A stretch of DNA of 64,000 nt from Cupriavidus sp. MP-37. Its GTDB lineage: Bacteria; Pseudomonadota; Gammaproteobacteria; Burkholderiales; Burkholderiaceae. Location: contig NZ_CP085345.1 in assembly GCF_020618415.1 (NCBI RefSeq), positions 2,170,001 to 2,234,000 of the forward strand, written 5' to 3'. Below are positions 1 to 64,000 of the stretch, piece after piece. The number at the start of each line of letters is the position of its first letter. Positions within the stretch are counted from its first letter, which is position 1. Made by a program: the position numbers and the translations under genes. The notes beneath the pieces are model-generated. The model saw only the letters and a program-made list of their open reading frames with translations, had not been told where the DNA came from and searched no databases.

Positions 1-287
1 CACCGATGCCGGGACCGGTCATTGCGGCGACCGACTACGTACGCGCGCTGGCCGACCAGATCCGGCCATTCGTGCCGCGCCGGTACGCGGTGCTGGGTAC
101 CGATGGCTATGGGCGATCGGATACCCGCGAGCAGTTGCGGCATTTCTTCGAGGTGGACCGCCACTGGATCGCGGTGACGGCGCTGAAGGCGCTGGCGGAT
201 GAAGGCACGCTGGACGCGGGCGTCGTCGCGCAGGCGCTGAAGAAGTACGGGTTGGATCCGGACAAGCCGTACCCGCTGCATGCCTGA
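1..287 (+). CDS. aceE: Pyruvate dehydrogenase E1 component, C-terminal end (partial)
   Basis: Only the last ~95 codons are present; the reading frame is open through the left edge, so the gene begins outside the window. The residues match the C-terminal domain of homodimeric AceE, the thiamine-diphosphate enzyme that decarboxylates pyruvate in the cytoplasmic pyruvate dehydrogenase complex. The run TDGYGRSDTREQLRHFFEVD is characteristic of that domain. In relatives aceE is normally followed by the E2 and E3 genes downstream; here the next gene is on the opposite strand, so this copy is either not followed by aceF or is a second aceE. A GC-rich hairpin (306-327) without a T-tract follows the stop. 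Confidence 0.9.
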   Translation, partial: PMPGPVIAATDYVRALADQIRPFVPRRYAVLGTDGYGRSDTREQLRHFFEVDRHWIAVTALKALADEGTLDAGVVAQALKKYGLDPDKPYPLHA

Positions 288-331
288 CACGCGCAAAGGC
301 GCCGCGCTGCCGGTTCAGGCCGGCAGCGGCC

Positions 332-1195
332 CTACTCAATTTCCACCACATCGACAACCTGCTGCTGATTCCCGTAGCGAACTTCCTGACGCATGACGAA
401 TCGCCGGGCGGGGCAATACCAGTCGGTCATGTCGAGCACCGTCGGCTCTAGCTGGATATCCGTATCGACCAGCCGAAAGCTGCCAGGATCAACGAACTTC
501 GTATATCGGATCGGCCAGCAGAGAAGTGTGCCGGTGGCAAGCTGCAACCGCTGCAACCGACCTACTGTCCGCTCAGACAGGGTCAGGCGCACATTCGAAC
601 CAACGAAATCCGACACCTTGGTGCCGGTGCGCCGATCGACGATTCGAAAATCATAGCGGGATACAAAGGTCTCGGCGGGAAGAATCTGCCCCTCGACCAG
701 CGCTGGGGGATACAGCAGCAGTCCGTTCGAGTTCGTATTCATTTCGCCAATCAATTCCGTGTACTGGCCGTAGGCCTGAACACGGGCATTCAGACTGCGC
801 ACGATGGGCTGACCGGAGCGTTCGTCAATCACCAGCCGGTGACGCTGCACGGTCTCGACGGGTGGCCCCATCAAGCGCCGCAGGGCAGACTTGGAATAGA
901 TGTCCAGATCGAGCGAACATAGGTCGCGCTCGACATCGTTGACGTTCCGGAAGAAGGCCAGCGTCGTCATCGGCATCAAGCCATCCGCCTCGAAACGGAT
1001 CCTGCCGCCGTCGTGAATATAGGGCGCATCGCATATCTGACCGGCGTATGCCTGGTGCGGCGCGCATCCGAACAGGCCACCTGCGGCAACCCAGGCAGCC
1101 GCAAGCGGTCGCCAAGGTGGCTTGACGCGGCGTGCCCACCTTCCCGGCAATTGAGCGGTCCCTCCGAAAAGCCGTGGGCCAAGTGTGAGATGCAT
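332..1195 (-). CDS. Secreted or lipoprotein of unknown function
   Basis: I do not recognise a family. The ATG at 1195 gives 287 residues; an upstream in-frame TTG at 1231 would add 12. The N-terminus has basic residues, then a hydrophobic stretch and a cysteine in the context GGLFGC, compatible with a signal peptide or an imperfect lipobox (Phe at -2 is unusual). The mature part is about 245 residues, mixed alpha/beta in appearance, with cysteines at several places and no membrane segments. Stop is 44 bp from the end of aceE and convergent with it. It probably sits in the periplasm or outer membrane; function cannot be inferred. Confidence 0.6.
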   Translation of the reverse strand: MHLTLGPRLFGGTAQLPGRWARRVKPPWRPLAAAWVAAGGLFGCAPHQAYAGQICDAPYIHDGGRIRFEADGLMPMTTLAFFRNVNDVERDLCSLDLDIYSKSALRRLMGPPVETVQRHRLVIDERSGQPIVRSLNARVQAYGQYTELIGEMNTNSNGLLLYPPALVEGQILPAETFVSRYDFRIVDRRTGTKVSDFVGSNVRLTLSERTVGRLQRLQLATGTLLCWPIRYTKFVDPGSFRLVDTDIQLEPTVLDMTDWYCPARRFVMRQEVRYGNQQQVVDVVEIE

Positions 1196-1337
1196 ATTGA
1201 GAGCCGTAGAACCGATGGCCGGTTGCTCCAACCGGGGCGCTGCGTCTGGCGACGACGGATCCAGTTTAGATCGTGATCATGGCGAGATAGCTGTATCGCC
1301 AGCGATCTCTATGGAAGGTTGCCCCTGAGCCCCGGGT

Positions 1338-2261
1338 TCATAGTGGCGCCAACACCCGCAAGACGACCTTGCTGCCTTCGGGGCGATTTCTCGCGCCCCA
1401 TTCCTTGTACGCGTTCAGCAACACCTGCCAGCCATCGCCCTGCACCAGGATTCCCGGCCCTGCGCCGAATACGCGCTCGCGCGAATCGGCCTGGCGGATG
1501 CCATCGATGCGGTCCTCGCCGAGCTGCTCCAGCATATATCCCGCAACGCCCACTCTCCAGCGCTTCGAGATCGCATAGGAAGCGGAAAGGTTCAGCGACA
1601 GAGCGTCGCCGGGCTGGACCGATCCGGCCACCAGTGAGGCGGGAGGTCGCGTGTTCTTGCCGCTCCATTGGTAGTTGAACCTGCCGCTGACCTCCAGCTT
1701 GTCAGTCGGCATGACGGTGAAGGCATAGTGCGGCGTCACCGTCCAGAGATTGCTGCCAGCGTTTGCCAGACGATTGGGATCGTACTGTCCGGTCGGCGCC
1801 GAGAGCAGCAGATTGAACCGCTGGAAGAACGGCATCCCAAACAGCGTCTGGCCGGACCACTGGACAATGAACGGGCTGAACTGGATATCGCCGGCCGCGA
1901 AGTTGTGATCGGCTGTACCCGGCCCTGGTCGGACATTGGCATACACGAGCGGCAGCAGCACCTCGGCGCCCACGTTGCCGCCGAGCAGCTTGATGTCGGG
2001 CCAGATGTAGGCAACATGCGGCACGATCGCTACCGTCTCGATGCGTGGACTGCCGGGAACGGCATTGCCGGCATCGTCGCGGATCCGCGTGGCGCGGTAG
2101 TAGCTGGAGGCCATCTCGAACAGAAAGCCCGGCCCGGCGACGCCATCCAGGAAGCTGGTATTGCCGAGGTTCATCGGCGCAAGGCTGACCGCGTCGGCGT
2201 GGGCGACTGATGCCATCATCGCAGTACAGACCCCGGCGAGAGTCAGTGTTGATATCTTCAT
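1338..2261 (-). CDS. Outer-membrane transporter-like protein, SphA / phenol-MetA degradation family
   Basis: A 307-residue protein starting MKISTLTLAGVCTAMMASVAHA, a clear signal peptide with an A-x-A cleavage site. The longer reading frame adds 15 low-quality residues, so I placed the start at 2261. The mature part has alternating aromatic-rich strands (for example YYRATRIRDD, FNLLLSAPTGQYDPN, RFNYQWSGKN, WRVGVAGYMLEQ) and ends with a beta-strand, as in the SphA/MetA-degradation family of predicted beta-barrels found beside aromatic or terpenoid catabolic genes. Substrate is unknown. It lies downstream of the DoxX and isochorismatase-like genes on the same strand, with ~100 bp gaps, and may share their transcription. 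Confidence 0.7.
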   Translation of the reverse strand: MKISTLTLAGVCTAMMASVAHADAVSLAPMNLGNTSFLDGVAGPGFLFEMASSYYRATRIRDDAGNAVPGSPRIETVAIVPHVAYIWPDIKLLGGNVGAEVLLPLVYANVRPGPGTADHNFAAGDIQFSPFIVQWSGQTLFGMPFFQRFNLLLSAPTGQYDPNRLANAGSNLWTVTPHYAFTVMPTDKLEVSGRFNYQWSGKNTRPPASLVAGSVQPGDALSLNLSASYAISKRWRVGVAGYMLEQLGEDRIDGIRQADSRERVFGAGPGILVQGDGWQVLLNAYKEWGARNRPEGSKVVLRVLAPL

Positions 2262-2368
2262 AAGTGGAATGCCCGCCGCCGCTGCCGGGCCTGCGCCGGG
2301 CGGCAAAGTCGGCGAGCCGCGAGGACGAGCCCTGTCCAGGTGGCCGCCTGTCAGGGCGAGCGAAACGT

Positions 2369-2758
2369 TTAACGCAAGGGCAGCACGATACTGCCGGGCC
2401 CCGCCGCCATCAGGATGACAAAGCCGCCGATGATGCTGATGTGTTCAAGGAACCCGGTGAACAGCAGCGTGCGCTGTGCGCCTTTCTGGTTCCAGAAATC
2501 ATAGAAGACCACAGCAGTTGCCAGCGTGAAGATTGCCAGCAGGAAGGCGGCAATCTCGGTCTGGTAGCCAGCGACGATGGCCAGGCCGCAAGTCAGCTGC
2601 ACGAGGATGGTCAGCGACAGCACAAGGCGCGGAAACGGCAGGCTGCGTGAGCGCACTTCGTCCAGGCCGTGGCCGAAGAAGATCAGCTTGTTTGCGCCGC
2701 TCAGCACAAACATGAAGGCAATGAACAGGCGGCCTGAAAGGAGATAGTAGTCGGCCAT
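2369..2758 (-). CDS. DoxX family membrane protein
   Basis: The start at 2758 (MADYYLLSGRLF) gives 129 residues with four hydrophobic segments, typical of DoxX proteins. The family motif region GRLFIAFMFVLSGANKLI is at the N-terminus. DoxX proteins are inner-membrane proteins often linked to thiol stress, quinone biology or to partner oxidoreductases; the precise role here is not known. The longer frame to 2941 runs through the neighbouring intergenic region and is not convincing. Upstream is an isochorismatase-like hydrolase and downstream an SphA-like outer-membrane protein, all minus strand. Confidence 0.8.
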   Translation of the reverse strand: MADYYLLSGRLFIAFMFVLSGANKLIFFGHGLDEVRSRSLPFPRLVLSLTILVQLTCGLAIVAGYQTEIAAFLLAIFTLATAVVFYDFWNQKGAQRTLLFTGFLEHISIIGGFVILMAAGPGSIVLPLR

Positions 2759-2858
2759 GCCGGCTCCTGTCTGCATGGGGTGGGCAAGAACGGGGATGGC
2801 GCCCCGCAGGACGGGGCGCATGGAAGTGCGGATCGGCATGCCGACCCGCCGGCGCACA

Positions 2859-3497
2859 TCACGCCTTGTCGTAAGAGAACTGGATGCCCGCGGTGCCACC
2901 GGTCTGGATGAACAGGTCCATGAATGCGGGGACGGTTTCACTGCGCGACCAGTCGCGCTGCAGTTCGCAGAACAGTTGCGGCACGCTGATCATCTTGCCG
3001 CCGGCCTGTTCGATGCGGCGCAGCGCGGCCTCGTGTGCGGCCACCGAAGTGCCGCCTACGGCGTCGGCCACGACATAGACCTCGTAGCCTTCCTTGAGCG
3101 CGTCCAGCGCGGGGAAGGTCAGGCACGCTTCGGTCCACAGGGCGGTCATGATCAGCTTCTTGCGGCCGGTCGCCTTCACTGCCTCGCGGAACTCGACATC
3201 TTCCCAGGAGTTGATGGTGGTGCGGTCGTAGGTCGGGAAGTCGCCCAGCACCTTCTGCAGCTGCGGGATGGGCGGCTTGTTCAGGCCGGTTTTCACGTTG
3301 ACCGTGGAGTGTACGATCGGCAGCTTGTAAGCGACTGCGGCACGCGAGGCGCCGACGATGTTGTTGATCAGCAGCTGCCGGTCCATCGAGGCGATGGAGT
3401 TCACCTGAACCGGCTGGTAATCGATGATCACGAAGGCCGCGTTTTGCGGAGTCAGCAGGTGGTCGTTTGCGGGGTCGCGAATGGGTTCGCTGGCCAT
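2859..3497 (-). CDS. Isochorismatase-family cysteine hydrolase (YcaC-like)
   Basis: The start at 3497 is preceded by a GGAGATAACC ribosome-binding site and gives 212 residues, the usual size of the YcaC group. Asp26 in VIIDYQ and Cys125 in LWTEACLTFPA are the expected catalytic acid and nucleophile. Family members are cytoplasmic hydrolases of amide- or ester-like substrates; for YcaC itself the physiological substrate is not established, so I do not assign one. Its neighbours (DoxX, SphA-like protein, divergent ABM monooxygenase) are a set often seen near LysR-controlled redox genes. Confidence 0.85.
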   Translation of the reverse strand: MASEPIRDPANDHLLTPQNAAFVIIDYQPVQVNSIASMDRQLLINNIVGASRAAVAYKLPIVHSTVNVKTGLNKPPIPQLQKVLGDFPTYDRTTINSWEDVEFREAVKATGRKKLIMTALWTEACLTFPALDALKEGYEVYVVADAVGGTSVAAHEAALRRIEQAGGKMISVPQLFCELQRDWSRSETVPAFMDLFIQTGGTAGIQFSYDKA

Positions 3498-3827
3498 GGT
3501 TATCTCCAGTGCAAGGTGGTGGATTGCTGCTACTCGGCGCTTCATGGCGGACGTTGCACGGATCGTGCGCAACGTTCGTCCGGCTCTTGGTGACGGGCGG
3601 GACATCGTGACACTGCCAGGCGGATACGGCTGTCAGCGTACGCGGTAATCGCTCGTTCCCTTGAGCCCCTGAAGCATATGCCATTCATCGAAAAACGCGT
3701 GATAGGCCTGGGCAAAACATGCTGTTCGCCGCAGCAGAACAATGCGCGCCGGATGCGGATTGGGCTTGCCCGCACCGCGCCATTTGGCTAGTCTTTGTTG
3801 ACACGATACGGGGGGAGGACACAACCG
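3498..3827. other. Divergent intergenic region, possible gene scar
   Basis: About 330 bp separate the minus-strand isochorismatase gene and the plus-strand ABM gene. It should carry both promoters. On the minus strand, 3633-3780 encodes an open stretch ending AYHAFFDEWHMLQGLKG that faintly resembles the C-terminal end of a LysR-type regulator, but it has no start and overlaps the ABM gene. I treat it as a possible remnant only and see no other gene. Confidence 0.3.
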
Positions 3828-4124
3828 ATGGATGACTTCTATGTGCTGGCGGTCGTGTATGCCAAGCCAGGTCGCGAGGCAGAGCTTCGGGAGACGTTGC
3901 GGGCCGTGGTGGAGCCTTCCCGGCAGGATGCCGGCAGCCTGCGCTACGAGTTGTTCGAACAACAGGATGATCCGCGCCGATTCATCTTTGTCGAGCATTG
4001 GGAGAGCCCGGCAGCGCAAGCGGCACACCATACCCAGACCGACCACATCCGCCGCTTCCAGGAGGAGGGAAGCGATGCCGTGGAACGCATGGAGTTGTTC
4101 TACAGGATGAAGCTTGTGGCTTAG
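3828..4124 (+). CDS. Antibiotic biosynthesis monooxygenase (ABM) domain protein
   Basis: A 98-residue protein beginning MDDFYVLAVVYAKPG after a strong GGGGGGAGGA site. It is a single ABM ferredoxin-like domain: an N-terminal strand with AKPGREAELRETL, then SLRYELFEQQDDPRRFIFVEHW and a C-terminal helix HHTQTDHIRRFQ. Such small dimeric proteins include quinol monooxygenases (YgiN) and haem or polyketide-modifying enzymes. The E-HW motif and the redox neighbourhood favour a quinone/quinol-related role, but that is inference. The stop is only 4 bp from the convergent efflux gene. Confidence 0.85.
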   Translation: MDDFYVLAVVYAKPGREAELRETLRAVVEPSRQDAGSLRYELFEQQDDPRRFIFVEHWESPAAQAAHHTQTDHIRRFQEEGSDAVERMELFYRMKLVA

Positions 4125-4128
4125 GCGG

Positions 4129-5022
4129 TTATTTCAGGAGGTTGCGGCTTTTTTGCTCGGTCAGGATGGTGACCGTGCACGTGGTGCCCATGGCCAGCGG
4201 CAGGTCGTCGGGCAGCGCATCCAGCCGGATGCGCACGGGGACGCGTTGCGCGAGCCGGATCCAGGTGAAGACCGGGTTCACGTCCGCCAGCAAATTGGCG
4301 CTGGTGGGATTGTCGCGATCGGCAATGCCGCGGGCGATGCTTTCCACGTGTCCTGACAATGGCTTGCCGCCGGCAAGCAGTCGGACCTCGGCCCTGGCGC
4401 CGACGTGCACGTTTGGCAGCTTGGTTTCCTCGAAGTACCCATAGACCCAGTAGGAGTGCTTGTCGATGAGGGCCATGCGTGCAGCGCCGGCACTCACGTA
4501 GTCGCCACCGTGGAGGTTGAGGTTGGTCACGTAGCCGTCCACCGGCGCGTACACTTCGCTGCGGCGCAGGTTCAGCCGGGCGCTATCGAGTGCCGCCAGG
4601 CTGGCTTCGTAGTTGGCACGCGCCTGCTTCTCCTGGGCTCCGACGTCTTCGCGGCTTTCGGCCGAGACCACCGTGCTGTCCAGGTTCATGCGCCGCCGTG
4701 CCTGCTGCTGGCGCAAGTCCAGCTCAGCCTTGCGCGCCCGCACCTGTGCCTCGGCCTGTGCCACGGCCTGCCGGAACCGCTCCGGGTCGATCGCGAACAG
4801 CAAGTCGCCCTTGCGGACTTCCTGATTGTCCCGAACCGGCACCTGCGCCACCGGGCCCGACACATCGGCGGCAATGCTGATCACGTCCGCCCGCACGCGG
4901 CCGTCTCGGGTCCATGGTGAATACATGTAGTGCTGCCAGAGGCTGTAGCCCAGCATGACGGCGGCGGCCAGCAGAAGGCCGGTGGCGAGCACGCGCAAGA
5001 CGGCAGGTCCGTTGATTTTCAT
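4129..5022 (-). CDS. HlyD-family membrane fusion protein of an AaeAB-type efflux pump
   Basis: The start at 5022 (MKINGPAVLRVLATGLLL) gives 297 residues with one N-terminal membrane anchor (about residues 7-27) and a periplasmic body. The biotinyl-lipoyl half motifs are visible (VSGPVAQVPVRDNQEVRKGD and RRSEVYAPVDGYVTNLNL) flanking a helical hairpin rich in Q, A, E and R. Length and order match AaeA, the periplasmic adaptor of the p-hydroxybenzoate efflux pump. It is the last gene of a minus-strand operon with a DUF1656 protein, a NodT outer-membrane channel and an FUSC transporter. The likely substrate class is aromatic carboxylic acids, by analogy. Confidence 0.88.
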   Translation of the reverse strand: MKINGPAVLRVLATGLLLAAAVMLGYSLWQHYMYSPWTRDGRVRADVISIAADVSGPVAQVPVRDNQEVRKGDLLFAIDPERFRQAVAQAEAQVRARKAELDLRQQQARRRMNLDSTVVSAESREDVGAQEKQARANYEASLAALDSARLNLRRSEVYAPVDGYVTNLNLHGGDYVSAGAARMALIDKHSYWVYGYFEETKLPNVHVGARAEVRLLAGGKPLSGHVESIARGIADRDNPTSANLLADVNPVFTWIRLAQRVPVRIRLDALPDDLPLAMGTTCTVTILTEQKSRNLLK

Positions 5023-5069
5023 GTTTCTGATCCAGTTACTCTTTGCCTGGTAGCGCACGCCGGGCGCAA

Positions 5070-5270
5070 TCAGCGCCATAGCGCGAGGCCGATGGCGCTG
5101 AAGATCGACACAAACAGCGAGACCCGGAACAGCGCCGGATGCCACACCCGCCGGTAGACGCCCAGCCGCACCAGCAGGCGGTCCACCAGCAGGTACAGCA
5201 GCAGGCAGCCGACAAAGACCGGCAGCAGCGACGGCATCAGGATGGAAGCCAGGGCGATCTCACGCGGCAT
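5070..5270 (-). CDS. DUF1656 small membrane protein (AaeX-like)
   Basis: A 66-residue protein starting MPREIALASILMPSLLPVFVG with two hydrophobic helices separated by a short basic loop (DRLLVRLGVYRRVWHP). This size, sequence and position, between the outer-membrane channel and the HlyD adaptor, are those of AaeX/DUF1656 proteins. Its function in the pump is unknown; it may assist assembly in the inner membrane. The gap to the adaptor gene is 47 bp and to the channel gene 18 bp, so it is part of the same operon. Confidence 0.85.
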   Translation of the reverse strand: MPREIALASILMPSLLPVFVGCLLLYLLVDRLLVRLGVYRRVWHPALFRVSLFVSIFSAIGLALWR

Positions 5271-5288
5271 GGCAGGGACCCCCGTTCA

Positions 5289-6755
5289 TCATGATGGTTC
5301 GCCGGCGGCCGCTGCAGCGTCGAAGCCACCGCCTAGCGCCTGCATCAGGCGCGCCCATGCGTCCAGGCGGGCTGCGCGCACTAGCGCCAGGCTCGATTCC
5401 TGGCGCCGCAGCTCGTTCTCGGCGGCAAGGACGTTGAGATACTCGGTGACGCCGCTGCGATAGCCGCGCTCTGCCAGCGCATAGGACTGCCGGGCCGAGC
5501 GCAGCGCGTCTTCGACGCCGGCCTGCTCGCGCGTGAGGGATTCCAGCGAGATGAATGCGTCAGCCACGCCCTGGAAGGCGGCCAATACCGCCTTGTTGTA
5601 GCTCTCGACGGCGATGTCATAGCCGCGCGTGGCCACGCCGTAGTTGCCTTGCCTGCGGCCACCATCAAAGATAGGCAGCGAGAATGCAGCGCCGACGTTG
5701 TGCCCGATCGCATCCCGGTCGACGAAGGTGAAGAAATTGCCGAACGCCGCCGACGCCAGGCCGATGCTTGCCACCAGATTGATGTTTGGATAGAAATCCG
5801 CCTTGGCGACCTTGATGCCCTGCGCGGCGGACTCGACGCGCCAGCGCTGTGCCACCACGTCGGGCCGGTGTCCGATCAGTTCTGCCGGCAGCGAGGCCGG
5901 CACCGCGATCGGCGCCGCCAGGACCAGGGCAGGGCGCACCAGCTTGTCGCCCGCGCCGGGGCCGTCGCCGCTGAGCACCGCGAGCTGGTTCTTCACCAGC
6001 GCGATCGCGCGTTCTGCCTGCAGTACCTGTGCCTGCAGTGCAGGGATCGGCGTGCGCGCCTGGCTCAGTTCCAGGTCGCTGGCGAGGCCGCGGCTGTTGC
6101 GCTTGCGGATGATCTCGTAGATGCGGGTCTGGCGCGCCAGGTTGGCCTGGTTGACGTCCAGCAGGGCATATTGCAGTCCCAGGTCGATGTAGGCGCGCAC
6201 CACGGATGTCTCCAGGCTCAGTTGCGCCATGCGCGCATCGGCCGCCGCCGCCTGCACCTTGTCCAGCGCCCCTTGCAGCACGGCCCGGTTGCGCCCCCAA
6301 AGGTCCAGATCGTAGGAGAGATCGGCGGCGAGACGGTTATTCCAGGTGGTGTGCCCGCCGAGGGGCTGTGGCGTGGACAACCGCGGGAAGCGCGTGCGCC
6401 CGAAGGCGCCTGCCGCATTCACATTGGGCTCGATGGCAGCGCCGGCGATCTTGGCCTGCGCCAGCGCCAGTTCGCTGCGCGCCTGCGCGATGCGCAGGTC
6501 TGGCGATCCCGCGACCGCGCGCGCCACCAGGGCGTCCAGGTTGCGGTCGCCCAACTGCGACCACCATGACCGCTGTGGCCAGCCGGCGTCCTGCTGCGTG
6601 GCGCGCAGCGCTGCGCCGGCATCTACCGCGGTGGCATCGAGCGGCGTGGCTACGGGCTTGATCCCCCCTGTGCTGGCGCAAGCTGCCAGGATGGCGATGC
6701 AGGCGCCGGCAAGCGCGAGCGCCCGTATTCTTGCTGACGTTGTCTTAGCGCGCAT
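5289..6755 (-). CDS. NodT-family outer-membrane efflux lipoprotein
   Basis: The start at 6755 (MRAKTTSARIRALALAGACIAILAAC) gives 488 residues with a lipoprotein signal: the lipobox ILAAC is followed by ASTGG. Two repeated OEP domains follow, with typical motifs WWSQLGDRNLDALVARA, DLSYDLDLWGR, GHRPDVVAQRW, ADFYPNINL and SLPIFDGGRR. It forms the trimeric channel through which the FUSC/HlyD pair would expel its substrate. It overlaps the 3' end of the FUSC gene by 11 bp, which suggests translational coupling. The longer frame upstream lies inside the FUSC gene and is not used. Confidence 0.9.
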   Translation of the reverse strand: MRAKTTSARIRALALAGACIAILAACASTGGIKPVATPLDATAVDAGAALRATQQDAGWPQRSWWSQLGDRNLDALVARAVAGSPDLRIAQARSELALAQAKIAGAAIEPNVNAAGAFGRTRFPRLSTPQPLGGHTTWNNRLAADLSYDLDLWGRNRAVLQGALDKVQAAAADARMAQLSLETSVVRAYIDLGLQYALLDVNQANLARQTRIYEIIRKRNSRGLASDLELSQARTPIPALQAQVLQAERAIALVKNQLAVLSGDGPGAGDKLVRPALVLAAPIAVPASLPAELIGHRPDVVAQRWRVESAAQGIKVAKADFYPNINLVASIGLASAAFGNFFTFVDRDAIGHNVGAAFSLPIFDGGRRQGNYGVATRGYDIAVESYNKAVLAAFQGVADAFISLESLTREQAGVEDALRSARQSYALAERGYRSGVTEYLNVLAAENELRRQESSLALVRAARLDAWARLMQALGGGFDAAAAAGEPS

Positions 6756-8907
6756 CTGCGGTACCTGTGTCGTTGGCGGCCGCATCGCCAACGAGTCGCA
6801 AGGCATCGTCAAGCAGTGACAGTCGCATGGCATGCAGGATGGCGCGCCCCTCGTTGGCGGCGGCCGAAGCATGGTGGCCGGTCCAGACGATGCTCTGTTC
6901 CAGGGCTTGCATGGCGGCCCCGAAGGTGGCGGACGACGGTGCGCGAAACAGCGCCGAGAGGGCCGCCAGCAGGTCCGCCTGGTGGCGCTCCCATGCCACG
7001 GGCAGCACGCCGCGGGCGGTCACCTCGCGCAGGGCAATCGTCCCCAGCCCGATCTCGAGCGCGGTAAAGGCCCAGCCCAGCAGTTCGGTCTGGCCGGCCC
7101 GCCCGGCGGGCGGGCGCGAGCCGGCAAACTGGATGAAGTCGCGGATATGCGTTTCGAAGTGCAGGCGCAGTCCCGCCAGCGGGGTACGGCAGATATCGGT
7201 CGCTACCAGTTCGCGCAGCTGCTTCAGGTACTGCTCGGCCAGCCAGTGGCCGCCCTGCGGCACAATGGTGGCGAACGCCAGCGAGGCGATGGCGATACCC
7301 ATCAACGTGGCGATGCCCGCGTCGAGGTAGCCGACAGGATTGAAGACCATCGGATTGGCGAGGTTGCCGAGAAAACAGAAATAGATGCCAAAGCCCAGTC
7401 CGATTACCGCGGTCGGCGGGAAGGTTCCAATGTAGCTGCCGATCGCAATGAACGGCGCCAGCGCCACGGCCAGCAGCACGAAGCCGTCCAGATGCGGTAG
7501 CAGGAAGAAGTTGAAGAAGAGGCCTGCCATCCACGCCAGGGCGCAGCCGATCAGCATCTGCCGGGCAATGGTGACGGGCTGGGGCATGATCGAGTACAGC
7601 GAGATGGCGATGGTGGCCGCGATCACGCCGGAGCTGCCGCTGGCCCACCCGGAGGCGATCCACAGCCATGCGCTGGCCAGTACCGCCACCGCCGCGCGCA
7701 CGCCGGAGGCGATGGCGAAGGCTCGGTTGGCCGGGTTGGCACGCCTGCGGGACCGCTCGCGCGGCGCCGATGCCGGCGCAATGCCGGGGGCCCGCAGCTT
7801 CAGGAAGTTCTCGGTGTATGACAGCAAGTCGATCACGGCCTCCCGCAGCGCAGTGGCGCCGGACGCAAAGCGGTCGGCCGCCAGCGGTGGCGCATCGGCC
7901 AGGGTGGCGCGTGCCGCGGCGATGTAAGCGGGCAGTTCCGCATCCAGGCCCAGCATGGCCTGGTGCAGTGACGCGATTTCCCCCACCTCCAGCCGGGTGC
8001 GCCCCGCCGTGACAGGAAGTACCGCGGCCAGGCGCCCGAACAGGGCGTCCAGTGCATCGCCCGCCCGGTGGTCGGCAGCCTTGGCCGTGCGGGCCCTGAG
8101 TTGGTGGATGGTGTGGAAGCGCGCCAGGGCCTCGAGGAAATCGTGGTTCAGGCGCAGCATCAGCGCATTGTTGGCGCGCATCTCCGGATCCTCGAACACC
8201 GCTGCGCTGCGCAGGTTTTCCAGCTGTGCGCGCTCGCCGGCCAGGCGCAAGTGCAGCGCGCCAAGGCCCGCGGGGGTTTCGCTGCCCTGCAGCGCGATGC
8301 GGATGAAGCCGGCGAACGTGGCGATGTGCTGTTGCCCCGCGGCCAGCAGCATCGATGCCACGCGCTGCGGAAAGATCAGACCGCTCACGATGCCGGCACA
8401 GGCAATGCCAACCGAGACCTCGCTCAGGCTGATCACGACGTTGTCGAAGATGGCGTACGGGTTGGCGATCGACGGCACTGCCGCAATGCAGGTGGCATAG
8501 CCCGACAACACGAAGCCATACGATTGATAGTTGCGGAAATATGCCGCGCCGCCCACGCACAGGCCGATCCATACGGACAGTCCCAGCAGGAACAGCACGC
8601 GTTCTTGCGGGAACGCAAAAAACAAGAGCAGCGCGGCCATGCTGCCTACCAGCATGCCAATGGCGCGGTAGAAGCCCCGCGCCAGCACCATGCCGCTGTG
8701 CTGGTGCATCATCAGGATCACCACCGATACCATTGCCGTGCGCGGCGAGGCCAGCTCCAGCCGCATCGACAGCCACGTTGCCATCAGCACCGCCATGACG
8801 GTCTTTGCCGCATGGAGCAGGCGGCCACGGTCCGCTTGCCACCAGGCGCGGGCCGCGCCGATCAGTCCTGCGCCGGCAGCAGAGATGGAATTGGCAGCGG
8901 CGGTCAC
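6745..8907 (-). CDS. FUSC-family inner-membrane efflux transporter (AaeB-like)
   Basis: About 720 residues in the AaeB/FUSC layout: an N-terminal membrane block (five or six helices, including ATWLSMRLELASPRTAMVSV), a long cytoplasmic helical region, and a second membrane block (GVRAAVAVLASAWLWIASGW onward), then a C-terminal soluble domain. FUSC proteins power export of aromatic acids using the proton gradient. The start is uncertain: a GTG at 8907 (VTAAANSISAAG) fits the family better, while the frame stays open to 8988. It heads the operon FUSC, NodT, DUF1656, HlyD. A control gene was not seen next to it. Confidence 0.85.
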   Translation of the reverse strand: MTAAANSISAAGAGLIGAARAWWQADRGRLLHAAKTVMAVLMATWLSMRLELASPRTAMVSVVILMMHQHSGMVLARGFYRAIGMLVGSMAALLLFFAFPQERVLFLLGLSVWIGLCVGGAAYFRNYQSYGFVLSGYATCIAAVPSIANPYAIFDNVVISLSEVSVGIACAGIVSGLIFPQRVASMLLAAGQQHIATFAGFIRIALQGSETPAGLGALHLRLAGERAQLENLRSAAVFEDPEMRANNALMLRLNHDFLEALARFHTIHQLRARTAKAADHRAGDALDALFGRLAAVLPVTAGRTRLEVGEIASLHQAMLGLDAELPAYIAAARATLADAPPLAADRFASGATALREAVIDLLSYTENFLKLRAPGIAPASAPRERSRRRANPANRAFAIASGVRAAVAVLASAWLWIASGWASGSSGVIAATIAISLYSIMPQPVTIARQMLIGCALAWMAGLFFNFFLLPHLDGFVLLAVALAPFIAIGSYIGTFPPTAVIGLGFGIYFCFLGNLANPMVFNPVGYLDAGIATLMGIAIASLAFATIVPQGGHWLAEQYLKQLRELVATDICRTPLAGLRLHFETHIRDFIQFAGSRPPAGRAGQTELLGWAFTALEIGLGTIALREVTARGVLPVAWERHQADLLAALSALFRAPSSATFGAAMQALEQSIVWTGHHASAAANEGRAILHAMRLSLLDDALRLVGDAAANDTGTADAR

Positions 8908-9167
8908 AGGCGCAAGCGCTGGGCGCGCCAGGGAGCGGTGCGCATCGAGTGGGTGGCGGAATAGCCGTGCATGGACACAATGACGCAAGTTTGGTCTTCT
9001 GTGGCTTCTGTCACGGCGTGATCATAGTTCAGGAAGGTGCCAGCGAGTGTTCGCGCTGACCAAACATGGTGTTCGCCAACACCAGCCTTCCGCTTGCGCC
9101 GTGCAGCCGGTAGGCTGGTCAGTCCTTCCCCCCTCACTGCGCCGCGTCGGCGGCAAGGAGTTCCCAC

Positions 9168-10094
9168 ATGACCCATCCCGTGGTTGCGTGCCCCGGCCAT
9201 CCGGTCCTGGAGCGTATCCCGACGCGGCCGGCGGAGGTCGGCGAAGGCCTGGTTATTCACCGTGCCTTGCCGAACCGGCAGCGGCGCATGGTCGGCGCCT
9301 GGTGCTTCCTTGACCACGCCGGGCCCATCCAATTCCCCGATGGCGACGGGTTGAAGGTCGGGCCGCATCCGCATATCGGCCTGCAGACCTTTACCTGGAT
9401 GATCGAAGGCGAAGTGCTGCACCGCGACAGCCTGGGCTATGAGCAGGTGGTCAGGCCCGGGCAGGTCAACCTGATGACGGCGGGCAACGGCATTGCCCAT
9501 GCAGAGCATTCGATTGGCGCCGGCGGACGCCTGCATGCCGCCCAGCTCTGGATTGCCTTGCCGGACGACAAGCGGCACATGGCGCCGTCGTTCCAGAACT
9601 ATCCGGATCTGCCACGCCTGGTGTCGGGCGGATTTGGCATCACGGTCCTGGCCGGGACGGCGTTCGGCCAGACCTCTCCGGTGGCGGTGCATTCCCCGCT
9701 GGTCGGGATGGACCTTGCAACCGGGCAGGCTGCCAGCACGGCTGTTCCTGCCGATCCGGCGTTCGAATACGCGGCGCTTACGCTGCGCGGCGAGGCGGTC
9801 GTGGAGGGGGAGGTGCTGGGTCCCGACACGCTGCTTTATCTCGGCGCAGGGCGGCAGCAGATTTCCGTGCGCAGCGACGGCCCGGCCGACCTGCTGCTGA
9901 TCGGCGGAGTCCCGTTCGCAGAGGACATTGTGCTGTGGTGGAACTTCGTGGCGCGCAGTACGGCCGAGATCGAGGCCGCCACGCGTGACTGGAACGGTGG
10001 CGCCAGCCGTTTTGGCGAGGTTGCCGGGGATGTCGGTGCGCGCCTGGTTGCGCCTGATATGAGCGGCATGCACCTCAAGCCTCAGCGGCGCTAA
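9168..10094 (+). CDS. Pirin family protein
   Basis: A 308-residue bicupin. The iron site of pirin is intact: His67 and His69 in GPHPHIGLQTFTW, and His111 and Glu113 in IAHAEHS. The C-terminal cupin (about 180-290) has the usual LLLIGGVPFAEDIVLWWNFVARS motif. Bacterial pirins include quercetinases and regulators that bind metabolic enzymes; the specific role cannot be read from sequence. The start is preceded by GGCAAGGAGTTCCCAC, a good ribosome site. It converges on a LysR gene and is divergent from the efflux operon. Confidence 0.92.
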   Translation: MTHPVVACPGHPVLERIPTRPAEVGEGLVIHRALPNRQRRMVGAWCFLDHAGPIQFPDGDGLKVGPHPHIGLQTFTWMIEGEVLHRDSLGYEQVVRPGQVNLMTAGNGIAHAEHSIGAGGRLHAAQLWIALPDDKRHMAPSFQNYPDLPRLVSGGFGITVLAGTAFGQTSPVAVHSPLVGMDLATGQAASTAVPADPAFEYAALTLRGEAVVEGEVLGPDTLLYLGAGRQQISVRSDGPADLLLIGGVPFAEDIVLWWNFVARSTAEIEAATRDWNGGASRFGEVAGDVGARLVAPDMSGMHLKPQRR

Positions 10095-10152
10095 GGTCGC
10101 GGGTATGTGGCCGCACGCGAGTGGGTGCCCCGGTTGGCGCCGCGGTGACGGT

Positions 10153-11106
10153 TCAAACCGGTGGCGCCGGCGCCAGCGCGCCGATGCCGTGCGAGCCTGA
10201 CTCCCACGGCGGCGGCGACATCGCTTGCTGCAGGAACTGGATCAGCGTGCGGATTTTCTGCGAGGTGAAGGCCGTTTTCGGATAGACCGCAAAGATGCCA
10301 TCATCGACAGGTGGCACTTCGGGCAACACCGGAATCAGCCGGCCTGCGACCAGGTCCGGCGCCACGATAAACAGCGGCAGCACCGCGAGGCCATGGCCTG
10401 CCACCACTGCATCGCGTAGCACCTCTCCGTTATTGGCGGTAAAGGGGCCGCGCGGCGTGAGAATCTTCGGTGCAGCGTGGGGCGTCGTGCCGCGGAAGGC
10501 CCAGATCTGGCCAGGCAGCGAATTGCTGTAGGACAAGCAGTCGTACCGAGGGATGTCGTCGATGCTTTCCGGCAGGCCGTTTTGCCGAGCATAGTCCGGG
10601 CTGCAGCAGACGACACGCCGACTGGCGGCCAGCTTGCGCGCGATCAGCGCGCTGTCAGATAGCCGCGTAATGCGGATGGCCACGTCGTAGCGCTCATAGC
10701 CCGTATCGACCAGCCGGTCGTCCAGCTCCATGATGACGTGAAGGCGCTGGTGCGACTTGGCGAAGCGGGCGATCAGGGGAGACAGCCACAGCGTGCCGAA
10801 GCTCATCGGCGCGAGGATGCGCAGTTCCCCGCAGAGCTCTTGCGAGAATTTCGAGACGTTCTCCGCAGCCTGGGTCAGCTGCGCCATCGCGGCGCGCGCC
10901 TGGTCGTAGAACTGACGGCCGCTTTCAGTCGGCTGCACGCGCCGGGTGGAGCGCTGCAGCAAGGTAGCGCCCAGGCTGCGCTCGAGGTCGCTGATGCGCT
11001 TGCTGACAACGGATTTGGACAGCGACATGTGGCGCGCGGCAGCACTGACGCTGCTCAGTTCAACGACCAGAAGGTACGCCTCAATATCCTCGGTTCGGAG
11101 TTGCAT
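10153..11106 (-). CDS. LysR-family transcriptional regulator
   Basis: A 317-residue LTTR. The winged HTH is at the N-terminus (about residues 5-62: EDIEAYLLVVELSSVSAAAR, then SVVSKRISDLERSLGATLLQR), followed by the linker helix and an effector-binding domain (about 90-295) typical of the CrgA/DmlR group that often controls pirin, quinone reductase or OsmC genes. It lies tail-to-tail with the pirin gene and upstream, on the opposite strand, of an osmC remnant and an FMN reductase. One of those is the likely target, by the common divergent layout. Confidence 0.9.
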   Translation of the reverse strand: MQLRTEDIEAYLLVVELSSVSAAARHMSLSKSVVSKRISDLERSLGATLLQRSTRRVQPTESGRQFYDQARAAMAQLTQAAENVSKFSQELCGELRILAPMSFGTLWLSPLIARFAKSHQRLHVIMELDDRLVDTGYERYDVAIRITRLSDSALIARKLAASRRVVCCSPDYARQNGLPESIDDIPRYDCLSYSNSLPGQIWAFRGTTPHAAPKILTPRGPFTANNGEVLRDAVVAGHGLAVLPLFIVAPDLVAGRLIPVLPEVPPVDDGIFAVYPKTAFTSQKIRTLIQFLQQAMSPPPWESGSHGIGALAPAPPV

Positions 11107-11357
11107 GCCAGATCTCGAGAACTTTTCATTGGGGCGACAGCATACTGAATCGGATGGGGGCGGTGCAATGATGGATGACCCGCGCGGGCTTTATCAGCCA
11201 CCAGAACGGAATGCCATCACCAAACGCGATGGCATCCTCACCATTGATTGCTTTACGCCGCTCGCGGGCCATGGCAGGCTCAATCGGCATGCCCGCACAA
11301 AGAGCGCCGCAAAAACCCATTTTCCAAGGCGTCTTTGCCTTCAGCATTTCCCCGACC

Positions 11358-11483
11358 AAACGCTCCCTGACCGGGGCGCTGCGTACCGAGCAGCAAAAGC
11401 GGCTGCTGCAGATTGCCGATGCATGTCCGGTGCACAAGCTGCTGACGGGCGAAGTCCGCATTGATACGCACCTTGCCACGTAG
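11358..11483 (+). pseudogene. Remnant of an OsmC-family peroxiredoxin-like gene (3' end)
   Basis: The translated stretch ALRTEQQKRLLQIADACPVH, followed by a KLLTGEVRIDTHLA-type ending, is very close to the C-terminus of OsmC-family proteins, including the resolving-cysteine region ACPVHK. Upstream, where the N-terminal two thirds should be, the reading frame (from 11175) encodes unrelated low-complexity sequence and no OsmC-like strand with the first cysteine is visible. I therefore call a decayed gene with only the last ~40 codons left. The remainder of 11107-11564 should hold the promoters of the LysR gene and the downstream FMN reductase. Confidence 0.6.
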
Positions 11484-11564
11484 CATTTCTGCGACGCCCG
11501 TCGAGATCATGCTGGATAATAGGTAAGTCGCACCTTTTCAGCTTTGTGAACGGAGGCATGATCG

Positions 11565-12131
11565 ATGATCAAAATCCTTGGAATTTCCGGCAGCCTGCGT
11601 GCGCAGTCGTACAACACCGCATTGCTGCGCGCGGCACAGGCGGACGCTGGTCCGGAGACTCGCTTTGACATCGCCACCCTGCATGGCATCCCGCTATACG
11701 ATGGCGATCTGGAGGAGCGTGAAGGCTTGCCAGCCGCGGTCGTGGACCTGCGCAAACAAGTCATGGCGAGCGATGGCTTAATCTTCGCCACGCCCGAGTA
11801 CAACAATGGCATTCCCGGCGTCTTCAAGAACGCCATCGACTGGCTCTCGCGGCCCCCGAGCGATATTCCCGCGGTCTTCGGCAATCGCCCGGTAGCGGTC
11901 ATCGGTGCTTCTGCCGGCGGCTTCGGCACGGTGCTGGCGCAGAATGACTGGCTGCCGGTGCTGAAAACCCTGGGCACGCGCCACTATAGCGGCGGCCGTT
12001 TGCTGGTTGCGCGTGCTGGCCAGGTTTTCAATGCGCAAGGCGAGCTCACCGATGCCGACCTGCAGGCGCGGCTGAGGGCGTTCGTCGCAGGCTTCGTGGC
12101 GTTTGTGGAAGAAAGCACGCGCACTAGCTAA
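11565..12131 (+). CDS. NADPH-dependent FMN reductase
   Basis: A 188-residue flavodoxin-fold protein. It has the FMN phosphate loop GSLRAQSYNTALLRAA at residues 9-24 and the PEYNNGIPGVFKNAIDWLSR motif typical of the NADPH_red family (ChrR/YieF/AzoR-like quinone and chromate reductases). These cytoplasmic dimeric enzymes perform two-electron reduction of quinones, azo compounds or chromate and limit redox cycling. The start follows TGAACGGAGGCATGATCG, where GGAGG gives the ribosome site. It lies in a redox-gene neighbourhood (pirin, LysR, OsmC remnant). Confidence 0.92.
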   Translation: MIKILGISGSLRAQSYNTALLRAAQADAGPETRFDIATLHGIPLYDGDLEEREGLPAAVVDLRKQVMASDGLIFATPEYNNGIPGVFKNAIDWLSRPPSDIPAVFGNRPVAVIGASAGGFGTVLAQNDWLPVLKTLGTRHYSGGRLLVARAGQVFNAQGELTDADLQARLRAFVAGFVAFVEESTRTS

Positions 12132-12457
12132 GCTGGAGCGCGAGGTGGCGCCGCAGCAGCTGCACCATCCGCAGGCCGATATTGCAAGCCGCCATAATCC
12201 GCAATGGCGGCTACCTACGCGGCAATCATGGCGCTTGACGGCCGGCTACCGCTGGGCGGAAGAAACCACAGCGAGCGGAGACAGGAACGGATATGTTTGG
12301 GGCGGTCGCGTACGTGCGCAATGCCGGCCTGAATTTCGCAGCGCTGGCGACCCTTGCTGCCGGCGCGCGCAGCCAGACCGGGGTGGCGCTTGGCATGCGG
12401 CACAACGACCACGCCAGGACCCCGCCGGACTGAACCGTTACGCTCCCCGTGCTGGGT
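12132..12457. other. Intergenic region without a convincing gene
   Basis: About 325 bp separate the FMN reductase from the convergent amino-acid permease. A 46-codon frame at 12293-12433 (starting MFGAVAYVRNAGLNFAALAT) has a plausible GGAACGG upstream but no recognisable homology and no other support. No terminator hairpin with a T-tract was seen. Confidence 0.3.
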
Positions 12458-13855
12458 CTAACCGGCACCACCGTGCAACACAGCATTGCGCCGCGCATAG
12501 GCAAAGTAGATCACCAGCCCCAGCACCAGCCACACCAGGAAGGCGGCCCAGGTCAGCGCCTGCAGGTGTGCCATCAGAAACAGGCAGAAGCCGATCGACA
12601 GCAGCGGCACCACCGGCACGCCCGGGCAGCGGAACGCGCGCGGCAGTTCGGGCCGGGTCTTGCGCAGCACCAGCACCGCCACCGAGATCAGCGTAAAGGC
12701 GGCCAGCGTGCCGATATTGATCAGCTCCGCCAGCACCTTCAGGGGCACGAAGGCGGCAATCGCGGCAAACACCACACCGACGGTCCAGGTGGCGAAATAC
12801 GGCGTGGCATGGACCGGATGCACCGACGACAGCCGCTCGGGCAGTAACCCGTCGCGCGACATCGCAAAGATCACGCGGGTCTGGCCGTAGGTCATCACCA
12901 GGATCACCGTGGTCATGCCCAGGATTGCGCCCAGGTCGACAAAGCCCGCCACCCAGTTCTGCCCGGCAAACTGCAGCGCCAGCGACACCGGATGGTCGAC
13001 GCCGGCGAACTTCGCGAACGGCACGATGCCGGTCATGATCGCCGCCACCACCACATACAGCACCGTGCACACCGCGAGCGAGCCGATGATGCCGATCGGC
13101 AGGTCGCGGCGCGGGTTGCGCACTTCTTCCGCGGCCGAGGTCACGGCATCGAAGCCGATGAAGGCGAAGAACACCAGCGCCGCCGCATTGAAGATGCCGG
13201 TAAAGCCGAACGGTGCGAACGGCTGCCAGTTGGCCGGCTGCACGTGCCACACGCCCACCGCGATAAACAGCAGCACCACGCCGATCTTCACTGCCACCAT
13301 CAGGTTGTTGACGCGCGCGGACTCGCGCACGCCGTAGGACACCACCCAGGTGATGGCCAGCATGATCAGGCACGCCGGCAGGTTCAGCACGGTGTGCACG
13401 CCCGGCACCGAACCCGGCGCCGCGCTCAGCGCCGCCGGCAGCTTCATGCCGAAGCCCGCCATCAGCGACTGGAAATAGCCCGACCAGCCCACCGACACCG
13501 CCGACGTCGCCAGCCCGTATTCGAGCAGCAGGTCCCAGCCGATCATCCATGCGACGATCTCGCCCAGCGTGGCATAGCTGTAGGTATAGATCGAGCCCGA
13601 CACCGGGATCGCCGAGGCGAACTCCGCGTAGCACAGCGCGGCAAAGCCGCACGCCAGCGCAGCGATCACGAACGACACCGTCAGCGCCGGCCCGGCGGTC
13701 AACGCGCCGGTGCCGGTCAGCACGAAGATGCCGGTGCCGATGATGGCGCCGATGCCCATCAGCACCAGGTCGACCGGACCCAGCACCTTCCTCAGGCTGG
13801 CGACGTGCCTCTGCGCCAGCATGGCGTCAATGTCCTTGGTTCGGAACAAGCTCAT
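12458..13855 (-). CDS. APC-family amino acid permease
   Basis: The start at 13855 (MSLFRTKDIDAMLAQRHVAS), with an AGGAGATCCCTAT site just upstream, gives 465 residues with 12 predicted membrane helices. The first helix carries the APC substrate motif GIGAIIGTGIFVLTG. The sequence looks like the cationic amino-acid transporter branch (YhdG/CAT type: AEEVRNPRRDLPIGI, QTRVIFAMSRDGLLP). It would import an amino acid with protons across the inner membrane. It lies beside ilvE on the same strand, but a 268-bp gap argues against one operon. The substrate is not resolved. Confidence 0.88.
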   Translation of the reverse strand: MSLFRTKDIDAMLAQRHVASLRKVLGPVDLVLMGIGAIIGTGIFVLTGTGALTAGPALTVSFVIAALACGFAALCYAEFASAIPVSGSIYTYSYATLGEIVAWMIGWDLLLEYGLATSAVSVGWSGYFQSLMAGFGMKLPAALSAAPGSVPGVHTVLNLPACLIMLAITWVVSYGVRESARVNNLMVAVKIGVVLLFIAVGVWHVQPANWQPFAPFGFTGIFNAAALVFFAFIGFDAVTSAAEEVRNPRRDLPIGIIGSLAVCTVLYVVVAAIMTGIVPFAKFAGVDHPVSLALQFAGQNWVAGFVDLGAILGMTTVILVMTYGQTRVIFAMSRDGLLPERLSSVHPVHATPYFATWTVGVVFAAIAAFVPLKVLAELINIGTLAAFTLISVAVLVLRKTRPELPRAFRCPGVPVVPLLSIGFCLFLMAHLQALTWAAFLVWLVLGLVIYFAYARRNAVLHGGAG

Positions 13856-14123
13856 ATAGGGATCTCCTGCATGGGTTATGCCGCGCGCTCGCACGTCTGC
13901 GCGCCGGAGATGGCGGCGAGGCATGCGGTGCGATGGCATTCGGGACACGTGCCGTCGGGTAGACGGCACGGGCTTGCCGGCACGCAGGTCGCGCGCCGGT
14001 CCCGGTAATTTTTGGGGAGTTGCCCAGGCCGCTCAGGCGGCAGGGACGGGCGTCGAGCCAGATCGACGCGGCGAGGGCTGCCCGCCGATTCCTTGCTCGC
14101 CGCCAGAGTCGATCACGCCGGTT

Positions 14124-15218
14124 TCATTCGACGTGATGCACCCATCCGAACGGGTCGGCGATGCTGCCGCGCTGGATGCCGGTCAGCAAGGAACGAAGCC
14201 GTTGCGTGACTTCACCTTCGCCGCCGTTGCCGATCGTGAATTCCCCGCCGGCGTGACGCACCTGCCCGATGGCGGTGACTACCGCGGCCGTGCCGCAGGC
14301 GAACGTTTCCTTGACCCGGCCACTGGCCGCATCGGCGCGCCACGACGCGAAGTCGTATGGCGTTTCGTCGACCGGAATCCCCTCGTGCCGCGCCAGTTCG
14401 ATGATCGAAGCACGGGTAATGCCCGGCAGGATCGTCCCTTTCAGGGGCGGCGTGCGCAGCGAGCCGTCGTCCATCACGAAAAACACATTCATGCCGCCGA
14501 GCTCTTCGATCCAGCGGTGCTCGGCAGCGTCAAGGAACACGACCTGGTCGCAGCCCTTGGCCGCGGCCTCGGTCTGTGCGATCAGGCTGGCGGCGTAATT
14601 GCCGCCGCATTTGGCGGCGCCGGTGCCTCCCGAAGCCGCACGGGTGTATTGATCCGATACCCACACGGTCACCGCCGACTTGCCAGGCTTGAAATACGGG
14701 CCTACCGGACAAGCGATCACGCAGAATATGTATTCGGCCGCGGCCCGCACCCCGAGAAAACTCTCCGAGGCGAACATGAACGGCCGCAGATAGAGGCTAC
14801 CCTGGCTGCCCGGAATCCAGGCGCGGTCAATATCGACCAGCGCTTCCACGGCTTGCAGGAATGTGGCCTCGGGCAGGTCCGCCATCGACATGCGCGCCGC
14901 GGAGGCGCGAAAACGCCTTGCATTCTCCTGAGGTCGGAACAGCGAGATCTTGCCGTTCTCGCCACGGTATGCCTTCATGCCTTCGAAGATCTCCTGTGCG
15001 TAATGCAGGACTGCGCAGGCGGGATCGATCTGGAAAGGACGGCGTGCTTCGACCTTGGCGTCATGCCAGCCGCGACCTTCGGTCCAGCGGATCGTGACCA
15101 TGTGATCCGTGAAAACGCGACCGAAGCTGGGGTTTTCCAGCCTGGCGGCGATCTGATCGGCGGGGGTGGGGCCGGGATGAGGCTCCGTAACGAACTGCAA
15201 TGGATTGTCGGTGCTCAT
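14124..15218 (-). CDS. ilvE: Branched-chain amino acid aminotransferase
   Basis: A 364-residue class IV PLP aminotransferase of the long BCAT type. The catalytic lysine is Lys203 in GTGAAKCGGNYAAS. Other family motifs are ALHYAQ-type HYAQEIFEGMKAYR at 72-85 and EELGGMNVFFV. The enzyme interconverts leucine, isoleucine and valine with their 2-oxo acids, using glutamate, in the cytoplasm. The gene is monocistronic in appearance, divergent from a patatin gene, with a 336-bp region between them. The ATG at 15218 fits the family length; no strong Shine-Dalgarno is visible. Confidence 0.93.
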   Translation of the reverse strand: MSTDNPLQFVTEPHPGPTPADQIAARLENPSFGRVFTDHMVTIRWTEGRGWHDAKVEARRPFQIDPACAVLHYAQEIFEGMKAYRGENGKISLFRPQENARRFRASAARMSMADLPEATFLQAVEALVDIDRAWIPGSQGSLYLRPFMFASESFLGVRAAAEYIFCVIACPVGPYFKPGKSAVTVWVSDQYTRAASGGTGAAKCGGNYAASLIAQTEAAAKGCDQVVFLDAAEHRWIEELGGMNVFFVMDDGSLRTPPLKGTILPGITRASIIELARHEGIPVDETPYDFASWRADAASGRVKETFACGTAAVVTAIGQVRHAGGEFTIGNGGEGEVTQRLRSLLTGIQRGSIADPFGWVHHVE

Positions 15219-15554
15219 GCTTCAGTGCTCGGGGGAGGTTGGGCCATATGGCCTGGCCGCCGCGGTAGCGTGACCGGGCGGATGCGCTACAAGGGAGAAC
15301 TGGTCGGCTAAAGCGGGAGTGGCGCGCTATCGCCGCGTTGCGGCTTCGTGCGGGTGGGCGGGCAGGGTGGCATTCACGATGTCTGTCTCCGGATGCTTTT
15401 ATTTGTCTGGAGGAGTGTAAGAAGCGGCCGCAGCGCCGTAAATTCAAGAATTCCAACATCTGGTATCTTCAAAACGAATAACGGGCGACGGGTTTTGATC
15501 GCCAGGAATTGCTGCCTTCCACTTACCGATCTTGCAGGCTGCGCCACCCCAACC
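15219..15554. other. Divergent promoter region between ilvE and the patatin gene
   Basis: About 336 bp without a supported gene. The patatin reading frame stays open upstream to 15348, but those residues lack family character and I see no ribosome site there. The stretch should hold promoters for both genes; no clear operator or leader peptide rich in branched-chain codons was seen. Confidence 0.4.
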
Positions 15555-17027
15555 ATGTCTCATCAAGACCAGATTCTCCTCTGCAAGCGCTGCCTGCCCG
15601 GGCGCTCCGGCAGGCCAGGCAGCGGACGCCGCACTTGGGCATGGGCCGGCCGTGCGCTGATGCTGCTTCTGCTGGCGGGCATCGGTGCCTGCGGGTCGCT
15701 TGCCCACAATGTCCCCCGCAATCAGCCTCAGGCGGCGGATGCCGGCGCAACCGTACCCCTGCGCGAACCTACCGACGTGGTCGGGCCGACTACCATCGCC
15801 ATGGCGTTCTCCGGTGGCGGCACGCGGGCCGCGGCCTTCGCCTTCGGCGCGCTGCAGGGGCTGGACGCCCTGAAACGCCCCGGCGGCGCGTCCTTGCTCG
15901 ACGACGTTGCCTTTGTCAGCAGCGTGTCCGGCGGCTCCCTCACCGCCGCGTACTACGGCCTGCACGGCAAGGACAGCCTGGCGACGTTCCGCTCGGTGCT
16001 GCTCAAGGACGGAGAGGCCCGGCTGCGCTTCAGCCTGCTGAATCCCTTCAACCTTGCGCGCCTCTTTGCCGGAGGACTCAACAATCGGGAAGATCTCCAG
16101 GCATGGCTGGACCAGGACGTCTTCAAGGGCGCCACGTACGCCGACATGTTCCGCCGCGGCAAGCCGCTGGTGTGGATCAACGCCACCAACGTCTATTACC
16201 GGGTCGCGTTTCCGTTCAGCCAGCTGGCATTCGATGCGCTTTGCAGCGATCTCGCGAGCTTTCCCGTCTCCGAGGCCGTCGCCGCCTCCATGGCGGTGCC
16301 GCTGTTCTTCGCGCCCATCGTGCTGGAAAAGCATCCCGACGCATGCCGCGCGCCGCTGCCCAGCCTCGACCACGCCCAGGCGCCGGGTCAATCGCTGCTG
16401 CTTGGCGCGCTGGCGGTCGCGGTGCGCGGCCACCGGGATCTGTCGAAGGGCAAGTACATCAAGCTGGTCGACGGTGGTGTGACGGACAACTATGGCCTGG
16501 CCACCATTTTCCAGTCCCGACTGCTGCTGGGCACGCCTTACGGACCCATGAGCGAGAACGACGCGATCAAGGTGCGGCGGCTGCTGTTCGTCGTGGTGGA
16601 CGCGGGCCAGGGGCCGCGTGGCGACTGGAACCAGAGCCAGGACGGCCCGTCGGGAATCGAAGTCGCCAACGCCTCGATCGACGCGGCCATGGCCACCAAC
16701 GTGCGCATGAGCTATGACGCCTTCGTCCCGATGATGCGCCAGTGGCGCAACGACCTCGTCGCGTACCGGTGCGCGATGCCGTTTGCCCGGCAGCAGGCGA
16801 TTGCCGAACGCAGTCCAGGCTGGCGCTGCGACGACGTCGAGTTTTTCGTCACACGGCTGGCCTTCGACGCCCTTGACAAGGCGCGCGCTGCAAGCCTGAA
16901 CGAGCTGCCGACCCGGCTTCGGTTGCCCGAGAAGGATGTCGATCGCCTGATCGAAGCGGGCATGGATGCGGTCCTGGGCAACCCGGTGATCCGCGAGTTC
17001 GAGCGCGAAGCCAACGCAGTCCGATAG
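15555..17027 (+). CDS. Patatin-like phospholipase, predicted lipoprotein
   Basis: With the ATG at 15555 the protein has 490 residues. A basic N-region is followed by a hydrophobic core and a lipobox (LLLLAGIGAC), so it is probably anchored in the outer membrane; an ATG at 15660, just before the hydrophobic core, is an alternative start. The patatin domain shows the oxyanion loop FSGGGTRAAAF, the nucleophile elbow SVSGGS (Ser where many members have Gly at the first position) and the catalytic Asp in LVDGGVTDN. Such enzymes are serine-aspartate acyl hydrolases of phospholipids. The neighbours do not define a pathway. Confidence 0.85.
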   Translation: MSHQDQILLCKRCLPGRSGRPGSGRRTWAWAGRALMLLLLAGIGACGSLAHNVPRNQPQAADAGATVPLREPTDVVGPTTIAMAFSGGGTRAAAFAFGALQGLDALKRPGGASLLDDVAFVSSVSGGSLTAAYYGLHGKDSLATFRSVLLKDGEARLRFSLLNPFNLARLFAGGLNNREDLQAWLDQDVFKGATYADMFRRGKPLVWINATNVYYRVAFPFSQLAFDALCSDLASFPVSEAVAASMAVPLFFAPIVLEKHPDACRAPLPSLDHAQAPGQSLLLGALAVAVRGHRDLSKGKYIKLVDGGVTDNYGLATIFQSRLLLGTPYGPMSENDAIKVRRLLFVVVDAGQGPRGDWNQSQDGPSGIEVANASIDAAMATNVRMSYDAFVPMMRQWRNDLVAYRCAMPFARQQAIAERSPGWRCDDVEFFVTRLAFDALDKARAASLNELPTRLRLPEKDVDRLIEAGMDAVLGNPVIREFEREANAVR

Positions 17028-17202
17028 GCGCCGGCGGGAATGCCATCGTGCCGCACGATTGGTGCCGGCGCGGTAACAGTGCGTGTACCGCGGCGGCACT
17101 ACCGGTGCCACCGTCCCACGGCTACGATTTGTTGCAAGCGGTACCCGGGTGACATCGGGCGCGGGTCCGCCGGGCATTCCCGCCATCTCAGCAGGAGAAA
17201 TC

Positions 17203-17682
17203 ATGACGCAACGACTCAACTACTTCCAGCAATCCCCGGAGCTGTCCAAGAAGCTCATGGAGCTCAACAGCCTGTTCCAGGGCACCACCATCGAGCAGCA
17301 CATCCGCGAACTCGTCGAGATTCGTGCGTCGCAGCTCAACGGCTGTGCGTTCTGCGTCGACATGCACATCAAGATGGCAAAGATCCATGGCGAGCGCGAG
17401 CTCCGGCTGCATCACGTGGCGATCTGGCGCGAATCGCCGCTGTTCTCGCCGCGCGAGCGCGCCGCGCTGGCCTGGACCGAGGCCCTGACCCAGCTGCCCG
17501 CGCACGGTGTGCCGGACGATGTCTACGAGCGCGTGCGCACGCAGTATTCCGAGAAGGAGCTGTCCGACCTGACTTTCCTGGTGGGCGCCATCAACACCTG
17601 GAACCGGCTGAACGTAGCGTTCCGCATCGTGCCGGGTTCTTCCGACAAGGCCTTCGGGCTGGACAAGGCCAACCTGGAGTAA
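17203..17682 (+). CDS. AhpD-like carboxymuconolactone decarboxylase family protein
   Basis: The start at 17203 is preceded by GCAGGAGAAATC. The 159-residue helical protein carries the AhpD-type CxxC motif in NGCAFCVDMH plus the nearby catalytic-type acid in EHIRELVEIRAS. This indicates a peroxidase-like alkylhydroperoxidase rather than a true carboxymuconolactone decarboxylase. TIGR-style features (WNRLNVAFR at the C-terminus) are typical of the group that Cupriavidus places in oxidative-stress operons. The stop is 4 bp before the cupin gene, so the two are almost certainly cotranscribed. Confidence 0.9.
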   Translation: MTQRLNYFQQSPELSKKLMELNSLFQGTTIEQHIRELVEIRASQLNGCAFCVDMHIKMAKIHGERELRLHHVAIWRESPLFSPRERAALAWTEALTQLPAHGVPDDVYERVRTQYSEKELSDLTFLVGAINTWNRLNVAFRIVPGSSDKAFGLDKANLE

Positions 17683-17686
17683 TGCC

Positions 17687-18085
17687 ATGAAATGGTCGAT
17701 TGCCATGGCGGCAAGCCTGGCGCTGCTGTCGGCGCCGCTGGCCAACGCCGCGCCGCCGGAGGTGGTGGTCCAGTCGCTGACCACCAAGGCACTGCCCGAC
17801 TACGCGGGCAAGGAAGTCCAGATGATCACGGTCGAGTACCCGCCCGGCGGCTTCGACCCGGTGCACCGCCATGACGCGCATGCGTTCGTCTATGTGCTCG
17901 AAGGCAGCATTGTGATGGGCGTGAAGGGCGGCAAGGAAGTTACGCTGAAGGCGGGCGAGACTTTCTATGAAGGCCCCGACGATCTCCACACCGTCGGCCG
18001 CAATGCCAGCAAGACCAAGCCGGCCAAGTTCGTCGTGTTCCTGCTCAAGAAGCAGGGTGCGCCGATCTTCACCCCGGCGAATTAG
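17687..18085 (+). CDS. Secreted cupin-domain protein
   Basis: A 132-residue protein with a signal peptide (MKWSIAMAASLALLSAPLANA, cleavage after ANA) and one cupin barrel. The metal-binding motif is HRHDAHAFVYVLEG (three His) and the second motif is YEGPDDLHTVGRN. It should reside in the periplasm. It follows the AhpD-like gene after 4 bp, a pairing seen in many proteobacteria; a peroxide- or carbonyl-handling role is plausible but unproven. A helper role for its partner across the inner membrane is unlikely, given the different compartments. Confidence 0.85.
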   Translation: MKWSIAMAASLALLSAPLANAAPPEVVVQSLTTKALPDYAGKEVQMITVEYPPGGFDPVHRHDAHAFVYVLEGSIVMGVKGGKEVTLKAGETFYEGPDDLHTVGRNASKTKPAKFVVFLLKKQGAPIFTPAN

Positions 18086-18125
18086 CGCAGACGTTTCGCT
18101 GAAAGCGCTGATTACGTCGGTGACG

Positions 18126-19025
18126 CTATTCGCGGCTCGGCACGTATGTTGACGACTGGCCGAAGATCCAGCTCAGTGCCAGGCCGGCGGCAAAGGCGTC
18201 CTTCTGGCGCACCAGCGGGCTGCTCTCGAAGCGGGCGCCGTCGAGCCGGTCGTAGCGGACGAAGGCGCCGAACCAGACATGGCGGAATCGCCTGGACAAC
18301 GAAGCCAGCGCCGTGCTGCCGGAATAGCCACCCTGGGCGATATAGGCCGGACGCGCGGCGGTCGCGAATTGTTCTTCGACCGAATAGAAATACTGGTTGT
18401 AACGCGCGGTCGAGAACAGCGGCCCCGCCATCAGGCCCAGGTTCCAGCCGGGCAGGCCGCCGACGTTGGCAACGTCGAGGTTCAGGTGCGGCGAGAAGAT
18501 CCAGCCAATCGCCTTGGGCGACGACTCCACCGTCACGGCCAGCCGCACCGGAAGGCGCAGGTCCAGCCTGGTCCGGTCCTCGGCGGACCGCCACAGCGTG
18601 AGCGCCAGCGAAGGACCGATCTCAACGGCGGTCTTGAGGTCGGGCATGCCGCGGCGTGCCTCATCCTCGCTGCTTTCGACCGGGAGCGAGATGCCGAGGC
18701 TGACATTGATCTCGATCCGGTCGCTGTCGAACAACTTGCCGCGCACCCCGTTGCGGTCTGCCCGCAAATGCTCGCCGCGGTAGACAAAGTAGGGCACCGG
18801 AAACAGCAGGTTGGCGCGTGCGTCCGAGCCGCGGTAGTGCGGCAGGGTAATGCCGCCGAGGCCCAGCCCGGCTTCCCACAACGGCCGCTCGATGTCGTCG
18901 AAATCCTGCGCCCCGCAGGTCATGGCGAATGCCGCGGCAATGGCCGGCAGCGCGCGGTAGCGCTTGCGCAACCTCGTCACTGGCAAGGCATGCCGTGGCC
19001 GGCTGGCGCAATGCCGGGTTCGCAT
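18126..19025 (-). CDS. MipA/OmpV family outer-membrane protein
   Basis: The start at 19025 (MRTRHCASRPRHALPVTRLR) gives 299 residues; the longer frame beyond it is the antisense of intergenic DNA. A long basic N-region precedes a hydrophobic signal core and a cleavage site near GAQDF. The body shows the MipA pattern: WEAGLGLGGITLPHYRGSDARANLLFPVPYFVYRGEHL near the N-terminus and aromatic C-terminal strands, ending WIFGQSSTYV. The family forms beta-barrels; MipA itself scaffolds murein hydrolase assembly, while others transport substrates or respond to antibiotics. It is convergent with the cupin gene. Confidence 0.88.
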   Translation of the reverse strand: MRTRHCASRPRHALPVTRLRKRYRALPAIAAAFAMTCGAQDFDDIERPLWEAGLGLGGITLPHYRGSDARANLLFPVPYFVYRGEHLRADRNGVRGKLFDSDRIEINVSLGISLPVESSEDEARRGMPDLKTAVEIGPSLALTLWRSAEDRTRLDLRLPVRLAVTVESSPKAIGWIFSPHLNLDVANVGGLPGWNLGLMAGPLFSTARYNQYFYSVEEQFATAARPAYIAQGGYSGSTALASLSRRFRHVWFGAFVRYDRLDGARFESSPLVRQKDAFAAGLALSWIFGQSSTYVPSRE

Positions 19026-19188
19026 GGCGTGGCTCCCTGGGAATTTCGTGGCGTGGCGGGAAAACAGCGGCAGGACGAAAACCAGGGAGAGTATAGCCAG
19101 AGAGTGGCTGCGCGCGTCTATCGGACGGAGCGTTTTCCGGGCGGCACCATACCAAGCTTGTTGGGCCGGATGCGGACCACAGGCAGCC

Positions 19189-20499
19189 TCACCCCCGTGA
19201 CCGATCCTTGACGAACAACGCCGTGACCATGCCAAGCACGCACAGCGCCACCACATAGTGCGCGGGCGCCAGCGGGTCGTTCTTCAGCATCAGCGTCACC
19301 ACCATCGGCGTCAGGCCGCCGAAAATCGCATAGGACACGTTATAGGAGAACGACAGCCCCGAGAACCGCACCTGCGCCGGGAACGCATTGACCAGCACGA
19401 ACGGCACCGCGCCGATGGTGCCGACCAGGAAGCCCGCCAGCGCATAGAGCGGCAGCAGCAGGTCGGGGCGGGTGAAGATGGTGGTATAGAACGCGTAGGC
19501 GCAGACTGCAAGCAGCAGGCCGCCGAAGAACAGCGTGCGGCGCGCGCCGATGCGGTCGGCCAGCGCGCCCGAGACGATGCAGCCGACCGTCAGGCACAGC
19601 GTGGCCACGCTGTTGGCGACCAGTGCGGTGCGCGCGTCGAAGCCATACAGCTTCTGCAGGAAGGTGGGCGTCATCAGGATCACCACCACGATGCCGGCCG
19701 ACAGCATCCAGGTCAGCAGCATCGATACCGCGACGCTGCCGCCGTGGTTGCGCATCACCGACTTCAGCGGCATCTCCGCCGCCAGCGCCTTGCGCTGCTG
19801 CAATTCGGCAAAGACCGGCGTCTCATGCAGCCAGCGGCGCAGGTACATCGAGGCGATGCCGAACACGCCGCCGATCAGGAACGGCACGCGCCAGCCGTAG
19901 TCGGTCAGCTCGGTCGGGGTGAACACGGTGTTGATGCCGGTTGCCACCAGCGAGCCGAGCAGGATGCCGGCGGTCAGCCCCGCGGTCAGCGTGCCGCAGG
20001 CATAGCCGACATGGCGCGCGGGAACGTGCTCGGAGACGAAGACCCAGGCGCCCGGCACTTCGCCGCCGACGGCCGCGCCTTGCAGGATGCGCAGCACCAG
20101 CAGCAGCACCGGCGCGGCCAGCCCGATCGACTGGTAGGTCGGCATCAGTCCCATCAGCAGCGTGGGCACGGACATCAGCAGGATCGACAGCGTGAACATC
20201 TTCTTGCGGCCGAGCAGGTCGCCGAAGTGCGCCATGATGATGCCGCCCAGCGGACGCGCCAGGTAACCGGCCGCGAAAATGCCGAAGGTCTGCAACTGGC
20301 GCAGCCAGTCCGGCACTGAAGGCGGAAAGAACAGCTGGCCGATCACCGTCGCGAAGAACACGAAGATGATGAAGTCGTAGAATTCGAGCGCGCCGCCCAG
20401 CGCGGCGAGGGAGAGGGTCTTGTAATCCTGGCCGGTGAGCGCGCGCGCGCCGGCGCGCGGCGTGCCGACACCCGCGGCGGTACTGCTGGTGGTAGACAT
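19189..20499 (-). CDS. MFS transporter, metabolite:H+ symporter (MHS) family
   Basis: The start at 20499 (MSTTSSTAAGVGTPRAG) gives 436 residues with 12 membrane helices. The MHS signatures are visible: GGALEFYDFIIFVFFATVIG in helix 1, RPLGGIIMAHFGDLLGRKKM between helices 2 and 3, and GGEVPGAWVFVSEHVPARHVG in helix 5. The group includes ProP, citrate and shikimate carriers; the substrate is not clear. An ATG at 20514 (MRVHSMSTT) is an alternative. It lies 163 bp downstream of the MipA start on the same strand and divergent from the DUF748 gene. Confidence 0.9.
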   Translation of the reverse strand: MSTTSSTAAGVGTPRAGARALTGQDYKTLSLAALGGALEFYDFIIFVFFATVIGQLFFPPSVPDWLRQLQTFGIFAAGYLARPLGGIIMAHFGDLLGRKKMFTLSILLMSVPTLLMGLMPTYQSIGLAAPVLLLVLRILQGAAVGGEVPGAWVFVSEHVPARHVGYACGTLTAGLTAGILLGSLVATGINTVFTPTELTDYGWRVPFLIGGVFGIASMYLRRWLHETPVFAELQQRKALAAEMPLKSVMRNHGGSVAVSMLLTWMLSAGIVVVILMTPTFLQKLYGFDARTALVANSVATLCLTVGCIVSGALADRIGARRTLFFGGLLLAVCAYAFYTTIFTRPDLLLPLYALAGFLVGTIGAVPFVLVNAFPAQVRFSGLSFSYNVSYAIFGGLTPMVVTLMLKNDPLAPAHYVVALCVLGMVTALFVKDRSRG

Positions 20500-20842
20500 G
20501 GAATGGACTCGCATGGAAGAGAACGCATGCGAAGCGCGCAGCACGGAATAACGTGATGGGTGTGGCCGGAGGGTACAGCGCAGGAGAGGCAGGCACGACG
20601 CGGCGGGTAAGCCACAGGCTTGCGACGGGACGCTTCGCAAAGGACGTAAAGATACCAGATCGGCGCATGCCCGTTGCGCGGTCAAGACCGGCGCGGTGCC
20701 AGCGTCGGTCACGCGCAGAGCCGCGCCCGGCCCAATTTCTTTGCTTTGTCCTTAACCGTTGCCATAATGTCGAAAAATGTGAAATCCGGGGCACAAAGCA
20801 GCGTGCAGCGCCGGATTGCGGGGTCGGAATTTCTGGAACGTC
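20500..20842. other. Divergent intergenic region between the MHS transporter and the DUF748 gene
   Basis: About 343 bp that should carry promoters for both genes. Apart from the promoter-like pair given separately (20741-20770), no repeats, ORFs or hairpins with support were found. Confidence 0.4.
20741..20770 (+). promoter_or_regulatory. Possible sigma-70 promoter for the DUF748 gene
   Basis: TTGCTT (20741-20746) and TAATGT (20765-20770) are separated by 18 bp and lie about 70 bp before the predicted start. The -10 box deviates from TATAAT. The call rests on match and spacing only. Confidence 0.35.
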
Positions 20843-23800
20843 ATGGCATTCAAGCAATCCATCCAGGCGGCAGCCACGGTGGCTGCCACGCCGCGCGGCC
20901 GGCTGGCCGTGCGCATTGCGGGCGGCGTGGCGGCGGCGCTGGCGGTGTTCGGGCTGGCCGGGTATTTCGGCGGCCCGCCGCTGATCAAATACCTGGTCGA
21001 GAAGAACGCGACCGAGGCGCTCGGCCGCAAGGTCACGCTGGGGCAGGCGCAGGTGCGTCCGTTCGAACTGGCGGCCACGCTGACCGACCTGACCATTTAC
21101 GAGCGCGACGGCAAGACGCCGGCGCTGACGCTGGGCGAGGCGCAGGCCAATACCTCGCTGGCCTCGCTCTGGCACCTGGCGCCGGTGGTGGACAACCTGC
21201 ATGTCGACCGCCTGGCCGTGCACGTGGTGCGCGGTGCCGACGGCCGCATGAGCTTTGCCGATGTGCAGGAGAAGTTCGCGGCGCTGCCGCCCAAGCCGGC
21301 CGATGCCGAGCCGGCGCGCTTCTCGGTGAACAACATCGCGGTAACGGGCAGCAGCCTGCGCTATGACGACAAGCTGCTCGACACCACGCTGCGCGTCGAC
21401 AACCTGACGCTGACGCTGCCGTTCCTGTCCAACCTGCCGCACGACGTCGAGATCGTGACCCGCCCCACGCTGAGCGCCCAGGTCAACGGCACGCCGCTGG
21501 CGCTGGACGGCGAGGTGCTGCCCTTTGCCGATTCGCGCCAGACCCGGCTCAACGTCAACCTGGACGGGCTCGAGGTGGCGCGGATGATGGCGTTCGCGCC
21601 GGCTTTGCGCGATGCCGAGGTCAAGGCCGGCAAGCTCGATACGCGCCTGACGGTGGCGTTCCGCCAGCAGAAGGACACGCAGGAGATGGTGGTGATGGGC
21701 ACCGCCGCGCTGCGCGAGGCCGACGTGCGCACGCGCGCCGGCCAGCCGCTGATCCGCAGCGGCAAGCTGGCAGTCGATATCGCCAGGCTGGAGCCGCTGG
21801 CGCATCGCGCGCAGCTGCGCAGCGTCGAAATCGAAGGGCTGGCGGTGGAGGCGGCGCGGCGCGCGGACGGCTCGCTGAACCTGGCCACGGCTTTCCTGCC
21901 GCAGGCGGTGAGCCGGTCCACCGATGGCGTGGCGCCGGCACCCGCGCCGGCGTCGGCCCCGGCTGCCGCTTCGGCTACACCGGCCACACCGGCCGCCCCC
22001 GCCGCCCCTGGAACGGCCGCGCCCAAGGAGGTGCCGTGGCGCTATGCGGTCGACCGCATCGTCATCAGGCAGGCGCGGCTGGGCTTCGAGGACGCGCTGG
22101 CGCCATCGGGGCCGGGCAAGCTCGCGCTCGGGCCGCTCGATGCCGAGGTCAAGGGCTTTGCCGGCACCGACGGCGACAAGCCCGTGCGCGTCGAGGCCAC
22201 GCTGACGGTGGCCGAGGGCCAGACCCTGCACCACACCGGCGACTTGCTGCTGCGCGACGGCTCGATGGCCGGCACGCTGGAAACCACCGGGCTGCGGCCG
22301 CAGGGGTTTGCCGCCTGGTGGCCGCGCGAGCTGCGCAGCCAGTTCGGCACCACCGCGGTCAATGCGGAACTGCATTACCGCATGGCGTGGGGCACGCCGC
22401 AGTTCCAGTTCGTGCTGGAAAAATCGCGCCTGGAACTGGCGCCGCTGTATGTCGCCACGCGCGAGCCGGTAGTGATGCCGGCGGCCGCCGCAGCGCGCGG
22501 CAGCGAAGCCAAGGCGCAGGCCGGAGACCGGCCGCGAGGCGCCGCCCGCCGTGCGCGCGAGCACGCCGGCGATCGCAGCGGGGACAGAGATGGTGCCGGG
22601 GCGCCGCTGCTGCAGGCCCAGAAGCTGGTGCTGGACGAGATCCAGTTCGACCTCGCCAAACAGACCTTTGCCAGCAGCCAGGTCACGCTGGCGCAGCCGC
22701 AGATCGCCGCCACGCGTGACCATCGCGGCGAGTTGATCGAGCTGGCGCGGCTGTGGGCGAGCGAATCCGCGCAGCAGGCGCGCGCCGCGCCGCGGCGCGC
22801 GGCGCCGGCCAGCACCAACGGCGCCAATGCGGCTGCCAGCGGCGGCGGCTGGAAGGCCAATATCGGCAAGGTCGTGGTGGAAGGCGGCAGCGCCCGCCTG
22901 GCGGACTACCAGCCGGCCCAGGCCAACCGTGGCCGGCCGGTGATCCACCAGTTCCGCAATATCGGGCTGACCACCGGCGCGGTGGCCTGGCCGCTGACGC
23001 CGGCGGCGGTGCCGCTCAAGCTGCATGCCGAAACCGGCCGCCGTGGCGTGATCGGCGTCGATGGCACGGTGCTGCCGGCGCTGCCGGCCAGCCGTCTGCA
23101 GCTGGACCTGCGCCAGGTCGACGTGAGCCCGCTGCAGCCTTACCTGGCGGACCGCTTCAATGCCGCGCTGCGCAGCGGCACGCTCACGGTCAAGGGCAGG
23201 CTCAATGTCGATGCGCCCACCGGCAAGCCGCTTGCCGCGCAATTCAACGGCAACGTGCAGACCGGCAACGTGCGCACGGTGGACCGCGTCAGCGGCGACG
23301 ACTTCCTGCGCTGGCGCTCGCTGGCGGTGTCGGGCATCGACTTCGCGATGGACGAGAGCAAGGGGCCGATGCGCGTGAGCCTTGGCAAAATCGCGCTGTC
23401 CGACTTCTACGCCCGCGTGATCCTGAACGCCAACGGCCGCCTGAACCTGCAGGACGTGCTGGCCGGCGGCGCCGAGAAGGGCGAGGCCGCCCCCTCCACC
23501 AGCCTGACCCAGGCCAACCCGGCCTCGGCGCCTGCCTCGGCGTCGGCCGCGCCGGTGCAGGCCGGCGACACGCGCACGGCCCAGGTCGAGCAGAAGCCGG
23601 GCGGGCCCAAGCCGCAGATCCGCATCGGCGGGGTCTCGGTCGACAAGGGCAACATCAATTTCTCGGACTTCTTCGTCAAGCCCAACTACACCGCCAACCT
23701 GACCGGCATGAAGGGCTCGGTGTCCAAGGTGTCGTCGGGTGATCCCACCCCGGCCGACCTGGTGCTGGACGGCCGCATCGACGACGACGCGCCGGTCAAT

Positions 23801-24838
23801 ATCAGCGGCAAGCTCAACCCGCTGGGCGAGCAGCTGTACCTCGATATTGCCGCCAAGGCCGCGGGAGTCGAGCTGACGCGGCTCACCCCCTATGCCGCCA
23901 AGTACGCGGGCTACCCCATCACCAAGGGCAAGCTGACCGTCGACGTGGCCTACAAGATCGAGAACGGCAAGCTCGATGCGCGCAACCACCTGTTCCTCGA
24001 CCAGCTGACCTTCGGCGAGCGTGTCGACAGCCCCGATGCGACCAAGCTGCCGGTGCTGCTGGCGGTGTCGCTGCTCAAGGACCGCAACGGCGTGATCGAC
24101 GTGAACCTGCCGGTGTCGGGCTCGCTGTCGGATCCCGAGTTCAGCATCGGCGGCGTGATCGTGCGCGTGATCGTCAACCTGCTGACCAAGGCGATCACCT
24201 CGCCGTTCTCGCTGATCGCCTCGGCCTTCGGCGGCAGCGGCGAGGAGCTGGGCTATGTCGAGTTCGCGCCCGGCACCGCCACGCTGACGCCGGCGGCGAA
24301 GGACAAGATCGCCAAGCTGGGCCAGGCGCTCAATGACCGGCCTTCGCTGCGCCTGGAAATCAGCGGCCGCATCGATCCCGCCACGGATGAGGCCGGCGCC
24401 CGCCGCGCCTGGCTGGATGCACGCGTGGCCGAGCAGAAGCGCCGCGAGCTGCGCGACAACGCCAAGGCCGGGGCCGAGGCCGGCGACGACGAAGCCGGCG
24501 AGCAGGGCGCCGAGATCAAGGTATCGAAGGCCGAGTACCCGAAATACCTGGAGCAGGTCTACAAGCGCACGTCGATGAAAAAGCCGCGCAACTTCGTCGG
24601 CTTTGCCAAGACCCTGCCGCCCGAGGAGATGGAAAAGCTGCTGATGGCCAACGCCACCGTGACCGAGGCCGACCTGAAGCGCCTGGCCGAGCAGCGCGCA
24701 CTGGTGGTCAAGCAGGCGCTCGAGCGCGAAGGCAAGGTGCCGGAAAGCCGGCTGTTCCTGACCGCGCCCAAGCTCAGCGCCGAGGGCCTCAAGGACAAGG
24801 GCACGCCCAACCGCGTGGACTTTTCTATCCGCGGCTAG
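20843..24838 (+). CDS. Large AsmA-like DUF748 protein
   Basis: A 1331-residue protein starting MAFKQSIQAAATVAATPRG, with one N-terminal membrane helix (about 27-45) and a long periplasmic body of repeated beta-rich segments of the AsmA/DUF748 type. Members of the AsmA superfamily are thought to bridge inner and outer membranes and move phospholipids; this is inference for DUF748. Low-complexity linkers rich in Ala/Pro (about 370-395) and a highly charged Arg/Asp segment (about 546-590) divide the repeats. The C-terminus has the family block ELGYVEFAPGTATLTPAAKD and a charged tail. Rubredoxin follows after ~120 bp. Confidence 0.85.
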   Translation: MAFKQSIQAAATVAATPRGRLAVRIAGGVAAALAVFGLAGYFGGPPLIKYLVEKNATEALGRKVTLGQAQVRPFELAATLTDLTIYERDGKTPALTLGEAQANTSLASLWHLAPVVDNLHVDRLAVHVVRGADGRMSFADVQEKFAALPPKPADAEPARFSVNNIAVTGSSLRYDDKLLDTTLRVDNLTLTLPFLSNLPHDVEIVTRPTLSAQVNGTPLALDGEVLPFADSRQTRLNVNLDGLEVARMMAFAPALRDAEVKAGKLDTRLTVAFRQQKDTQEMVVMGTAALREADVRTRAGQPLIRSGKLAVDIARLEPLAHRAQLRSVEIEGLAVEAARRADGSLNLATAFLPQAVSRSTDGVAPAPAPASAPAAASATPATPAAPAAPGTAAPKEVPWRYAVDRIVIRQARLGFEDALAPSGPGKLALGPLDAEVKGFAGTDGDKPVRVEATLTVAEGQTLHHTGDLLLRDGSMAGTLETTGLRPQGFAAWWPRELRSQFGTTAVNAELHYRMAWGTPQFQFVLEKSRLELAPLYVATREPVVMPAAAAARGSEAKAQAGDRPRGAARRAREHAGDRSGDRDGAGAPLLQAQKLVLDEIQFDLAKQTFASSQVTLAQPQIAATRDHRGELIELARLWASESAQQARAAPRRAAPASTNGANAAASGGGWKANIGKVVVEGGSARLADYQPAQANRGRPVIHQFRNIGLTTGAVAWPLTPAAVPLKLHAETGRRGVIGVDGTVLPALPASRLQLDLRQVDVSPLQPYLADRFNAALRSGTLTVKGRLNVDAPTGKPLAAQFNGNVQTGNVRTVDRVSGDDFLRWRSLAVSGIDFAMDESKGPMRVSLGKIALSDFYARVILNANGRLNLQDVLAGGAEKGEAAPSTSLTQANPASAPASASAAPVQAGDTRTAQVEQKPGGPKPQIRIGGVSVDKGNINFSDFFVKPNYTANLTGMKGSVSKVSSGDPTPADLVLDGRIDDDAPVNISGKLNPLGEQLYLDIAAKAAGVELTRLTPYAAKYAGYPITKGKLTVDVAYKIENGKLDARNHLFLDQLTFGERVDSPDATKLPVLLAVSLLKDRNGVIDVNLPVSGSLSDPEFSIGGVIVRVIVNLLTKAITSPFSLIASAFGGSGEELGYVEFAPGTATLTPAAKDKIAKLGQALNDRPSLRLEISGRIDPATDEAGARRAWLDARVAEQKRRELRDNAKAGAEAGDDEAGEQGAEIKVSKAEYPKYLEQVYKRTSMKKPRNFVGFAKTLPPEEMEKLLMANATVTEADLKRLAEQRALVVKQALEREGKVPESRLFLTAPKLSAEGLKDKGTPNRVDFSIRG

Positions 24839-24960
24839 CCCGGGTGGCGGTGCCGCAACCGGCGGCGCCGCCACGGGGCCCTGCACCGAAAACCGGTATG
24901 ATTCGGCCCGGACAATCCGTTCCATCGCCGAATCAGGAGTGAATTTTGCAGCAGGAGCCA

Positions 24961-25143
24961 ATGGAAGCCGCCGTCGCCTACAAGACGTGGGTGTGCGTGA
25001 TCTGCGGCTGGGTGTACGACGAAGAGCAGGGCTGGCCGGAAGACGGCATCGCCCCCGGCACGCGCTGGGAGGACATCCCCGATGACTGGCGCTGCCCGGA
25101 ATGCGACGTCGGCAAGGGCGAATTCGCGATGATCGAGCTGTAA
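24961..25143 (+). CDS. Rubredoxin
   Basis: A 60-residue protein starting MEAAVAYKTWVCVICGWVYD. Both iron-binding pairs are present: CVICG and CPECD, with the aromatic core W-Y-W of rubredoxins. It is a one-electron carrier with a single Fe(SCys)4 centre. The ATG at 24961 has a GCAGGAG site; a TTG at 24946 also has AGGAGTGA ahead of it and would add five residues. No alkane hydroxylase or rubredoxin reductase is adjacent, so its partner is not visible here. Confidence 0.95.
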   Translation: MEAAVAYKTWVCVICGWVYDEEQGWPEDGIAPGTRWEDIPDDWRCPECDVGKGEFAMIEL

Positions 25144-25479
25144 CGGCGCACGCACTTCTCCGTTGGTTTCTCTTCTGGCGGGCTCACCCCTGAGCCTGGG
25201 CCACCATAGCCGCAAGCAGCACGTTGGCACTCGCCTTCGGGAGACGCTCGCCACCTCAGCGCTACGCGCGCGACCGGTGGGAATACCGTCGGCTTCGGTA
25301 CTGACCCACATCCAGCCGCCGCTCTCCGTTGCCGTCCTTGCCCGCCGTCGCGCGCCTTGCCCGGCAGGCGGCCTGCCGATGTGCTGTCATCCGCGCCATC
25401 CTCCACGCCTCATGATCGCTACCCGGTAACACTCCGGGGGAAGCTCACAAAGGCAGGATCGCAAAGCTCCTCACAAAGC

Positions 25480-25498
25480 GGCTAGTGGCGCACTAGCC
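25480..25498. repeat. Perfect inverted repeat (8-bp arms, 3-nt centre)
   Basis: Arms GGCTAGTG and CACTAGCC are separated by GCG. It lies about 170 bp upstream of the porin. A regulator binding site is possible; nothing nearby identifies the protein. Confidence 0.5.
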
Positions 25499-25593
25499 CG
25501 ACTTGATCCCCATCCGTCCCTCTCGGCGTAGTCGCAAAAACGCACATCGGGGAAAACACTGGCTTCCCCTGTGGGCCTTCGTTGGCTAAATTA

Positions 25594-25607
25594 GTTAAAC
25601 GATTTCC
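25594..25607. promoter_or_regulatory. Imperfect LacI-type operator upstream of the porin
   Basis: GTTAAACGATTTCC matches the perfect palindrome at 26877-26890 in 11 of 14 positions, including the whole left half site. It lies 72 bp before the porin start, a position suited to repression. The island's own LacI regulator is the likely binder, by inference. Confidence 0.45.
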
Positions 25608-25665
25608 AAAGAGAAAGCCTCAGCAAGACCGAGGAAATTAGCCAACCTGAAAGAGGTGAGGGGAG

Positions 25666-26790
25666 ATGAAAGGTAAATGTTTAACCGGCTTGGCTGCAAT
25701 GGGCGTCGCCCTGAGCGTGCAAGCCCAGTCTAATGTGACGGTGTGGGGCCGCGTCGGTGGCGGGGTGGAGTACCTCAGCGGCATCAAGACCGGTCCGAAT
25801 ACCACGGGATCGCGAGTGGCGGAAGGCAGCCACTGGGGGACAAGCATCTGGGGCATACGCGGCAGCGAAGACCTGGGCAATGGCAATCAGGCACTTTTCT
25901 CGCTGGAAGGCGCGTTCGCTTCTGACACCGGTACCCAGGGGGGCGGAAAGCTGTTTCAGCGTGCGGCCTGGGTCGGGCTCAAGAATGAAAAGGCTGGCTT
26001 CCTGCGACTGGGCCAGGGAAATTTCATCAACAACTATATTTGGGGCTACGATCCCTTCTTGCTGGAGGACTATTCAGCTTCCACGTTCACCAACTATCGC
26101 AACGGCGTGAAGCTGGCGAATGGCATTCGCTATGAGGCACCATCGTTTGGCGGTCTGGAGTTCGCCGCACAGTTGAACCTGGGCGAGGGTCTGAATGGCT
26201 TCCGCTCGGGGCCTGCCGACCCGGTCGTGCAAAACGGCATGGCCTGGGGCGCAACGATTGCCTACCGGCAGCCGACTTGGGAAGTTCGTGCCATCTACAA
26301 CGAGCTCAACAACAAGGACGGCAAGATGGACAACCTGTTCATCGCGTCTCGCGAGCTCTTCCTCGGAGGCAAGGCCCGATTTGGCCGGGCATTGGTACAG
26401 GCCGCCTGGGTCCATTACACCGCGCCTGATACTGCCGCAGGCTTGTCGAACCGTGCCGATCATCTGTGGGCGGGCCTGACCTACGATGTGACGCCGCGCT
26501 TCCATGCGCAAAGCGCCATCTATTCGATGAAGGTTGGCAAGGGCAGCTGGACATCCGACCATGATGGTGAAGGTCGCGGCACGATGCTGGCAATCGGCGC
26601 CATGTATGACCTGTCCAAGCGCACTTTCCTCTATGCGAACGTCGCCCACGTGTGGAACAGCGCCAATGCCAACTTCTCTGTGCGCCCCACGGCGCCAGGG
26701 TATGGGAATCCGATCACTGGCAACAGCACAAGAACGTTGCCGGGCCGTGGGCAGACGGGCGCCTTCGCGGGCGTCATGCACAACTTCTGA
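25666..26790 (+). CDS. Gram-negative porin (Burkholderiales OmpC-like type)
   Basis: A 374-residue protein with a signal peptide (MKGKCLTGLAAMGVALSVQAQ) followed by NVTVWGRVGGGVEYL, the usual first strand of 16-stranded beta-proteobacterial porins. Other features are RGSEDLGNGNQALFSLEGAF, the L3-like segment and a terminal Phe in GVMHNF, which is the outer-membrane assembly signal. It would admit sugars or sugar acids through the outer membrane for the ABC transporter downstream. A GAGGTGAGGGGAG site precedes the ATG. It opens the catabolic island. Confidence 0.93.
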   Translation: MKGKCLTGLAAMGVALSVQAQSNVTVWGRVGGGVEYLSGIKTGPNTTGSRVAEGSHWGTSIWGIRGSEDLGNGNQALFSLEGAFASDTGTQGGGKLFQRAAWVGLKNEKAGFLRLGQGNFINNYIWGYDPFLLEDYSASTFTNYRNGVKLANGIRYEAPSFGGLEFAAQLNLGEGLNGFRSGPADPVVQNGMAWGATIAYRQPTWEVRAIYNELNNKDGKMDNLFIASRELFLGGKARFGRALVQAAWVHYTAPDTAAGLSNRADHLWAGLTYDVTPRFHAQSAIYSMKVGKGSWTSDHDGEGRGTMLAIGAMYDLSKRTFLYANVAHVWNSANANFSVRPTAPGYGNPITGNSTRTLPGRGQTGAFAGVMHNF

Positions 26791-26876
26791 ATCCCGATCA
26801 TGCAAGCCAAAGGGGGTAAACACTTAGCCTGGAGAACTCTCCAAAGCCCTTCGACCGTATATCATTCGCTCATCAG

Positions 26877-26890
26877 GTTAAACGTTTAAC
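26877..26890. promoter_or_regulatory. Perfect palindromic LacI-type operator
   Basis: GTTAAACGTTTAAC is a perfect 14-bp palindrome with a central CG, the hallmark of GalR/LacI-family operators. It lies 73 bp before the binding-protein start. The LacI gene at 35728 in the same cluster is the obvious candidate regulator. The flanking bases (GG on the left, AAAAA on the right) are not symmetric. Confidence 0.75.
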
Positions 26891-26962
26891 AAAAATTTTC
26901 GAGCGAACCGGGACAGGCCTGTCTGGCTGTCCCGCCAGTTCGCCGCATCTGTGGAGGAAGAC

Positions 26963-28204
26963 ATGAAGCGTCAACTTATCCCAGGTCTGCTGGGAAGCTT
27001 GCTGGGCATTGCGACCGCTACGGCGATTGCAGCGCCCGTCGAATTGAACATCAGTGCCTGGAAGGGCGGGGCGGCTGAACCGGCAGCGGTTCCCGAACTG
27101 ATTGCAAAGTTCGAGAAGGAAAATCCCGACATCAAGATCAAGTTCGATTACATCGCCCGCAACGACACCACGACGATTCTGTCTTCGCGTCTGCAGGGTG
27201 GCTCCGCGCCCGACGTGATGATGGTGGACCGCCCCTTGATGCGCCAATGGGCGTCGGCAGGTCAACTGCTGGACCTCAGCGGCGACCCGGCCATCAGCCG
27301 GCTGTCCGCGGATGTGAAGCCGCTGGCCCAGCTCGGCGGCAAGACGTTCATGATGCCGATGGAGATCGTTGGCATTGGCCTGTTCGCCAATCTGGACCTG
27401 TTGAAAAAGGCGGGTGTCGAACAGGTGCCGACCACCATTGGTGAAATGAAGGCGGCTTGCGGCAAGCTCCGCGCCGCAGGTATCACGCCGCTGCTGTTGC
27501 CGGCCAAGGATGGTTGGGCGCCTGCCATGCTGGCATTGTCCATGGGGCTTGCGCCAAGCGTGAAAGCGAATCCCGCTTTCGTCAGCGAGGTCGTTTCCGG
27601 CAAGCAGAAGTTCTCGGCAAGCCCCAACTTCAGGCAGGCCGTTGCCTCGGTGAAGGAACTGGCTGAAGCCAAGTGCTTCGATCCGAAGCTCAACGTTGGC
27701 ATTGACCCGTGGGGACTTGGCCTGACCGAGTTCACCGCGGGTCGCGTAGCCATGATCCCGCAGGGTGCGTGGAGCATTCAGAAGATGACGGTGGATGGCA
27801 AGGCTGTCAACTTTGCGTTCGCGCCGTTGCCAGGACTGGAGGGCGGCAAGGCGAGCGGCATTGACATGTTGGGCACGGCCTGGGCGATCAATGCTTCCAC
27901 GAAGAATGCCGCGGCGGCCAAGCGCTGGGTGCAGTTCTGGACCAAGGATGAGAATCTCGGCAAGTTCCTGCAGGCAGAGGCCGCGTTCAGCCCGTTTGCA
28001 GATGGCGCAATCAGGCTGCCCAAGTCGGCACAGCTCTACGCTGACGCGCGCAAGGCCGGCAACACGGTGCCGCATCCAAAGGGGGATGTGTCAGCAGCAT
28101 TCATTCAGGAAGTGCAGAAGAGCATGACGGCGTTCCTGTTGAACATCAACCAGGATGCGACTGCCGTACTGGCCCGCTGGGACAACGCGCCCCAGCAGCA
28201 ATAG
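26963..28204 (+). CDS. Sugar ABC transporter substrate-binding protein
   Basis: The start at 26963 follows GTGGAGGAAGAC and gives 413 residues with a signal peptide (cleaved near AIAAPVELN). It belongs to the extracellular solute-binding family 1 (maltose/glycerol-phosphate type): ISAWKGGAAEPAAVPELIAK near the N-terminus, FVQFWT-like RWVQFWTKDENLGKF near 310. It captures a sugar, probably an aldose or sugar acid, in the periplasm. It is the first gene after the LacI operator and is separated from the permease genes by a hairpin at 28223-28254. Confidence 0.92.
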   Translation: MKRQLIPGLLGSLLGIATATAIAAPVELNISAWKGGAAEPAAVPELIAKFEKENPDIKIKFDYIARNDTTTILSSRLQGGSAPDVMMVDRPLMRQWASAGQLLDLSGDPAISRLSADVKPLAQLGGKTFMMPMEIVGIGLFANLDLLKKAGVEQVPTTIGEMKAACGKLRAAGITPLLLPAKDGWAPAMLALSMGLAPSVKANPAFVSEVVSGKQKFSASPNFRQAVASVKELAEAKCFDPKLNVGIDPWGLGLTEFTAGRVAMIPQGAWSIQKMTVDGKAVNFAFAPLPGLEGGKASGIDMLGTAWAINASTKNAAAAKRWVQFWTKDENLGKFLQAEAAFSPFADGAIRLPKSAQLYADARKAGNTVPHPKGDVSAAFIQEVQKSMTAFLLNINQDATAVLARWDNAPQQQ

Positions 28205-28222
28205 ACCATCGCTCTCACGTGG

Positions 28223-28254
28223 CGTTGATGCCACGGACGTTCGTGGCATCAACG
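28223..28254. repeat. Strong intercistronic hairpin after the binding-protein gene
   Basis: CGTTGATGCCACG (28223-28235) and its exact complement (28242-28254) form a perfect 13-bp stem with a 6-nt loop. It sits between the binding-protein gene and the first permease gene and lacks a T-tract. Such structures usually protect the upstream mRNA from 3' exonucleases or cause partial termination, giving more binding protein than permease. Confidence 0.7.
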
Positions 28255-28267
28255 ATGCAGGAATGAT

Positions 28268-29137
28268 ATGAGTAAAAAGCACCACTTGCTATGGTTCGCG
28301 GCCCCGGCGCTGTTGCTGTACGCAGTCTTCGGGATCTATCCGCTGATCAGCGCCGTGAAACTGAGCTTCACCAGTTTCGCAGGCGTGGGGGAGCCGAAAT
28401 GGATCGGCTTGAAGAACTATTTCGAGATCCTCATGGATCCCGCTTACCTCACGGTACTGAAGGTCACGCTGGCATATACGGTCATTGTGGTTACGGTCCA
28501 GAACCTGCTTGGGCTCTTGTTTGCCGCCTTGCTGTTCTCAGTGCCAAAAATCCGCAGCGGCGCCCGTGTGGCGATGCTGGTTCCGAGCATGTACTCGGCG
28601 GTGATCGCAGCCTTTGTCTGGCAGTACATCTACTCCCCGCTGGGCGGTGGCCTCAATGAAATCCTGAAGGCGGTCGGGCTGGCCGACTACCAAAGCACCT
28701 GGCTGGGCGAGCCATCGATTGCGCTGTTCTCTGTGGCAGCCGTCCAGATCTGGATGTACGTGGGGTACTCGACGGCCATCTTTCTCGCAGGCTACCTGAG
28801 CATCCCCGCCGAACTGCATGACGCGGCGAGGATTGATGGCGCCAATTCCTGGCAACGCTTTGCGAGGATCGACGTGCCGCTGTTGGCGCCATCGTTCACT
28901 GTGAACATCACGCTGAGCACCATCGGCACGCTCAAGAGCTTTGAGCTTCCGCTCGTGCTGACGCAGGGGGGGCCGGACGGTGCGACGACAACGCTTGGCC
29001 TGCAGATTTTCAACAGCCTGTTCAACGATTACCGCTTTGGCTTCTCCAGCGCATTGTCCATCGTCATGCTGCTGATGATCGTTTTCATTGCCTACACGCA
29101 GAACTGGTTCTTGCGCAAGCGGGAGCAATCCGTATGA
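28268..29137 (+). CDS. Sugar ABC transporter permease (MalF-like)
   Basis: 289 residues with six predicted membrane helices. The EAA loop that contacts the ATPase is recognisable in AELHDAARIDGANSWQRFARIDVPLL, near residue 180. The protein belongs to the CUT1 permease family. It starts about 14 bp after the intercistronic hairpin, behind a GCAGGAATGAT site. The stop overlaps the ATG of the second permease gene (ATGA), so the two are translationally coupled. Confidence 0.93.
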   Translation: MSKKHHLLWFAAPALLLYAVFGIYPLISAVKLSFTSFAGVGEPKWIGLKNYFEILMDPAYLTVLKVTLAYTVIVVTVQNLLGLLFAALLFSVPKIRSGARVAMLVPSMYSAVIAAFVWQYIYSPLGGGLNEILKAVGLADYQSTWLGEPSIALFSVAAVQIWMYVGYSTAIFLAGYLSIPAELHDAARIDGANSWQRFARIDVPLLAPSFTVNITLSTIGTLKSFELPLVLTQGGPDGATTTLGLQIFNSLFNDYRFGFSSALSIVMLLMIVFIAYTQNWFLRKREQSV

Positions 29138-30015
29138 GCACCACCACCTTACCGCATGTCGAGGGACGTTCCCGCGGCCGCACCCTGATCAGCTTGCGAG
29201 GCATGTCCGGAATGTTCCGCTCGGCCCTGGCGGTCGGTATTGTCGCTGTCATCCTGCTGCCGATCTTCTACATGCTGATGATGTCGGTTCGCTCTGGCAG
29301 CGAGATTGCCGCGGCTCCGCTCGGGTTGCCCAGGGGATTTCACTGGGAAAACTACGTTCGGACATTCGCTGCCATGAATTACTGGCGCAGCGTAGCCAAC
29401 ACGCTGGGGATCACCGTCGTAGTCACGGTACTGGTTTCCCTGCTTGCCTCGATGGCGGCCTATCCGCTGGCCCGCATCCGCGGTGCGATCTCGAGCCTCC
29501 TGTACATGGTGCTCACGCTGGGCCTGACCATTCCGATGTTCGTGAGCCTGACCCCGATTTATCTGCTGTTGCGTGACCTGGGCCTTCTCAACTCGTATGC
29601 CGGGATCATCCTGGCCTACACCGTTCTCAACTTGCCGCTCGGGGTGTTCTTCTACGCGAGCTTTTTGAAGAGCGTGCCGATGGAACTGGAAGAAGCCGCG
29701 GTGCTCGACGGCTGCACGCCGTGGCAGGTGTACCGCTACATCATCCTGCCCTTGCTGCGGCCGATCACCGGCACGTTGGCGATGTTCGTCACGCTCCACG
29801 TCTGGAACGATCTTGTCTATCCGCTGCTGTTCCTGTCGGATCCTGAGAAGTTTCCGATCACCGTTTCCGTGTTTCGCTTTATCGGCACCATGGACGTGGA
29901 CCCGACCAAGCTGTTCCCCGCTGCAGTGATGGGGACCCTGCCGCTGCTGATCATGTTTCTCGTCCTGCAGCGCAGGATCGTGGCCGGCATTACCGCAGGT
30001 GCCGTAAAGGGGTAA
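29134..30015 (+). CDS. Sugar ABC transporter permease (MalG-like)
   Basis: 293 residues with six predicted helices and the EAA motif MELEEAAVLDGCTPWQVYRY around residue 190. It pairs with the upstream permease to form the CUT1 channel. The ATG overlaps the upstream stop by 4 bp and the next gene starts 3 bp after this stop, so the operon is tightly packed. The ATPase is encoded later (31992), after the SDR and dgoD genes, an unusual interruption. Confidence 0.93.
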   Translation: MSTTTLPHVEGRSRGRTLISLRGMSGMFRSALAVGIVAVILLPIFYMLMMSVRSGSEIAAAPLGLPRGFHWENYVRTFAAMNYWRSVANTLGITVVVTVLVSLLASMAAYPLARIRGAISSLLYMVLTLGLTIPMFVSLTPIYLLLRDLGLLNSYAGIILAYTVLNLPLGVFFYASFLKSVPMELEEAAVLDGCTPWQVYRYIILPLLRPITGTLAMFVTLHVWNDLVYPLLFLSDPEKFPITVSVFRFIGTMDVDPTKLFPAAVMGTLPLLIMFLVLQRRIVAGITAGAVKG

Positions 30016-30018
30016 GCC

Positions 30019-30807
30019 ATGGGTGAAATGCACTACAACCTGACCGGGCGCATCGTTGTCGTAACCGGAGGCGGTGCCGGCATCGGCCTCGGCATTGTCA
30101 AGGTCTTGGCCGGGCAAGGCGCTCGGGTTGTGATGGCCGAATGCAACCCGGCCGGCCGACAGGTTGCCGAGTCTCTCAGAGATGCGGACCTCGACGTGAG
30201 GTGGGTGCCGTGCGATGTCAGCGACCCGCTAAGCATTGAAGACCTGTTCTCGCTCGTTTCACGCGAGTACGGTGGCGTCGACGGGCTCGTCAATAACGCC
30301 GGGCTGACGATCCATGAGGACTTTTTGGAGGCGAGCCTGGCGAACTTGCAGCGCATGATCAACACGAATCTGCGCTCGGTGTTCCTGTGTACCCAGCAGG
30401 CCGCGCGTTTGATGAAGGACGTTGGCCGAGGCGGCGCAATCGTCAATCTGTCGTCGAACCACGCCGGTGCGAGCATGGAAGGCTTCGAGGGCTATGCGGC
30501 GACCAAGGGCGGGATTTGCGCAATGACTCGCGCCATGGCCTGGAGCCTGGGGCAGTACGGCATCCGGGTGAACTCGCTGAGCCCGGGCCTCACCTCGACT
30601 GATCACATCAGCCAACTGATGCAGGACCGGCCGCAGCTCCAGCGCTTCTATCCGTCATTGCATGCCACGCGCCGTATCAACGCTCCGGAGGACGTAGGCC
30701 AGATCGCGGCGTTTCTGATTTCGGATGCCTCGATCGGCATCACCGGTGCGGACCTGCTGGCGGACAACGGCCTGTCGGCGCATCTATTCAACCGCCACGA
30801 AGACTGA
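30019..30807 (+). CDS. SDR-family dehydrogenase, candidate aldose 1-dehydrogenase
   Basis: A 262-residue classical short-chain dehydrogenase. The dinucleotide motif TGGGAGIG is at 16-23, NNAG at 92-95, the catalytic Ser at 145/146 (NLSSN), Tyr159 and Lys163 (YAATK). Asp/Glu after strand 2 (MAECN, residue 41) suggests NAD preference. Its place between the permeases and galactonate dehydratase makes it the likely enzyme that oxidises the imported aldose to a lactone; this is inference from context. A D-galactose or L-arabinose substrate fits, since these share stereochemistry at the reacting carbons. Confidence 0.88.
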   Translation: MGEMHYNLTGRIVVVTGGGAGIGLGIVKVLAGQGARVVMAECNPAGRQVAESLRDADLDVRWVPCDVSDPLSIEDLFSLVSREYGGVDGLVNNAGLTIHEDFLEASLANLQRMINTNLRSVFLCTQQAARLMKDVGRGGAIVNLSSNHAGASMEGFEGYAATKGGICAMTRAMAWSLGQYGIRVNSLSPGLTSTDHISQLMQDRPQLQRFYPSLHATRRINAPEDVGQIAAFLISDASIGITGADLLADNGLSAHLFNRHED

Positions 30808-30809
30808 AT

Positions 30810-31961
30810 ATGAAGATCGCAAAGCTTGAACTGTTTCGGGTAGCACCACGCTGGCAATTCCTGAAGATTGAAACCGATGAAGGCGTGTCCGGCTGGGGCG
30901 AGCCCATTGTCGAAGGGCGTGCGGAAACGACGGCGGCCGCGGTCGAGGAACTCTCCGACCATCTGATCGGCAAGGACCCCAGGCATATCGAGGACCTGTT
31001 CCAGGTAATGTACCGCGGTGGCTTCTATCGCGGCGGCCCCGTACTCAGCAGTGCCATATCCGGCATCGAACAAGCGCTGTGGGACATCAAGGGCAAGGTG
31101 CTAGGCATTCCCGTCTACGAACTTCTGGGCGGGCCGGTGAGAAACAAGGTCAGGCTCTATGCGCACGTACGTGGAGACTCGCCCGAGGAATACGCCGCCA
31201 ACGCGCGCCAGCTGGTCGAGGCCGGTTATACCGCGCTGAAAATGGGAGTGGTCGCTGAAACCGATTGGGTTGAGCGGCCCGCTTCGATTGACGCGGCCGT
31301 TGCCAGGTTTGCAGCGGTGCGCGAAGCAGTGGGGCGCGACGTTGGGGTGGGCATCGACTTCCATGGGCGTGTACGCCGTCCGGTGGCGAAAGTCATCGCA
31401 AAAGCGATAGAGCCATTCGACCCGATGTTCTACGAGGAACTGCTATTGCCAGGAAATACCGATGCCCTGCGCGAAGTGGCGCGGACCTGTGCGGTGCCGC
31501 TGGCCACCGGTGAACGGATGTTCACCCGCTGGGAATTCAAGTCCGTGCTGGCAGAGGGCATTGTGGACATCATCCAGCCCGATGTCAGCCATGCCGGAGG
31601 CATCTGGGAGATGCGCAAGATCGCCGCCATGGCAGAGGCCTACGACGTTGCGGTGGCGCCGCACTGCCCCTTGGGTCCGTTGACGTTGGCGGCTTCCCTG
31701 CAGCTCGATTACTGCACGCCCAACGCCTTTATCCAGGAGCAATCCACCAACGTCGCCTATCACGCGGACAGTGAGAACGCCATGTTCCGCTATCTGCATG
31801 GCAACCCGTTCGAGTTCCGGGATGGTTTTGTTGCCCGCACGGCAAGCCCGGGGCTGGGCGTGGAGATCAATGAGGAAGCGGTACGGGAAGCGGCCGTGAC
31901 CGGCCATCGCTGGCGCAACCCGGTATTCCGCCTTGAGGACGGCTCGATCGCCGAATGGTAA
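30810..31961 (+). CDS. dgoD: D-galactonate dehydratase
   Basis: A 383-residue enolase-superfamily enzyme that aligns closely with E. coli DgoD along its length. The catalytic residues fall at the same numbers: metal ligands Asp183, Glu209 and Glu235, His185 (GIDFHGRV) and His285 (APHCPLGP). The C-terminus GSIAEW is also conserved. It converts D-galactonate to 2-keto-3-deoxy-D-galactonate. It starts 2 bp after the SDR gene and, with dgoK and dgoA downstream, completes the De Ley-Doudoroff lower pathway. Confidence 0.93.
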   Translation: MKIAKLELFRVAPRWQFLKIETDEGVSGWGEPIVEGRAETTAAAVEELSDHLIGKDPRHIEDLFQVMYRGGFYRGGPVLSSAISGIEQALWDIKGKVLGIPVYELLGGPVRNKVRLYAHVRGDSPEEYAANARQLVEAGYTALKMGVVAETDWVERPASIDAAVARFAAVREAVGRDVGVGIDFHGRVRRPVAKVIAKAIEPFDPMFYEELLLPGNTDALREVARTCAVPLATGERMFTRWEFKSVLAEGIVDIIQPDVSHAGGIWEMRKIAAMAEAYDVAVAPHCPLGPLTLAASLQLDYCTPNAFIQEQSTNVAYHADSENAMFRYLHGNPFEFRDGFVARTASPGLGVEINEEAVREAAVTGHRWRNPVFRLEDGSIAEW

Positions 31962-31991
31962 GGCACGGGCGCTAACGAACAGGGAATTGAC

Positions 31992-33080
31992 ATGGCAAGA
32001 GTTGCACTGCAAAAACTGGGCAAGCGATATGACGACGGTACGGAAGTCATTCGCAATGTCAGCCTCGATATCGAGGACGGCGAGTTCATGGTGTTTGTCG
32101 GACCGTCCGGCTGCGGCAAGTCGACAATGCTCCGGATGCTCGCGGGCCTGGAGGACATCACGCAAGGGGACCTCACCATCGGCGAGCGGCGTGTCAATGA
32201 CGTCGCACCGTCCAAGCGTGGTGTCTCCATGGTGTTCCAGAGCTACGCGCTGTATCCGCACATGACGGTGTACGAAAACATGGCATTCGGCCTCAAGCTT
32301 GCCGGCGCGAGCCGGGACGAGGTGGACCGCCTGGTGCGGCAGACGGCGGAGACCCTCAAGCTCACGCCGTTGCTCGGCCGCCGGCCGAAGGCACTTTCAG
32401 GCGGCCAACGCCAGCGTGTCGCCATTGGCCGCGCCATTGTGCGCAAGCCAGACGTTTTCCTGTTTGACGAGCCGCTATCCAACCTTGACGCTGCGCTGCG
32501 CGTGCAGATGCGTATCGAACTGGCGCGGCTCCATAGCCAGCTCAAGGCCACGATGATCTATGTCACGCATGATCAGATCGAGGCCATGACGCTCGGGGAC
32601 CGCATCGCCGTCTTCAACGGCGGTGTCATCGAGCAGGTCGGGCGGCCGCTGGAACTGTACAACCGCCCGGCCAATCGCTTCGTCGCTACGTTCCTGGGAT
32701 CGCCCAGCATGAATATCATGCCTGCCGATTTTTCCGTTGCGGCGGACGGCGTGCGCAAAGCCACCATCGGCGCAGTGACATCGTTTTCGCTTGGCCAGGG
32801 CGAACGGCGTGTGCCAGAGGCGGCGGGTGCCATCGGGATCCGGGCCGAGCATATCGAAATGGGACCAGCCGGTAGCCTCGACGTGCCGGGCCGCACCCGG
32901 CTCGTCGAACACCTGGGAGAGATGGCCATCGCTTACGTCGAGATTCAAGGCCACAGCGAACCCATCGCGGTGAAGCTCAAGGCGGAGGAAGGCGACATCC
33001 AGATTGGCCAGAATGTCGGGCTGCGCTTCCCGCCACAGCACGTCTTTGCTTTCGAGGCGAATGGGACGACGGTCTATTGA
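31992..33080 (+). CDS. Sugar ABC transporter ATP-binding protein (MalK/UgpC type)
   Basis: A 362-residue ATPase: Walker [10 protein letters not shown] (37-45), Q-loop [10 protein letters not shown], signature LSGGQ (135-139), Walker B FLFDE (156-160) and switch His193 (YVTHD). The C-terminal part (about 240-360) is the OB-fold regulatory domain of CUT1 ATPases. It energises the two-permease importer encoded 2 kb upstream. It is separated from dgoD by 30 bp and preceded by an AACAGGGAATTGAC site. Confidence 0.93.
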
Positions 33081-33141
33081 TGACGGTTCCGACGTGGGTA
33101 GACATAAGAACAGACAAAGCAATTTAGAGGCTGATGCGGGA

Positions 33142-34050
33142 ATGCATATTCGACTTGTACAGGCTGCCAACGCGATCCTTGGCGAAGGGCCGCTCTGGTG
33201 CGCAGAGGAAGAGGCGCTCTATTGGGTCGACATCGCACGCCCCGGCGTTTATCGCTACGCGCCCGGGGTGGGGCAGACCGGCGCCTGGACGCTGCCGGAG
33301 AAGGTGGGATGCATCGCCGGTCTTGAGGACGGGCGCTTGCTGCTTGCACTGCAAAGTGGTCTTTTCGCGTTGTCCACCAAAGGGGGCGCGCTCGCACGCC
33401 TGACCACCGCAGAGCACGCGACCGAACATCACCGGTTTAACGACGGGGGTGTGGACCCCGTGGGCCGCTTCTGGGTCGGCTCCATGAACGAGGAGAGTGG
33501 GAGCGCCTCGGGGAAGATGTATCGCTTTGACGGAAAAAACGAGCTGGCCGAGGTGACCGATGGTTGGACTTGCCCGAATGGCATCGGCTGGAGCCCGGAC
33601 GGCACGGTGATGTACGCGACGGATTCCGCATTGCGCACCATCTGGCGGTACGAGTATTCCCCTCACAGCGGCACGCTCGGCGAACGCAGCGTGTTCGCCA
33701 GGTTTGACAACGGTGTGCCCGATGGCCTCGCCGTGGACGCCGACGGCTTTGTCTGGTCGGCGCTGTGGGATGGATGGAGCGTGGTGCGCCTGAATCCGCA
33801 TGGGGCGGTGGAAACAGCGCTACGCATGCCCGTTCAGCGGCCCACCAGCCTGGCGTTCGGCGGGAAAGACCTGCGTACGCTCTATATCACATCGGCCACG
33901 ATCAACGTCGGTAATGAAGGGCTGAACGCGGGCCCGTTGGCTGGCGGCTTGTTTGCCGTCGAGGTATCGGTGCCCGGGATGGCGGTCGAGCGCGTCAGGC
34001 TCGATCCCGGCCAGGTGCAAAGGACTGGCGTCGGGAGCGTGGGGCCATGA
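33142..34050 (+). CDS. SMP-30/gluconolactonase family lactonase (first copy)
   Basis: The start at 33142 (MHIRLVQAANAILGEGPLW) gives 302 residues. The metal ligands are present: Glu15 (GEGPLW), Asn146 (CPNGIGW), Asp194 (PDGLAVD), with Asn100-Asp101 in RFNDGG. It should hydrolyse the sugar lactone produced by the SDR to the aldonate, in the cytoplasm. The stop overlaps the dgoK start by 4 bp (ATGA). The genomic place directly before dgoK suggests galactono- or arabinonolactone as substrate. The upstream frame beyond 33142 lies in the ATPase gene and is not used. Confidence 0.9.
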   Translation: MHIRLVQAANAILGEGPLWCAEEEALYWVDIARPGVYRYAPGVGQTGAWTLPEKVGCIAGLEDGRLLLALQSGLFALSTKGGALARLTTAEHATEHHRFNDGGVDPVGRFWVGSMNEESGSASGKMYRFDGKNELAEVTDGWTCPNGIGWSPDGTVMYATDSALRTIWRYEYSPHSGTLGERSVFARFDNGVPDGLAVDADGFVWSALWDGWSVVRLNPHGAVETALRMPVQRPTSLAFGGKDLRTLYITSATINVGNEGLNAGPLAGGLFAVEVSVPGMAVERVRLDPGQVQRTGVGSVGP

Positions 34051-35012
34051 TGATCTGTTCCGACGGCCACTTGCCTCCAGTCGCACCGCGAGTCGAGCGG
34101 GAAGCACCAGGGCTGATCGCCGTGGATTGGGGGACCTCTTCGTTCCGTGCCGCACTGATGTCTGCCGGCGGTGAGGTCCTGTCGTCAGTGTCGACCTCGG
34201 ATGGCATTGCGACGGTGCCGGCATCGGACTTCCATGGCGTGTTCGCGCGCGCCCTGGCCGGCTGGAAGAGCGAGATCCGTGAGTTGCCGATCTATTTGTG
34301 CGGAATGGTCGGGAGCCGCCAGGGTTGGGTGGAAACCGGCTATGCCGATTGCCCGGCCGGCTTTGACGCGATTGCCCGTGCCGTCGTGCGAAGAGAGGTC
34401 GAAGGCATGGCCATGCGGTTCATCCCCGGATTGCACAGCCATGAACTACCTCATGGCCATGATGTGATGCGGGGCGAGGAAACGCAGGTAATCGGCGTGA
34501 TGGGGTTCGACCGGGAAGAACTCGTCGTCACCCCGGGCACGCATTCCAAATGGATCCTGTGCAGGAACCAGGCGGTCACGCAGTTCAGGACCTTCATGAC
34601 CGGCGATCTGTACGCCGCCATGAAATCTCACACCATTCTGGCCCGCTCGATTGGCGTGGGGCAGTCACCATCAACGGATTCCCCCGCCTTCACGCAAGGC
34701 GTCAAGGCGGGCTATTCGTCGGTCAGCCTGCTGGCTGATGCATTTGCGGTACGTGCCCGCAGCCTCTATGAAGGTGAGGATTTCGATGCGGTGAGCTACC
34801 TTTCAGGTCTGCTCATCGGGGAGGAACTGGGCGCGGGCGTGACCTGTTTTCCGGCCGCCCGCCGCACCGGCGTGAAATTCGTCGGTTCGCCGGCGCTGAC
34901 CGCGTGCTATGCCTATGCTGCGGCGTGCCTGGATATCCAGGCCGAAGTGGCTGATCCGAATGCAAGCTTTATGGGTTGCCACCAGGTGGCCCGGTTCAAT
35001 GGAGAGGTATGA
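34047..35012 (+). CDS. dgoK: 2-dehydro-3-deoxygalactonokinase
   Basis: 321 residues. The N-terminal nucleotide-binding motif IAVDWGTSSFRAAL and the central stretches LCGMVGSRQGWVETGYADCP, MRGEETQVIG and TPGTHSKWI are characteristic of DgoK (an ASKHA-fold kinase). It phosphorylates 2-keto-3-deoxy-D-galactonate at the 6-position. It overlaps both neighbours by 4 bp, indicating tight coupling in dgoD-lactonase-dgoK-dgoA order. The start could also be the adjacent ATG two codons in. Confidence 0.93.
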   Translation: MMICSDGHLPPVAPRVEREAPGLIAVDWGTSSFRAALMSAGGEVLSSVSTSDGIATVPASDFHGVFARALAGWKSEIRELPIYLCGMVGSRQGWVETGYADCPAGFDAIARAVVRREVEGMAMRFIPGLHSHELPHGHDVMRGEETQVIGVMGFDREELVVTPGTHSKWILCRNQAVTQFRTFMTGDLYAAMKSHTILARSIGVGQSPSTDSPAFTQGVKAGYSSVSLLADAFAVRARSLYEGEDFDAVSYLSGLLIGEELGAGVTCFPAARRTGVKFVGSPALTACYAYAAACLDIQAEVADPNASFMGCHQVARFNGEV

Positions 35013-35650
35013 TGGAAGGGGTCAGCAGCGCGGCGCGTTTCAATGCCCTGATGTCGCAATGCCCTATCGTTGCGATACTGCGAGGCATCCGGCCGGCGGA
35101 AGTGGTGTCGGTTGGCGACGTGCTCATCCGCAGCGGCATCCGGATTATCGAAGTCCCGCTGAATTCGCCAGAGCCGCTGGAGAGCATCTGGCGGCTTGCC
35201 ACCGTGTTTGGGGATACTGCGATGATCGGGGCGGGGACCGTACTTGAAGTTGCCGATGTCACGCATGTCGCCGCAGCCGGCGGTGATCTGGCGGTCTCGC
35301 CGAATGTCAACGTGGCGGTCATTCGAGAAGCGGTGGCTGCCGGCATGGTTTCGCTCCCCGGCGTGGCTACCCCGAGCGAAGCATTTACGGCCCTTTCCGC
35401 CGGAGCCCATGCCCTGAAGGCGTTCCCCGCCGAACAGATCGGCTGCGGCGCCCTCAAGGCATGGAAATCGGTGCTCCCCGCCGATGCAAGAATACTAGCC
35501 GTCGGCGGGGTCGATGCTGCGACCATCCCTGCCTTACGCGAAGCCGGTGTGGCGGGATTCGGCATCGGTGGTACGTTGTACCGGCCGGGCTTATCCGCGG
35601 CGGATGTGGAGGTGCGTGCGAGGGCGCTCGTGGGCGCGTGTGCGATATGA
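35009..35650 (+). CDS. dgoA: 2-dehydro-3-deoxy-6-phosphogalactonate aldolase
   Basis: The start at 35009, behind GGAGAGGT and overlapping dgoK by 4 bp, gives 213 residues of the KDPG/KDPGal aldolase fold. Motifs are IVAILRGI near the N-terminus, IIEVPLNSPEP (catalytic Glu), GAGTVLEV and the Schiff-base lysine in ALKAFPAEQIG. It splits the phosphorylated sugar acid into pyruvate and glyceraldehyde 3-phosphate. The stop overlaps an ATG at 35647 that may be the coupled start of the LacI regulator. Confidence 0.93.
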   Translation: MMEGVSSAARFNALMSQCPIVAILRGIRPAEVVSVGDVLIRSGIRIIEVPLNSPEPLESIWRLATVFGDTAMIGAGTVLEVADVTHVAAAGGDLAVSPNVNVAVIREAVAAGMVSLPGVATPSEAFTALSAGAHALKAFPAEQIGCGALKAWKSVLPADARILAVGGVDAATIPALREAGVAGFGIGGTLYRPGLSAADVEVRARALVGACAI

Positions 35651-35727
35651 GCGATGGCGGGAAGCGACGGGCCGCCCCTGGCGTGGCTGAAGGCCGCGTG
35701 GTCAATCATTCTCAGAGTTATCAGTTA

Positions 35728-36732
35728 ATGGAAAAGAAGAGCGCACCGACGATAAAGGACGTCGCCGCTGCTGCGAAGGTCTCCACCGCAACCGTGTCCA
35801 AGTACATCAACCGGACACAGCGATTTTCGGCTGACGTGGAGGCACGGCTGGCGCAAGCCATCCGGGATCTTGGGTATCACTCCAACCCGATGGCGCGGTC
35901 GATGATCACCGGGCGGTCCAAGACGCTCGGCCTGTCGATCCCCGACATGCACAACCAGTACTTCGCCGGGCTGGTACAGGGTGCAAACCGGGTGGCGATG
36001 AAGCACGGATACAGCCTGTTGCTGGTCGATAGCGAGGAAAACGCCAGCCGGGAGCGCCAGCTGCTCGAAGACCTTTGCATGCGGGTCGACGGGCTGATGA
36101 TCCATTCCAAACTGCGCGAAGACGAAATGGAATGGGTCGATGAGCTGACCAAACCGCTGGTGTTTTTTGACAGGCGCGAGGGTTGGGGCAAGCGCCAGAT
36201 CGAATCCCGCAACCGGCAGGCGGCGTACATGGTGGCGAACTACCTGGTGAAAACCGGCCACCGGCGTATTGCCTATATTGGTTTCGACAAGTCCCGAGCG
36301 GACGAAGAGCGATATATCGGCGCCACTGCCTGCCTCGAGGAACACGGCCTGGCGCTGGCGCGCTTCAACGCCGAGACCTCGTCACCGCAGGAAGGGGCCC
36401 GTCTTTGCTCGAAGATCCTGCTGGGCGCCGACAAGGTCGACGCGGTGATCTGCTTCAACGACATGATCGCCGTTGGCTTCCTGAAGGAAGCCGCGGAACT
36501 TGGCGTTTCGGTACCTCAGGATTGTTCCGTGGTGGGGTTCGACAATATTCCGTTCTGCGAGTACGTCACGCCTACGCTGACATCGGTGGACATGGGCGGC
36601 GAAAGCATAGGGGCGATCGTGACACAGCACCTGATCGACATCCTGGGTGGCCGTGAGTCCCAAGCCGAGTTTCCAGAGCCCAGGCTGGTTCTGCGTAAGT
36701 CGACACGCGGCCGGCAGCAGCATAACGACTGA
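35728..36732 (+). CDS. LacI-family transcriptional regulator of the island
   Basis: With the ATG at 35728 the protein has 334 residues. The HTH (TIKDVAAAAKVSTATVSKYI) starts at residue 8 and the hinge NPMARSMITG follows; the sensor domain has the periplasmic-binding fold. An earlier ATG at 35647 overlaps the dgoA stop (ATGA) and would add a 27-residue tail ahead of the HTH; neither has a clear Shine-Dalgarno. I keep the shorter form because it matches family length. It probably binds the palindrome at 26877 and the weaker site at 25594, with a pathway intermediate as ligand. Confidence 0.9.
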   Translation: MEKKSAPTIKDVAAAAKVSTATVSKYINRTQRFSADVEARLAQAIRDLGYHSNPMARSMITGRSKTLGLSIPDMHNQYFAGLVQGANRVAMKHGYSLLLVDSEENASRERQLLEDLCMRVDGLMIHSKLREDEMEWVDELTKPLVFFDRREGWGKRQIESRNRQAAYMVANYLVKTGHRRIAYIGFDKSRADEERYIGATACLEEHGLALARFNAETSSPQEGARLCSKILLGADKVDAVICFNDMIAVGFLKEAAELGVSVPQDCSVVGFDNIPFCEYVTPTLTSVDMGGESIGAIVTQHLIDILGGRESQAEFPEPRLVLRKSTRGRQQHND

Positions 36733-36774
36733 GCGCGGCGGGACTGTTCGAACCCACACCGAAGAGATGCTGGA

Positions 36775-37617
36775 ATGAATATGACGTTTCATGGCGACGA
36801 TCCTCTGCACGGCGTTGTCACGCATTGCCATCGCATATTGCTTACGGGTGCGGCCGGAAACCTGGGTGCGGAAATGCGCGACCGGCTGAAGCGGTACGCA
36901 GATATCGTGCGTGTTTCCGATCTGGCAGATCCCGGCCAGCCCCGGCCGCATGAAGAGGTGGTGCGCTGCGATCTCGCGGATGCCGACGCCGTGCTAGCCC
37001 TGGTTCAGGGCACGGACGTCATCGTGCATTTTGGCGGCGTCTCGGTGGAGCGTCCGTTCCACGAGATCCTGCCAGCGAATATCCAGGGTACCTTCAATGT
37101 TTACGAGGCAGCACGCCGACACGGCGTAACACGGGTGGTGTTCGCGAGTTCCAATCATGTAACGGGCTTCTACCGGCAGGATGAAGTGATCGACGCCAGT
37201 GCGAGGGTCCGCCCTGACGGCAACTATGGCGTCAGCAAACTGTTTGGCGAAGGCCTGGCGCAACTGTACTTCGACCGGTATGGCATCGAAACGGTGTCGC
37301 TTCGCATCGGATCATCGTTCCCCGAAGCCAGGGACAGGCGAATGCTGGCGACGTGGCTCGGATACGATGACCTGGAGCAATTGCTTTGTCGCGCAATGTT
37401 TGTGCCGGAGGTGGGCCACACGATCGTCTACGGCGTGTCGGCAAATCGCGACTGCTGGTGGGATAACCGTTGTGCCGCGAAGCTCGGGTTTGCTCCGGTC
37501 CAGTCGTCGGAGCCGTTCCGCGCAAAGGCGGAAAGCCTGCCGCCATTGCCGCTTGACGATCCGGCGGCGCGTTTTCAGGGTGGCAGCTTCGTTACCATCG
37601 GCCCCTTCGGCGATTGA
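36775..37617 (+). CDS. udh: Uronate dehydrogenase
   Basis: A 280-residue NAD-dependent epimerase/dehydratase-fold enzyme resembling Agrobacterium and Pseudomonas Udh. TGAAGNLG (24-31) binds NAD; the Ser-Asn-His set FASSNH (124-128), Tyr151-x3-Lys155 (YGVSK) and Arg189 in DRRMLATW correspond to the uronate-binding residues of Udh. The enzyme oxidises D-galacturonate or D-glucuronate to the aldarolactone. The lactonase gene starts 3 bp after this stop, as in known udh-lactonase pairs. Activity on aldoses instead of uronates is possible but less likely given the conserved Arg. Confidence 0.82.
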   Translation: MNMTFHGDDPLHGVVTHCHRILLTGAAGNLGAEMRDRLKRYADIVRVSDLADPGQPRPHEEVVRCDLADADAVLALVQGTDVIVHFGGVSVERPFHEILPANIQGTFNVYEAARRHGVTRVVFASSNHVTGFYRQDEVIDASARVRPDGNYGVSKLFGEGLAQLYFDRYGIETVSLRIGSSFPEARDRRMLATWLGYDDLEQLLCRAMFVPEVGHTIVYGVSANRDCWWDNRCAAKLGFAPVQSSEPFRAKAESLPPLPLDDPAARFQGGSFVTIGPFGD

Positions 37618-37620
37618 GAC

Positions 37621-38511
37621 ATGGTGACATCCATCGAACGCGTAGGCGAAATGCGCTGCCTCGTCGGCGAGAGCCCGGTCTGGCACCCATCGGAGCAGGC
37701 ATTGTATTGGACCGACATTCCGGCCCGCACATTATGGCGCTGGGATATGGAAGCATCTCGGGCCGATCACTGGGCGCTGCCCGAGATGGCCGGATGCCTG
37801 GCCATGACGGCGAGCCACGGATGGCTCATGGCCATGGAATCAGGGCTGTTCCGGATCGGCGGCCCGCCGCCGGGAAGCCCGTTGCCGGTCGCGGAGTGCG
37901 TCGTCGCAACGACTCACGCGCAGCCCGGCATGCGGTTCAATGACGGACGATGTGACCGACAGGGCCGCTTTTGGGCGGGCACCATGGTGATGGACATGTC
38001 GAGGGCGTTGGCTTTGGGCCGGCTCCATCGCTTCGACGTGCTCGCCGGGCGTGAAGAGGCTGTGATCGATGACCTGATCGTTCCCAATGGAATGGCCTTC
38101 TCACCGGATGGCAAGACGATGTACTTGTCCGATTCGCATCCGTCTCGCCGGGCGATCTGGGCCTTCGACTACAACACCGACGAAGGTCGCCCGCACAATC
38201 GTCGCTTGTTTGTCGACATGAACGAATACCCGGGCCGCCCTGACGGTGCGGCAGTCGATGTCGACGGCTGTTACTGGATTTGCGCCAACGATGGTGGGCA
38301 AATCCACCGCTTCACGCCCTCAGGCGCGCTGGACCGAAGCATCAGCCTGCCTGTCGGCAAGCCGGCGATGTGCGCGTTCGGCGGCCCCCGCCTCGACACC
38401 CTTTTTGTGACCACGATATGCCCGGATGGAAGCAGCGACCCGCTGGCTGGGGCCATATTCGCACTGAACCCTGGTGTGCAGGGGATTGTGGAAACACTGG
38501 CGCGGGGCTGA
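37621..38511 (+). CDS. SMP-30/gluconolactonase family lactonase (second copy), candidate aldarolactonase
   Basis: 296 residues. The metal site is intact: Glu17 (VGESPVW), Asn107-Asp108 (RFNDGR), Asn156 (VPNGMAF) and Asp208 (RPDGAAVD). It is only distantly similar to the first lactonase in this cluster, so it is not a recent duplicate. Its position 3 bp after udh suggests hydrolysis of galactaro- or glucarolactone, as proposed for UxuL-type lactonases. The product would be galactarate or glucarate; no classical GarD/GudD dehydratase is in the window. Confidence 0.85.
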   Translation: MVTSIERVGEMRCLVGESPVWHPSEQALYWTDIPARTLWRWDMEASRADHWALPEMAGCLAMTASHGWLMAMESGLFRIGGPPPGSPLPVAECVVATTHAQPGMRFNDGRCDRQGRFWAGTMVMDMSRALALGRLHRFDVLAGREEAVIDDLIVPNGMAFSPDGKTMYLSDSHPSRRAIWAFDYNTDEGRPHNRRLFVDMNEYPGRPDGAAVDVDGCYWICANDGGQIHRFTPSGALDRSISLPVGKPAMCAFGGPRLDTLFVTTICPDGSSDPLAGAIFALNPGVQGIVETLARG

Positions 38512-38623
38512 TTCGCGTTCGCACTGCGGCAAGCCTGCCAATGCGAATGCGAGTGCTTTAGTGTTTTCGGAGGTGCCCGGCGGCACGGCCGCCAGGAACA
38601 AGACAACAAGGTGGAAGAGACAA

Positions 38624-40363
38624 ATGACGGCTCGCAAGAAAACGCCGGACGCGCTGCGCAGCGCGCGCTGGTTCGCACCCGATGACCTGCGTTCGTCGGG
38701 GCATCGGTCCCGGATCATGCAGATGGGCTACGCGCCGGGCGAGTGGATGGGCAAGCCGGTCATCGCCATCATCAATACGTGGTCCGACATCAATCCCTGC
38801 CACGCCCACTTCAAGCAGCGCGTCGACGACGTCAAGCGCGGCATCCTCCAGGCCGGCGGCTTTCCGATCGAACTGCCGGCGATCTCGCTGTCGGAAAGCT
38901 CGGTCAAGCCGACCACCATGCTCTATCGCAATTTCCTTGCGATGGAGGCGGAAGAACTGATCCGCTCGCACCCGATCGACGGCGCCGTGCTGATGGGCGG
39001 CTGCGACAAGACCACGCCGGGCCTGCTGATGGGCGCCACCAGTGCCGGCGTGCCGGCCATCTTCGTTCCCGCCGGGCCGATGCTGCGCGGCAACTACAAG
39101 GGCAACGTGCTGGGCTCCGGCTCGGACGCGTGGAAGTACTGGGACGAGCGCCGTGCCGGCAATATCACCGATGCGCAGTGGACCGGCATCGAGGCCGGCA
39201 TCGCGCGCAGCCACGGCACCTGCATGACCATGGGCACGGCCAGCACGATGACGGCCATTGCCGAAGCCATCGGCATGACGCTGCCCGGCGCGTCGTCGAT
39301 CCCGGCGGCCGACGCCAACCATATCCGCATGTGCTCCGAGGCCGGCCGCCGCATCGTCGACATGGTGTGGGAAGACCTGACGCCGCAGCGCATCCAGACC
39401 CGACAAGCCTATGAAAACGCGATCGCCGTGGCGATGGCGATGGGCTGCTCGACCAACGCGATCATCCATCTCATCGCCATGGGCCGGCGCGCCGGCCATG
39501 ACATCGGGCTGGAAGACTTCGACGCGGCCAGCCGGCGCGTGCCGGTGATCGCCAATATCCGGCCCAGCGGCGACAAATACCTGATGGAGGACTTCTTCTA
39601 CGCGGGCGGGCTGCCTGCGCTGATGCAGCGCATCAGCGATCGCCTGCACCTGGACGCGCTCACCATTACCGGGCGCCCGCTGGGCGAAACCATCGCCCAC
39701 GCCGAGGTCTACAACGACGACGTGATCCGCACGCCGGAGAACGCGCTGTACCAGCAGGGCGCGCTGGCGGTGCTGAAGGGCAACCTCGCGCCGGACGGCT
39801 GCGTGATCAAGCCCAGCGCGTGCGAGAAACGGTTTTTCCGGCATACCGGCCCGGCGCTGGTGTTCGACGACTACCCTTCGATGAAGGAAGCGGTGGAGCG
39901 CGACGACCTCGACGTCACCGCCGACCATGTGCTGATCCTGCGCAACGCCGGCCCGCAGGGCGGCCCCGGCATGCCGGAGTGGGGCATGCTGCCGATCCCG
40001 AAGAAGCTGGTGAAGCAGGGCGTGCGCGACATGCTGCGCATGTCCGACGCGCGCATGAGCGGCACCAGCTACGGCGCCTGCATCCTCCATGTCTCGCCAG
40101 AATCGTACGTGGGCGGACCTTTCGCCCTGGTGCGCACCGGCGACCTGATCTCGGTCGACATCGAACGGCGCAGCATCCACCTGGAAGTCTCCGATGAAGA
40201 GCTGGCGCGCCGCCGTGCCGAGTGGGCGCCGCCACCGCCGCGCTTCGGGCGCGGCTATGGCTGGATGTTCTCCCGGCATATCCGCCAGGCCAACGAAGGC
40301 TGCGATTTCGATTTCCTGCAAACCGACTTCGGCGCGCCGACCGGCGAACCGAGCATCTACTGA
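38624..40363 (+). CDS. IlvD/Edd-family sugar-acid dehydratase (L-arabinonate dehydratase type)
   Basis: 579 residues from the ATG at 38624 (GTGGAAGAGAC site). The [2Fe-2S] ligands of the aldonate branch are present: Cys59 (NPCHAH), Cys127 (GGCDKT) and Cys200 (HGTCMTMG), plus Lys129 and the catalytic Ser in SDARMSGTSYG (about 479). Length and ligand spacing match L-arabinonate dehydratase rather than dihydroxy-acid dehydratase. It removes water from an aldonate, giving a 2-keto-3-deoxy acid. Codon use here is more G/C-biased than in the preceding dgo genes. The RraA-fold gene follows after 25 bp. Confidence 0.88.
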   Translation: MTARKKTPDALRSARWFAPDDLRSSGHRSRIMQMGYAPGEWMGKPVIAIINTWSDINPCHAHFKQRVDDVKRGILQAGGFPIELPAISLSESSVKPTTMLYRNFLAMEAEELIRSHPIDGAVLMGGCDKTTPGLLMGATSAGVPAIFVPAGPMLRGNYKGNVLGSGSDAWKYWDERRAGNITDAQWTGIEAGIARSHGTCMTMGTASTMTAIAEAIGMTLPGASSIPAADANHIRMCSEAGRRIVDMVWEDLTPQRIQTRQAYENAIAVAMAMGCSTNAIIHLIAMGRRAGHDIGLEDFDAASRRVPVIANIRPSGDKYLMEDFFYAGGLPALMQRISDRLHLDALTITGRPLGETIAHAEVYNDDVIRTPENALYQQGALAVLKGNLAPDGCVIKPSACEKRFFRHTGPALVFDDYPSMKEAVERDDLDVTADHVLILRNAGPQGGPGMPEWGMLPIPKKLVKQGVRDMLRMSDARMSGTSYGACILHVSPESYVGGPFALVRTGDLISVDIERRSIHLEVSDEELARRRAEWAPPPPRFGRGYGWMFSRHIRQANEGCDFDFLQTDFGAPTGEPSIY

Positions 40364-40388
40364 CGCCACCAGACCGGCAAGGACCACC

Positions 40389-41108
40389 ATGACCCGACTC
40401 AGCCCCGCGGTACGGGACCAGCTCAAGACCGTCAGCACCGCCACGCTGTGCACCGCGCTGTTCAAGCGCGGCCTGCGCAACCAGTTTATCCAGGACGTAC
40501 GCCCGCTGAACCCGGAGGGCGGCACCATGGTGGGCGAGGCCTTCACGCTGCGCTATATCCCGGCGCGTGAAGACCTGAACCCCATCACCGTGTTCCAGGA
40601 TCCCGCGCATCCGCAGCGGCAGGCGATCGAGCAATGCCCGCCGGGCGCGGTGCTGGTGATCGACAGCCGCAAGGACGCGCGCGCGGCCTCGGCCGGCTCG
40701 ATCCTGGTCACGCGGCTGATGCAGCGCGGCGGCGCCGGCATCGTCACCGACGGCGGCTTCCGCGATTCGCCCGAGATCGCCCGGCTGGCCATGCCGGCGT
40801 ACCACCAGCGGCCTTCGGCGCCGACCAATCTGACGCTGCACCAGGCGCTGGAATTCAACGTGCCGATCGGCTGCGGCGATGTCGCGGTCTTCCCCGGCGA
40901 CGTGATGGTCGGCGACGGCGAGGGCGTGATCGTGATCCCGGCGCACCTGGCCGAAGAGATCGCCGCCGAGGCCGTGGAGATGACCGCGTTCGAGGACTTC
41001 GTCACCGAGGAAGTGAACAAGGGCCGCTCGATCATCGGGCTCTACCCGCCGACCAGCGAGCAGGCGCGCGAGGACTTCGCGGCCTGGCGCAAGGCAACCG
41101 GCCGCTAG
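40389..41108 (+). CDS. RraA-fold protein, candidate 2-keto-acid aldolase
   Basis: 239 residues from the ATG at 40389. The family core is TDGGFRDSPEIA with Arg125 and Asp126, equivalent to the substrate and metal ligands of HMG/CHA aldolases of this fold. True RraA (RNase E inhibitor) is shorter (about 160 residues); this protein has an extra N-terminal segment and a C-terminal helix. Because it directly follows an aldonate dehydratase, an aldolase or tautomerase acting on the dehydratase product is more plausible than RNA regulation. The substrate is not known. Confidence 0.8.
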   Translation: MTRLSPAVRDQLKTVSTATLCTALFKRGLRNQFIQDVRPLNPEGGTMVGEAFTLRYIPAREDLNPITVFQDPAHPQRQAIEQCPPGAVLVIDSRKDARAASAGSILVTRLMQRGGAGIVTDGGFRDSPEIARLAMPAYHQRPSAPTNLTLHQALEFNVPIGCGDVAVFPGDVMVGDGEGVIVIPAHLAEEIAAEAVEMTAFEDFVTEEVNKGRSIIGLYPPTSEQAREDFAAWRKATGR

Positions 41109-41163
41109 CCGCCCCGCTTCGTCAAGCGCGCCAACGACAACAACACAGGCCGGCAAATGCCAC

Positions 41164-41254
41164 CGTCATTCCCGCGAAGGCGGGAATCCAGCGTCTTAAA
41201 AGTCCCCCACGGGGGACAAAAAGCCACTGGGTCCCCGCCTTCGCGGGGACGACG
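41164..41254. repeat. Dispersed inverted-repeat element (REP/MITE-like), copy 1
   Basis: The left arm begins CGTCATTCCCGCGAAGGCGG and runs to AATCCAG; the right arm is its near-complement ending CGCGGGGACGACG. Each arm is itself a hairpin (CCCGCG-AAGG-CGGG type). The centre has an extra TCCCCC/GGGGGA pair. It follows rraA and could act as a transcription or mRNA end. A second copy lies at 50326-50445. Confidence 0.75.
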
Positions 41255-41380
41255 CCCCGGTTTGCGGGAGCAAGTCGGCAAGTGCAAGACGTGCATGGAC
41301 CTCTCCCGCTTGCAAAACCGCTGACGGTGGAACAGCAGCGCATCCGGTATCGAGGAGCGCCTGGCGGACGCGCTGGTCGC

Positions 41381-41545
41381 TCAGCCGTGCCTGCGCGGCG
41401 CGTGCCGGCACAGCCCCGCGCGCTGACGCTGCGCCATGCAGCGCCGATACCGCATCCGCTGCGGATGGCTGCAGCGCCACAGCGCCCAGAATACGGTAAG
41501 GCACAGCAACGCCGCCATCATGGCGGCGATCAGGCCGATCGACAT
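41381..41545 (-). CDS. Small membrane protein, 54 residues
   Basis: A short frame starting MSIGLIAAMMAALLCLTVFW after a GGGAGGG site 8 bp upstream. It has one hydrophobic helix (about 3-23) followed by a basic tail rich in Arg and His with several Cys. I do not recognise the family. It begins 42 bp after another small membrane-protein gene on the same strand, and the two probably form an operon. The helix-plus-basic-tail layout and good ribosome site support it; no homologue can be named. Confidence 0.5.
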   Translation of the reverse strand: MSIGLIAAMMAALLCLTVFWALWRCSHPQRMRYRRCMAQRQRAGLCRHAPRRHG

Positions 41546-41587
41546 GGCGGGCCCTCCCGCTACGCGTGGATCAGACTCCGTTGGGAG

Positions 41588-41767
41588 TCAGATCAGCAGC
41601 GGCAATGCCTCCAGCACCAGCACCGCCACCAGTGCGCCGATCAGCGCCCCCATGGTGCGGCAACTGATGCGCAGGAACTTGGCGGTCACCGGGATCGAGC
41701 CCATGGCGATCACGCCTACCAGCGCCATCGGAATCAGGAATACAAGATCATGCGCGGTGAAGTGCAT
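41588..41767 (-). CDS. Small membrane protein, 59 residues
   Basis: Starts MHFTAHDLVFLIPMALVGVI behind an ACAGGAGACCGCC site. It has two hydrophobic helices (about 8-26 and 40-58) joined by a basic loop (TAKFLRISCRT). The family is not recognised. It is the first gene of a short minus-strand operon and is divergent from the 42050 membrane protein and the cox cluster. A role in membrane or respiratory physiology is only a guess from position. Confidence 0.6.
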   Translation of the reverse strand: MHFTAHDLVFLIPMALVGVIAMGSIPVTAKFLRISCRTMGALIGALVAVLVLEALPLLI

Positions 41768-42049
41768 GGCGGTCTCCTGTCTCTCTCTTTTGTGATTCCA
41801 GTATAGGCAGTGTGTGCCGTATGCATGGTGTGCGCATCGGGATTGTCCCCGATGCGGCGCTTGTGCCGGTCGGCGCAGGTATCGGCGGGTGCACTTGCCG
41901 CGGCCGGGTCGTTGCGCGACGTACGCATTCCGAGCCTTTTTTCGGCTTGCCGCCCTCGAAGCGCTGGACAGGTGTCCTATTCTGAGCAGAGACGCGGGGC
42001 GTGTTTCCCCTTTCGTGCGATGCCCCGCCGACGAGAGACGGAGGTGGCT
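41768..42049. promoter_or_regulatory. Divergent control region with a small inverted repeat
   Basis: This 282-bp gap separates the small-protein operon from the plus-strand membrane-protein gene. GCATCGGG (41834) and CCCGATGC (41848) form a perfect 8-bp repeat around a 6-nt centre. It should hold both promoters. No FNR/Anr or sigma-54 consensus was seen. Confidence 0.4.
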
Positions 42050-42553
42050 ATGGAACTTCACATGCAATCGCACCACTACGTGCGGCGACTGCCGGACTGG
42101 ACCGCGGCAGCGGTGTCGGGCCTGGCGGCGGGCGCGTTGCTGCTGGTGCTGGAACTGTTCTGGTCGTCGATGGTGTCGGGCGTGAACCCCTGGGTGGCAA
42201 CGCGCATGATCGCGGCGATCGTGATGGGGCCTGAGGTGCTGCAGACCTCGCTGTTCAGCGTCGGCACCGTGGCCGCGGCGCTGGTGATCCACTTCGTGCT
42301 GGGCGCCGTGCTGGGCATGATCCTGGCGGCGATCCTGGCGCCGTTCACGCTCGATTCCAGCCTGGGGCTGGCGATGCTGGCGGGCGCGGTGTTCGGGGTG
42401 TTGGTCTATGTCTTCAACTTCTATGTGATGACGCGGGCGTTCCCGTGGTTTGTCGAGGTGCGCGGCTGGCATACCTTCGTCGGCCACCTGATCTTCGGCA
42501 TTGCGGCGGCGGCGTGCTACTGGAAACTGGAAAGCAAGGACGTGTCGCACTGA
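42050..42553 (+). CDS. Membrane protein of unknown function
   Basis: 167 residues from the ATG at 42050 (CGGAGGTGGCT site). Four hydrophobic helices are visible (about 20-38, 60-80, 84-101, 106-128) with a final one near 145-160. The start MELHMQSHHYVRRLPDWTAA is polar and His-rich. Family not recognised with confidence; related proteins occur beside cytochrome oxidase genes in Burkholderiaceae. A strong terminator follows (42615-42655), so it is transcribed apart from coxM. Confidence 0.75.
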   Translation: MELHMQSHHYVRRLPDWTAAAVSGLAAGALLLVLELFWSSMVSGVNPWVATRMIAAIVMGPEVLQTSLFSVGTVAAALVIHFVLGAVLGMILAAILAPFTLDSSLGLAMLAGAVFGVLVYVFNFYVMTRAFPWFVEVRGWHTFVGHLIFGIAAAACYWKLESKDVSH

Positions 42554-42614
42554 GCCGAAGCCGGCCGGATGCGGCCGATACGCGGCCAGTACACGGCCGG
42601 GCACATAGCGCTGC

Positions 42615-42655
42615 AGCGGCGGCGGGGATCACGGGTTCCCGCCGCCGCTTTTTCC
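42615..42655 (+). terminator. Rho-independent terminator
   Basis: A perfect 12-bp stem (AGCGGCGGCGGG and CCCGCCGCCGCT) with an 11-nt loop is followed by TTTTTCC. It ends the 42050 membrane-protein transcript and isolates the cox operon. Confidence 0.85.
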
Positions 42656-42789
42656 TTGCGCGCGCGCTTGTGCAGTGCGACACCGATGCGCCGGCGTGTC
42701 GCCTTGCAGTGACCTGACGGCATGCACTAGTCTTATCTCTACCTGCGTGACTTGCGCATCCCTCGCCGCGCGCGAGGAGGAGGGTGGAT

Positions 42790-44148
42790 ATGGCGATGGC
42801 CATCGCACTCGTCGTCATGGTTGCCGCTTCGGTGCTCTTCCATTTCCTGAGCCCGTGGTGGGCAACGCCGCTGGCGTCCAACTGGAAACAGATGGACGAC
42901 ACGCTGACCATTACCCTCGTCATCACCGGCATCTTCTTTATCGGCATCAACCTGTTCGTCGGCTACATCGTCTGGCGCTTCCGCCATGATGCGCCGCATC
43001 CCAACGGCGGCAGCGGCCACCGCGCCTCCTATCACCCCGAGAACAGCAAGCTGGAACTGTGGCTGATCGGCGGCACCACGCTGGGCGTGATCCTGCTGCT
43101 GGCGCCGGGTTTGTTCGTCTACGCCGACTACGTGCGGCCGCCGCGCGAGGCGATGGTGATGGAAGTGGTCGGGCAGCAATGGTCGTGGGCCTTCCGCTTT
43201 CCCGGCAAGAGCGGGCAGCTGGGCGCTTCGGACGCGCGCTTCGTCACCGGCGCCAATCCGCTCGGGCTGGATCCGGACGATCCGCGCGGGCAGGACAACA
43301 TCGTCATCGTCGGCCCGGAGGTGCACCTGCCGCTGAACCAGCCGGTCAAGGTGCTGCTGCGCTCCAAGGACGTGCTGCATGACTTCTACGTGCCGCCGTT
43401 CCGCGCGCGCATGAACATGGTGCCGGGCATGGTGACGTCGTTCTGGTTCACGCCCACGCAGGCGGGGCGCTTCGACATCCTGTGCGCGCAGCTGTGCGGC
43501 GTGGGGCATTACAACATGCGCGGCACGGTGGTGGTGGAAGAGCCGGCCGCGTTCGAGGCGTGGCTGGCGAAGCAGCAGACCTTTGCCATGACGCTGGCGA
43601 AGGCCGCGGCGCCGCCTGCTGCGATGGCCGCGGCAGCACCCGGTGCCGCGGGCGCGGCCGGCACCATCGAGAAGGGCCGCGCGCTGGCGCAGAGCAAGGG
43701 CTGCGTCGGTTGCCACAGCATCGACGGCAATCCGGGCGTGGGGCCCACCTGGAAGGGCCTGTACGGCAAGACCGAGACCTTTGCCGACGGCAGCAGCGCC
43801 AGGGTGGACGATGCCTTCCTGCACAAGGAGATCGCCGACCCGCATGCGCGGCTGGTCAAGGGCTACGGTCCGGTGATGCCGAAGGTGCCGATCAGCGACG
43901 ACGAGATCGCGGCGCTGACCGCGTATATCAAGTCGGCAGGCAGCGGCGCGGCGGAGGCCGGCATGGTGGCGCCGGTCGCTCCCGCGGACGTGCCCGCGGG
44001 GGCGGCCGCCACCACCAGCGCCGCCACGACCGCGGCGGCGGGTTCGGCAGCGCCGGCGGCCACCGCCGGCGCCGCGTCCGGCACCTATACCACTTCGACG
44101 GCCGTCGCGGTGCCGCCCACGGCCGCGCCCGCGCCGCCGCGCCAGTGA
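42790..44148 (+). CDS. coxM: Cytochrome c oxidase subunit II with fused cytochrome c domain
   Basis: 452 residues from the ATG at 42790, preceded by GAGGAGGAGG; a GTG six bases earlier is possible. Two N-terminal helices precede the CuA cupredoxin domain with ligands His187, Cys222, Cys226, His230 and Met233. A haem c domain follows: CVGCH at 295-299 and axial Met343. The Ala/Pro/Thr-rich tail (about 365-452) is unusually long. This fused subunit II is typical of the alternative coxMNOP oxidase of Bradyrhizobium and relatives, which I use for the symbol. It accepts electrons from soluble cytochrome c. Confidence 0.93.
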   Translation: MAMAIALVVMVAASVLFHFLSPWWATPLASNWKQMDDTLTITLVITGIFFIGINLFVGYIVWRFRHDAPHPNGGSGHRASYHPENSKLELWLIGGTTLGVILLLAPGLFVYADYVRPPREAMVMEVVGQQWSWAFRFPGKSGQLGASDARFVTGANPLGLDPDDPRGQDNIVIVGPEVHLPLNQPVKVLLRSKDVLHDFYVPPFRARMNMVPGMVTSFWFTPTQAGRFDILCAQLCGVGHYNMRGTVVVEEPAAFEAWLAKQQTFAMTLAKAAAPPAAMAAAAPGAAGAAGTIEKGRALAQSKGCVGCHSIDGNPGVGPTWKGLYGKTETFADGSSARVDDAFLHKEIADPHARLVKGYGPVMPKVPISDDEIAALTAYIKSAGSGAAEAGMVAPVAPADVPAGAAATTSAATTAAAGSAAPAATAGAASGTYTTSTAVAVPPTAAPAPPRQ

Positions 44149-44158
44149 GGAGACCTGC

Positions 44159-45916
44159 ATGGCCTACGCCGATGACGCCGCCCATCACGCGCCGCAGAGC
44201 TTCTGGACGCGCTATGTCTGGAGCCAGGACCACAAGGTCATCGCCGTGCAATACACCATCGTGGCGATCGTGGTGGGCCTGGTGGGCGTGGCGCTGTCCA
44301 ACCTGATGCGCATGCAGCTGGGCTTCCCGGGCCGCTTCGAGTTCATCGACGCCAACCGCTACTACCAGTTCGTCACCATGCACGGCATGATCATGGTGAT
44401 CTACCTGCTGACCGCGCTGTTCCTGGGCGGCTTCGGCAACTACCTGATCCCGCTGATGGTAGGGGCGCGCGACATGGTGTTCCCGTTCCTCAACATGCTC
44501 AGCTTCTGGGTCTACCTGCTGTCGGTGATCGTGCTGCTGGCCAGCTTCTTCGTGCCGGGCGGGCCCACCGGCGCGGGCTGGACGCTGTATCCGCCGCAGG
44601 CCATCCTGCCCGGCACGCCGGGGCATGACTGGGGCATCATCCTGATGCTGGTGTCGCTGGCGATCTTTATCGTCGCCGCGACCATGGGCGGGCTGAACTA
44701 CGTCACCACCGTGCTGCAGGCGCGCACCGAGGGCATGACGCTGCTGCGCATGCCGCTGTCGGTATGGGGCATCTTCATGGCGACCATCCTGGCGCTGCTG
44801 GCGTTTCCGGCGCTGTTCGTGTCGGCGGTGATGATGCTGCTCGACAAGACCATGGGCACCAGCTTCTTCATGCCGGCGATGGTGTCGATGGGGCAGCAGC
44901 TGCAGTACAAGGGCGGCAGCCCGCTGCTGTTCCAGCACCTGTTCTGGTTCTTCGGCCATCCCGAGGTCTATATCGTCGCGCTGCCGGCCTTCGGCATCGT
45001 CTCGGACCTGGTCAGCGTGCATTCGCGCAAGAGCATCTTCGGCTACCGCACCATGGTCTGGGCGATCCTGGCGATCGGCGTGCTGTCGGTGGTGGTGTGG
45101 GCGCACCATATGTTCGTCAGCGGCATGAACCCGTACTTCGGCTTCTTCTTCGCCACCACCACGCTGATCATCGCGATCCCGACCGCGATCAAGGTCTACA
45201 ACTGGGTCATCACGCTGTGGCGCGGCGATATCCATTTCACCGTGCCGATGCTGTTCGCCATCTCCTTCATCAGCACCTTCATCATCGGCGGGCTGACCGG
45301 GCTGTTCCTGGGCAACGTCAGCGTTGACATCCCGCTGTCGAACACCTACTTCGTGGTGGCGCACTTCCATATGGTGATGGGCGTGTCGCCGATCCTGGTG
45401 GTGTTCGGCGGGCTCTACCACTGGTATCCCAAGGTGACGGGGCGGATGCTGGACGACAGGATGGGCCACATCCACTTCTGGGTGACCTTCGTCGGCACCT
45501 ATGCCATCTTCTTCCCGATGCATTACCTGGGCGTGCTGGGCATGCCGCGGCGCTACTACGCCTGGGAGAACTACGCCTTTATCCCGGAATCGGCGCATGT
45601 GATGAACATGTATATCTCGGTGGCCGCGTTCGTCGTCGCCACCGCGCAGCTGCTCTTTGTCTTCAACCTGTTCTGGAGCCTCAGGCACGGGCGCAAGGCC
45701 GACGGCAACCCGTGGCGCGCGGCGTCGCTGGAGTGGCAGACGCCGCAGACGCCGCCGGCGCATGGCAACTGGGGCCCGCACCTGCCGGTGGTGTACCGCT
45801 GGGCCTATGCCTACAGCGTGCCGGGCGCACGCGACGACTTTATCGCGCAGAACGCGCCACCCGAGGAAGGCGGTTCGGAGCCTGAACCGCACGCCAGCCG
45901 TGGAGCCGTAGCATGA
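44159..45916 (+). CDS. coxN: Cytochrome c oxidase subunit I
   Basis: 585 residues with 12 helices of an A-type haem-copper oxidase. Ligands are visible: His75 and His404 for low-spin haem, His402 for the active-site haem, His267, His316 and His317 for CuB, the cross-linked Tyr271 (HPEVY) and Lys345 of the K-channel. Asp105 in GARDMVFPFLN is the D-channel entry. It reduces oxygen and pumps protons. It starts 10 bp after coxM; its stop overlaps the next start by 4 bp. Confidence 0.96.
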   Translation: MAYADDAAHHAPQSFWTRYVWSQDHKVIAVQYTIVAIVVGLVGVALSNLMRMQLGFPGRFEFIDANRYYQFVTMHGMIMVIYLLTALFLGGFGNYLIPLMVGARDMVFPFLNMLSFWVYLLSVIVLLASFFVPGGPTGAGWTLYPPQAILPGTPGHDWGIILMLVSLAIFIVAATMGGLNYVTTVLQARTEGMTLLRMPLSVWGIFMATILALLAFPALFVSAVMMLLDKTMGTSFFMPAMVSMGQQLQYKGGSPLLFQHLFWFFGHPEVYIVALPAFGIVSDLVSVHSRKSIFGYRTMVWAILAIGVLSVVVWAHHMFVSGMNPYFGFFFATTTLIIAIPTAIKVYNWVITLWRGDIHFTVPMLFAISFISTFIIGGLTGLFLGNVSVDIPLSNTYFVVAHFHMVMGVSPILVVFGGLYHWYPKVTGRMLDDRMGHIHFWVTFVGTYAIFFPMHYLGVLGMPRRYYAWENYAFIPESAHVMNMYISVAAFVVATAQLLFVFNLFWSLRHGRKADGNPWRAASLEWQTPQTPPAHGNWGPHLPVVYRWAYAYSVPGARDDFIAQNAPPEEGGSEPEPHASRGAVA

Positions 45917-46560
45917 ACGCCGACGCCGTCTACAAGGTCAGCCGCGACGACTTCGGCGGCAACCCTTCCGGCGAGAACGCCGCCAACCGCCACCCGCAGC
46001 GCCGCGCGCCGGCCAGCATCGGCCTGTGGGTGTTCATGGGCGTGGTCACCTCGCTGTTCGCGCTGTTCCTGACCGCCTACGCGCTGCGCATGGACAGCCC
46101 TGACTGGCACCGCATCGCGCTGCCGTGGCAGGTCTGGCTGTCGACCGCGCTGCTGGCCGCGGGCAGCGTGGCGATGGCGGTGGCCGCGCGCGCGGCCGGA
46201 CGGGGCGAGATGGCCGCGGCCAGGCGCGCATTGCGCCTGGGCGGGCTGGGAGCGGCGGCTTTCGTCGCTTCGCAGCTATGGGCGTGGCAGGCCCTGGGCG
46301 CGATGCAGGTGGCGCCGGCCGGCAATCCCGCCGGCAGCTTCTTCTACCTGCTGACCGCGATGCACGGCCTGCACGTGCTGGGCGGCCTGGCCGGCTGGGG
46401 CTTTGCCATGGCGGCACGCGGCAGCGGCGAGGCCGCGGTGCTGCGCCTGCGGCTGTGCGCGCGCTACTGGCATTTCCTGCTGGCGGTGTGGGCGGTGCTG
46501 CTGGCGGCGCTGGGCTGGCTCACGCCCGAACTGGTGCGCTACATCTGCGGCACGGCCTAG
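45913..46560 (+). CDS. coxO: Cytochrome c oxidase subunit III-like protein (first)
   Basis: 215 residues with five hydrophobic helices. It overlaps the subunit I stop (ATGA). The family motif HGLHVLGGLAGWG and the final RYWHFLLAVWAVLLAAL segment are those of heme-copper oxidase subunit III. An N-terminal extension of about 35 residues is polar. Subunit III stabilises the complex and proton uptake. The presence of two subunit III genes in a row is the coxO-coxP arrangement. Confidence 0.87.
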   Translation: MNADAVYKVSRDDFGGNPSGENAANRHPQRRAPASIGLWVFMGVVTSLFALFLTAYALRMDSPDWHRIALPWQVWLSTALLAAGSVAMAVAARAAGRGEMAAARRALRLGGLGAAAFVASQLWAWQALGAMQVAPAGNPAGSFFYLLTAMHGLHVLGGLAGWGFAMAARGSGEAAVLRLRLCARYWHFLLAVWAVLLAALGWLTPELVRYICGTA

Positions 46561-46583
46561 CGCCGGCGGCAAGGAGGACCGGC

Positions 46584-47300
46584 ATGTCCACGCAACTGTC
46601 TTCACCATCGGCCGCCCCCGCGGTGGCGCCCGCGCAGGCCGCGCCACCGGTGGGCGGCGTGCGCGGCATGCTGGCCGACTGGTCGTCGGACCAGCAGGCC
46701 TTCAAGGTGTCGTGGGGCAAGGCGATGATGTGGATCTTCCTGCTGTCCGACACCTTCGTCTTCAGCTGCTTCCTGACTGGCTACATGACCGTGCGCATGT
46801 CGACCACGGTACCGTGGCCCAACCCGAGCGAGGTGTTCGCGCTGCACGTGGGCGGCGCCGACATCCCGCTGCTGCTGATCGCCATCATGACCTTCGTGCT
46901 GATTACGAGCAGCGGCACCATGGCGATGGCGGTGAACTTTGCCTACCGGCGCGCGCGCCGCGAATGCGCGACGCTGATGTTCGTCACCGCGGCGTTCGGC
47001 GTGCTGTTCGTCGGCATGCAGGCGTTCGAATGGACCAAGCTGATTGTCGACGAGGGCGTGCGGCCGTGGGGCAATCCGATGGGGGCGGCGCAGTTCGGCT
47101 CGACCTTCTTCATGATCACGGGCTTCCACGGCCTGCACGTGTCATGCGGCGTGATCTACCTGCTGGTGGTGGCCGCGCGCGTGCTGCGCGGGCGCTACGA
47201 AGCCACCGGCAACTACCAGATCGTCGAGATCGCCGGCCTGTACTGGCACTTCGTCGACCTGGTGTGGGTGTTCATCTTTGCGCTGTTCTATCTCTGGTGA
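46584..47300 (+). CDS. coxP: Cytochrome c oxidase subunit III (second)
   Basis: 238 residues from the ATG at 46584 with an AAGGAGG site. It has more complete subunit III features: GKAMMWIFLLSDTFVFSCFL, ITGFHGLHVSCGVIYLL and YWHFVDLVWVFIFALFYLW at the C-terminus. It may be the main subunit III, with coxO as its companion. The gene follows coxO by 23 bp and precedes the subunit IV gene by 8 bp. Confidence 0.93.
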   Translation: MSTQLSSPSAAPAVAPAQAAPPVGGVRGMLADWSSDQQAFKVSWGKAMMWIFLLSDTFVFSCFLTGYMTVRMSTTVPWPNPSEVFALHVGGADIPLLLIAIMTFVLITSSGTMAMAVNFAYRRARRECATLMFVTAAFGVLFVGMQAFEWTKLIVDEGVRPWGNPMGAAQFGSTFFMITGFHGLHVSCGVIYLLVVAARVLRGRYEATGNYQIVEIAGLYWHFVDLVWVFIFALFYLW

Positions 47301-47308
47301 GGGTGGCC

Positions 47309-47716
47309 ATGGCATCGAACCCTGCAACCCCCGCGGCAACTCCCGTGGCGCCCGCAACGCCCCCGCATGGCCCGCCGCACGGCACCGGCGCTGACGCCGG
47401 GCACGCGGCGCATCACGGGCAAGAGCACCCGATCGGGCTGTACCTGAAGATCTGGCTGCTGCTGTTCGTGCTGTCCGCGCTGTCGTACATGGTCGATTAC
47501 TTCCATGTCAGCGGCTACCTGCGCTGGACCCTGATCCTGCTGTTCATGGGACTGAAGGCGGGCCTGATCGTGGCGGTGTTCATGCACATGGCATGGGAGC
47601 GCATGGCGCTGATCTGCGCCATCCTGATCCCGCCGCTGTGCCTGCTGGTGCTGGTCTGGCTGATGGCGGAAGAAGCGAATCATACGTTCCTGACGCGCGG
47701 CATCTTCTTCCGCTGA
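47309..47716 (+). CDS. coxQ: Cytochrome c oxidase subunit IV family protein
   Basis: 135 residues from the ATG at 47309. A Pro/Ala/His-rich cytoplasmic head (about 1-40) is followed by three hydrophobic helices (GLYLKIWLLLFVLSALSYM, LILLFMGLKAGLIVAVFMHM, MALICAILIPPLCLLVLVWL), the layout of prokaryotic subunit IV (CtaF/CyoD-like). It completes the oxidase operon. The symbol follows Cupriavidus usage and is less certain than the others. Confidence 0.85.
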   Translation: MASNPATPAATPVAPATPPHGPPHGTGADAGHAAHHGQEHPIGLYLKIWLLLFVLSALSYMVDYFHVSGYLRWTLILLFMGLKAGLIVAVFMHMAWERMALICAILIPPLCLLVLVWLMAEEANHTFLTRGIFFR

Positions 47717-47725
47717 CGGGGAGGC

Positions 47726-47754
47726 GCCGCCGGCCCCGGGAGGGAGCCGGCGGC
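47726..47754. terminator. Hairpin between the convergent cox and gabD-like genes
   Basis: A perfect 9-bp GC stem (GCCGCCGGC and GCCGGCGGC) with an 11-nt loop lies 10 bp after the coxQ stop. There is no T-tract, so termination activity is uncertain; it could serve both directions. Confidence 0.4.
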
Positions 47755-47780
47755 ACGCCGCCCTGCACCGGCCCGGGCGC

Positions 47781-49208
47781 TCAGGCCTGGGTGATGAACT
47801 TGGTCACCAGGTAGCCGTCGAAGGTCTCCTGGCCGCCTTCGCTGCCGATGCCCGAATCCTTGATGCCGCCGAACGGGGTTTCGGCCAGCGCCATGCCGAA
47901 ATGGTTGATGTTGACCATGCCGGCTTCGAGGCCGTTGGACACTTCCGTCGCGGTCTTCAGCGAATTGGTGAACACATACGACGCCAGGCCGTAGGGCAGG
48001 CTGTTGGCGCGGCGCAGCACCTCGGCGGTGTCCTTGAAGCGCGTCACCGGCGCCACCGGGCCGAACGGCTCGTCGGTCATCAGGCGCGAGTCGTCCGGCA
48101 GGTCAGTGACCACCGTGGGCGCGAAGAAGAAACCCTTGTCACCGAGGCGCGAACCGCCCGCCACGACCTTGCCGCCACGCTGGCTGGCATCGTCCAGGAA
48201 CTGCTCCATCGACAGCACGCGGCGCTCGTGCGCCAGCGGGCCCATCTGGGTGCCGTCTTCCAGGCCGTTGCCGACCTTGATCGAGCCGATCACCTCGGTG
48301 AAGCGCGCCAGGAAGCGGTCATAGGCCTTCTCCTGGACGTAGAAGCGCGTCGGCGACACGCACACCTGGCCGGCATTGCGCAGCTTGAAGCGCGCCAGCA
48401 TCTCGGCGGCCGGGTCGATGTCGGCATCGTCGAACACCAGCACCGGCGAATGCCCGCCCAGCTCCATGGTCACGCGCTTCATGTGCGCGCCGGCCAGCGC
48501 CGCCAGCTGCTTGCCCACCGGCACCGAGCCGGTGAACGAGATCTTGCGCACGATCGGCGATTCGATCAGGTAGGTCGAGACCTCGGCCGGCACGCCCCAG
48601 ACGATATTGAGCACGCCCGGCGGCAGCCCGGCATCGTGGAACAGCTGCGCCAGCGCCACCACCGCGCTGGGCGAGTCCTCCGGTCCCTTCAGGATCAGCG
48701 TGCAGCCCGCGCCCACCGCGGCGACGATCTTGCGGATGGCCTGGTTGAAGGGGAAGTTCCACGGCGTGAACGCGGCGCAGACGCCGATCGGCTCGCGCAC
48801 CACCAGCTGGCGCACGTTGGGCTGGCGCGGCGGGATCACGCGGCCGTAGATGCGGCGGCATTCCTCGGCGTGCCAGTCGGCGTGCTCGGCGCAGACCATG
48901 ATCTCGCCGACCGCCTCGGCCAGCGGCTTGCCCTGGTCCAGCGTGATATTGCGGCCGATGTCGCGGGCGCGCTCGCGCGCCAGCTCGCCGACGCGGCGCA
49001 GGATCTTGCCGCGCTCCAGCGGCGAGGTTTTCTTCCAGCTTTCAAAGGCGCGCTGCGCGGCGGCCAGGGCGCGGTCCAGGTCGGCGCGCGTGGCGTGCGG
49101 CAGCTGGCCAAGCACTTCCTGCGTGGCCGGGTTGATGACCTCCTGCTCGCGCCGGTCGCCTCCCTTGATGAATTCCCCGTCGATATAGAGGGCGAGATCC
49201 TGGTACAT
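47781..49208 (-). CDS. gabD: NAD(P)-dependent succinate-semialdehyde dehydrogenase-like enzyme
   Basis: 475 residues of the aldehyde dehydrogenase family. The catalytic residues are Asn151 (PWNFPF), Lys174 (LILKGPEDS), Glu249 (MELGGHSP) and Cys283 (QVCVSPTR). Overall it groups with GabD/alpha-ketoglutaric semialdehyde dehydrogenase. KGPEDSP replaces the more usual KPAEETP, and could alter cofactor preference. It is a single gene with a TCTCCTGG-complement (AGGAGA) site. Its 7-kb distance from the sugar island argues against a direct link, though a KGSA dehydrogenase would complete an oxidative pentose route. Confidence 0.85.
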
Positions 49209-49338
49209 GCGTGTTCTCCTGGTGGGCGGTGAAACCGCAAGCTTAACCCGGCCGCCGCGTTCATGCAGCGCGCCGGGTGCTGGTCCGCCAGGAATGTGCG
49301 GGAACGGGCGCGCGGGTCGCCGGCGCGTTCGCCCGCGG

Positions 49339-50133
49339 TCAGGCGGGATCGCGGCTGCGTGCCATGGCGGGGGTTCCGGCCGCGGCGCCGGTGCGCGTGG
49401 CTTCCACCACCAGGATCACCAGCAGCGTGATCAGGCTCAGCCCGAACACCGCATAGCCGATGCTGTCGCCCTCGATCGCAAACAGGCTGGGCGCGTAGGT
49501 CGGGCTGGTGCAGATCATGGTGCCGGCCGACATGCCGGTGTAGTGCATGCCGCAGACCGCCACCCCCATCACCACCGCCGCCGCCAGCTGCTTGCCGCCG
49601 GTCTTGACCGTGATCGCCAGCCACAGCGCCACCACCGACACCACCACCGCGATCACCACCGACAGCCCGATGATGGCGAGATCCCAGTCGAAGCGGGTAT
49701 TGGAGCGGATCGCCGCCATGCCGGTGTAGTGCATCGCCACCACGCCCAGGCCGGTCAGCACGCCGCCCTGCACCACGTTGGCGGTGCGGCTGCCGCGCGG
49801 GCGCGAGGCGAGCGCCAGGCCGGCCCCGGCCAGCACCATCACCACCAGCAGCGAGGCCAGCGTGGTGAACAGCCCGAACTCGCGGTGGGTGGGGGTCTGG
49901 TAGGCCACCATGCCGATGAAATGCATCGACCAGACCGCGCCGCCGCCCAGCGCCACGCTGGCGCACAGCAGCCGGTCGACATCGAGGCGCCCGTCTGGCT
50001 GGCGCACCCGGCGCGACCAGCGCAGGCCGACGTAGGCGCCGCACACCGAGATCAGGAACGACAGGCCCACCATCGGCCAGTCATAGGCAAACGGCACCAG
50101 GGCGCCGGCAACAGGCTCGAAACCGACAAACAT
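49339..50133 (-). CDS. MHYT-domain integral membrane sensor
   Basis: 264 residues with seven predicted helices. Three MHYT-type motifs are visible: WSMHFIGM (about 68-75), AMHYTGM (about 133-139) and GMHYTGM (about 194-200). MHYT domains are thought to bind copper and sense O2, NO or CO. Here the domain stands alone, without a GGDEF, EAL or kinase output, so it must act through partners or be purely a membrane sensor. A GGAGGTGGGGT site precedes the ATG. It lies close to a copper-containing oxidase operon. Confidence 0.88.
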
Positions 50134-50325
50134 GACCCCACCTCCTTTTTATTGACTGCGACGGAAGGCGCTCGCGCAGGCCGGATCGATCCGGAAAGTC
50201 CGAACAATCCCGGATATCCCCGTCCGGCAGCCGGCCCGGGACGCGCTGGTCCCGTGCGGAGTATGGGGTCGCCGGCCATCGCCGGGAAATAACTCATTCA
50301 GGTAAAAAAGCGGGCGATGCGCATA

Positions 50326-50445
50326 ATGCCGTTCAGTTAAGGTATCAAACACTACCGTCATTCCCGCGCAGGCGGGAATCCAGCGTCTTTTGAAGTCACT
50401 GGGTTCCCGCCTACGCGGGAACGACGGTGGTTAACTGAACGGCAT
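50326..50445. repeat. Dispersed inverted-repeat element, copy 2, with 15-bp outer arms
   Basis: The same core as at 41164 (CGTCATTCCCGCGCAGGCGG... and ...CGCGGGAACGACG) is enclosed by a perfect 15-bp inverted repeat, ATGCCGTTCAGTTAA at 50326 and its complement at 50431-50445. The core arms match each other in 25 of 28 positions. It sits between the MHYT and MATE genes. The structure resembles a non-autonomous MITE. Confidence 0.75.
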
Positions 50446-50527
50446 GAGTGGCGGGGCGCAGCCTGGCATGCTTGAAGCGCCCTGTGGGCAGGCATAGACT
50501 GGGCGGAGTTCCGCCAGCCCACGCCCC

Positions 50528-52018
50528 ATGAAGCCCGATGCCAGACTGACCACCGGCCCGATCGGCCGGACCTTGCTGCTGTTCTCGCTGCCGGTGCTCG
50601 GCAGCAACATCCTGCAGTCGCTCAACGCCTCGATCAACTCGGTCTGGGTCGGGCGCTTCCTGGGCGAGGCCGCGCTGACCGCCACCTCCAACGCCAACAT
50701 CATCCTGTTCTTCCTGCTGGGGGTGGTGTTCGGCATCAGCATGGCCAACACCATCATGATCGGCCAGGCGGTCGGCGCGCGCGACGTCGACGAGGCGCGC
50801 CGGGTGGTCGGCACCAGCACCACCTTCTTCGTCGCGCTGTCGGTGCTGGCGTCGGCGCTGGGCTACGTCTACACCCCCGACATCCTGGCAGCGATGCGGA
50901 CCCCGCCCGACGCCGCGCCGCTGGCGGTGGCCTACCTGCGCATCATCTTCCTGGCGCTGCCGTTCATGTACTTCTACAACTTCGTGATGATGACGCTGCG
51001 CGGCGCCGGCGATTCGCGCACGCCGTTCTGGTTCATGCTGCTGTCGGTGGTGCTCGACGTGGTGCTCAACCCGGTGCTGATCTTCGGCGTGGGCCCGATC
51101 CCCGCCATGGGCATCGCCGGCTCGGCGCTGGCCACGCTGATCGCGCAGCTTGTGAGCCTGGCGGCGATGATGGTGCTGCTGTACCGGCGCCGGCATTTCC
51201 TGCTGCTGCACCGCGGCCAGCTGGCGCTGCTGGTGCCGGACCCGGCGATCCTGCGCGCGCTGGTGGTCAAGGGCCTGCCGATGGGGCTGCAGATGGTGGT
51301 GATCTCGTCGTCCGCGATCGTGATGATGGCGCTGGTCAACGCCTATGGCTCGCAGACCACTGCCGCCTACGGCGTGGCCTCGCAGCTGTGGACCTATGTG
51401 CAGATGCCCGCGCTGGCGGTGGGCGCGAGCGTGTCGTCGATGGTGGCGCAGAACGTCGGCGCCGGGCTGTGGCAGCGCGTGGCGCGCATCACGCGCATGG
51501 GGCTGCTGTTCAACGTGGCGATGACCGGCGCGCTGGTGGCGTTGATCTACCTGTTCAACCGCCATTCGCTGGGCCTGTTCCTCGGCACCGACGGCGTCGC
51601 CATCGGCATTGCCCAGCATATCAACGTGGTGGTGCTGTGGTCGTTCATCCTGTTCGGCTTCACCATCGTCATCTTCGGCACAGTGCGCGCCACCGGCGCG
51701 GTGATGGCGCCGCTGGTGATCCTGTTCCTGTCGATGTGGGTGATCCGGCTGCCGTTCGCGTGGGCGCTGGGACCGCGCATCGGCGCCGACGCGATCTGGT
51801 GGAGCTTCCCGCTCGGCTCGGTGGTGTCGCTGGCGCTGGCCATCGGCTACTACCGCTTCGGCAACTGGCGTGGCAGCCAGATCCTGCCCGCCGTGGCGCA
51901 TCCCGCGGAGGCGGTGGGGCAGGCGCCCGATACCAGCATGGGCACGCCCTGCGAAGACGCCGGCGAAGTTGTCGATGCGGCGAGCAGCGCCAGGCCAGCG
52001 GCCGAAGCCGCGCGCTGA
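50528..52018 (+). CDS. MATE-family multidrug/metabolite exporter
   Basis: 496 residues with 12 hydrophobic helices in two similar halves. Motifs include GPIGRTLLLFSLPVLGSNILQSL at the N-terminus, AMGIAGSALATLIAQ and QNVGAGLWQRVARI in the second half. MATE proteins exchange sodium or protons for cationic drugs or metabolites. The C-terminal ~45 residues are polar and poorly conserved. A single transcription unit is likely, with a hairpin at 52141-52168 downstream. Confidence 0.9.
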   Translation: MKPDARLTTGPIGRTLLLFSLPVLGSNILQSLNASINSVWVGRFLGEAALTATSNANIILFFLLGVVFGISMANTIMIGQAVGARDVDEARRVVGTSTTFFVALSVLASALGYVYTPDILAAMRTPPDAAPLAVAYLRIIFLALPFMYFYNFVMMTLRGAGDSRTPFWFMLLSVVLDVVLNPVLIFGVGPIPAMGIAGSALATLIAQLVSLAAMMVLLYRRRHFLLLHRGQLALLVPDPAILRALVVKGLPMGLQMVVISSSAIVMMALVNAYGSQTTAAYGVASQLWTYVQMPALAVGASVSSMVAQNVGAGLWQRVARITRMGLLFNVAMTGALVALIYLFNRHSLGLFLGTDGVAIGIAQHINVVVLWSFILFGFTIVIFGTVRATGAVMAPLVILFLSMWVIRLPFAWALGPRIGADAIWWSFPLGSVVSLALAIGYYRFGNWRGSQILPAVAHPAEAVGQAPDTSMGTPCEDAGEVVDAASSARPAAEAAR

Positions 52019-52140
52019 TTGCTCTGCGACGCCCGCATTGAAAGCCTTCCGAAAGATCGATGTGTCATCGTATCGTCGCTGGCACTCCCTCCCAGCGCGC
52101 GCGTGCCCGCCCTCCCGGCTGCGGCGCGCGTCTTCGCGGC

Positions 52141-52168
52141 CGCGCCCTTGCGTCGATGCAAGGGCGCG
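52141..52168. terminator. Strong hairpin downstream of the MATE gene
   Basis: A perfect 11-bp stem (CGCGCCCTTGC and its complement) with a 6-nt GTCGAT loop. The following bases (CGCCGTCTTGTT) are only weakly T-rich, so it may be a terminator or an mRNA stabiliser. Confidence 0.45.
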
Positions 52169-52223
52169 CGCCGTCTTGTTCGCCTGACATTCCTGTCGAC
52201 TCTTCGTTCGGATTCCTTTCGTC

Positions 52224-52250
52224 CAAATACATCACAACGTGATGTATTTG
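52224..52250. promoter_or_regulatory. Operator-like perfect inverted repeat before tctB
   Basis: CAAATACATCAC and GTGATGTATTTG, perfect complements, flank AAC. An A/T-rich site of this length in GC-rich DNA stands out and looks like a binding site for a dimeric regulator (GntR or similar). No dedicated regulator gene is adjacent. Confidence 0.55.
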
Positions 52251-52276
52251 CGCGCGCGTCATCGCCGGCTTTGCCT

Positions 52277-52311
52277 TGTTTTAGGGGCTATTGGTAAATA
52301 CCCCTAAAACA
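52277..52311. promoter_or_regulatory. Second inverted repeat before tctB
   Basis: TGTTTTAGGGG and CCCCTAAAACA, perfect 11-bp complements, flank a 13-nt loop. It could be an operator with widely spaced half sites or an RNA hairpin. It starts 27 bp downstream of the first repeat. Confidence 0.5.
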
Positions 52312-52450
52312 GGACAAATGAAAGGCACCTGAAAGATCACGTCTCTAAGGTTCGGGTCAACCGTCGGGAAGCATGCCGTCCTGCATGCGCGGCGCGCCTG
52401 AGCCAGTGCGCCCCCGGCACGGCATTTCGTGAACTTTGAGGAGAATCGTT

Positions 52451-52912
52451 TTGCGCATACGCAGCCAAAAGGACTTTGCCTCCGGCCTGATGTTCATTCT
52501 GGTCGGTCTGGGCTTTTCCTGGGTCGCTCGCGGCTATTCCATGGGAACGGCCGCCAAGATGGGACCCGGATATTTTCCATTTCTGCTAGGCCTGGTGCTC
52601 GCCGTGCTGGGCGCGGTGGTGCTGCTGACCTCGTTGTCGCCCAAGGGCGAGCAAGACCACCTGGCACGCTGGGACCTGAAGACGTTGCTGTGGATCCTGG
52701 GCTCGGTGGTGCTGTTCGGCCTGCTGCTCAAGCCGCTGGGCATGGTGCTGTCGGTGTTCGTGCTGGTGCTGGTGTCGTCGATGGCGAGCCATGAGTTCAG
52801 CTGGAAGGGCGCGCTGCTCAACGCGGTGGTGCTGGTACTGATCAGCCTGGGCGCGTTCGTGTACGGCATCAACCTGCAGATGCCGGTGTGGCCGGCCTTC
52901 ATCACCGGTTAA
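52451..52912 (+). CDS. tctB: Tripartite tricarboxylate transporter, small membrane subunit
   Basis: 153 residues read from a TTG at 52451 (MRIRSQKDFASGLMFILVGL), chosen because a GAGGAG site lies 7 bp upstream; the frame extends upstream only to another TTG. Four hydrophobic helices match TctB (GMGPGYFPFLLG-like KMGPGYFPFLLGLVLAVLG). With TctA it forms the membrane part of a secondary carrier for tricarboxylates or related acids. The gene for TctA follows after 13 bp; no periplasmic TctC/Bug gene is adjacent. Confidence 0.88.
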   Translation: MRIRSQKDFASGLMFILVGLGFSWVARGYSMGTAAKMGPGYFPFLLGLVLAVLGAVVLLTSLSPKGEQDHLARWDLKTLLWILGSVVLFGLLLKPLGMVLSVFVLVLVSSMASHEFSWKGALLNAVVLVLISLGAFVYGINLQMPVWPAFITG

Positions 52913-52925
52913 GGAGCGCCGCATC

Positions 52926-54428
52926 ATGGAATTGTTTGAACACCTCGCGCTGGGCTTCTCCACGGCCCTGTCGCTGCAAAACCTGGCCTATGCCTTCCTG
53001 GGCTGCGTGCTGGGCACGCTGATCGGCGTGCTGCCGGGCCTGGGGCCGCTGGCCACCATCGCCATGCTGCTGCCGATCACCTACACGCTGCCGCCGGTGG
53101 CCGCGCTGATCATGCTGGCCGGCATCTATTACGGTGCGCAGTACGGCGGCTCGACCACCGCCATCCTGGTGAACCTGCCCGGTGAATCGTCGTCGGTGGT
53201 GACCACCATCGACGGCTACCAGATGGCGCGGCGCGGCCGCGCCGGCGTGGCGCTGGCCACCGCGGGCCTGGGCTCGTTCTTCGCCGGCTGCGTGGCCACG
53301 CTGATCCTGGCTGCGTTCGCCACGCCGCTGTCCGAGATCGCCTTCAAGTTCGGTCCGGCCGAGTACTTCTCGCTGATGGTGCTGGGCCTGATCGGCGCCG
53401 TGGTGCTGGCTTCCGGCTCGCTGCCCAAGGCCATCGCGATGATTGTGCTGGGCCTGCTGCTGGGCCTGATCGGCACCGACGTCAACTCCGGCGCCGCGCG
53501 CTTCTCGTTCGACGTGCCGGAGCTGACCGACGGCATCGACTTCGTCGCGCTGGCGATGGGCATGTTCGGCTTTGCCGAAATCATCGCCAACCTGGAGCAG
53601 AAGGAAGCCCGCGAGACCTTCACCAACAAGGTCACCAACCTGTTCCCGACCAAGGAAGACTTCAGGCGCATGATCCCGGCGGTACTGCGCGGCACCGCGC
53701 TGGGTTCGGCGCTGGGCATCCTGCCGGGCGGCGGCGCCTCGCTGGCCTCGTTCGCGGCGTACTCGCTCGAAAAGAAGACCTCCAAGAACGCGCACGAATT
53801 CGGCAAGGGCGCGATCGAAGGCGTGGCCGGTCCGGAATCGGCCAACAACGCCGCGGCACAGACCTCGTTCATCCCGCTGCTGACGCTGGGCATTCCGCCC
53901 AACGCGGTGATGGCGCTGATGGTGGGGGCCATGACCATCCACAACATCCAGCCGGGCCCGCAGGTGATGACCAGCAACCCGTCGCTGTTCTGGGGCCTGA
54001 TCGCCTCGATGTGGATCGGCAACCTGATGCTGATCATCCTGAACCTGCCGATGATCGGCATCTGGGTGAAGCTGCTGACCGTGCCGTACCGCTTCCTGTA
54101 CCCGGCCATCCTGGTGTTCTGCGGCATCGGCGTGTACTCGGTCAACAACCAGACCTTCGACGTGTTCATGGCCGCCGGCTTTGGCGTGATCGGCTACCTG
54201 TTCCTGAAGCTGAAGTGTGAACCCGCGCCGCTGCTGCTCGGCTTCGTGCTGGGGCCGATGATGGAAGAAAACTTCCGCCGTACGCTGCTGCTGTCGCGTG
54301 GCGACTTCAGTGTGTTCGTGACCCGGCCGCTGTCGGTGGGCCTTCTGATCGCCGCCGCCGCGCTGGTGGCAGTGGTGGCACTGCCGTCGATCAAGGCCAA
54401 GCGCGAGGAAGCGTTCCAGGAAGACTAG
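52926..54428 (+). CDS. tctA: Tripartite tricarboxylate transporter, large membrane subunit
   Basis: 500 residues with about 12 helices. Diagnostic motifs are GVLPGLGPLATIAMLLPITY near 35, GIYYGAQYGGSTTAILVNLPGE near 65 and GILPGGGASLASFAAYSLEK near 260, with GPESANNAAAQTSFIPLLTLGIPPN. It carries the substrate with protons or sodium. The stop is followed at 54495 by a clear terminator. The matching binding protein would have to come from elsewhere, as is common for the many orphan Bug proteins of Cupriavidus. Confidence 0.94.
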   Translation: MELFEHLALGFSTALSLQNLAYAFLGCVLGTLIGVLPGLGPLATIAMLLPITYTLPPVAALIMLAGIYYGAQYGGSTTAILVNLPGESSSVVTTIDGYQMARRGRAGVALATAGLGSFFAGCVATLILAAFATPLSEIAFKFGPAEYFSLMVLGLIGAVVLASGSLPKAIAMIVLGLLLGLIGTDVNSGAARFSFDVPELTDGIDFVALAMGMFGFAEIIANLEQKEARETFTNKVTNLFPTKEDFRRMIPAVLRGTALGSALGILPGGGASLASFAAYSLEKKTSKNAHEFGKGAIEGVAGPESANNAAAQTSFIPLLTLGIPPNAVMALMVGAMTIHNIQPGPQVMTSNPSLFWGLIASMWIGNLMLIILNLPMIGIWVKLLTVPYRFLYPAILVFCGIGVYSVNNQTFDVFMAAGFGVIGYLFLKLKCEPAPLLLGFVLGPMMEENFRRTLLLSRGDFSVFVTRPLSVGLLIAAAALVAVVALPSIKAKREEAFQED

Positions 54429-54494
54429 CGCCAGCGAGCGCCCCGGAATGGCGCCGGCGCGTGCAGCGCGACCGGCGTACGCCATGCAAGCATT

Positions 54495-54524
54495 CGGGGT
54501 GCCTTCGCGCACCCCGTTTTCTTT
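54495..54524 (+). terminator. Rho-independent terminator after tctBA
   Basis: CGGGGTGC and GCACCCCG form a perfect 8-bp stem around a 6-nt loop, followed by TTTTCTTT. It ends the tctBA transcript. Confidence 0.85.
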
Positions 54525-54599
54525 CGCGGGCGCGCCGCGTGCTCGCCCGCCTTACCTTACAGCTTGCCCGACTGCTGCAGCAGTCATGGGCAGCGCATC

Positions 54600-54968
54600 A
54601 TGATCAGGATTCCCGCACCACCGGGTGTGCCGACAGCGCCCATGAAACCGCCTACCCTTGACCGGTTTTTCTCACGCATCTATGTGCTCAAGCTGGTCCA
54701 GTCGAGCCCGTCGACGGTGCTCAGCCTGGTCGACCGGCTGCGCGAGCGCGGCATCGACAAGAACATCCGCTCGCTGCGGCCGATCCTGCGCAGCCTGATG
54801 ATGGCCCGCGCCATCACCGCGGAGCTGGTCGAAGGCAGCGGACGGGTGTATTGCATTACTGCGCAGGGGCGGGCGGAACTGGAGACGTATATCTCGCATC
54901 TGGCGGTGCTGAAGGCGGAGCTGGAACCGGCTGATGAAGGGCTGGAGCGGTCCGATGCCGAGGTTTGA
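54600..54968 (+). CDS. Small PadR-like winged-helix protein
   Basis: 122 residues from the ATG at 54600 (MIRIPAPPGVPTAPMKPPTL); a start at 54642 (MKPPTLDRFF) would give 108. The core FFSRIYVLKLVQSSPSTVLSLVDRLRERGI followed by LRPILRSLMMARAITAELVEGSGRVYCITAQGRAEL reads as a winged-helix domain of PadR type, with a short helical C-terminus that could dimerise. It would be a small DNA-binding regulator. Its target is not evident; it follows tctBA on the same strand, behind the terminator. Confidence 0.72.
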   Translation: MIRIPAPPGVPTAPMKPPTLDRFFSRIYVLKLVQSSPSTVLSLVDRLRERGIDKNIRSLRPILRSLMMARAITAELVEGSGRVYCITAQGRAELETYISHLAVLKAELEPADEGLERSDAEV

Positions 54969-55275
54969 AATAGGAAAGGCCTAATACCGATCGGTGCGAG
55001 CGCGCAGAACGCCCTGAAGGGATGGGGCAAAATGCGATTGAGATGGAGACTCGATGCGCGAATTCGTTGGACTGCTTCCGGCAGTTGCTGATTGTCTGTT
55101 GCCGGCCCGTCACGGTCATTCGCGGATGGCTTTTTTTTGCCGGCGAAACTCGTAAGCCTAGTGGCGCGGGACGAGTAAAAAGTCACGCGCCGCCGGGCTA
55201 GAGACGTATACACGTCTGCGCAGGTCGTGCTAGTTCAGCGCCTTTAGCAAACAAGGTATTTGCGGGTACGGAAAA
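54969..55275. other. Intergenic region downstream of the winged-helix gene
   Basis: About 307 bp without a supported gene, between two convergent genes. A short perfect repeat, AGACGT-ATAC-ACGTCT (55202-55217), is present. From here to about 57.0 kb the sequence is visibly less GC-rich than the rest of the window. Confidence 0.35.
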
Positions 55276-56157
55276 TCAGCGCCCGCCTGTATCCTGCACT
55301 TCATTAAGCAAGGCACGCGCAGCAAGTTTGCCAAGATTGTTGCCAGCGAAGGGGCTATCACCCGTCAAGAGCTTACGGTCCTGGAACGTGCTCCCATCGA
55401 TTTTGGTGTTAATGATCTCGACCCCCATGGCAGCCAGTTTTTCCCCGAAAAACCACCGTAGTGGGCCAGGCATATAGCCAATATCTGGTGTCTGCTTGTC
55501 CATGGCATCCGGGAATGCGCAGATTCGGTAGCCGCGGAAGAGATCTCCACCGTTGGGTTCACCGACGCTGGCAGAAAGCAAGGCGGCAGGTCCGTGACAC
55601 AGTGTGATAATGAATTTATCGTTCTGCATCGCCCATTGCAGGGTCGCCTTCATGTCAGAGCTCTCGGGAAGTCCCATCAGGGCACCATGGCCCCCCGGAA
55701 TGAAGACAGCAATGTAGTTCGTATCCTGGTCGAGGGAATCCACTACGTCGGAAAGTTTAAGCGGCTGCTTAAACTTTTGCTCATACTTATCATAGAGCGC
55801 CTTAATCTCCGCGTCTTCCGAAGGGAACGCCCACCATTCAAACTTAGTCGGATTGCCCGATAACGTGGCAATATCGAATTCGAAGCCCGCTCGGTCAAGG
55901 TGATACATGGGTAGGAGAGTCTCGACGGGATGGTTGCCAGTAGAAAAAAAGGTACCGTTTCCCGTCAGGAGATAGCGCTCATCCGCAGCGACGAGTAGTA
56001 CCTTCCACCGGCCACCCTGATAAGCGTCAGGATAGTCGGCATCCGCGAGGTTAGATTTGGGCGACGTAAATTGCGAGAGTGAATAAGGGGAGGGAAAGAA
56101 CGCATTGCGTTCGGCTGGGTCAGGCGTCGGCTGCTTGCTGTCTGTCTGGGACGTCAT
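55276..56157 (-). CDS. hchA: Hsp31-like DJ-1/PfpI-family protein (glyoxalase III / deglycase)
   Basis: 293 residues from the ATG at 56157 (GAAGGAAACTATC site); the frame continues to a TTG five codons earlier. It matches the Hsp31 architecture: Glu79 and His86 (HPVETLLPMYHLD), nucleophile Cys187 in ITLCHGPAALL and the nearby AVFIPGGHGALMGL. Hsp31 converts methylglyoxal to lactate and holds misfolded proteins. Codon use is more A/T tolerant than in the flanking genes, consistent with recent acquisition. A perfect 11-bp inverted repeat with a 4-nt loop lies within the gene (55752-55777). Confidence 0.9.
   Translation of the reverse strand: MTSQTDSKQPTPDPAERNAFFPSPYSLSQFTSPKSNLADADYPDAYQGGRWKVLLVAADERYLLTGNGTFFSTGNHPVETLLPMYHLDRAGFEFDIATLSGNPTKFEWWAFPSEDAEIKALYDKYEQKFKQPLKLSDVVDSLDQDTNYIAVFIPGGHGALMGLPESSDMKATLQWAMQNDKFIITLCHGPAALLSASVGEPNGGDLFRGYRICAFPDAMDKQTPDIGYMPGPLRWFFGEKLAAMGVEIINTKIDGSTFQDRKLLTGDSPFAGNNLGKLAARALLNEVQDTGGR
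55752..55777. repeat. Perfect inverted repeat within hchA
   Basis: AAAGTTTAAGC and GCTTAAACTTT flank GGCT. It may be a coincidence of coding for two Lys-Leu-type stretches. Listed because perfect 11-bp arms inside a gene are uncommon. Confidence 0.4.
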
Positions 56158-56997
56158 GATAGTTTCCTTCAAAAAAATCAGTTTTAGAGCTTAGTTTTCA
56201 CCGGCTTCAACATCGAATGAGGGATTTCCCCCCAATTACCAGCATGGGCCATGCCGCGGAGAGGGCGATCTCGCAGCCGCCGCCACGGGGATACCTTCGA
56301 CCTTGGCGATCACAGCCTTGGGAATATTGCGTAGGCGCTCGCCGAGCATCCGGGTTAGGCGGAAGGTGCGTGTATTCGAGGTTGTTTTCGGTGCCGAGCC
56401 GACACGGTGCAAGCCCGAGTGGGCGATAGAGAACTTCGGAACGGCGCCTGCAGGATGATGACGCGTCGCTGCCAAGCCATGCTGCTCGTCCCGCGCTTCC
56501 AGGGCCAAGCCAGCTTTTCCTTCCTTGAAGAACCTTACGAATCGCATGACGTTACTCCTGCATGCTTGGAACTACACATGTCACTCTATGGCCTGCGGAC
56601 CCATTCGCGAGCAGTTGATTGTGGGAAGGCAAAACTCGTCTTCAGGTTTAAGAAGTAAGGACCGCCAACCAATGATCCCCGTATCGTTGCCGTGTTTGCA
56701 AGGAGCCTCCCTAAGTGGGGGGGGGCATGGTTTCGTCGGACAAGCCCCCCGCATCCCCCCCCGTTGACGGTATCCCAATTCCCTTGTGGCTTGACTTCCG
56801 TTTCGGCGATCATCTATTACAGTCGTACCCGCACCTGGTCAACTGATCCTAGTGAAGGAAAGTCAGGCGCGAGAGGCAAGGAGTCGCTATCGAATCATCA
56901 AGCCTGAGTCCGCCGCCGAGATGGTGCGCCGGGAACAGGCGAAAGAATGGGATGTGATCGTCTAGTGTGTTCCGCCCGCCGTCAGGAAGAGTTCGGG
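56158..56997. other. Degenerate 840-bp region with gene debris
   Basis: No intact gene. The minus strand at 56230-56547 keeps FAH-like and enoyl-CoA-hydratase-like fragments (listed separately). A run of nine G (56717-56725) and one of eight C (56755-56762) occur near 56.7 kb. The right end should contain the promoter of the MalT-like gene. It has the look of a decayed insertion hotspot. Confidence 0.45.
56219..56547 (-). pseudogene. Chimeric remnant: FAH-like start joined to enoyl-CoA hydratase-like fragment
   Basis: The frame from 56547 opens MRFVRFFKEGKAGLALEARD, like the N-terminus of fumarylacetoacetate hydrolase-family proteins. It then reads LTRMLGERLRNIPKAVIAKV followed by EGIPVAAA, like the segment of enoyl-CoA hydratases before the oxyanion loop. 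A frame change at about 56281 gives GCEIALSAAW, the expected next piece of a hydratase. The parts are too short and mixed to be functional. Homology is judged by eye only. Confidence 0.4.
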
Positions 56998-59787
56998 ATG
57001 ACCCAATCATCGCCGGTGGTTGCTGCGCAACCACCTCTATGGCGGCCAGCCTTGATCTTGACGAAGCTCGCTCCGCCGGTAACGCGCCACTATATCCATC
57101 GTGAGCGCGCCATCGGTCGATTGCGCCTTGGCATTGAGCGCAAGCTAACGGTGCTAATAGCCCCCGCCGGCTTCGGCAAGACATCGCTGTTGAGTGAATG
57201 GACGCGAGTCATGGCGCAGGAAGGCTGTGCCGTTGGCTGGCTCAGCATTGACCGCGACGATGATGATCTCTTCCAGTTTGGCGCCTATCTGCTTGCCGCG
57301 GCCAGGGATGCTTGCACGCAGGCTGGCGATCCAGTTCCGAGCCGCCTGGAGCCGGACCCGCTGGCGCCGGCGGACGTGATGCTTGCCGAATTCCTCAATG
57401 CGGTCGCGGCGCTGCCGCGGCAGATGGTGCTGGTGCTGGATGACTTCGATCGGCTGGCATCGGCTGCCATTCACGAGGCAGTGTTCCGGCTGCTGCGCTA
57501 TGCGCCGGAGAACCTGCATCTGCTCGTCGCCGGGCGCAGCGAGCCGGCTTTTCCGCTGAGCTTCTTCGAGGTCCGGGGCCAATTGCTGAAGCTGGACGCG
57601 GAAGCTCTGCGCTTCGATCGCGCGGAGACACAGGCGTTCTTCTCTGCGGTTTCGGGCCACGCCCTAAGCGCGGCGCAGACTGAGGCGCTGCTGCAAGCGA
57701 CTGAAGGCTGGGTGGCTGGCTTGCAACTGGCGTCGCTTGCATTGAGCACGAACGACCATACCGGCGAATTCGCGGAGCGCTTGCCGTTCGCCCGGCGCAG
57801 CGTTGAAGCGTATCTGAATGAGAACGTGTTTGTTCACATCCCCGAGTCGCTTCAGTCATTTCTCCTGCAGACCGCGGTGCTGGACCGGATGTCAGTGCCT
57901 TTATGCAATGCGGTCACAGGATCTGCCGAGGCGCATGCCAGTTTTGAGTGGCTGATGGCACGGAACATGTTCGTCAGGCCGCTGGATGCTGAGGGCCAGT
58001 GGTACCGCTATCACGCGCTGTTTATCGAATACCTGAGACAACGTCTGATTCGGGAACGGCCACACGAAGTCGCCGGGTTACATCGAAGGGCCAGTGAATG
58101 GTTTGCGGCGCAATCGCTATGGACGGAGGCCGTCAGACACGCCCTGGCAGCCGGCGATGTCGATCGCGCCGCGGCCTGGGTCGAGCAATGCGCAATGAGC
58201 CTGGTGGAGGCCAGCGATGTGCGTACTGTTCTGAGCTGGGTCGCGAAACTGCCCCCCGAGGCAGTGCGTGGCCACCCGCGATTGCGCCTGGCGCATACCT
58301 GGGCGCTCGCGCTGACAATGCAAGCCGTCGCGGCAAAGCGGGAATTGCAGGCGGTCGAGGATGACATCGGGCTCGGGCTGCTGCCTGTCACCGAGGTGGT
58401 CCGTATCGAGTTGCTGGCGGTTAAGGCGCTGATCGCGGGCCTGTCCGACGAGAGTCAGCGCTCTCTCGAAATGGGACGCAAGGTCCTGGAGCTCGGCCCG
58501 GCGGAAGGCTCATGGGCGGAAGGAATTGGCCTGACGACGCTTATCTTCGGGCTTAGCTATGCGTCCGGGTTTGGGGAAATCGAGCGGTTGCGGAACACGC
58601 TGACGTTTGGTACCGGGGCGAACGCGCCGATCTACGCAACGGTGTACCGGCAGAGCATGGTCGGGCTCAGCTTGTTCGTGGAAGGCAGGCTGGGCGAGGC
58701 CGTTCAGACCCTGGAGGACGCGCTACGCGAATCTAACACGCGCGCCGGCCGGCAGTCTGCCGCATCGGTACTCCCGGTCGGATACCTGGCCGCCATTCAC
58801 TATGAATGGAATGACTTGGCCCGGGTCGACGAACTGCTGGAAGGACGGCTCGAGCTGGCGCTGCAATCCTGCTCGCTAGGGCCGTTGGTCGGCTTCTGCG
58901 TGACGATGGCCCGGCTGCGGCTGCTTGCGGGAAAGCAGGACGAAGCCTACCGGATCGTGGAAGACGCGGAAGCCGTTGCCAGGAACCGCCAATGGCTGCG
59001 CATGCAGGTCGCGTGCAAGGCCGAGGCGATCAGGATCAGTATCCAGTCCGGCGACCTGGCCCGTGCCACGAGGATCGGCCACGAACTGGAAGCGCTGGTC
59101 GGGCCGCGGCCAGCGAGCTTGCAGGGCAGTTACCTGGAGACCTGGCAGCGTTTCGAAGTGGCGCATTGCCGTCTGCTGGTGGCCCGGGGCCGGCCAGCGG
59201 AAGCCGTGCCTATCCTGCAGGGCGTGCATGAGAAACTGCGCGCCACGGGAATGCAATATCTGAGCGCCCAGATCGCGGTAACGCTCGCTGTTGCTTTGCA
59301 TAGTGCCGGACAGCGCGCGCAGGCCGTACAGGCCATGCAGGAAGCGGTTGCATATGGCCAGAAGAACGGCCTGCAGCGCGTGTTTCTCGACGCCGGGCCG
59401 GTGGCCCGGAACATCCTTGAAGGCCTGCGCCAGCAGCCGGTGCTGCCGGCCGAGGTTGAGCGCTGGTATGTGGACGGACTATGCGCAAGCTTCAATGCGC
59501 CGGCCAGCGCGGTGGATGCCGCGCGTGTCGCCTCCACGGAGTATCTGGCGGAGCCACTGGCCGCTAGCAGGCTGAGCGCCCGCGAAGTTGAAATCCTGGA
59601 CTACGTGGCGAGGGGGCTGTCCAACAAGGAAATCGCTCGGGCCATCCGCGTCGCGCCGGAAACGGTGAAGTGGCACCTGAAGAATATCTTTGAGAAGCTG
59701 AAGGTGAATTCCCGCATCCAGGCGGTCCGCAGCGGCCTTGGCCGTGACCTGCCCAAGGTCGTGGAACGAAACATGCCGCGGAACTAG
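56998..59787 (+). CDS. MalT-like LuxR-family (LAL) ATP-dependent regulator
   Basis: 929 residues from the ATG at 56998 (AGGAAGAGTTCGGG site). The NTPase module has Walker A APAGFGKTSL (55-64) and Walker B VLVLDDFDRL (144-153). A long helical repeat region follows (about 330-830), then a LuxR HTH (about 858-915): LSAREVEILDYVARGLSNKE then APETVKWHLKNIFEKLKV. Proteins of this type activate promoters when a small molecule and ATP bind. The target is unknown; hchA and the truncated MFS gene are the nearest genes. The sequence is otherwise intact, unlike the debris upstream. Confidence 0.92.
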   Translation: MTQSSPVVAAQPPLWRPALILTKLAPPVTRHYIHRERAIGRLRLGIERKLTVLIAPAGFGKTSLLSEWTRVMAQEGCAVGWLSIDRDDDDLFQFGAYLLAAARDACTQAGDPVPSRLEPDPLAPADVMLAEFLNAVAALPRQMVLVLDDFDRLASAAIHEAVFRLLRYAPENLHLLVAGRSEPAFPLSFFEVRGQLLKLDAEALRFDRAETQAFFSAVSGHALSAAQTEALLQATEGWVAGLQLASLALSTNDHTGEFAERLPFARRSVEAYLNENVFVHIPESLQSFLLQTAVLDRMSVPLCNAVTGSAEAHASFEWLMARNMFVRPLDAEGQWYRYHALFIEYLRQRLIRERPHEVAGLHRRASEWFAAQSLWTEAVRHALAAGDVDRAAAWVEQCAMSLVEASDVRTVLSWVAKLPPEAVRGHPRLRLAHTWALALTMQAVAAKRELQAVEDDIGLGLLPVTEVVRIELLAVKALIAGLSDESQRSLEMGRKVLELGPAEGSWAEGIGLTTLIFGLSYASGFGEIERLRNTLTFGTGANAPIYATVYRQSMVGLSLFVEGRLGEAVQTLEDALRESNTRAGRQSAASVLPVGYLAAIHYEWNDLARVDELLEGRLELALQSCSLGPLVGFCVTMARLRLLAGKQDEAYRIVEDAEAVARNRQWLRMQVACKAEAIRISIQSGDLARATRIGHELEALVGPRPASLQGSYLETWQRFEVAHCRLLVARGRPAEAVPILQGVHEKLRATGMQYLSAQIAVTLAVALHSAGQRAQAVQAMQEAVAYGQKNGLQRVFLDAGPVARNILEGLRQQPVLPAEVERWYVDGLCASFNAPASAVDAARVASTEYLAEPLAASRLSAREVEILDYVARGLSNKEIARAIRVAPETVKWHLKNIFEKLKVNSRIQAVRSGLGRDLPKVVERNMPRN

Positions 59788-59829
59788 CCGCGGACGCGCA
59801 GTCCGATTGCGAACCACTCAGTCCCCCTC

Positions 59830-60010
59830 ATGTCCTTTCCAGCCATACCTGCGTTCTTTGCCAGCCGCATGGACGCAGGACGCGGATTCACACTCCAGCA
59901 CACGATACGTGTCACGTTCATGGTGGCGGCAAGCGTGCCGACCCCGATCTATGCGCGCTATCGCGAGCGATGGGGGGTCTCCGCAGTCATGCTGACTGCC
60001 TTGCTGACCA
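59830..60010 (+). pseudogene. Truncated MFS transporter (N-terminal remnant)
   Basis: The frame from 59830 reads MSFPAIPAFFASRMDAGRGF, then IRVTFMVAASVPTPIYARYR and ERWGVSAVMLTALLTT. The motif ASVPTPIYARYRERWGVS is the first loop of a common MFS drug-exporter type (usually SSVPTPLYALYQ). After about 57 codons the similarity ends and the frame runs through antisense of the quinone oxidoreductase gene. An internal deletion is likely. The rest of 59788-60108 shows nothing else. Confidence 0.55.
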
Positions 60011-60108
60011 CGGGCACCAAGGCAAGGATGAGCGCACGCGGGGCACGGGTACCGGAATGGTCGGAGCGGGCGGTATCGCCCGCGCCCAGGTTATGCAGCA
60101 CAGCGGCG

Positions 60109-61128
60109 CTACTTATCCATCTTCAGCACAATCTTGCCAATATGGGTGCCGGAGTCCATAAGCTCATGGGCTGCTCGCGCCTGCTCCAGCGCAAAGGTCT
60201 GGTAGATCAATGGCTTGACCGCGCCAGACGCCAACAGCGGCCATACCTGCGCCTCGAGTTCGCGAATGATCTCGGCCTTTTCCTCAGGTGTGCGCGAGCG
60301 CAAGGTCGACCCGATATGTGTGAGTCGCTTGGTCAGCATCGGGAACAGGTCGACTTCCTTGGCAACGCCTTTTATCACGCCAATTTGCACGATGCGCCCG
60401 TTAACGGCCGCGGCCGCGTAGTTCCGGGGGACATAATCGCCGGCGATAATATCCATCACGACATCGACACCCTTGCCATCGGTGACCCGCATGACGGCGT
60501 CGACAAAATCCTCATCCAGGTAATTGACCGCGTAATCGGCGCCGAGGGCGAGGCTGGCGTCGCGTTGTGCGTTCGAGGCGACGGTGGTGATTATCTTGGC
60601 CGCGCCAAAGGCCTTGCTGAGCATGGTGGCCGTGGTGCCGATCCCGGAAGCGCCGCCATGGATCAGGATGGTGTCGCCCCTGGTGAACTGACCCCGCTGG
60701 AACAGGTTCAGCCAGACGGTCATGAACGTCTCAGGCATCGCGGCGGCTTCCACCAGTTCAAGGCCCTCGGGCAGGTGCAAGGTATTGTGCTCGCTGGCGA
60801 CACTATACTCGGCGTATCCACCCCCCGGAATCAGGGCGCAGACAAGGTCGCCGACCTTGAATCCGGTGACGCCCTGGCCGAGAGCCACCACCGCGCCCGC
60901 TACCTCGAGGCCCGGAATGTCGGACGCGCCGGGAGGCGGATCGTACAGTCCCTTGCGCTGGAACACGTCGGGGCCATTGACGCCCGCAGCATGGTGGCGG
61001 ATCAGCAGTTCGCCTATGCCGGGCTTAGGGACCGGACGTCGCGTGGGCACCAGCACTTCCGGGCCACCGGGATGTGTGATTTCGATGGCGGTCATCATAT
61101 CGGGGATCTTACTCAGAGGCGAATGCAT
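60109..61128 (-). CDS. NAD(P)H-quinone oxidoreductase (zinc-less MDR, PIG3-like)
   Basis: 339 residues from the ATG at 61128 (AGGAAAAGCC site). The medium-chain dehydrogenase fold lacks the structural zinc cysteines. Motifs are AAGVNGPDVFQRKGLYDPPP, GLEVAGAVVALGQGV, and the NADPH loop LIHGGASGIGTTATMLSKAF. Such enzymes reduce quinones with NADPH, limiting semiquinone formation. It is divergent from a LysR gene whose putative site lies between them. The 3' end is convergent with the MFS remnant. Confidence 0.92.
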   Translation of the reverse strand: MHSPLSKIPDMMTAIEITHPGGPEVLVPTRRPVPKPGIGELLIRHHAAGVNGPDVFQRKGLYDPPPGASDIPGLEVAGAVVALGQGVTGFKVGDLVCALIPGGGYAEYSVASEHNTLHLPEGLELVEAAAMPETFMTVWLNLFQRGQFTRGDTILIHGGASGIGTTATMLSKAFGAAKIITTVASNAQRDASLALGADYAVNYLDEDFVDAVMRVTDGKGVDVVMDIIAGDYVPRNYAAAAVNGRIVQIGVIKGVAKEVDLFPMLTKRLTHIGSTLRSRTPEEKAEIIRELEAQVWPLLASGAVKPLIYQTFALEQARAAHELMDSGTHIGKIVLKMDK

Positions 61129-61236
61129 GGCTTTTCCTGGATAACTTGTGAACGCTGGCGAAGAATCCGTCATGGGATTACCGTCGCGGTTGAGGGAGTA
61201 TAGGCAGCAGGAATTTGATTATGTGATGCAGGTTTT

Positions 61237-61249
61237 CATGGCTGCCATG
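61237..61249. promoter_or_regulatory. Palindrome between quinone oxidoreductase and LysR gene
   Basis: CATGGC and GCCATG flank a T. It lies in the 160-bp divergent gap, 40 bp before the LysR start, and could be that regulator's recognition site. Confidence 0.4.
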
Positions 61250-61288
61250 CAGAATTGCATCGGCCCTCCTTGGGGCATATAGGGCGAT

Positions 61289-62161
61289 ATGAATTGGGAC
61301 GATGCCAGGGTATTTCTGGCGCTGTATCGGGAAGGAACGCTGCGCGCCGCGGCGCGGGCGCTGGGCGTGGACCAGGCCACAGTCGGGCGGCGCCTTGCGG
61401 CACTGGAAGGCGTGGTCGGGGCCACCCTGTTCCTGCGCACGTCCTGCGGCTACGTGCTGACCATGGCGGGAGAGAGCGTGCTCGACGCAGCGCAACGCAT
61501 GGAGCAGTCGGCCAATGATTTTCAAAGGTTGACGCAGGGCGTTGACGATCGCCTTGCAGGGGAGGTGAGGATTACCACGACAGATTCGCTGGCGCTGGAT
61601 TTCCTAATGCCTGCCCTCGAGGCGCTGCATGCTAAGTATCCAGACATCGCGGTGCAGATTCATGCATCGACGCAGATGCTGAACCTGGCCCGGCGCGAAG
61701 CCGATCTCGCGATCCGTACAGCGAGGCCCGACAATCCCGACCTGATCGCGCGGCGCCTGGCGCAGTGGCCAATGGGCCTGTATGCGTCGCCTGCTTACCT
61801 GAGGGCGCACGGAGAACCACAACCCGGGACATCTTTGGCTGGGCACGACCTGGTGGTGTATCAACCTTACGTGAAGGCCTCGCGTGAGCCCATGCTGGTG
61901 GGAGAACCGATCTCGGGCGGGCGCATCGTGGCGGCAGTCAACTCCAGTCTGATGCTGCGCACCGCCATCAAGGCGGGACTGGGCCTCGGCGAGATTCCCG
62001 TCTACATGGGCGAGGCCGACGGCCTGGTGAGGCTTTGGCCGGAACGCAGCCGCGATGCACCATACGAGGTGTGGCTGGTGACCCACAAGGACTTGCGCCA
62101 CAGCGCCCGGATACGCGTAGCGATCGAGCAAATTGCGCTTGCCTTTGAGGGCCTGCGCTAG
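61289..62161 (+). CDS. LysR-family transcriptional regulator
   Basis: 290 residues. The HTH (about 2-60: WDDARVFLALYREGTLRAAA and VDQATVGRRLAALEGVVGAT) is followed by a LysR substrate domain (about 90-285) with EVRITTTDSLALDFLMPAL. It resembles regulators beside quinone reductases. The divergent quinone oxidoreductase gene is the likely target. The ATG has no strong Shine-Dalgarno; its position agrees with family length. Confidence 0.92.
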   Translation: MNWDDARVFLALYREGTLRAAARALGVDQATVGRRLAALEGVVGATLFLRTSCGYVLTMAGESVLDAAQRMEQSANDFQRLTQGVDDRLAGEVRITTTDSLALDFLMPALEALHAKYPDIAVQIHASTQMLNLARREADLAIRTARPDNPDLIARRLAQWPMGLYASPAYLRAHGEPQPGTSLAGHDLVVYQPYVKASREPMLVGEPISGGRIVAAVNSSLMLRTAIKAGLGLGEIPVYMGEADGLVRLWPERSRDAPYEVWLVTHKDLRHSARIRVAIEQIALAFEGLR

Positions 62162-62333
62162 CGAGCGAGGCAGCGGTCATATCGTCCCGGCTGATGGCGC
62201 TGGCGCAGCCCACCCGTTCGGGGAGGGGCATTGACAGAGTACGGCGAAGCGAGATGATGGGCGGGAGGGCAGGCACGCGCGCCGCGGCGCATCGTGCGCG
62301 AGCCCTCGCCCTCACCTAACCCCCGGGAGACCG

Positions 62334-62753
62334 ATGATGAGCCAGATCGAGACAGTCCAGGCGTTTTTTGCGTGTTACCGCGAGCATGACCTGAATGGCA
62401 TGCTGGCACTGCTCTCCCCAGGGGCGCGCGTTGACTATGTCCCCATGATGCTGGAGGGCCCGGCTGGCGAGACCGGGAAGACCATCTGGAGCTCGCTGAT
62501 GGATGGCTTCCCGGATCTGAGTAATGCTGTCACCGCGATCTATGCTGCCGACGATCGGCGCACTGTCATTGCCGAAGTCACCATTACCGGAACGCAGGCC
62601 AAAGACGTGTTGGGGATAGCGAACCGGGGCCGCTCCTTCTCGCTGCCGCACGTCTTTATCGCCCGCGTGGACCAGGATGCCAGGATCGAATTCATGCGCG
62701 CCTATTGGGACAACGCGGCGTTGTATGCCGCGTTGTCCGATGCAGCGGCGTAG
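62334..62753 (+). CDS. SnoaL-like (nuclear transport factor 2 fold) protein
   Basis: 139 residues from the ATG at 62334, with a second ATG one codon later. The sequence QAFFACYREHDLNGMLALLSPGARVDYVPM and the later FPDLSNAVTAIYAADDRRTVIAEVTITGTQ are typical of SnoaL-like ester-cyclase/polyketide-cyclase domains. Many such proteins have no known substrate. It stands alone, 172 bp after the LysR gene and convergent with the symporter gene; an origin as a small redox-cluster member is possible. Function not assigned. Confidence 0.82.
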   Translation: MMSQIETVQAFFACYREHDLNGMLALLSPGARVDYVPMMLEGPAGETGKTIWSSLMDGFPDLSNAVTAIYAADDRRTVIAEVTITGTQAKDVLGIANRGRSFSLPHVFIARVDQDARIEFMRAYWDNAALYAALSDAAA

Positions 62754-62783
62754 GCCTGGCCGTGCCTGGCGGTGCGCTGGCCG

Positions 62784-64000
62784 TCAGTGGCTCGATGCTG
62801 CCGACGCCCCATGGCCAGTCTGTGCGCGCACCAGGCGCGCATCGAAAGCCTGGCGCTCTGCCTGCGCCCTCGCGCTCTTGTCGAAGCGCGAGCACAGGTA
62901 CGCGACCAGGAACGCAAACGGGACTGTGAACAGCGCCGGGTGATCGTACGGAAAGACTGCCGCGGGATGCCCTAGCACATTCTTCCAGACGGCGGGCGAA
63001 AGGATCACCAGCATTACCGATGACACCAGGCCAGCCGCCACGCCCCATACCGCGCCGCGGCTGGTGAGGCCGCGCCAGTACATCGAGAGCACCAGCACCG
63101 GGAAATTCGCCGAAGCCGCCACGTTGAAGGCCAGCGCGACCAGGAATGCGAGGTTCTGCCCCCTGAAGCCGATGCCGAGCAGCACCGCGACTACGCCGAT
63201 GACCAGCGTGGCCCGCTTGGTCACGGCGATCTCCGCCACCTCGGTGGCGGTGCCGCGGCGCAGCACATTGGCGTAGATGTCGTGCGAAATCGCGGAAGCG
63301 CCAGCCAGCGTCAGTCCGGAGACCACGGCGAGGATGGTGGCAAAGGCGACGGCCGCCAGGAAGCCCAGGAAGAGGTTGCCGCCGGTCGCGCTGGCGAGAT
63401 GCATGGCAACCATGTTGCCACCGCCGAGCAGTTTTCCACCGACCTGGCCGGCTTCAAAGAACCGGGCGTCGGTGCCGACGATCACAATCGCCGCAAGGCC
63501 GATGGCGAACATGGCAAGAAACATGTAGCCAATGCAGGTGCTGGCCACCAGTACGCTCTTGCGTGCCTCGCACGCATTCGGCACCGTAAAGAAGCGCATC
63601 AGGATATGCGGCAGCCCGGAAAGACCGAGCACGGTGGCTACGCACAGGGAGAGCGCCGAGACCGGATCGGCGAACAGCGTGCCAGGCGCGAGCAGTGCCG
63701 GGCCGCTGCGGTGTACCGCGACCGCCCGGGCGGCCAGGGTCTCGAAGCTGAAGCCGAAGTGCGCCAGCGACAGCAGCATCAGCAGCGAGCCACCGAACAG
63801 CAGCAGTACCGCCTTGATGATCTGGACCCAGGTGGTGGCGAGCATGCCGCCCACGGTCACGTAGACCATCATCAGTGCGCCGACGCCGATGACGGCGTAG
63901 GCATAGTCGATGCCAAACAGAAGTTGCACCAGTTCGCCGGCGCCCACCATCTGCACGATCAGGTAGAGCAGCACGACCACCAGGCTGCTGGCTGCCGCCA
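62784..64000 (-). CDS. actP: Sodium:solute symporter, acetate type (partial)
   Basis: The frame is open to the right window edge, so the N-terminal part is missing. The visible ~405 residues have hydrophobic helices of the SSS family: LVQLLFGIDYAYAVIGVGAL, LPHILMRFFTVPN, TVGGMLATTWVQIIKA, GLTLAGASAISHDIYANVL. The latter motifs are those of ActP, the cation/acetate symporter. The C-terminus is SAAS(S)H-like and polar. It takes up acetate or similar monocarboxylates. The neighbours that usually go with actP (yjcH, acs) would lie outside the window. Confidence 0.85.
   Translation of the reverse strand, partial: AAASSLVVVLLYLIVQMVGAGELVQLLFGIDYAYAVIGVGALMMVYVTVGGMLATTWVQIIKAVLLLFGGSLLMLLSLAHFGFSFETLAARAVAVHRSGPALLAPGTLFADPVSALSLCVATVLGLSGLPHILMRFFTVPNACEARKSVLVASTCIGYMFLAMFAIGLAAIVIVGTDARFFEAGQVGGKLLGGGNMVAMHLASATGGNLFLGFLAAVAFATILAVVSGLTLAGASAISHDIYANVLRRGTATEVAEIAVTKRATLVIGVVAVLLGIGFRGQNLAFLVALAFNVAASANFPVLVLSMYWRGLTSRGAVWGVAAGLVSSVMLVILSPAVWKNVLGHPAAVFPYDHPALFTVPFAFLVAYLCSRFDKSARAQAERQAFDARLVRAQTGHGASAASSH

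Follow-up and report, generated by a model that had tools for sequence, protein, structure and literature searches.

Mosaic Genomic Island of Cupriavidus sp. MP-37 as a Candidate Link between Galactose and Hexuronate Degradation

Why would genes for D-galactose degradation share one strand with genes for uronate oxidation and with a pair encoding an IlvD/Edd dehydratase and an RraA-fold protein, and on what would this pair act? These questions were raised by a locus in the window (i.e., the whole 64,000-nucleotide stretch of the soil bacterium Cupriavidus sp. MP-37 that was analysed; contig NZ_CP085345.1, positions 2,170,001 to 2,234,000).

Gene content of the locus

The genes named in a preliminary description of this DNA were all found to be there, intact and on one strand (25666-41108), by matches to family profiles and to relatives in the PDB. 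They are as follows, the substrates being predicted throughout:

25666-26790, +, outer-membrane porin; weak NCBIfam porin match, below cut-off
26963-28204, +, CUT1 sugar-binding protein; matches below family cut-offs
28268-29137, +, CUT1 permease 1; below cut-offs
29134-30015, +, CUT1 permease 2; below cut-offs
30019-30807, +, SDR dehydrogenase, presumed D-galactose 1-dehydrogenase; family only, below cut-off
30810-31961, +, DgoD, D-galactonate dehydratase; NF010624, 594 bits (cut-off 311)
31992-33080, +, UgpC/MalK-type importer ATPase; NF008653, 461 bits (cut-off 432)
33142-34050, +, SMP-30 family lactonase 1; family match
34047-35012, +, DgoK, 2-keto-3-deoxygalactonokinase; Pfam DGOK PF05035, 268 bits, no NCBIfam match
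35009-35650, +, DgoA, 2-keto-3-deoxy-6-phosphogalactonate aldolase; NF006600, 257 bits (cut-off 207)
35728-36732, +, LacI-family regulator; family match
36775-37617, +, Udh, uronate dehydrogenase; best PDB relatives 6mfh, 3ay3, 3rft and 3rfx
37621-38511, +, SMP-30 family lactonase 2, putative aldarolactonase; family match and position beside Udh
38624-40363, +, IlvD/Edd dehydratase of an RraA-linked clade, proposed aldarate dehydratase; NF009559, 1090 bits (cut-off 882)
40389-41108, +, RraA-fold enzyme (PRK08245), proposed 2-keto-3-deoxyaldarate dehydratase/decarboxylase or aldolase; NF006093, 366 bits (cut-off 208)

DgoD, DgoK, and DgoA, by whose co-occurrence the De Ley-Doudoroff pathway is recognised, are found together in the island, and the best NCBIfam match of the SDR dehydrogenase is a glucose 1-dehydrogenase subfamily, below its cut-off (195 vs 215). 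In this first module, the porin and the CUT1 importer would take up D-galactose, which the SDR dehydrogenase, lactonase 1, DgoD, DgoK, and DgoA would then degrade to pyruvate and glyceraldehyde-3-phosphate.

As regards uronate oxidation, the four best solved relatives of Udh scored 269-291 bits, with the next group at 55 bits; three of the four are Udh entries (6mfh with 291 bits and 3rft with 273 bits, near full length), and 3ay3 is named merely as an epimerase-family protein. The preliminary suggestion that one importer might serve several sugars gained no support. In all of the seven other window-type Udh loci examined (of 13 outside the Cupriavidus genome G043), Udh adjoins a lactonase, and both are accompanied there by TRAP transporter genes, not by CUT1 genes; on a Burkholderia plasmid, by contrast, a 74% identical Udh lies behind a CUT1 importer. 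Genes for GarD/GudD and KdgD are absent next to Udh at the island, which thus differs from the canonical KdgD-type cluster. Those for GarD, glucarate dehydratase, and KdgD are nonetheless present elsewhere in the genome, so that the island route may be redundant. The gene content supports the preliminary view that De Ley-Doudoroff genes for galactose are united in one island with genes for uronate oxidation; together they provide two dehydrogenase/lactonase pairs and, probably, two routes of cleavage. Also, no account of this combination was found in the titles and abstract openings searched, in agreement with the earlier remark that it is not a standard described operon.

Mosaic origin and the junction

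The insert, its two segments, their junction, and the candidate regulatory sites are located as follows:

25228..41363, no strand, genomic island (insert); blastn flanks adjoining in relatives
25445..38526, +, mosaic segment 1, from the porin to the second lactonase; 89.2% DNA identity with G043 (L144)
38552..41154, +, mosaic segment 2, IlvD-RraA; 95.7-96.5% DNA identity to G044, G039, G025, and G010
38527..38551, no strand, junction of the mosaic segments; donor-type -35 promoter-like sequence and palindrome missing
25595..25606, +, LacI-type site TTAAACGATTTC upstream of the porin; motif not above chance alone
26878..26889, no strand, perfect palindrome TTAAACGTTTAA, candidate LacI-type operator upstream of the binding-protein gene

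The island is about 16 kb in size and has 15 genes, all of which are intact and on the + strand. The flanks in the window end at 25158-25227 and resume at 41364-41381; they are contiguous in five close relatives (L164-L168) by blastn, and the site is similarly empty in the more distant L169 and L170, i.e., the insert is missing here in 7/7 relatives compared. Besides this empty site, identity to other lineages exceeds that of the backbone: segment 1 is 89.2% identical to G043, the backbone of which is just 78-84% identical, and IlvD-RraA is 95.7% identical to G044, as opposed to 82-88% in the flanking backbone. The gene order from the porin to the second lactonase was found again in a single further Cupriavidus genome, G043, where IlvD-RraA is missing downstream of the second lactonase; 7 of its 13 island genes were matched in more than one open frame, which may reflect gene damage or poor sequence quality in this copy. 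The IlvD-RraA segment instead has its matches, at about 96% DNA identity, in four other Cupriavidus genomes, and no other case of the two segments joined was found among the 60 genus genomes searched. These identities indicate that the island is a mosaic of two sources, resembling two groups of related bacteria, rather than of a single origin: IlvD-RraA was joined onto the rest. The island appears to have been acquired horizontally, the direction of transfer being presumed. The codon changes private to the window in IlvD and RraA comprise 19 synonymous and 3 nonsynonymous ones.

In 12 of the 13 distinct relatives examined, IlvD-RraA is preceded by TTGAC-ACTAATATATTAGT-TTTAAT, which is missing ahead of the pair in the window; also, the palindrome usual at this place has no match in the window even with up to three mismatches allowed, and neither a promoter-like nor a terminator-like site was found between lactonase 2 and IlvD. 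Other Cupriavidus carry the pair as an operon-like set apart, with a promoter-like sequence and a palindrome ahead of it, whereas in the island the pair, lacking both, closes the row of LacI-linked genes. Given such a junction, IlvD-RraA probably depends on read-through from those genes. The regulator sites are candidates: a sequence similar to TTAAACGATTTC lies at the same place in L144, and the TTAAACGTTTAA palindrome, matched in none of 100 shuffles, is conserved in L144. The stretch covered by the preliminary description starts at 25594, adjoining the LacI-type site.

Proposed role of the IlvD-RraA pair

From the sequence, we lean slightly towards a two-source mosaic island for plant-derived sugars, in which De Ley-Doudoroff galactose degradation would be combined with a hexuronate-to-aldarate route via Udh, lactonase, IlvD, and RraA. 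Udh would convert galacturonate or glucuronate to an aldarolactone, which lactonase 2 would open to the aldarate; IlvD would dehydrate the aldarate to 2-keto-3-deoxyaldarate, and RraA would convert this either to alpha-ketoglutarate semialdehyde, as does FlDet of Flavobacterium sp. UMI-01, or to pyruvate and tartronate semialdehyde. Enzymes encoded elsewhere in the genome would complete the route. A bolder proposal, held tentatively and with less than even confidence, is that IlvD-RraA constitutes an undescribed third aldaric-acid route, in which a [2Fe-2S] IlvD/Edd dehydratase is followed by an RraA-fold dehydratase/decarboxylase or aldolase, that both families are misnamed, and that the promoterless pair was recently captured by a uronate operon.

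RraA in the window is a protein of 239 amino acids, in which G103, R125, D126, and E202 correspond, in an alignment read by hand, to G101, R123, D124, and E199, i.e., the catalytic and metal-site residues given for the HMG/CHA aldolase (3NOJ) in the available text of PMC5065237. R125 and D126 align with the pyruvate-enolate Arg and the metal-binding Asp; this Arg/Asp feature, used here for FlDet-type membership, was chosen by us from the related aldolase rather than from FlDet. No KGSA dehydrogenase gene lies next to RraA among the 15 island genes. The substrate of FlDet is the L-erythro diastereomer and galacturonate oxidation yields the L-threo one, which counts against our preferred reading. 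That the protein is a true RNase E regulator or otherwise non-catalytic, as the name “ribonuclease activity regulator RraA” in many database records would have it, is hardly credible to us: the regulator model gave 45 bits (cut-off 136) vs 366 for PRK08245, the above residues are retained, and the association with sugar-acid dehydratases of two superfamilies is tight. Along with the dehydratase, the island RraA probably processes the sugar diacid that is formed, rather than regulating RNA decay.

As to the dehydratase, the curated name also speaks against the preferred reading, since IlvD in the window passes the NCBIfam equivalog model of L-arabinonate dehydratase (NF009559). Galactose and L-arabinose have the same C2-C4 configuration, and the SDR dehydrogenase with lactonase 1 might accordingly produce L-arabinonate (or D-galactonate) for dehydration by IlvD and cleavage of the 2-keto-3-deoxy acid by RraA, the captured pair extending the galactose operon to pentoses. 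We consider this quite improbable. IlvD in the window matches the arabinonate dehydratase RlArDHT with 603 bits over nearly the full length, whereas a second IlvD at C2:1.43 Mb, just below the model cut-off (839 vs 882), is closer (844 bits) and has a C-terminal His; near it are an L-2-keto-3-deoxyarabonate (L-KDA) dehydratase homologue (479 bits to 3fkk) and an ALDH-like gene. D-galactonate, furthermore, is already served by DgoD. The window clade has R23 and R30 in 77/77 and R155 in 75/77 members, likely pocket positions at which it differs from a comparison clade of two of our own sequences and printed PDB alignments. Because a closer relative of RlArDHT lies elsewhere and the clade differs at these positions, the L-arabinose part of the preliminary description has become less likely. 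Characterised sugar-acid dehydratases end in His, and this pocket residue is missing in the window IlvD, which ends in Tyr; among 92 matches above 700 bits (some genomes' loci being duplicated), 84 end in Tyr/Phe, 7 in His, and 1 in Gln. The His-ending members (five Methylobacterium and two others) count against the preferred reading.

In PuDHT, changing the C-terminal His to Phe shifts the preference to shorter acids, which could, by analogy, mean a C4-C5 substrate for the window IlvD. The pair might then serve an unrelated imported sugar acid, such as a C4-C5 diacid, in which case recombination would have put it behind udh and the lactonase by chance, and no pathway would connect them. Indeed, IlvD is adjacent on the same strand at 64/80 RraA loci, yet Udh lies within 6 kb at just one of the 80, a rarity that weighs against our preferred reading, and where other genomes of the genus contain Udh as well as IlvD-RraA, the two lie on separate contigs (11/11). 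The native set also looks self-contained, with TctC proteins and a 2-hydroxyacid dehydrogenase (2HADH) at 9/9 and GntR at 8/9 of the Cupriavidus loci examined; 2HADH is no less compatible with an aldolase product than with a semialdehyde. Of the 80 loci, 15 have some kind of ALDH and 9 have 2HADH within 6 kb, and none has both. We still regard an unrelated acid as unlikely, since the captured piece consists of the two enzyme genes alone, in the same direction and with no promoter-like sequence, and since the private amino-acid changes are few. RraA2-type copies, furthermore, have Udh2 adjacent in 6/6 genomes, and the four RraA2 clusters examined contain genes for a dehydratase of the enolase type and for an aldehyde dehydrogenase; here RraA has independently been brought together with Udh, a lactonase, and a dehydratase from a different superfamily. 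An ALDH adjoins the RraA2 cluster, and in L068 one adjoins RraA-IlvD. In Polaromonas L026, IlvD-RraA is divergent to a TRAP set containing a Udh-like gene (139 bits) and an enolase-like gene. In an order-level sample, Udh was found in 16/17 genomes with RraA vs 26/183 without it, as raw counts that ignore ancestry and genome size.

If the preferred reading is true, the breakdown of pectin and hexuronates will gain an aldarate dehydratase of the IlvD/Edd type and, for the next step, an enzyme with the RraA fold, and a testable function will be at hand for a large protein group, comprising at least 8000 relatives of RraA at E ≤ 1e-20, whose usual name suggests RNase regulation. If the third route holds as well, many of these names and the partner name “L-arabinonate dehydratase” would be wrong, and the island would represent a recent capture. 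It would be a clean natural example of a two-gene catabolic module that moved behind genes of another regulator and lost both the promoter-like sequence and the candidate operator that had preceded it.

Comparison with known systems

FlDet, a characterised 2-keto-3-deoxyglucarate (KDGR) dehydratase/decarboxylase of the RraA family with 237 amino acids (PMC8563752), is of the same fold family and nearly the same length as RraA in the window, and 11/19 residues are identical over the published N-terminal 19 residues of FlDet alone; in the available text of that paper, however, FlDet serves in the oxidation of alginate (DEHU), and its gene is next to one for a KGSA dehydrogenase, with neither Udh nor IlvD named as a neighbour. 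The HMG/CHA aldolase, as far as described in the available part of PMC5065237, has the same Gly, Arg, Asp, and Glu at its catalytic and metal-binding positions but belongs to another subfamily, with just a 54.7-bit local match. RlArDHT of Rhizobium leguminosarum (5J84, 9EVV; PMC11316719, available part) has the same IlvD/Edd fold as the window IlvD, the clade of which differs in R23, R30, R155, and a mostly Tyr/Phe C-terminus. As in the bacterial oxidative hexuronate pathway (Udh, lactonase, GarD/GudD, KdgD, and KGSADH), for which Comamonas L100 is an annotated example with kdgD and garD near Udh-lactonase, Udh in the island adjoins an SMP-30 lactonase; beside it, however, IlvD/Edd replaces GarD or an enolase-type dehydratase, and the RraA-fold protein replaces KdgD. 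The De Ley-Doudoroff (dgo) pathway is matched by DgoD and DgoA above family cut-offs, by DgoK through Pfam, and by an SDR dehydrogenase and a lactonase in the same gene row, but the island adds a uronate oxidation module, and the same join is present in G043.

Gene content and mosaic structure of the island

The window corresponds to C2 2170001–2234000 of the two-contig, 6.11-Mb genome (G000), in which fifteen genes from a porin to an RraA-fold protein form the island. By its closest matches at the protein and DNA levels, it belongs to Cupriavidus. All of the genes listed in the preliminary description, which had joined a galactose pathway to uronate oxidation, were found to be present, intact, and on the + strand. 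Its observation is therefore upheld, but its interpretation stands only in part: the island is a mosaic, and the part concerning L-arabinose is weakened. The features needed here are as follows.

31992–33080, + strand: UgpC-type ATPase, which completes the importer
36775–37617, + strand: Udh
37621–38511, + strand: lactonase 2
38624–40363, + strand: IlvD-type dehydratase (IlvD)
40389–41108, + strand: RraA-fold protein (RraA)

In five close relatives (G002, G056, G054, G057, and G032), the CtaD proteins of which are 98–99% identical to that of G000, the left flank of the insertion site (ending at 25158–25227) adjoins the right flank (from 41364–41381); in the G002 locus (L164), the flanks are about 113 bases apart. 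When the genus genomes were searched, neither window-type Udh nor window-type RraA was found in these five relatives, G054 and G057 having the second type only. The insert is absent at the same site also in the more distant G043 and G044, yet each carries one island segment elsewhere: namely, 25445–38526 is 89.2% identical to G043 over 13,091 bases, and 38552–41154 is 95.7–96.5% identical to G044, G039, G025, and G010. Backbone identity is below that of the segments (78–84% to G043 and 82–88% to G044). The gene order from the porin to lactonase 2 is the same in the G043 locus (L144), where neither IlvD nor RraA follows lactonase 2; the IlvD–RraA piece therefore joins the rest of the island at 38526–38552. 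This mosaic breakpoint rules out the fifteen-gene row as a single ancestral operon.

The G043 copy is disrupted or poorly sequenced, because 7 of its 13 island genes were matched in more than one open frame (L144 1–14300); the G043 genome is 86% complete in about 310 contigs. As read from translations, open frames after lactonase 2 in G043 (L144 14347–18851) resemble a sugar-phosphate isomerase (the frame next to lactonase 2), a PL8-like polysaccharide lyase, and a tyrosine-recombinase fragment. Also, we noticed by eye an inverted-repeat, REP-like sequence at 41155–41250, just beyond the IlvD–RraA segment and close to the right-hand boundary of the insert, which could have aided recombination.

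Upstream of IlvD, TTGAC, then ACTAATATATTAGT, then TTTAAT occur with promoter-like spacing in all but one of 14 loci; since L019 and L153 are the same contig, this makes 12 of 13 distinct loci. The sole remnant of this promoter-like sequence in the window is AGTGCTTTAGTG, and the ACTAATATATTAGT palindrome has no match in the window at up to three mismatches. A scan of 35600–41500 gave no promoter-like site and three terminator-like sites against 3.5 expected, with neither kind in the interval between lactonase 2 and IlvD. The palindrome is a putative GntR operator, and IlvD–RraA is now probably expressed via read-through. A perfect LacI-type palindrome, furthermore, lies at 26878 upstream of the binding-protein gene and is kept in L144. 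When compared with four genomes having the donor-type pair (i.e., the stand-alone IlvD–RraA of other Cupriavidus), the codon changes private to the window are mostly synonymous (17 of 19 in IlvD and 2 of 3 in RraA), and the pair thus shows no sign of decay.

Substrate of the IlvD-type dehydratase

The window IlvD scores above the cut-off of the NCBIfam L-arabinonate model. A second IlvD at C2:1.43 Mb, nonetheless, is closer to the L-arabinonate dehydratase of Rhizobium leguminosarum (RlArDHT; 844 bits vs 603 for the window IlvD), has a C-terminal His, and is near a homologue of L-2-keto-3-deoxyarabonate (L-KDA) dehydratase (479 bits to 3fkk) and an aldehyde-dehydrogenase-like gene; on the L-arabinonate model it scores 839, below the cut-off of 882. 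This RlArDHT-like IlvD with its L-KDA dehydratase homologue elsewhere in the genome, together with clade-specific residues, weakens the L-arabinose reading of the window IlvD. In an alignment of 87 sequences (77 of the window clade, 8 intermediate, and 2 of the RlArDHT type), R23 and R30 are present in 77/77 and R155 in 75/77 of the window clade, with which the intermediate rows mostly agree at these positions; in both rows of the RlArDHT type, they are occupied by Asp/Asn, Trp, and Asn. The C-terminus of the window clade is mostly Tyr or Phe.

Asp23 of RlArDHT is described as a recognition-helix residue close to the C-terminal His579 (PMC11316719). In PuDHT, the C-terminal His is reported to contact C5-OH and C6-OH in docking and simulation, and its swap to Phe to favour shorter acids (PMC9314677). 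Our reading is that the arginines gained in the window clade would fit a distal carboxylate, but the substrate may also be a shorter one. A need for IlvD for want of aldarate enzymes is ruled out, since GarD, glucarate dehydratase, and KdgD are encoded elsewhere in the genome; the island route may thus serve as an alternative without being indispensable. Among the literature matches listed, with subscription journals mostly outside their coverage, no title or beginning of an abstract described IlvD–RraA or an IlvD aldarate dehydratase.

A second uronate-type cluster and the distribution of Udh and RraA

G000 has a second cluster.

L005 6925–13792 (G000:C1, about 2.581–2.588 Mb): TctC, enolase-superfamily dehydratase, RraA2, Udh2, SMP-30 lactonase, and divergent aldehyde dehydrogenase

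RraA2 is 59% identical to the window RraA, and the PDB matches of Udh2 at 1e-20 or below are only the four Udh-type sequences that also best match the window Udh. The best NCBIfam matches of the divergent aldehyde dehydrogenase are 2,5-dioxovalerate/KGSA dehydrogenases, under cut-off. RraA2 adjoins Udh2 in all six genus genomes carrying it, and the full set is kept in the three other genus loci fetched (L159–L161). This conserved cluster of RraA2, Udh2, and a dehydratase is the best evidence for placing the step of RraA after those of Udh and a sugar-acid dehydratase of either superfamily.

Among 60 genus genomes, Udh was matched in 25 (E ≤ 1e-40) and RraA in 35 (E ≤ 1e-60). Window-type Udh (71–90%) occurs in 14 other genus genomes, 11 of which have window-type RraA (87–91%) as well, on separate contigs in every case; many of these 11 are drafts, but G030 and G047 consist of 3–4 contigs. 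In all seven window-type Udh loci fetched (of 13 outside G043), an SMP-30 lactonase gene and those of a TRAP transporter come after Udh. All nine Cupriavidus IlvD–RraA loci fetched also encode a 2-hydroxyacid dehydrogenase as well as TctC-type binding proteins, and eight of the nine have a GntR gene. The palindrome is missing upstream of IlvD–RraA in L158 (G017), where a neighbouring GntR gene was not recognised either. On a Burkholderia ubonensis plasmid (L099 5279–13807), a CUT1 importer and a carbohydrate-metabolism gene of the TIM-barrel type precede a Udh 74% identical to that of the window; CUT1 import paired with Udh is therefore not unique to the island.

Across 200 sampled genomes of the order, Udh is encoded by 16 of the 17 that carry RraA and by 26 of the 183 that do not; these counts are uncorrected for genome size and ancestry and presume that both scans sampled the same genomes, the handles of which agree. 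Physical linkage as a general rule was rejected in this sample, where, G000 aside, the sole genomes with both genes on one contig are G096 (24 kb apart) and G114 (at least 43 kb). In this sample, the Udh–RraA association is thus co-occurrence at the genome level only.

Identity and neighbours of RraA

The window RraA belongs to PRK08245 (366 bits; cut-off, 208) and shares Gly, Arg, Asp, and Glu with the site of the HMG/CHA aldolase. A role as an RNase regulator was rejected on the strength of residues and gene context.

Neighbours within 6 kb were examined for the best 80 of at least 590 confirmed relatives in a genome-collection scan. In these best 80, IlvD was found in 70 (adjacent and on the same strand in 64), GntR/FadR in 49, TctC in 33, an aldehyde dehydrogenase of some type in 15, a 2-hydroxyacid dehydrogenase in 9, an enolase-type dehydratase in 7, and Udh in 1. 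Typing of the RraA product by neighbours thus gave both aldehyde and 2-hydroxyacid dehydrogenases, the two being found together within 6 kb in none of the best 80. By our grouping, eight RraA loci have aldehyde dehydrogenases resembling those beside KdgD or L-KDA dehydratase, and in L068 RraA–IlvD adjoins a gene with the best NCBIfam match to KGSA dehydrogenase (520 bits, under the cut-off of 770). Clustering of neighbours by shared open frames was swamped by antisense shadow frames of GC-rich DNA, and a Pfam look at the clustered neighbours gave HpcH aldolase, transporter parts, and little else useful.

Several loci differ in their company. A TPP-dependent enzyme is beside GntR–IlvD–RraA in Cupriavidus and beside RraA–IlvD in Methylobacterium (L150, L151, L153, L154 and L043, L044, L048, L055, L093); the two checked, in L150 and L043, are of the PRK08199 type (861 and 883 bits). 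On a Skermanella mucosa plasmid (L104 3187–9720), IlvD, an HpcH/HpaI aldolase (GarL-like, under cut-off), and RraA stand in one row with kdgD nearby. In Bosea (L029 and L035), the neighbour of RraA is neither IlvD nor an enolase but a relative of L-KDA dehydratase from the DHDPS family.

In conclusion, the island is a variant on known sugar-acid clusters and yields a testable enzyme prediction. FlDet, an RraA-family enzyme of Flavobacterium, is reported to convert 2-keto-3-deoxy-D-glucarate to alpha-ketoglutarate semialdehyde and to be inactive on all four other keto acids assayed (PMC8563752), and its published N-terminus is identical to the window RraA at 11 of 19 positions.
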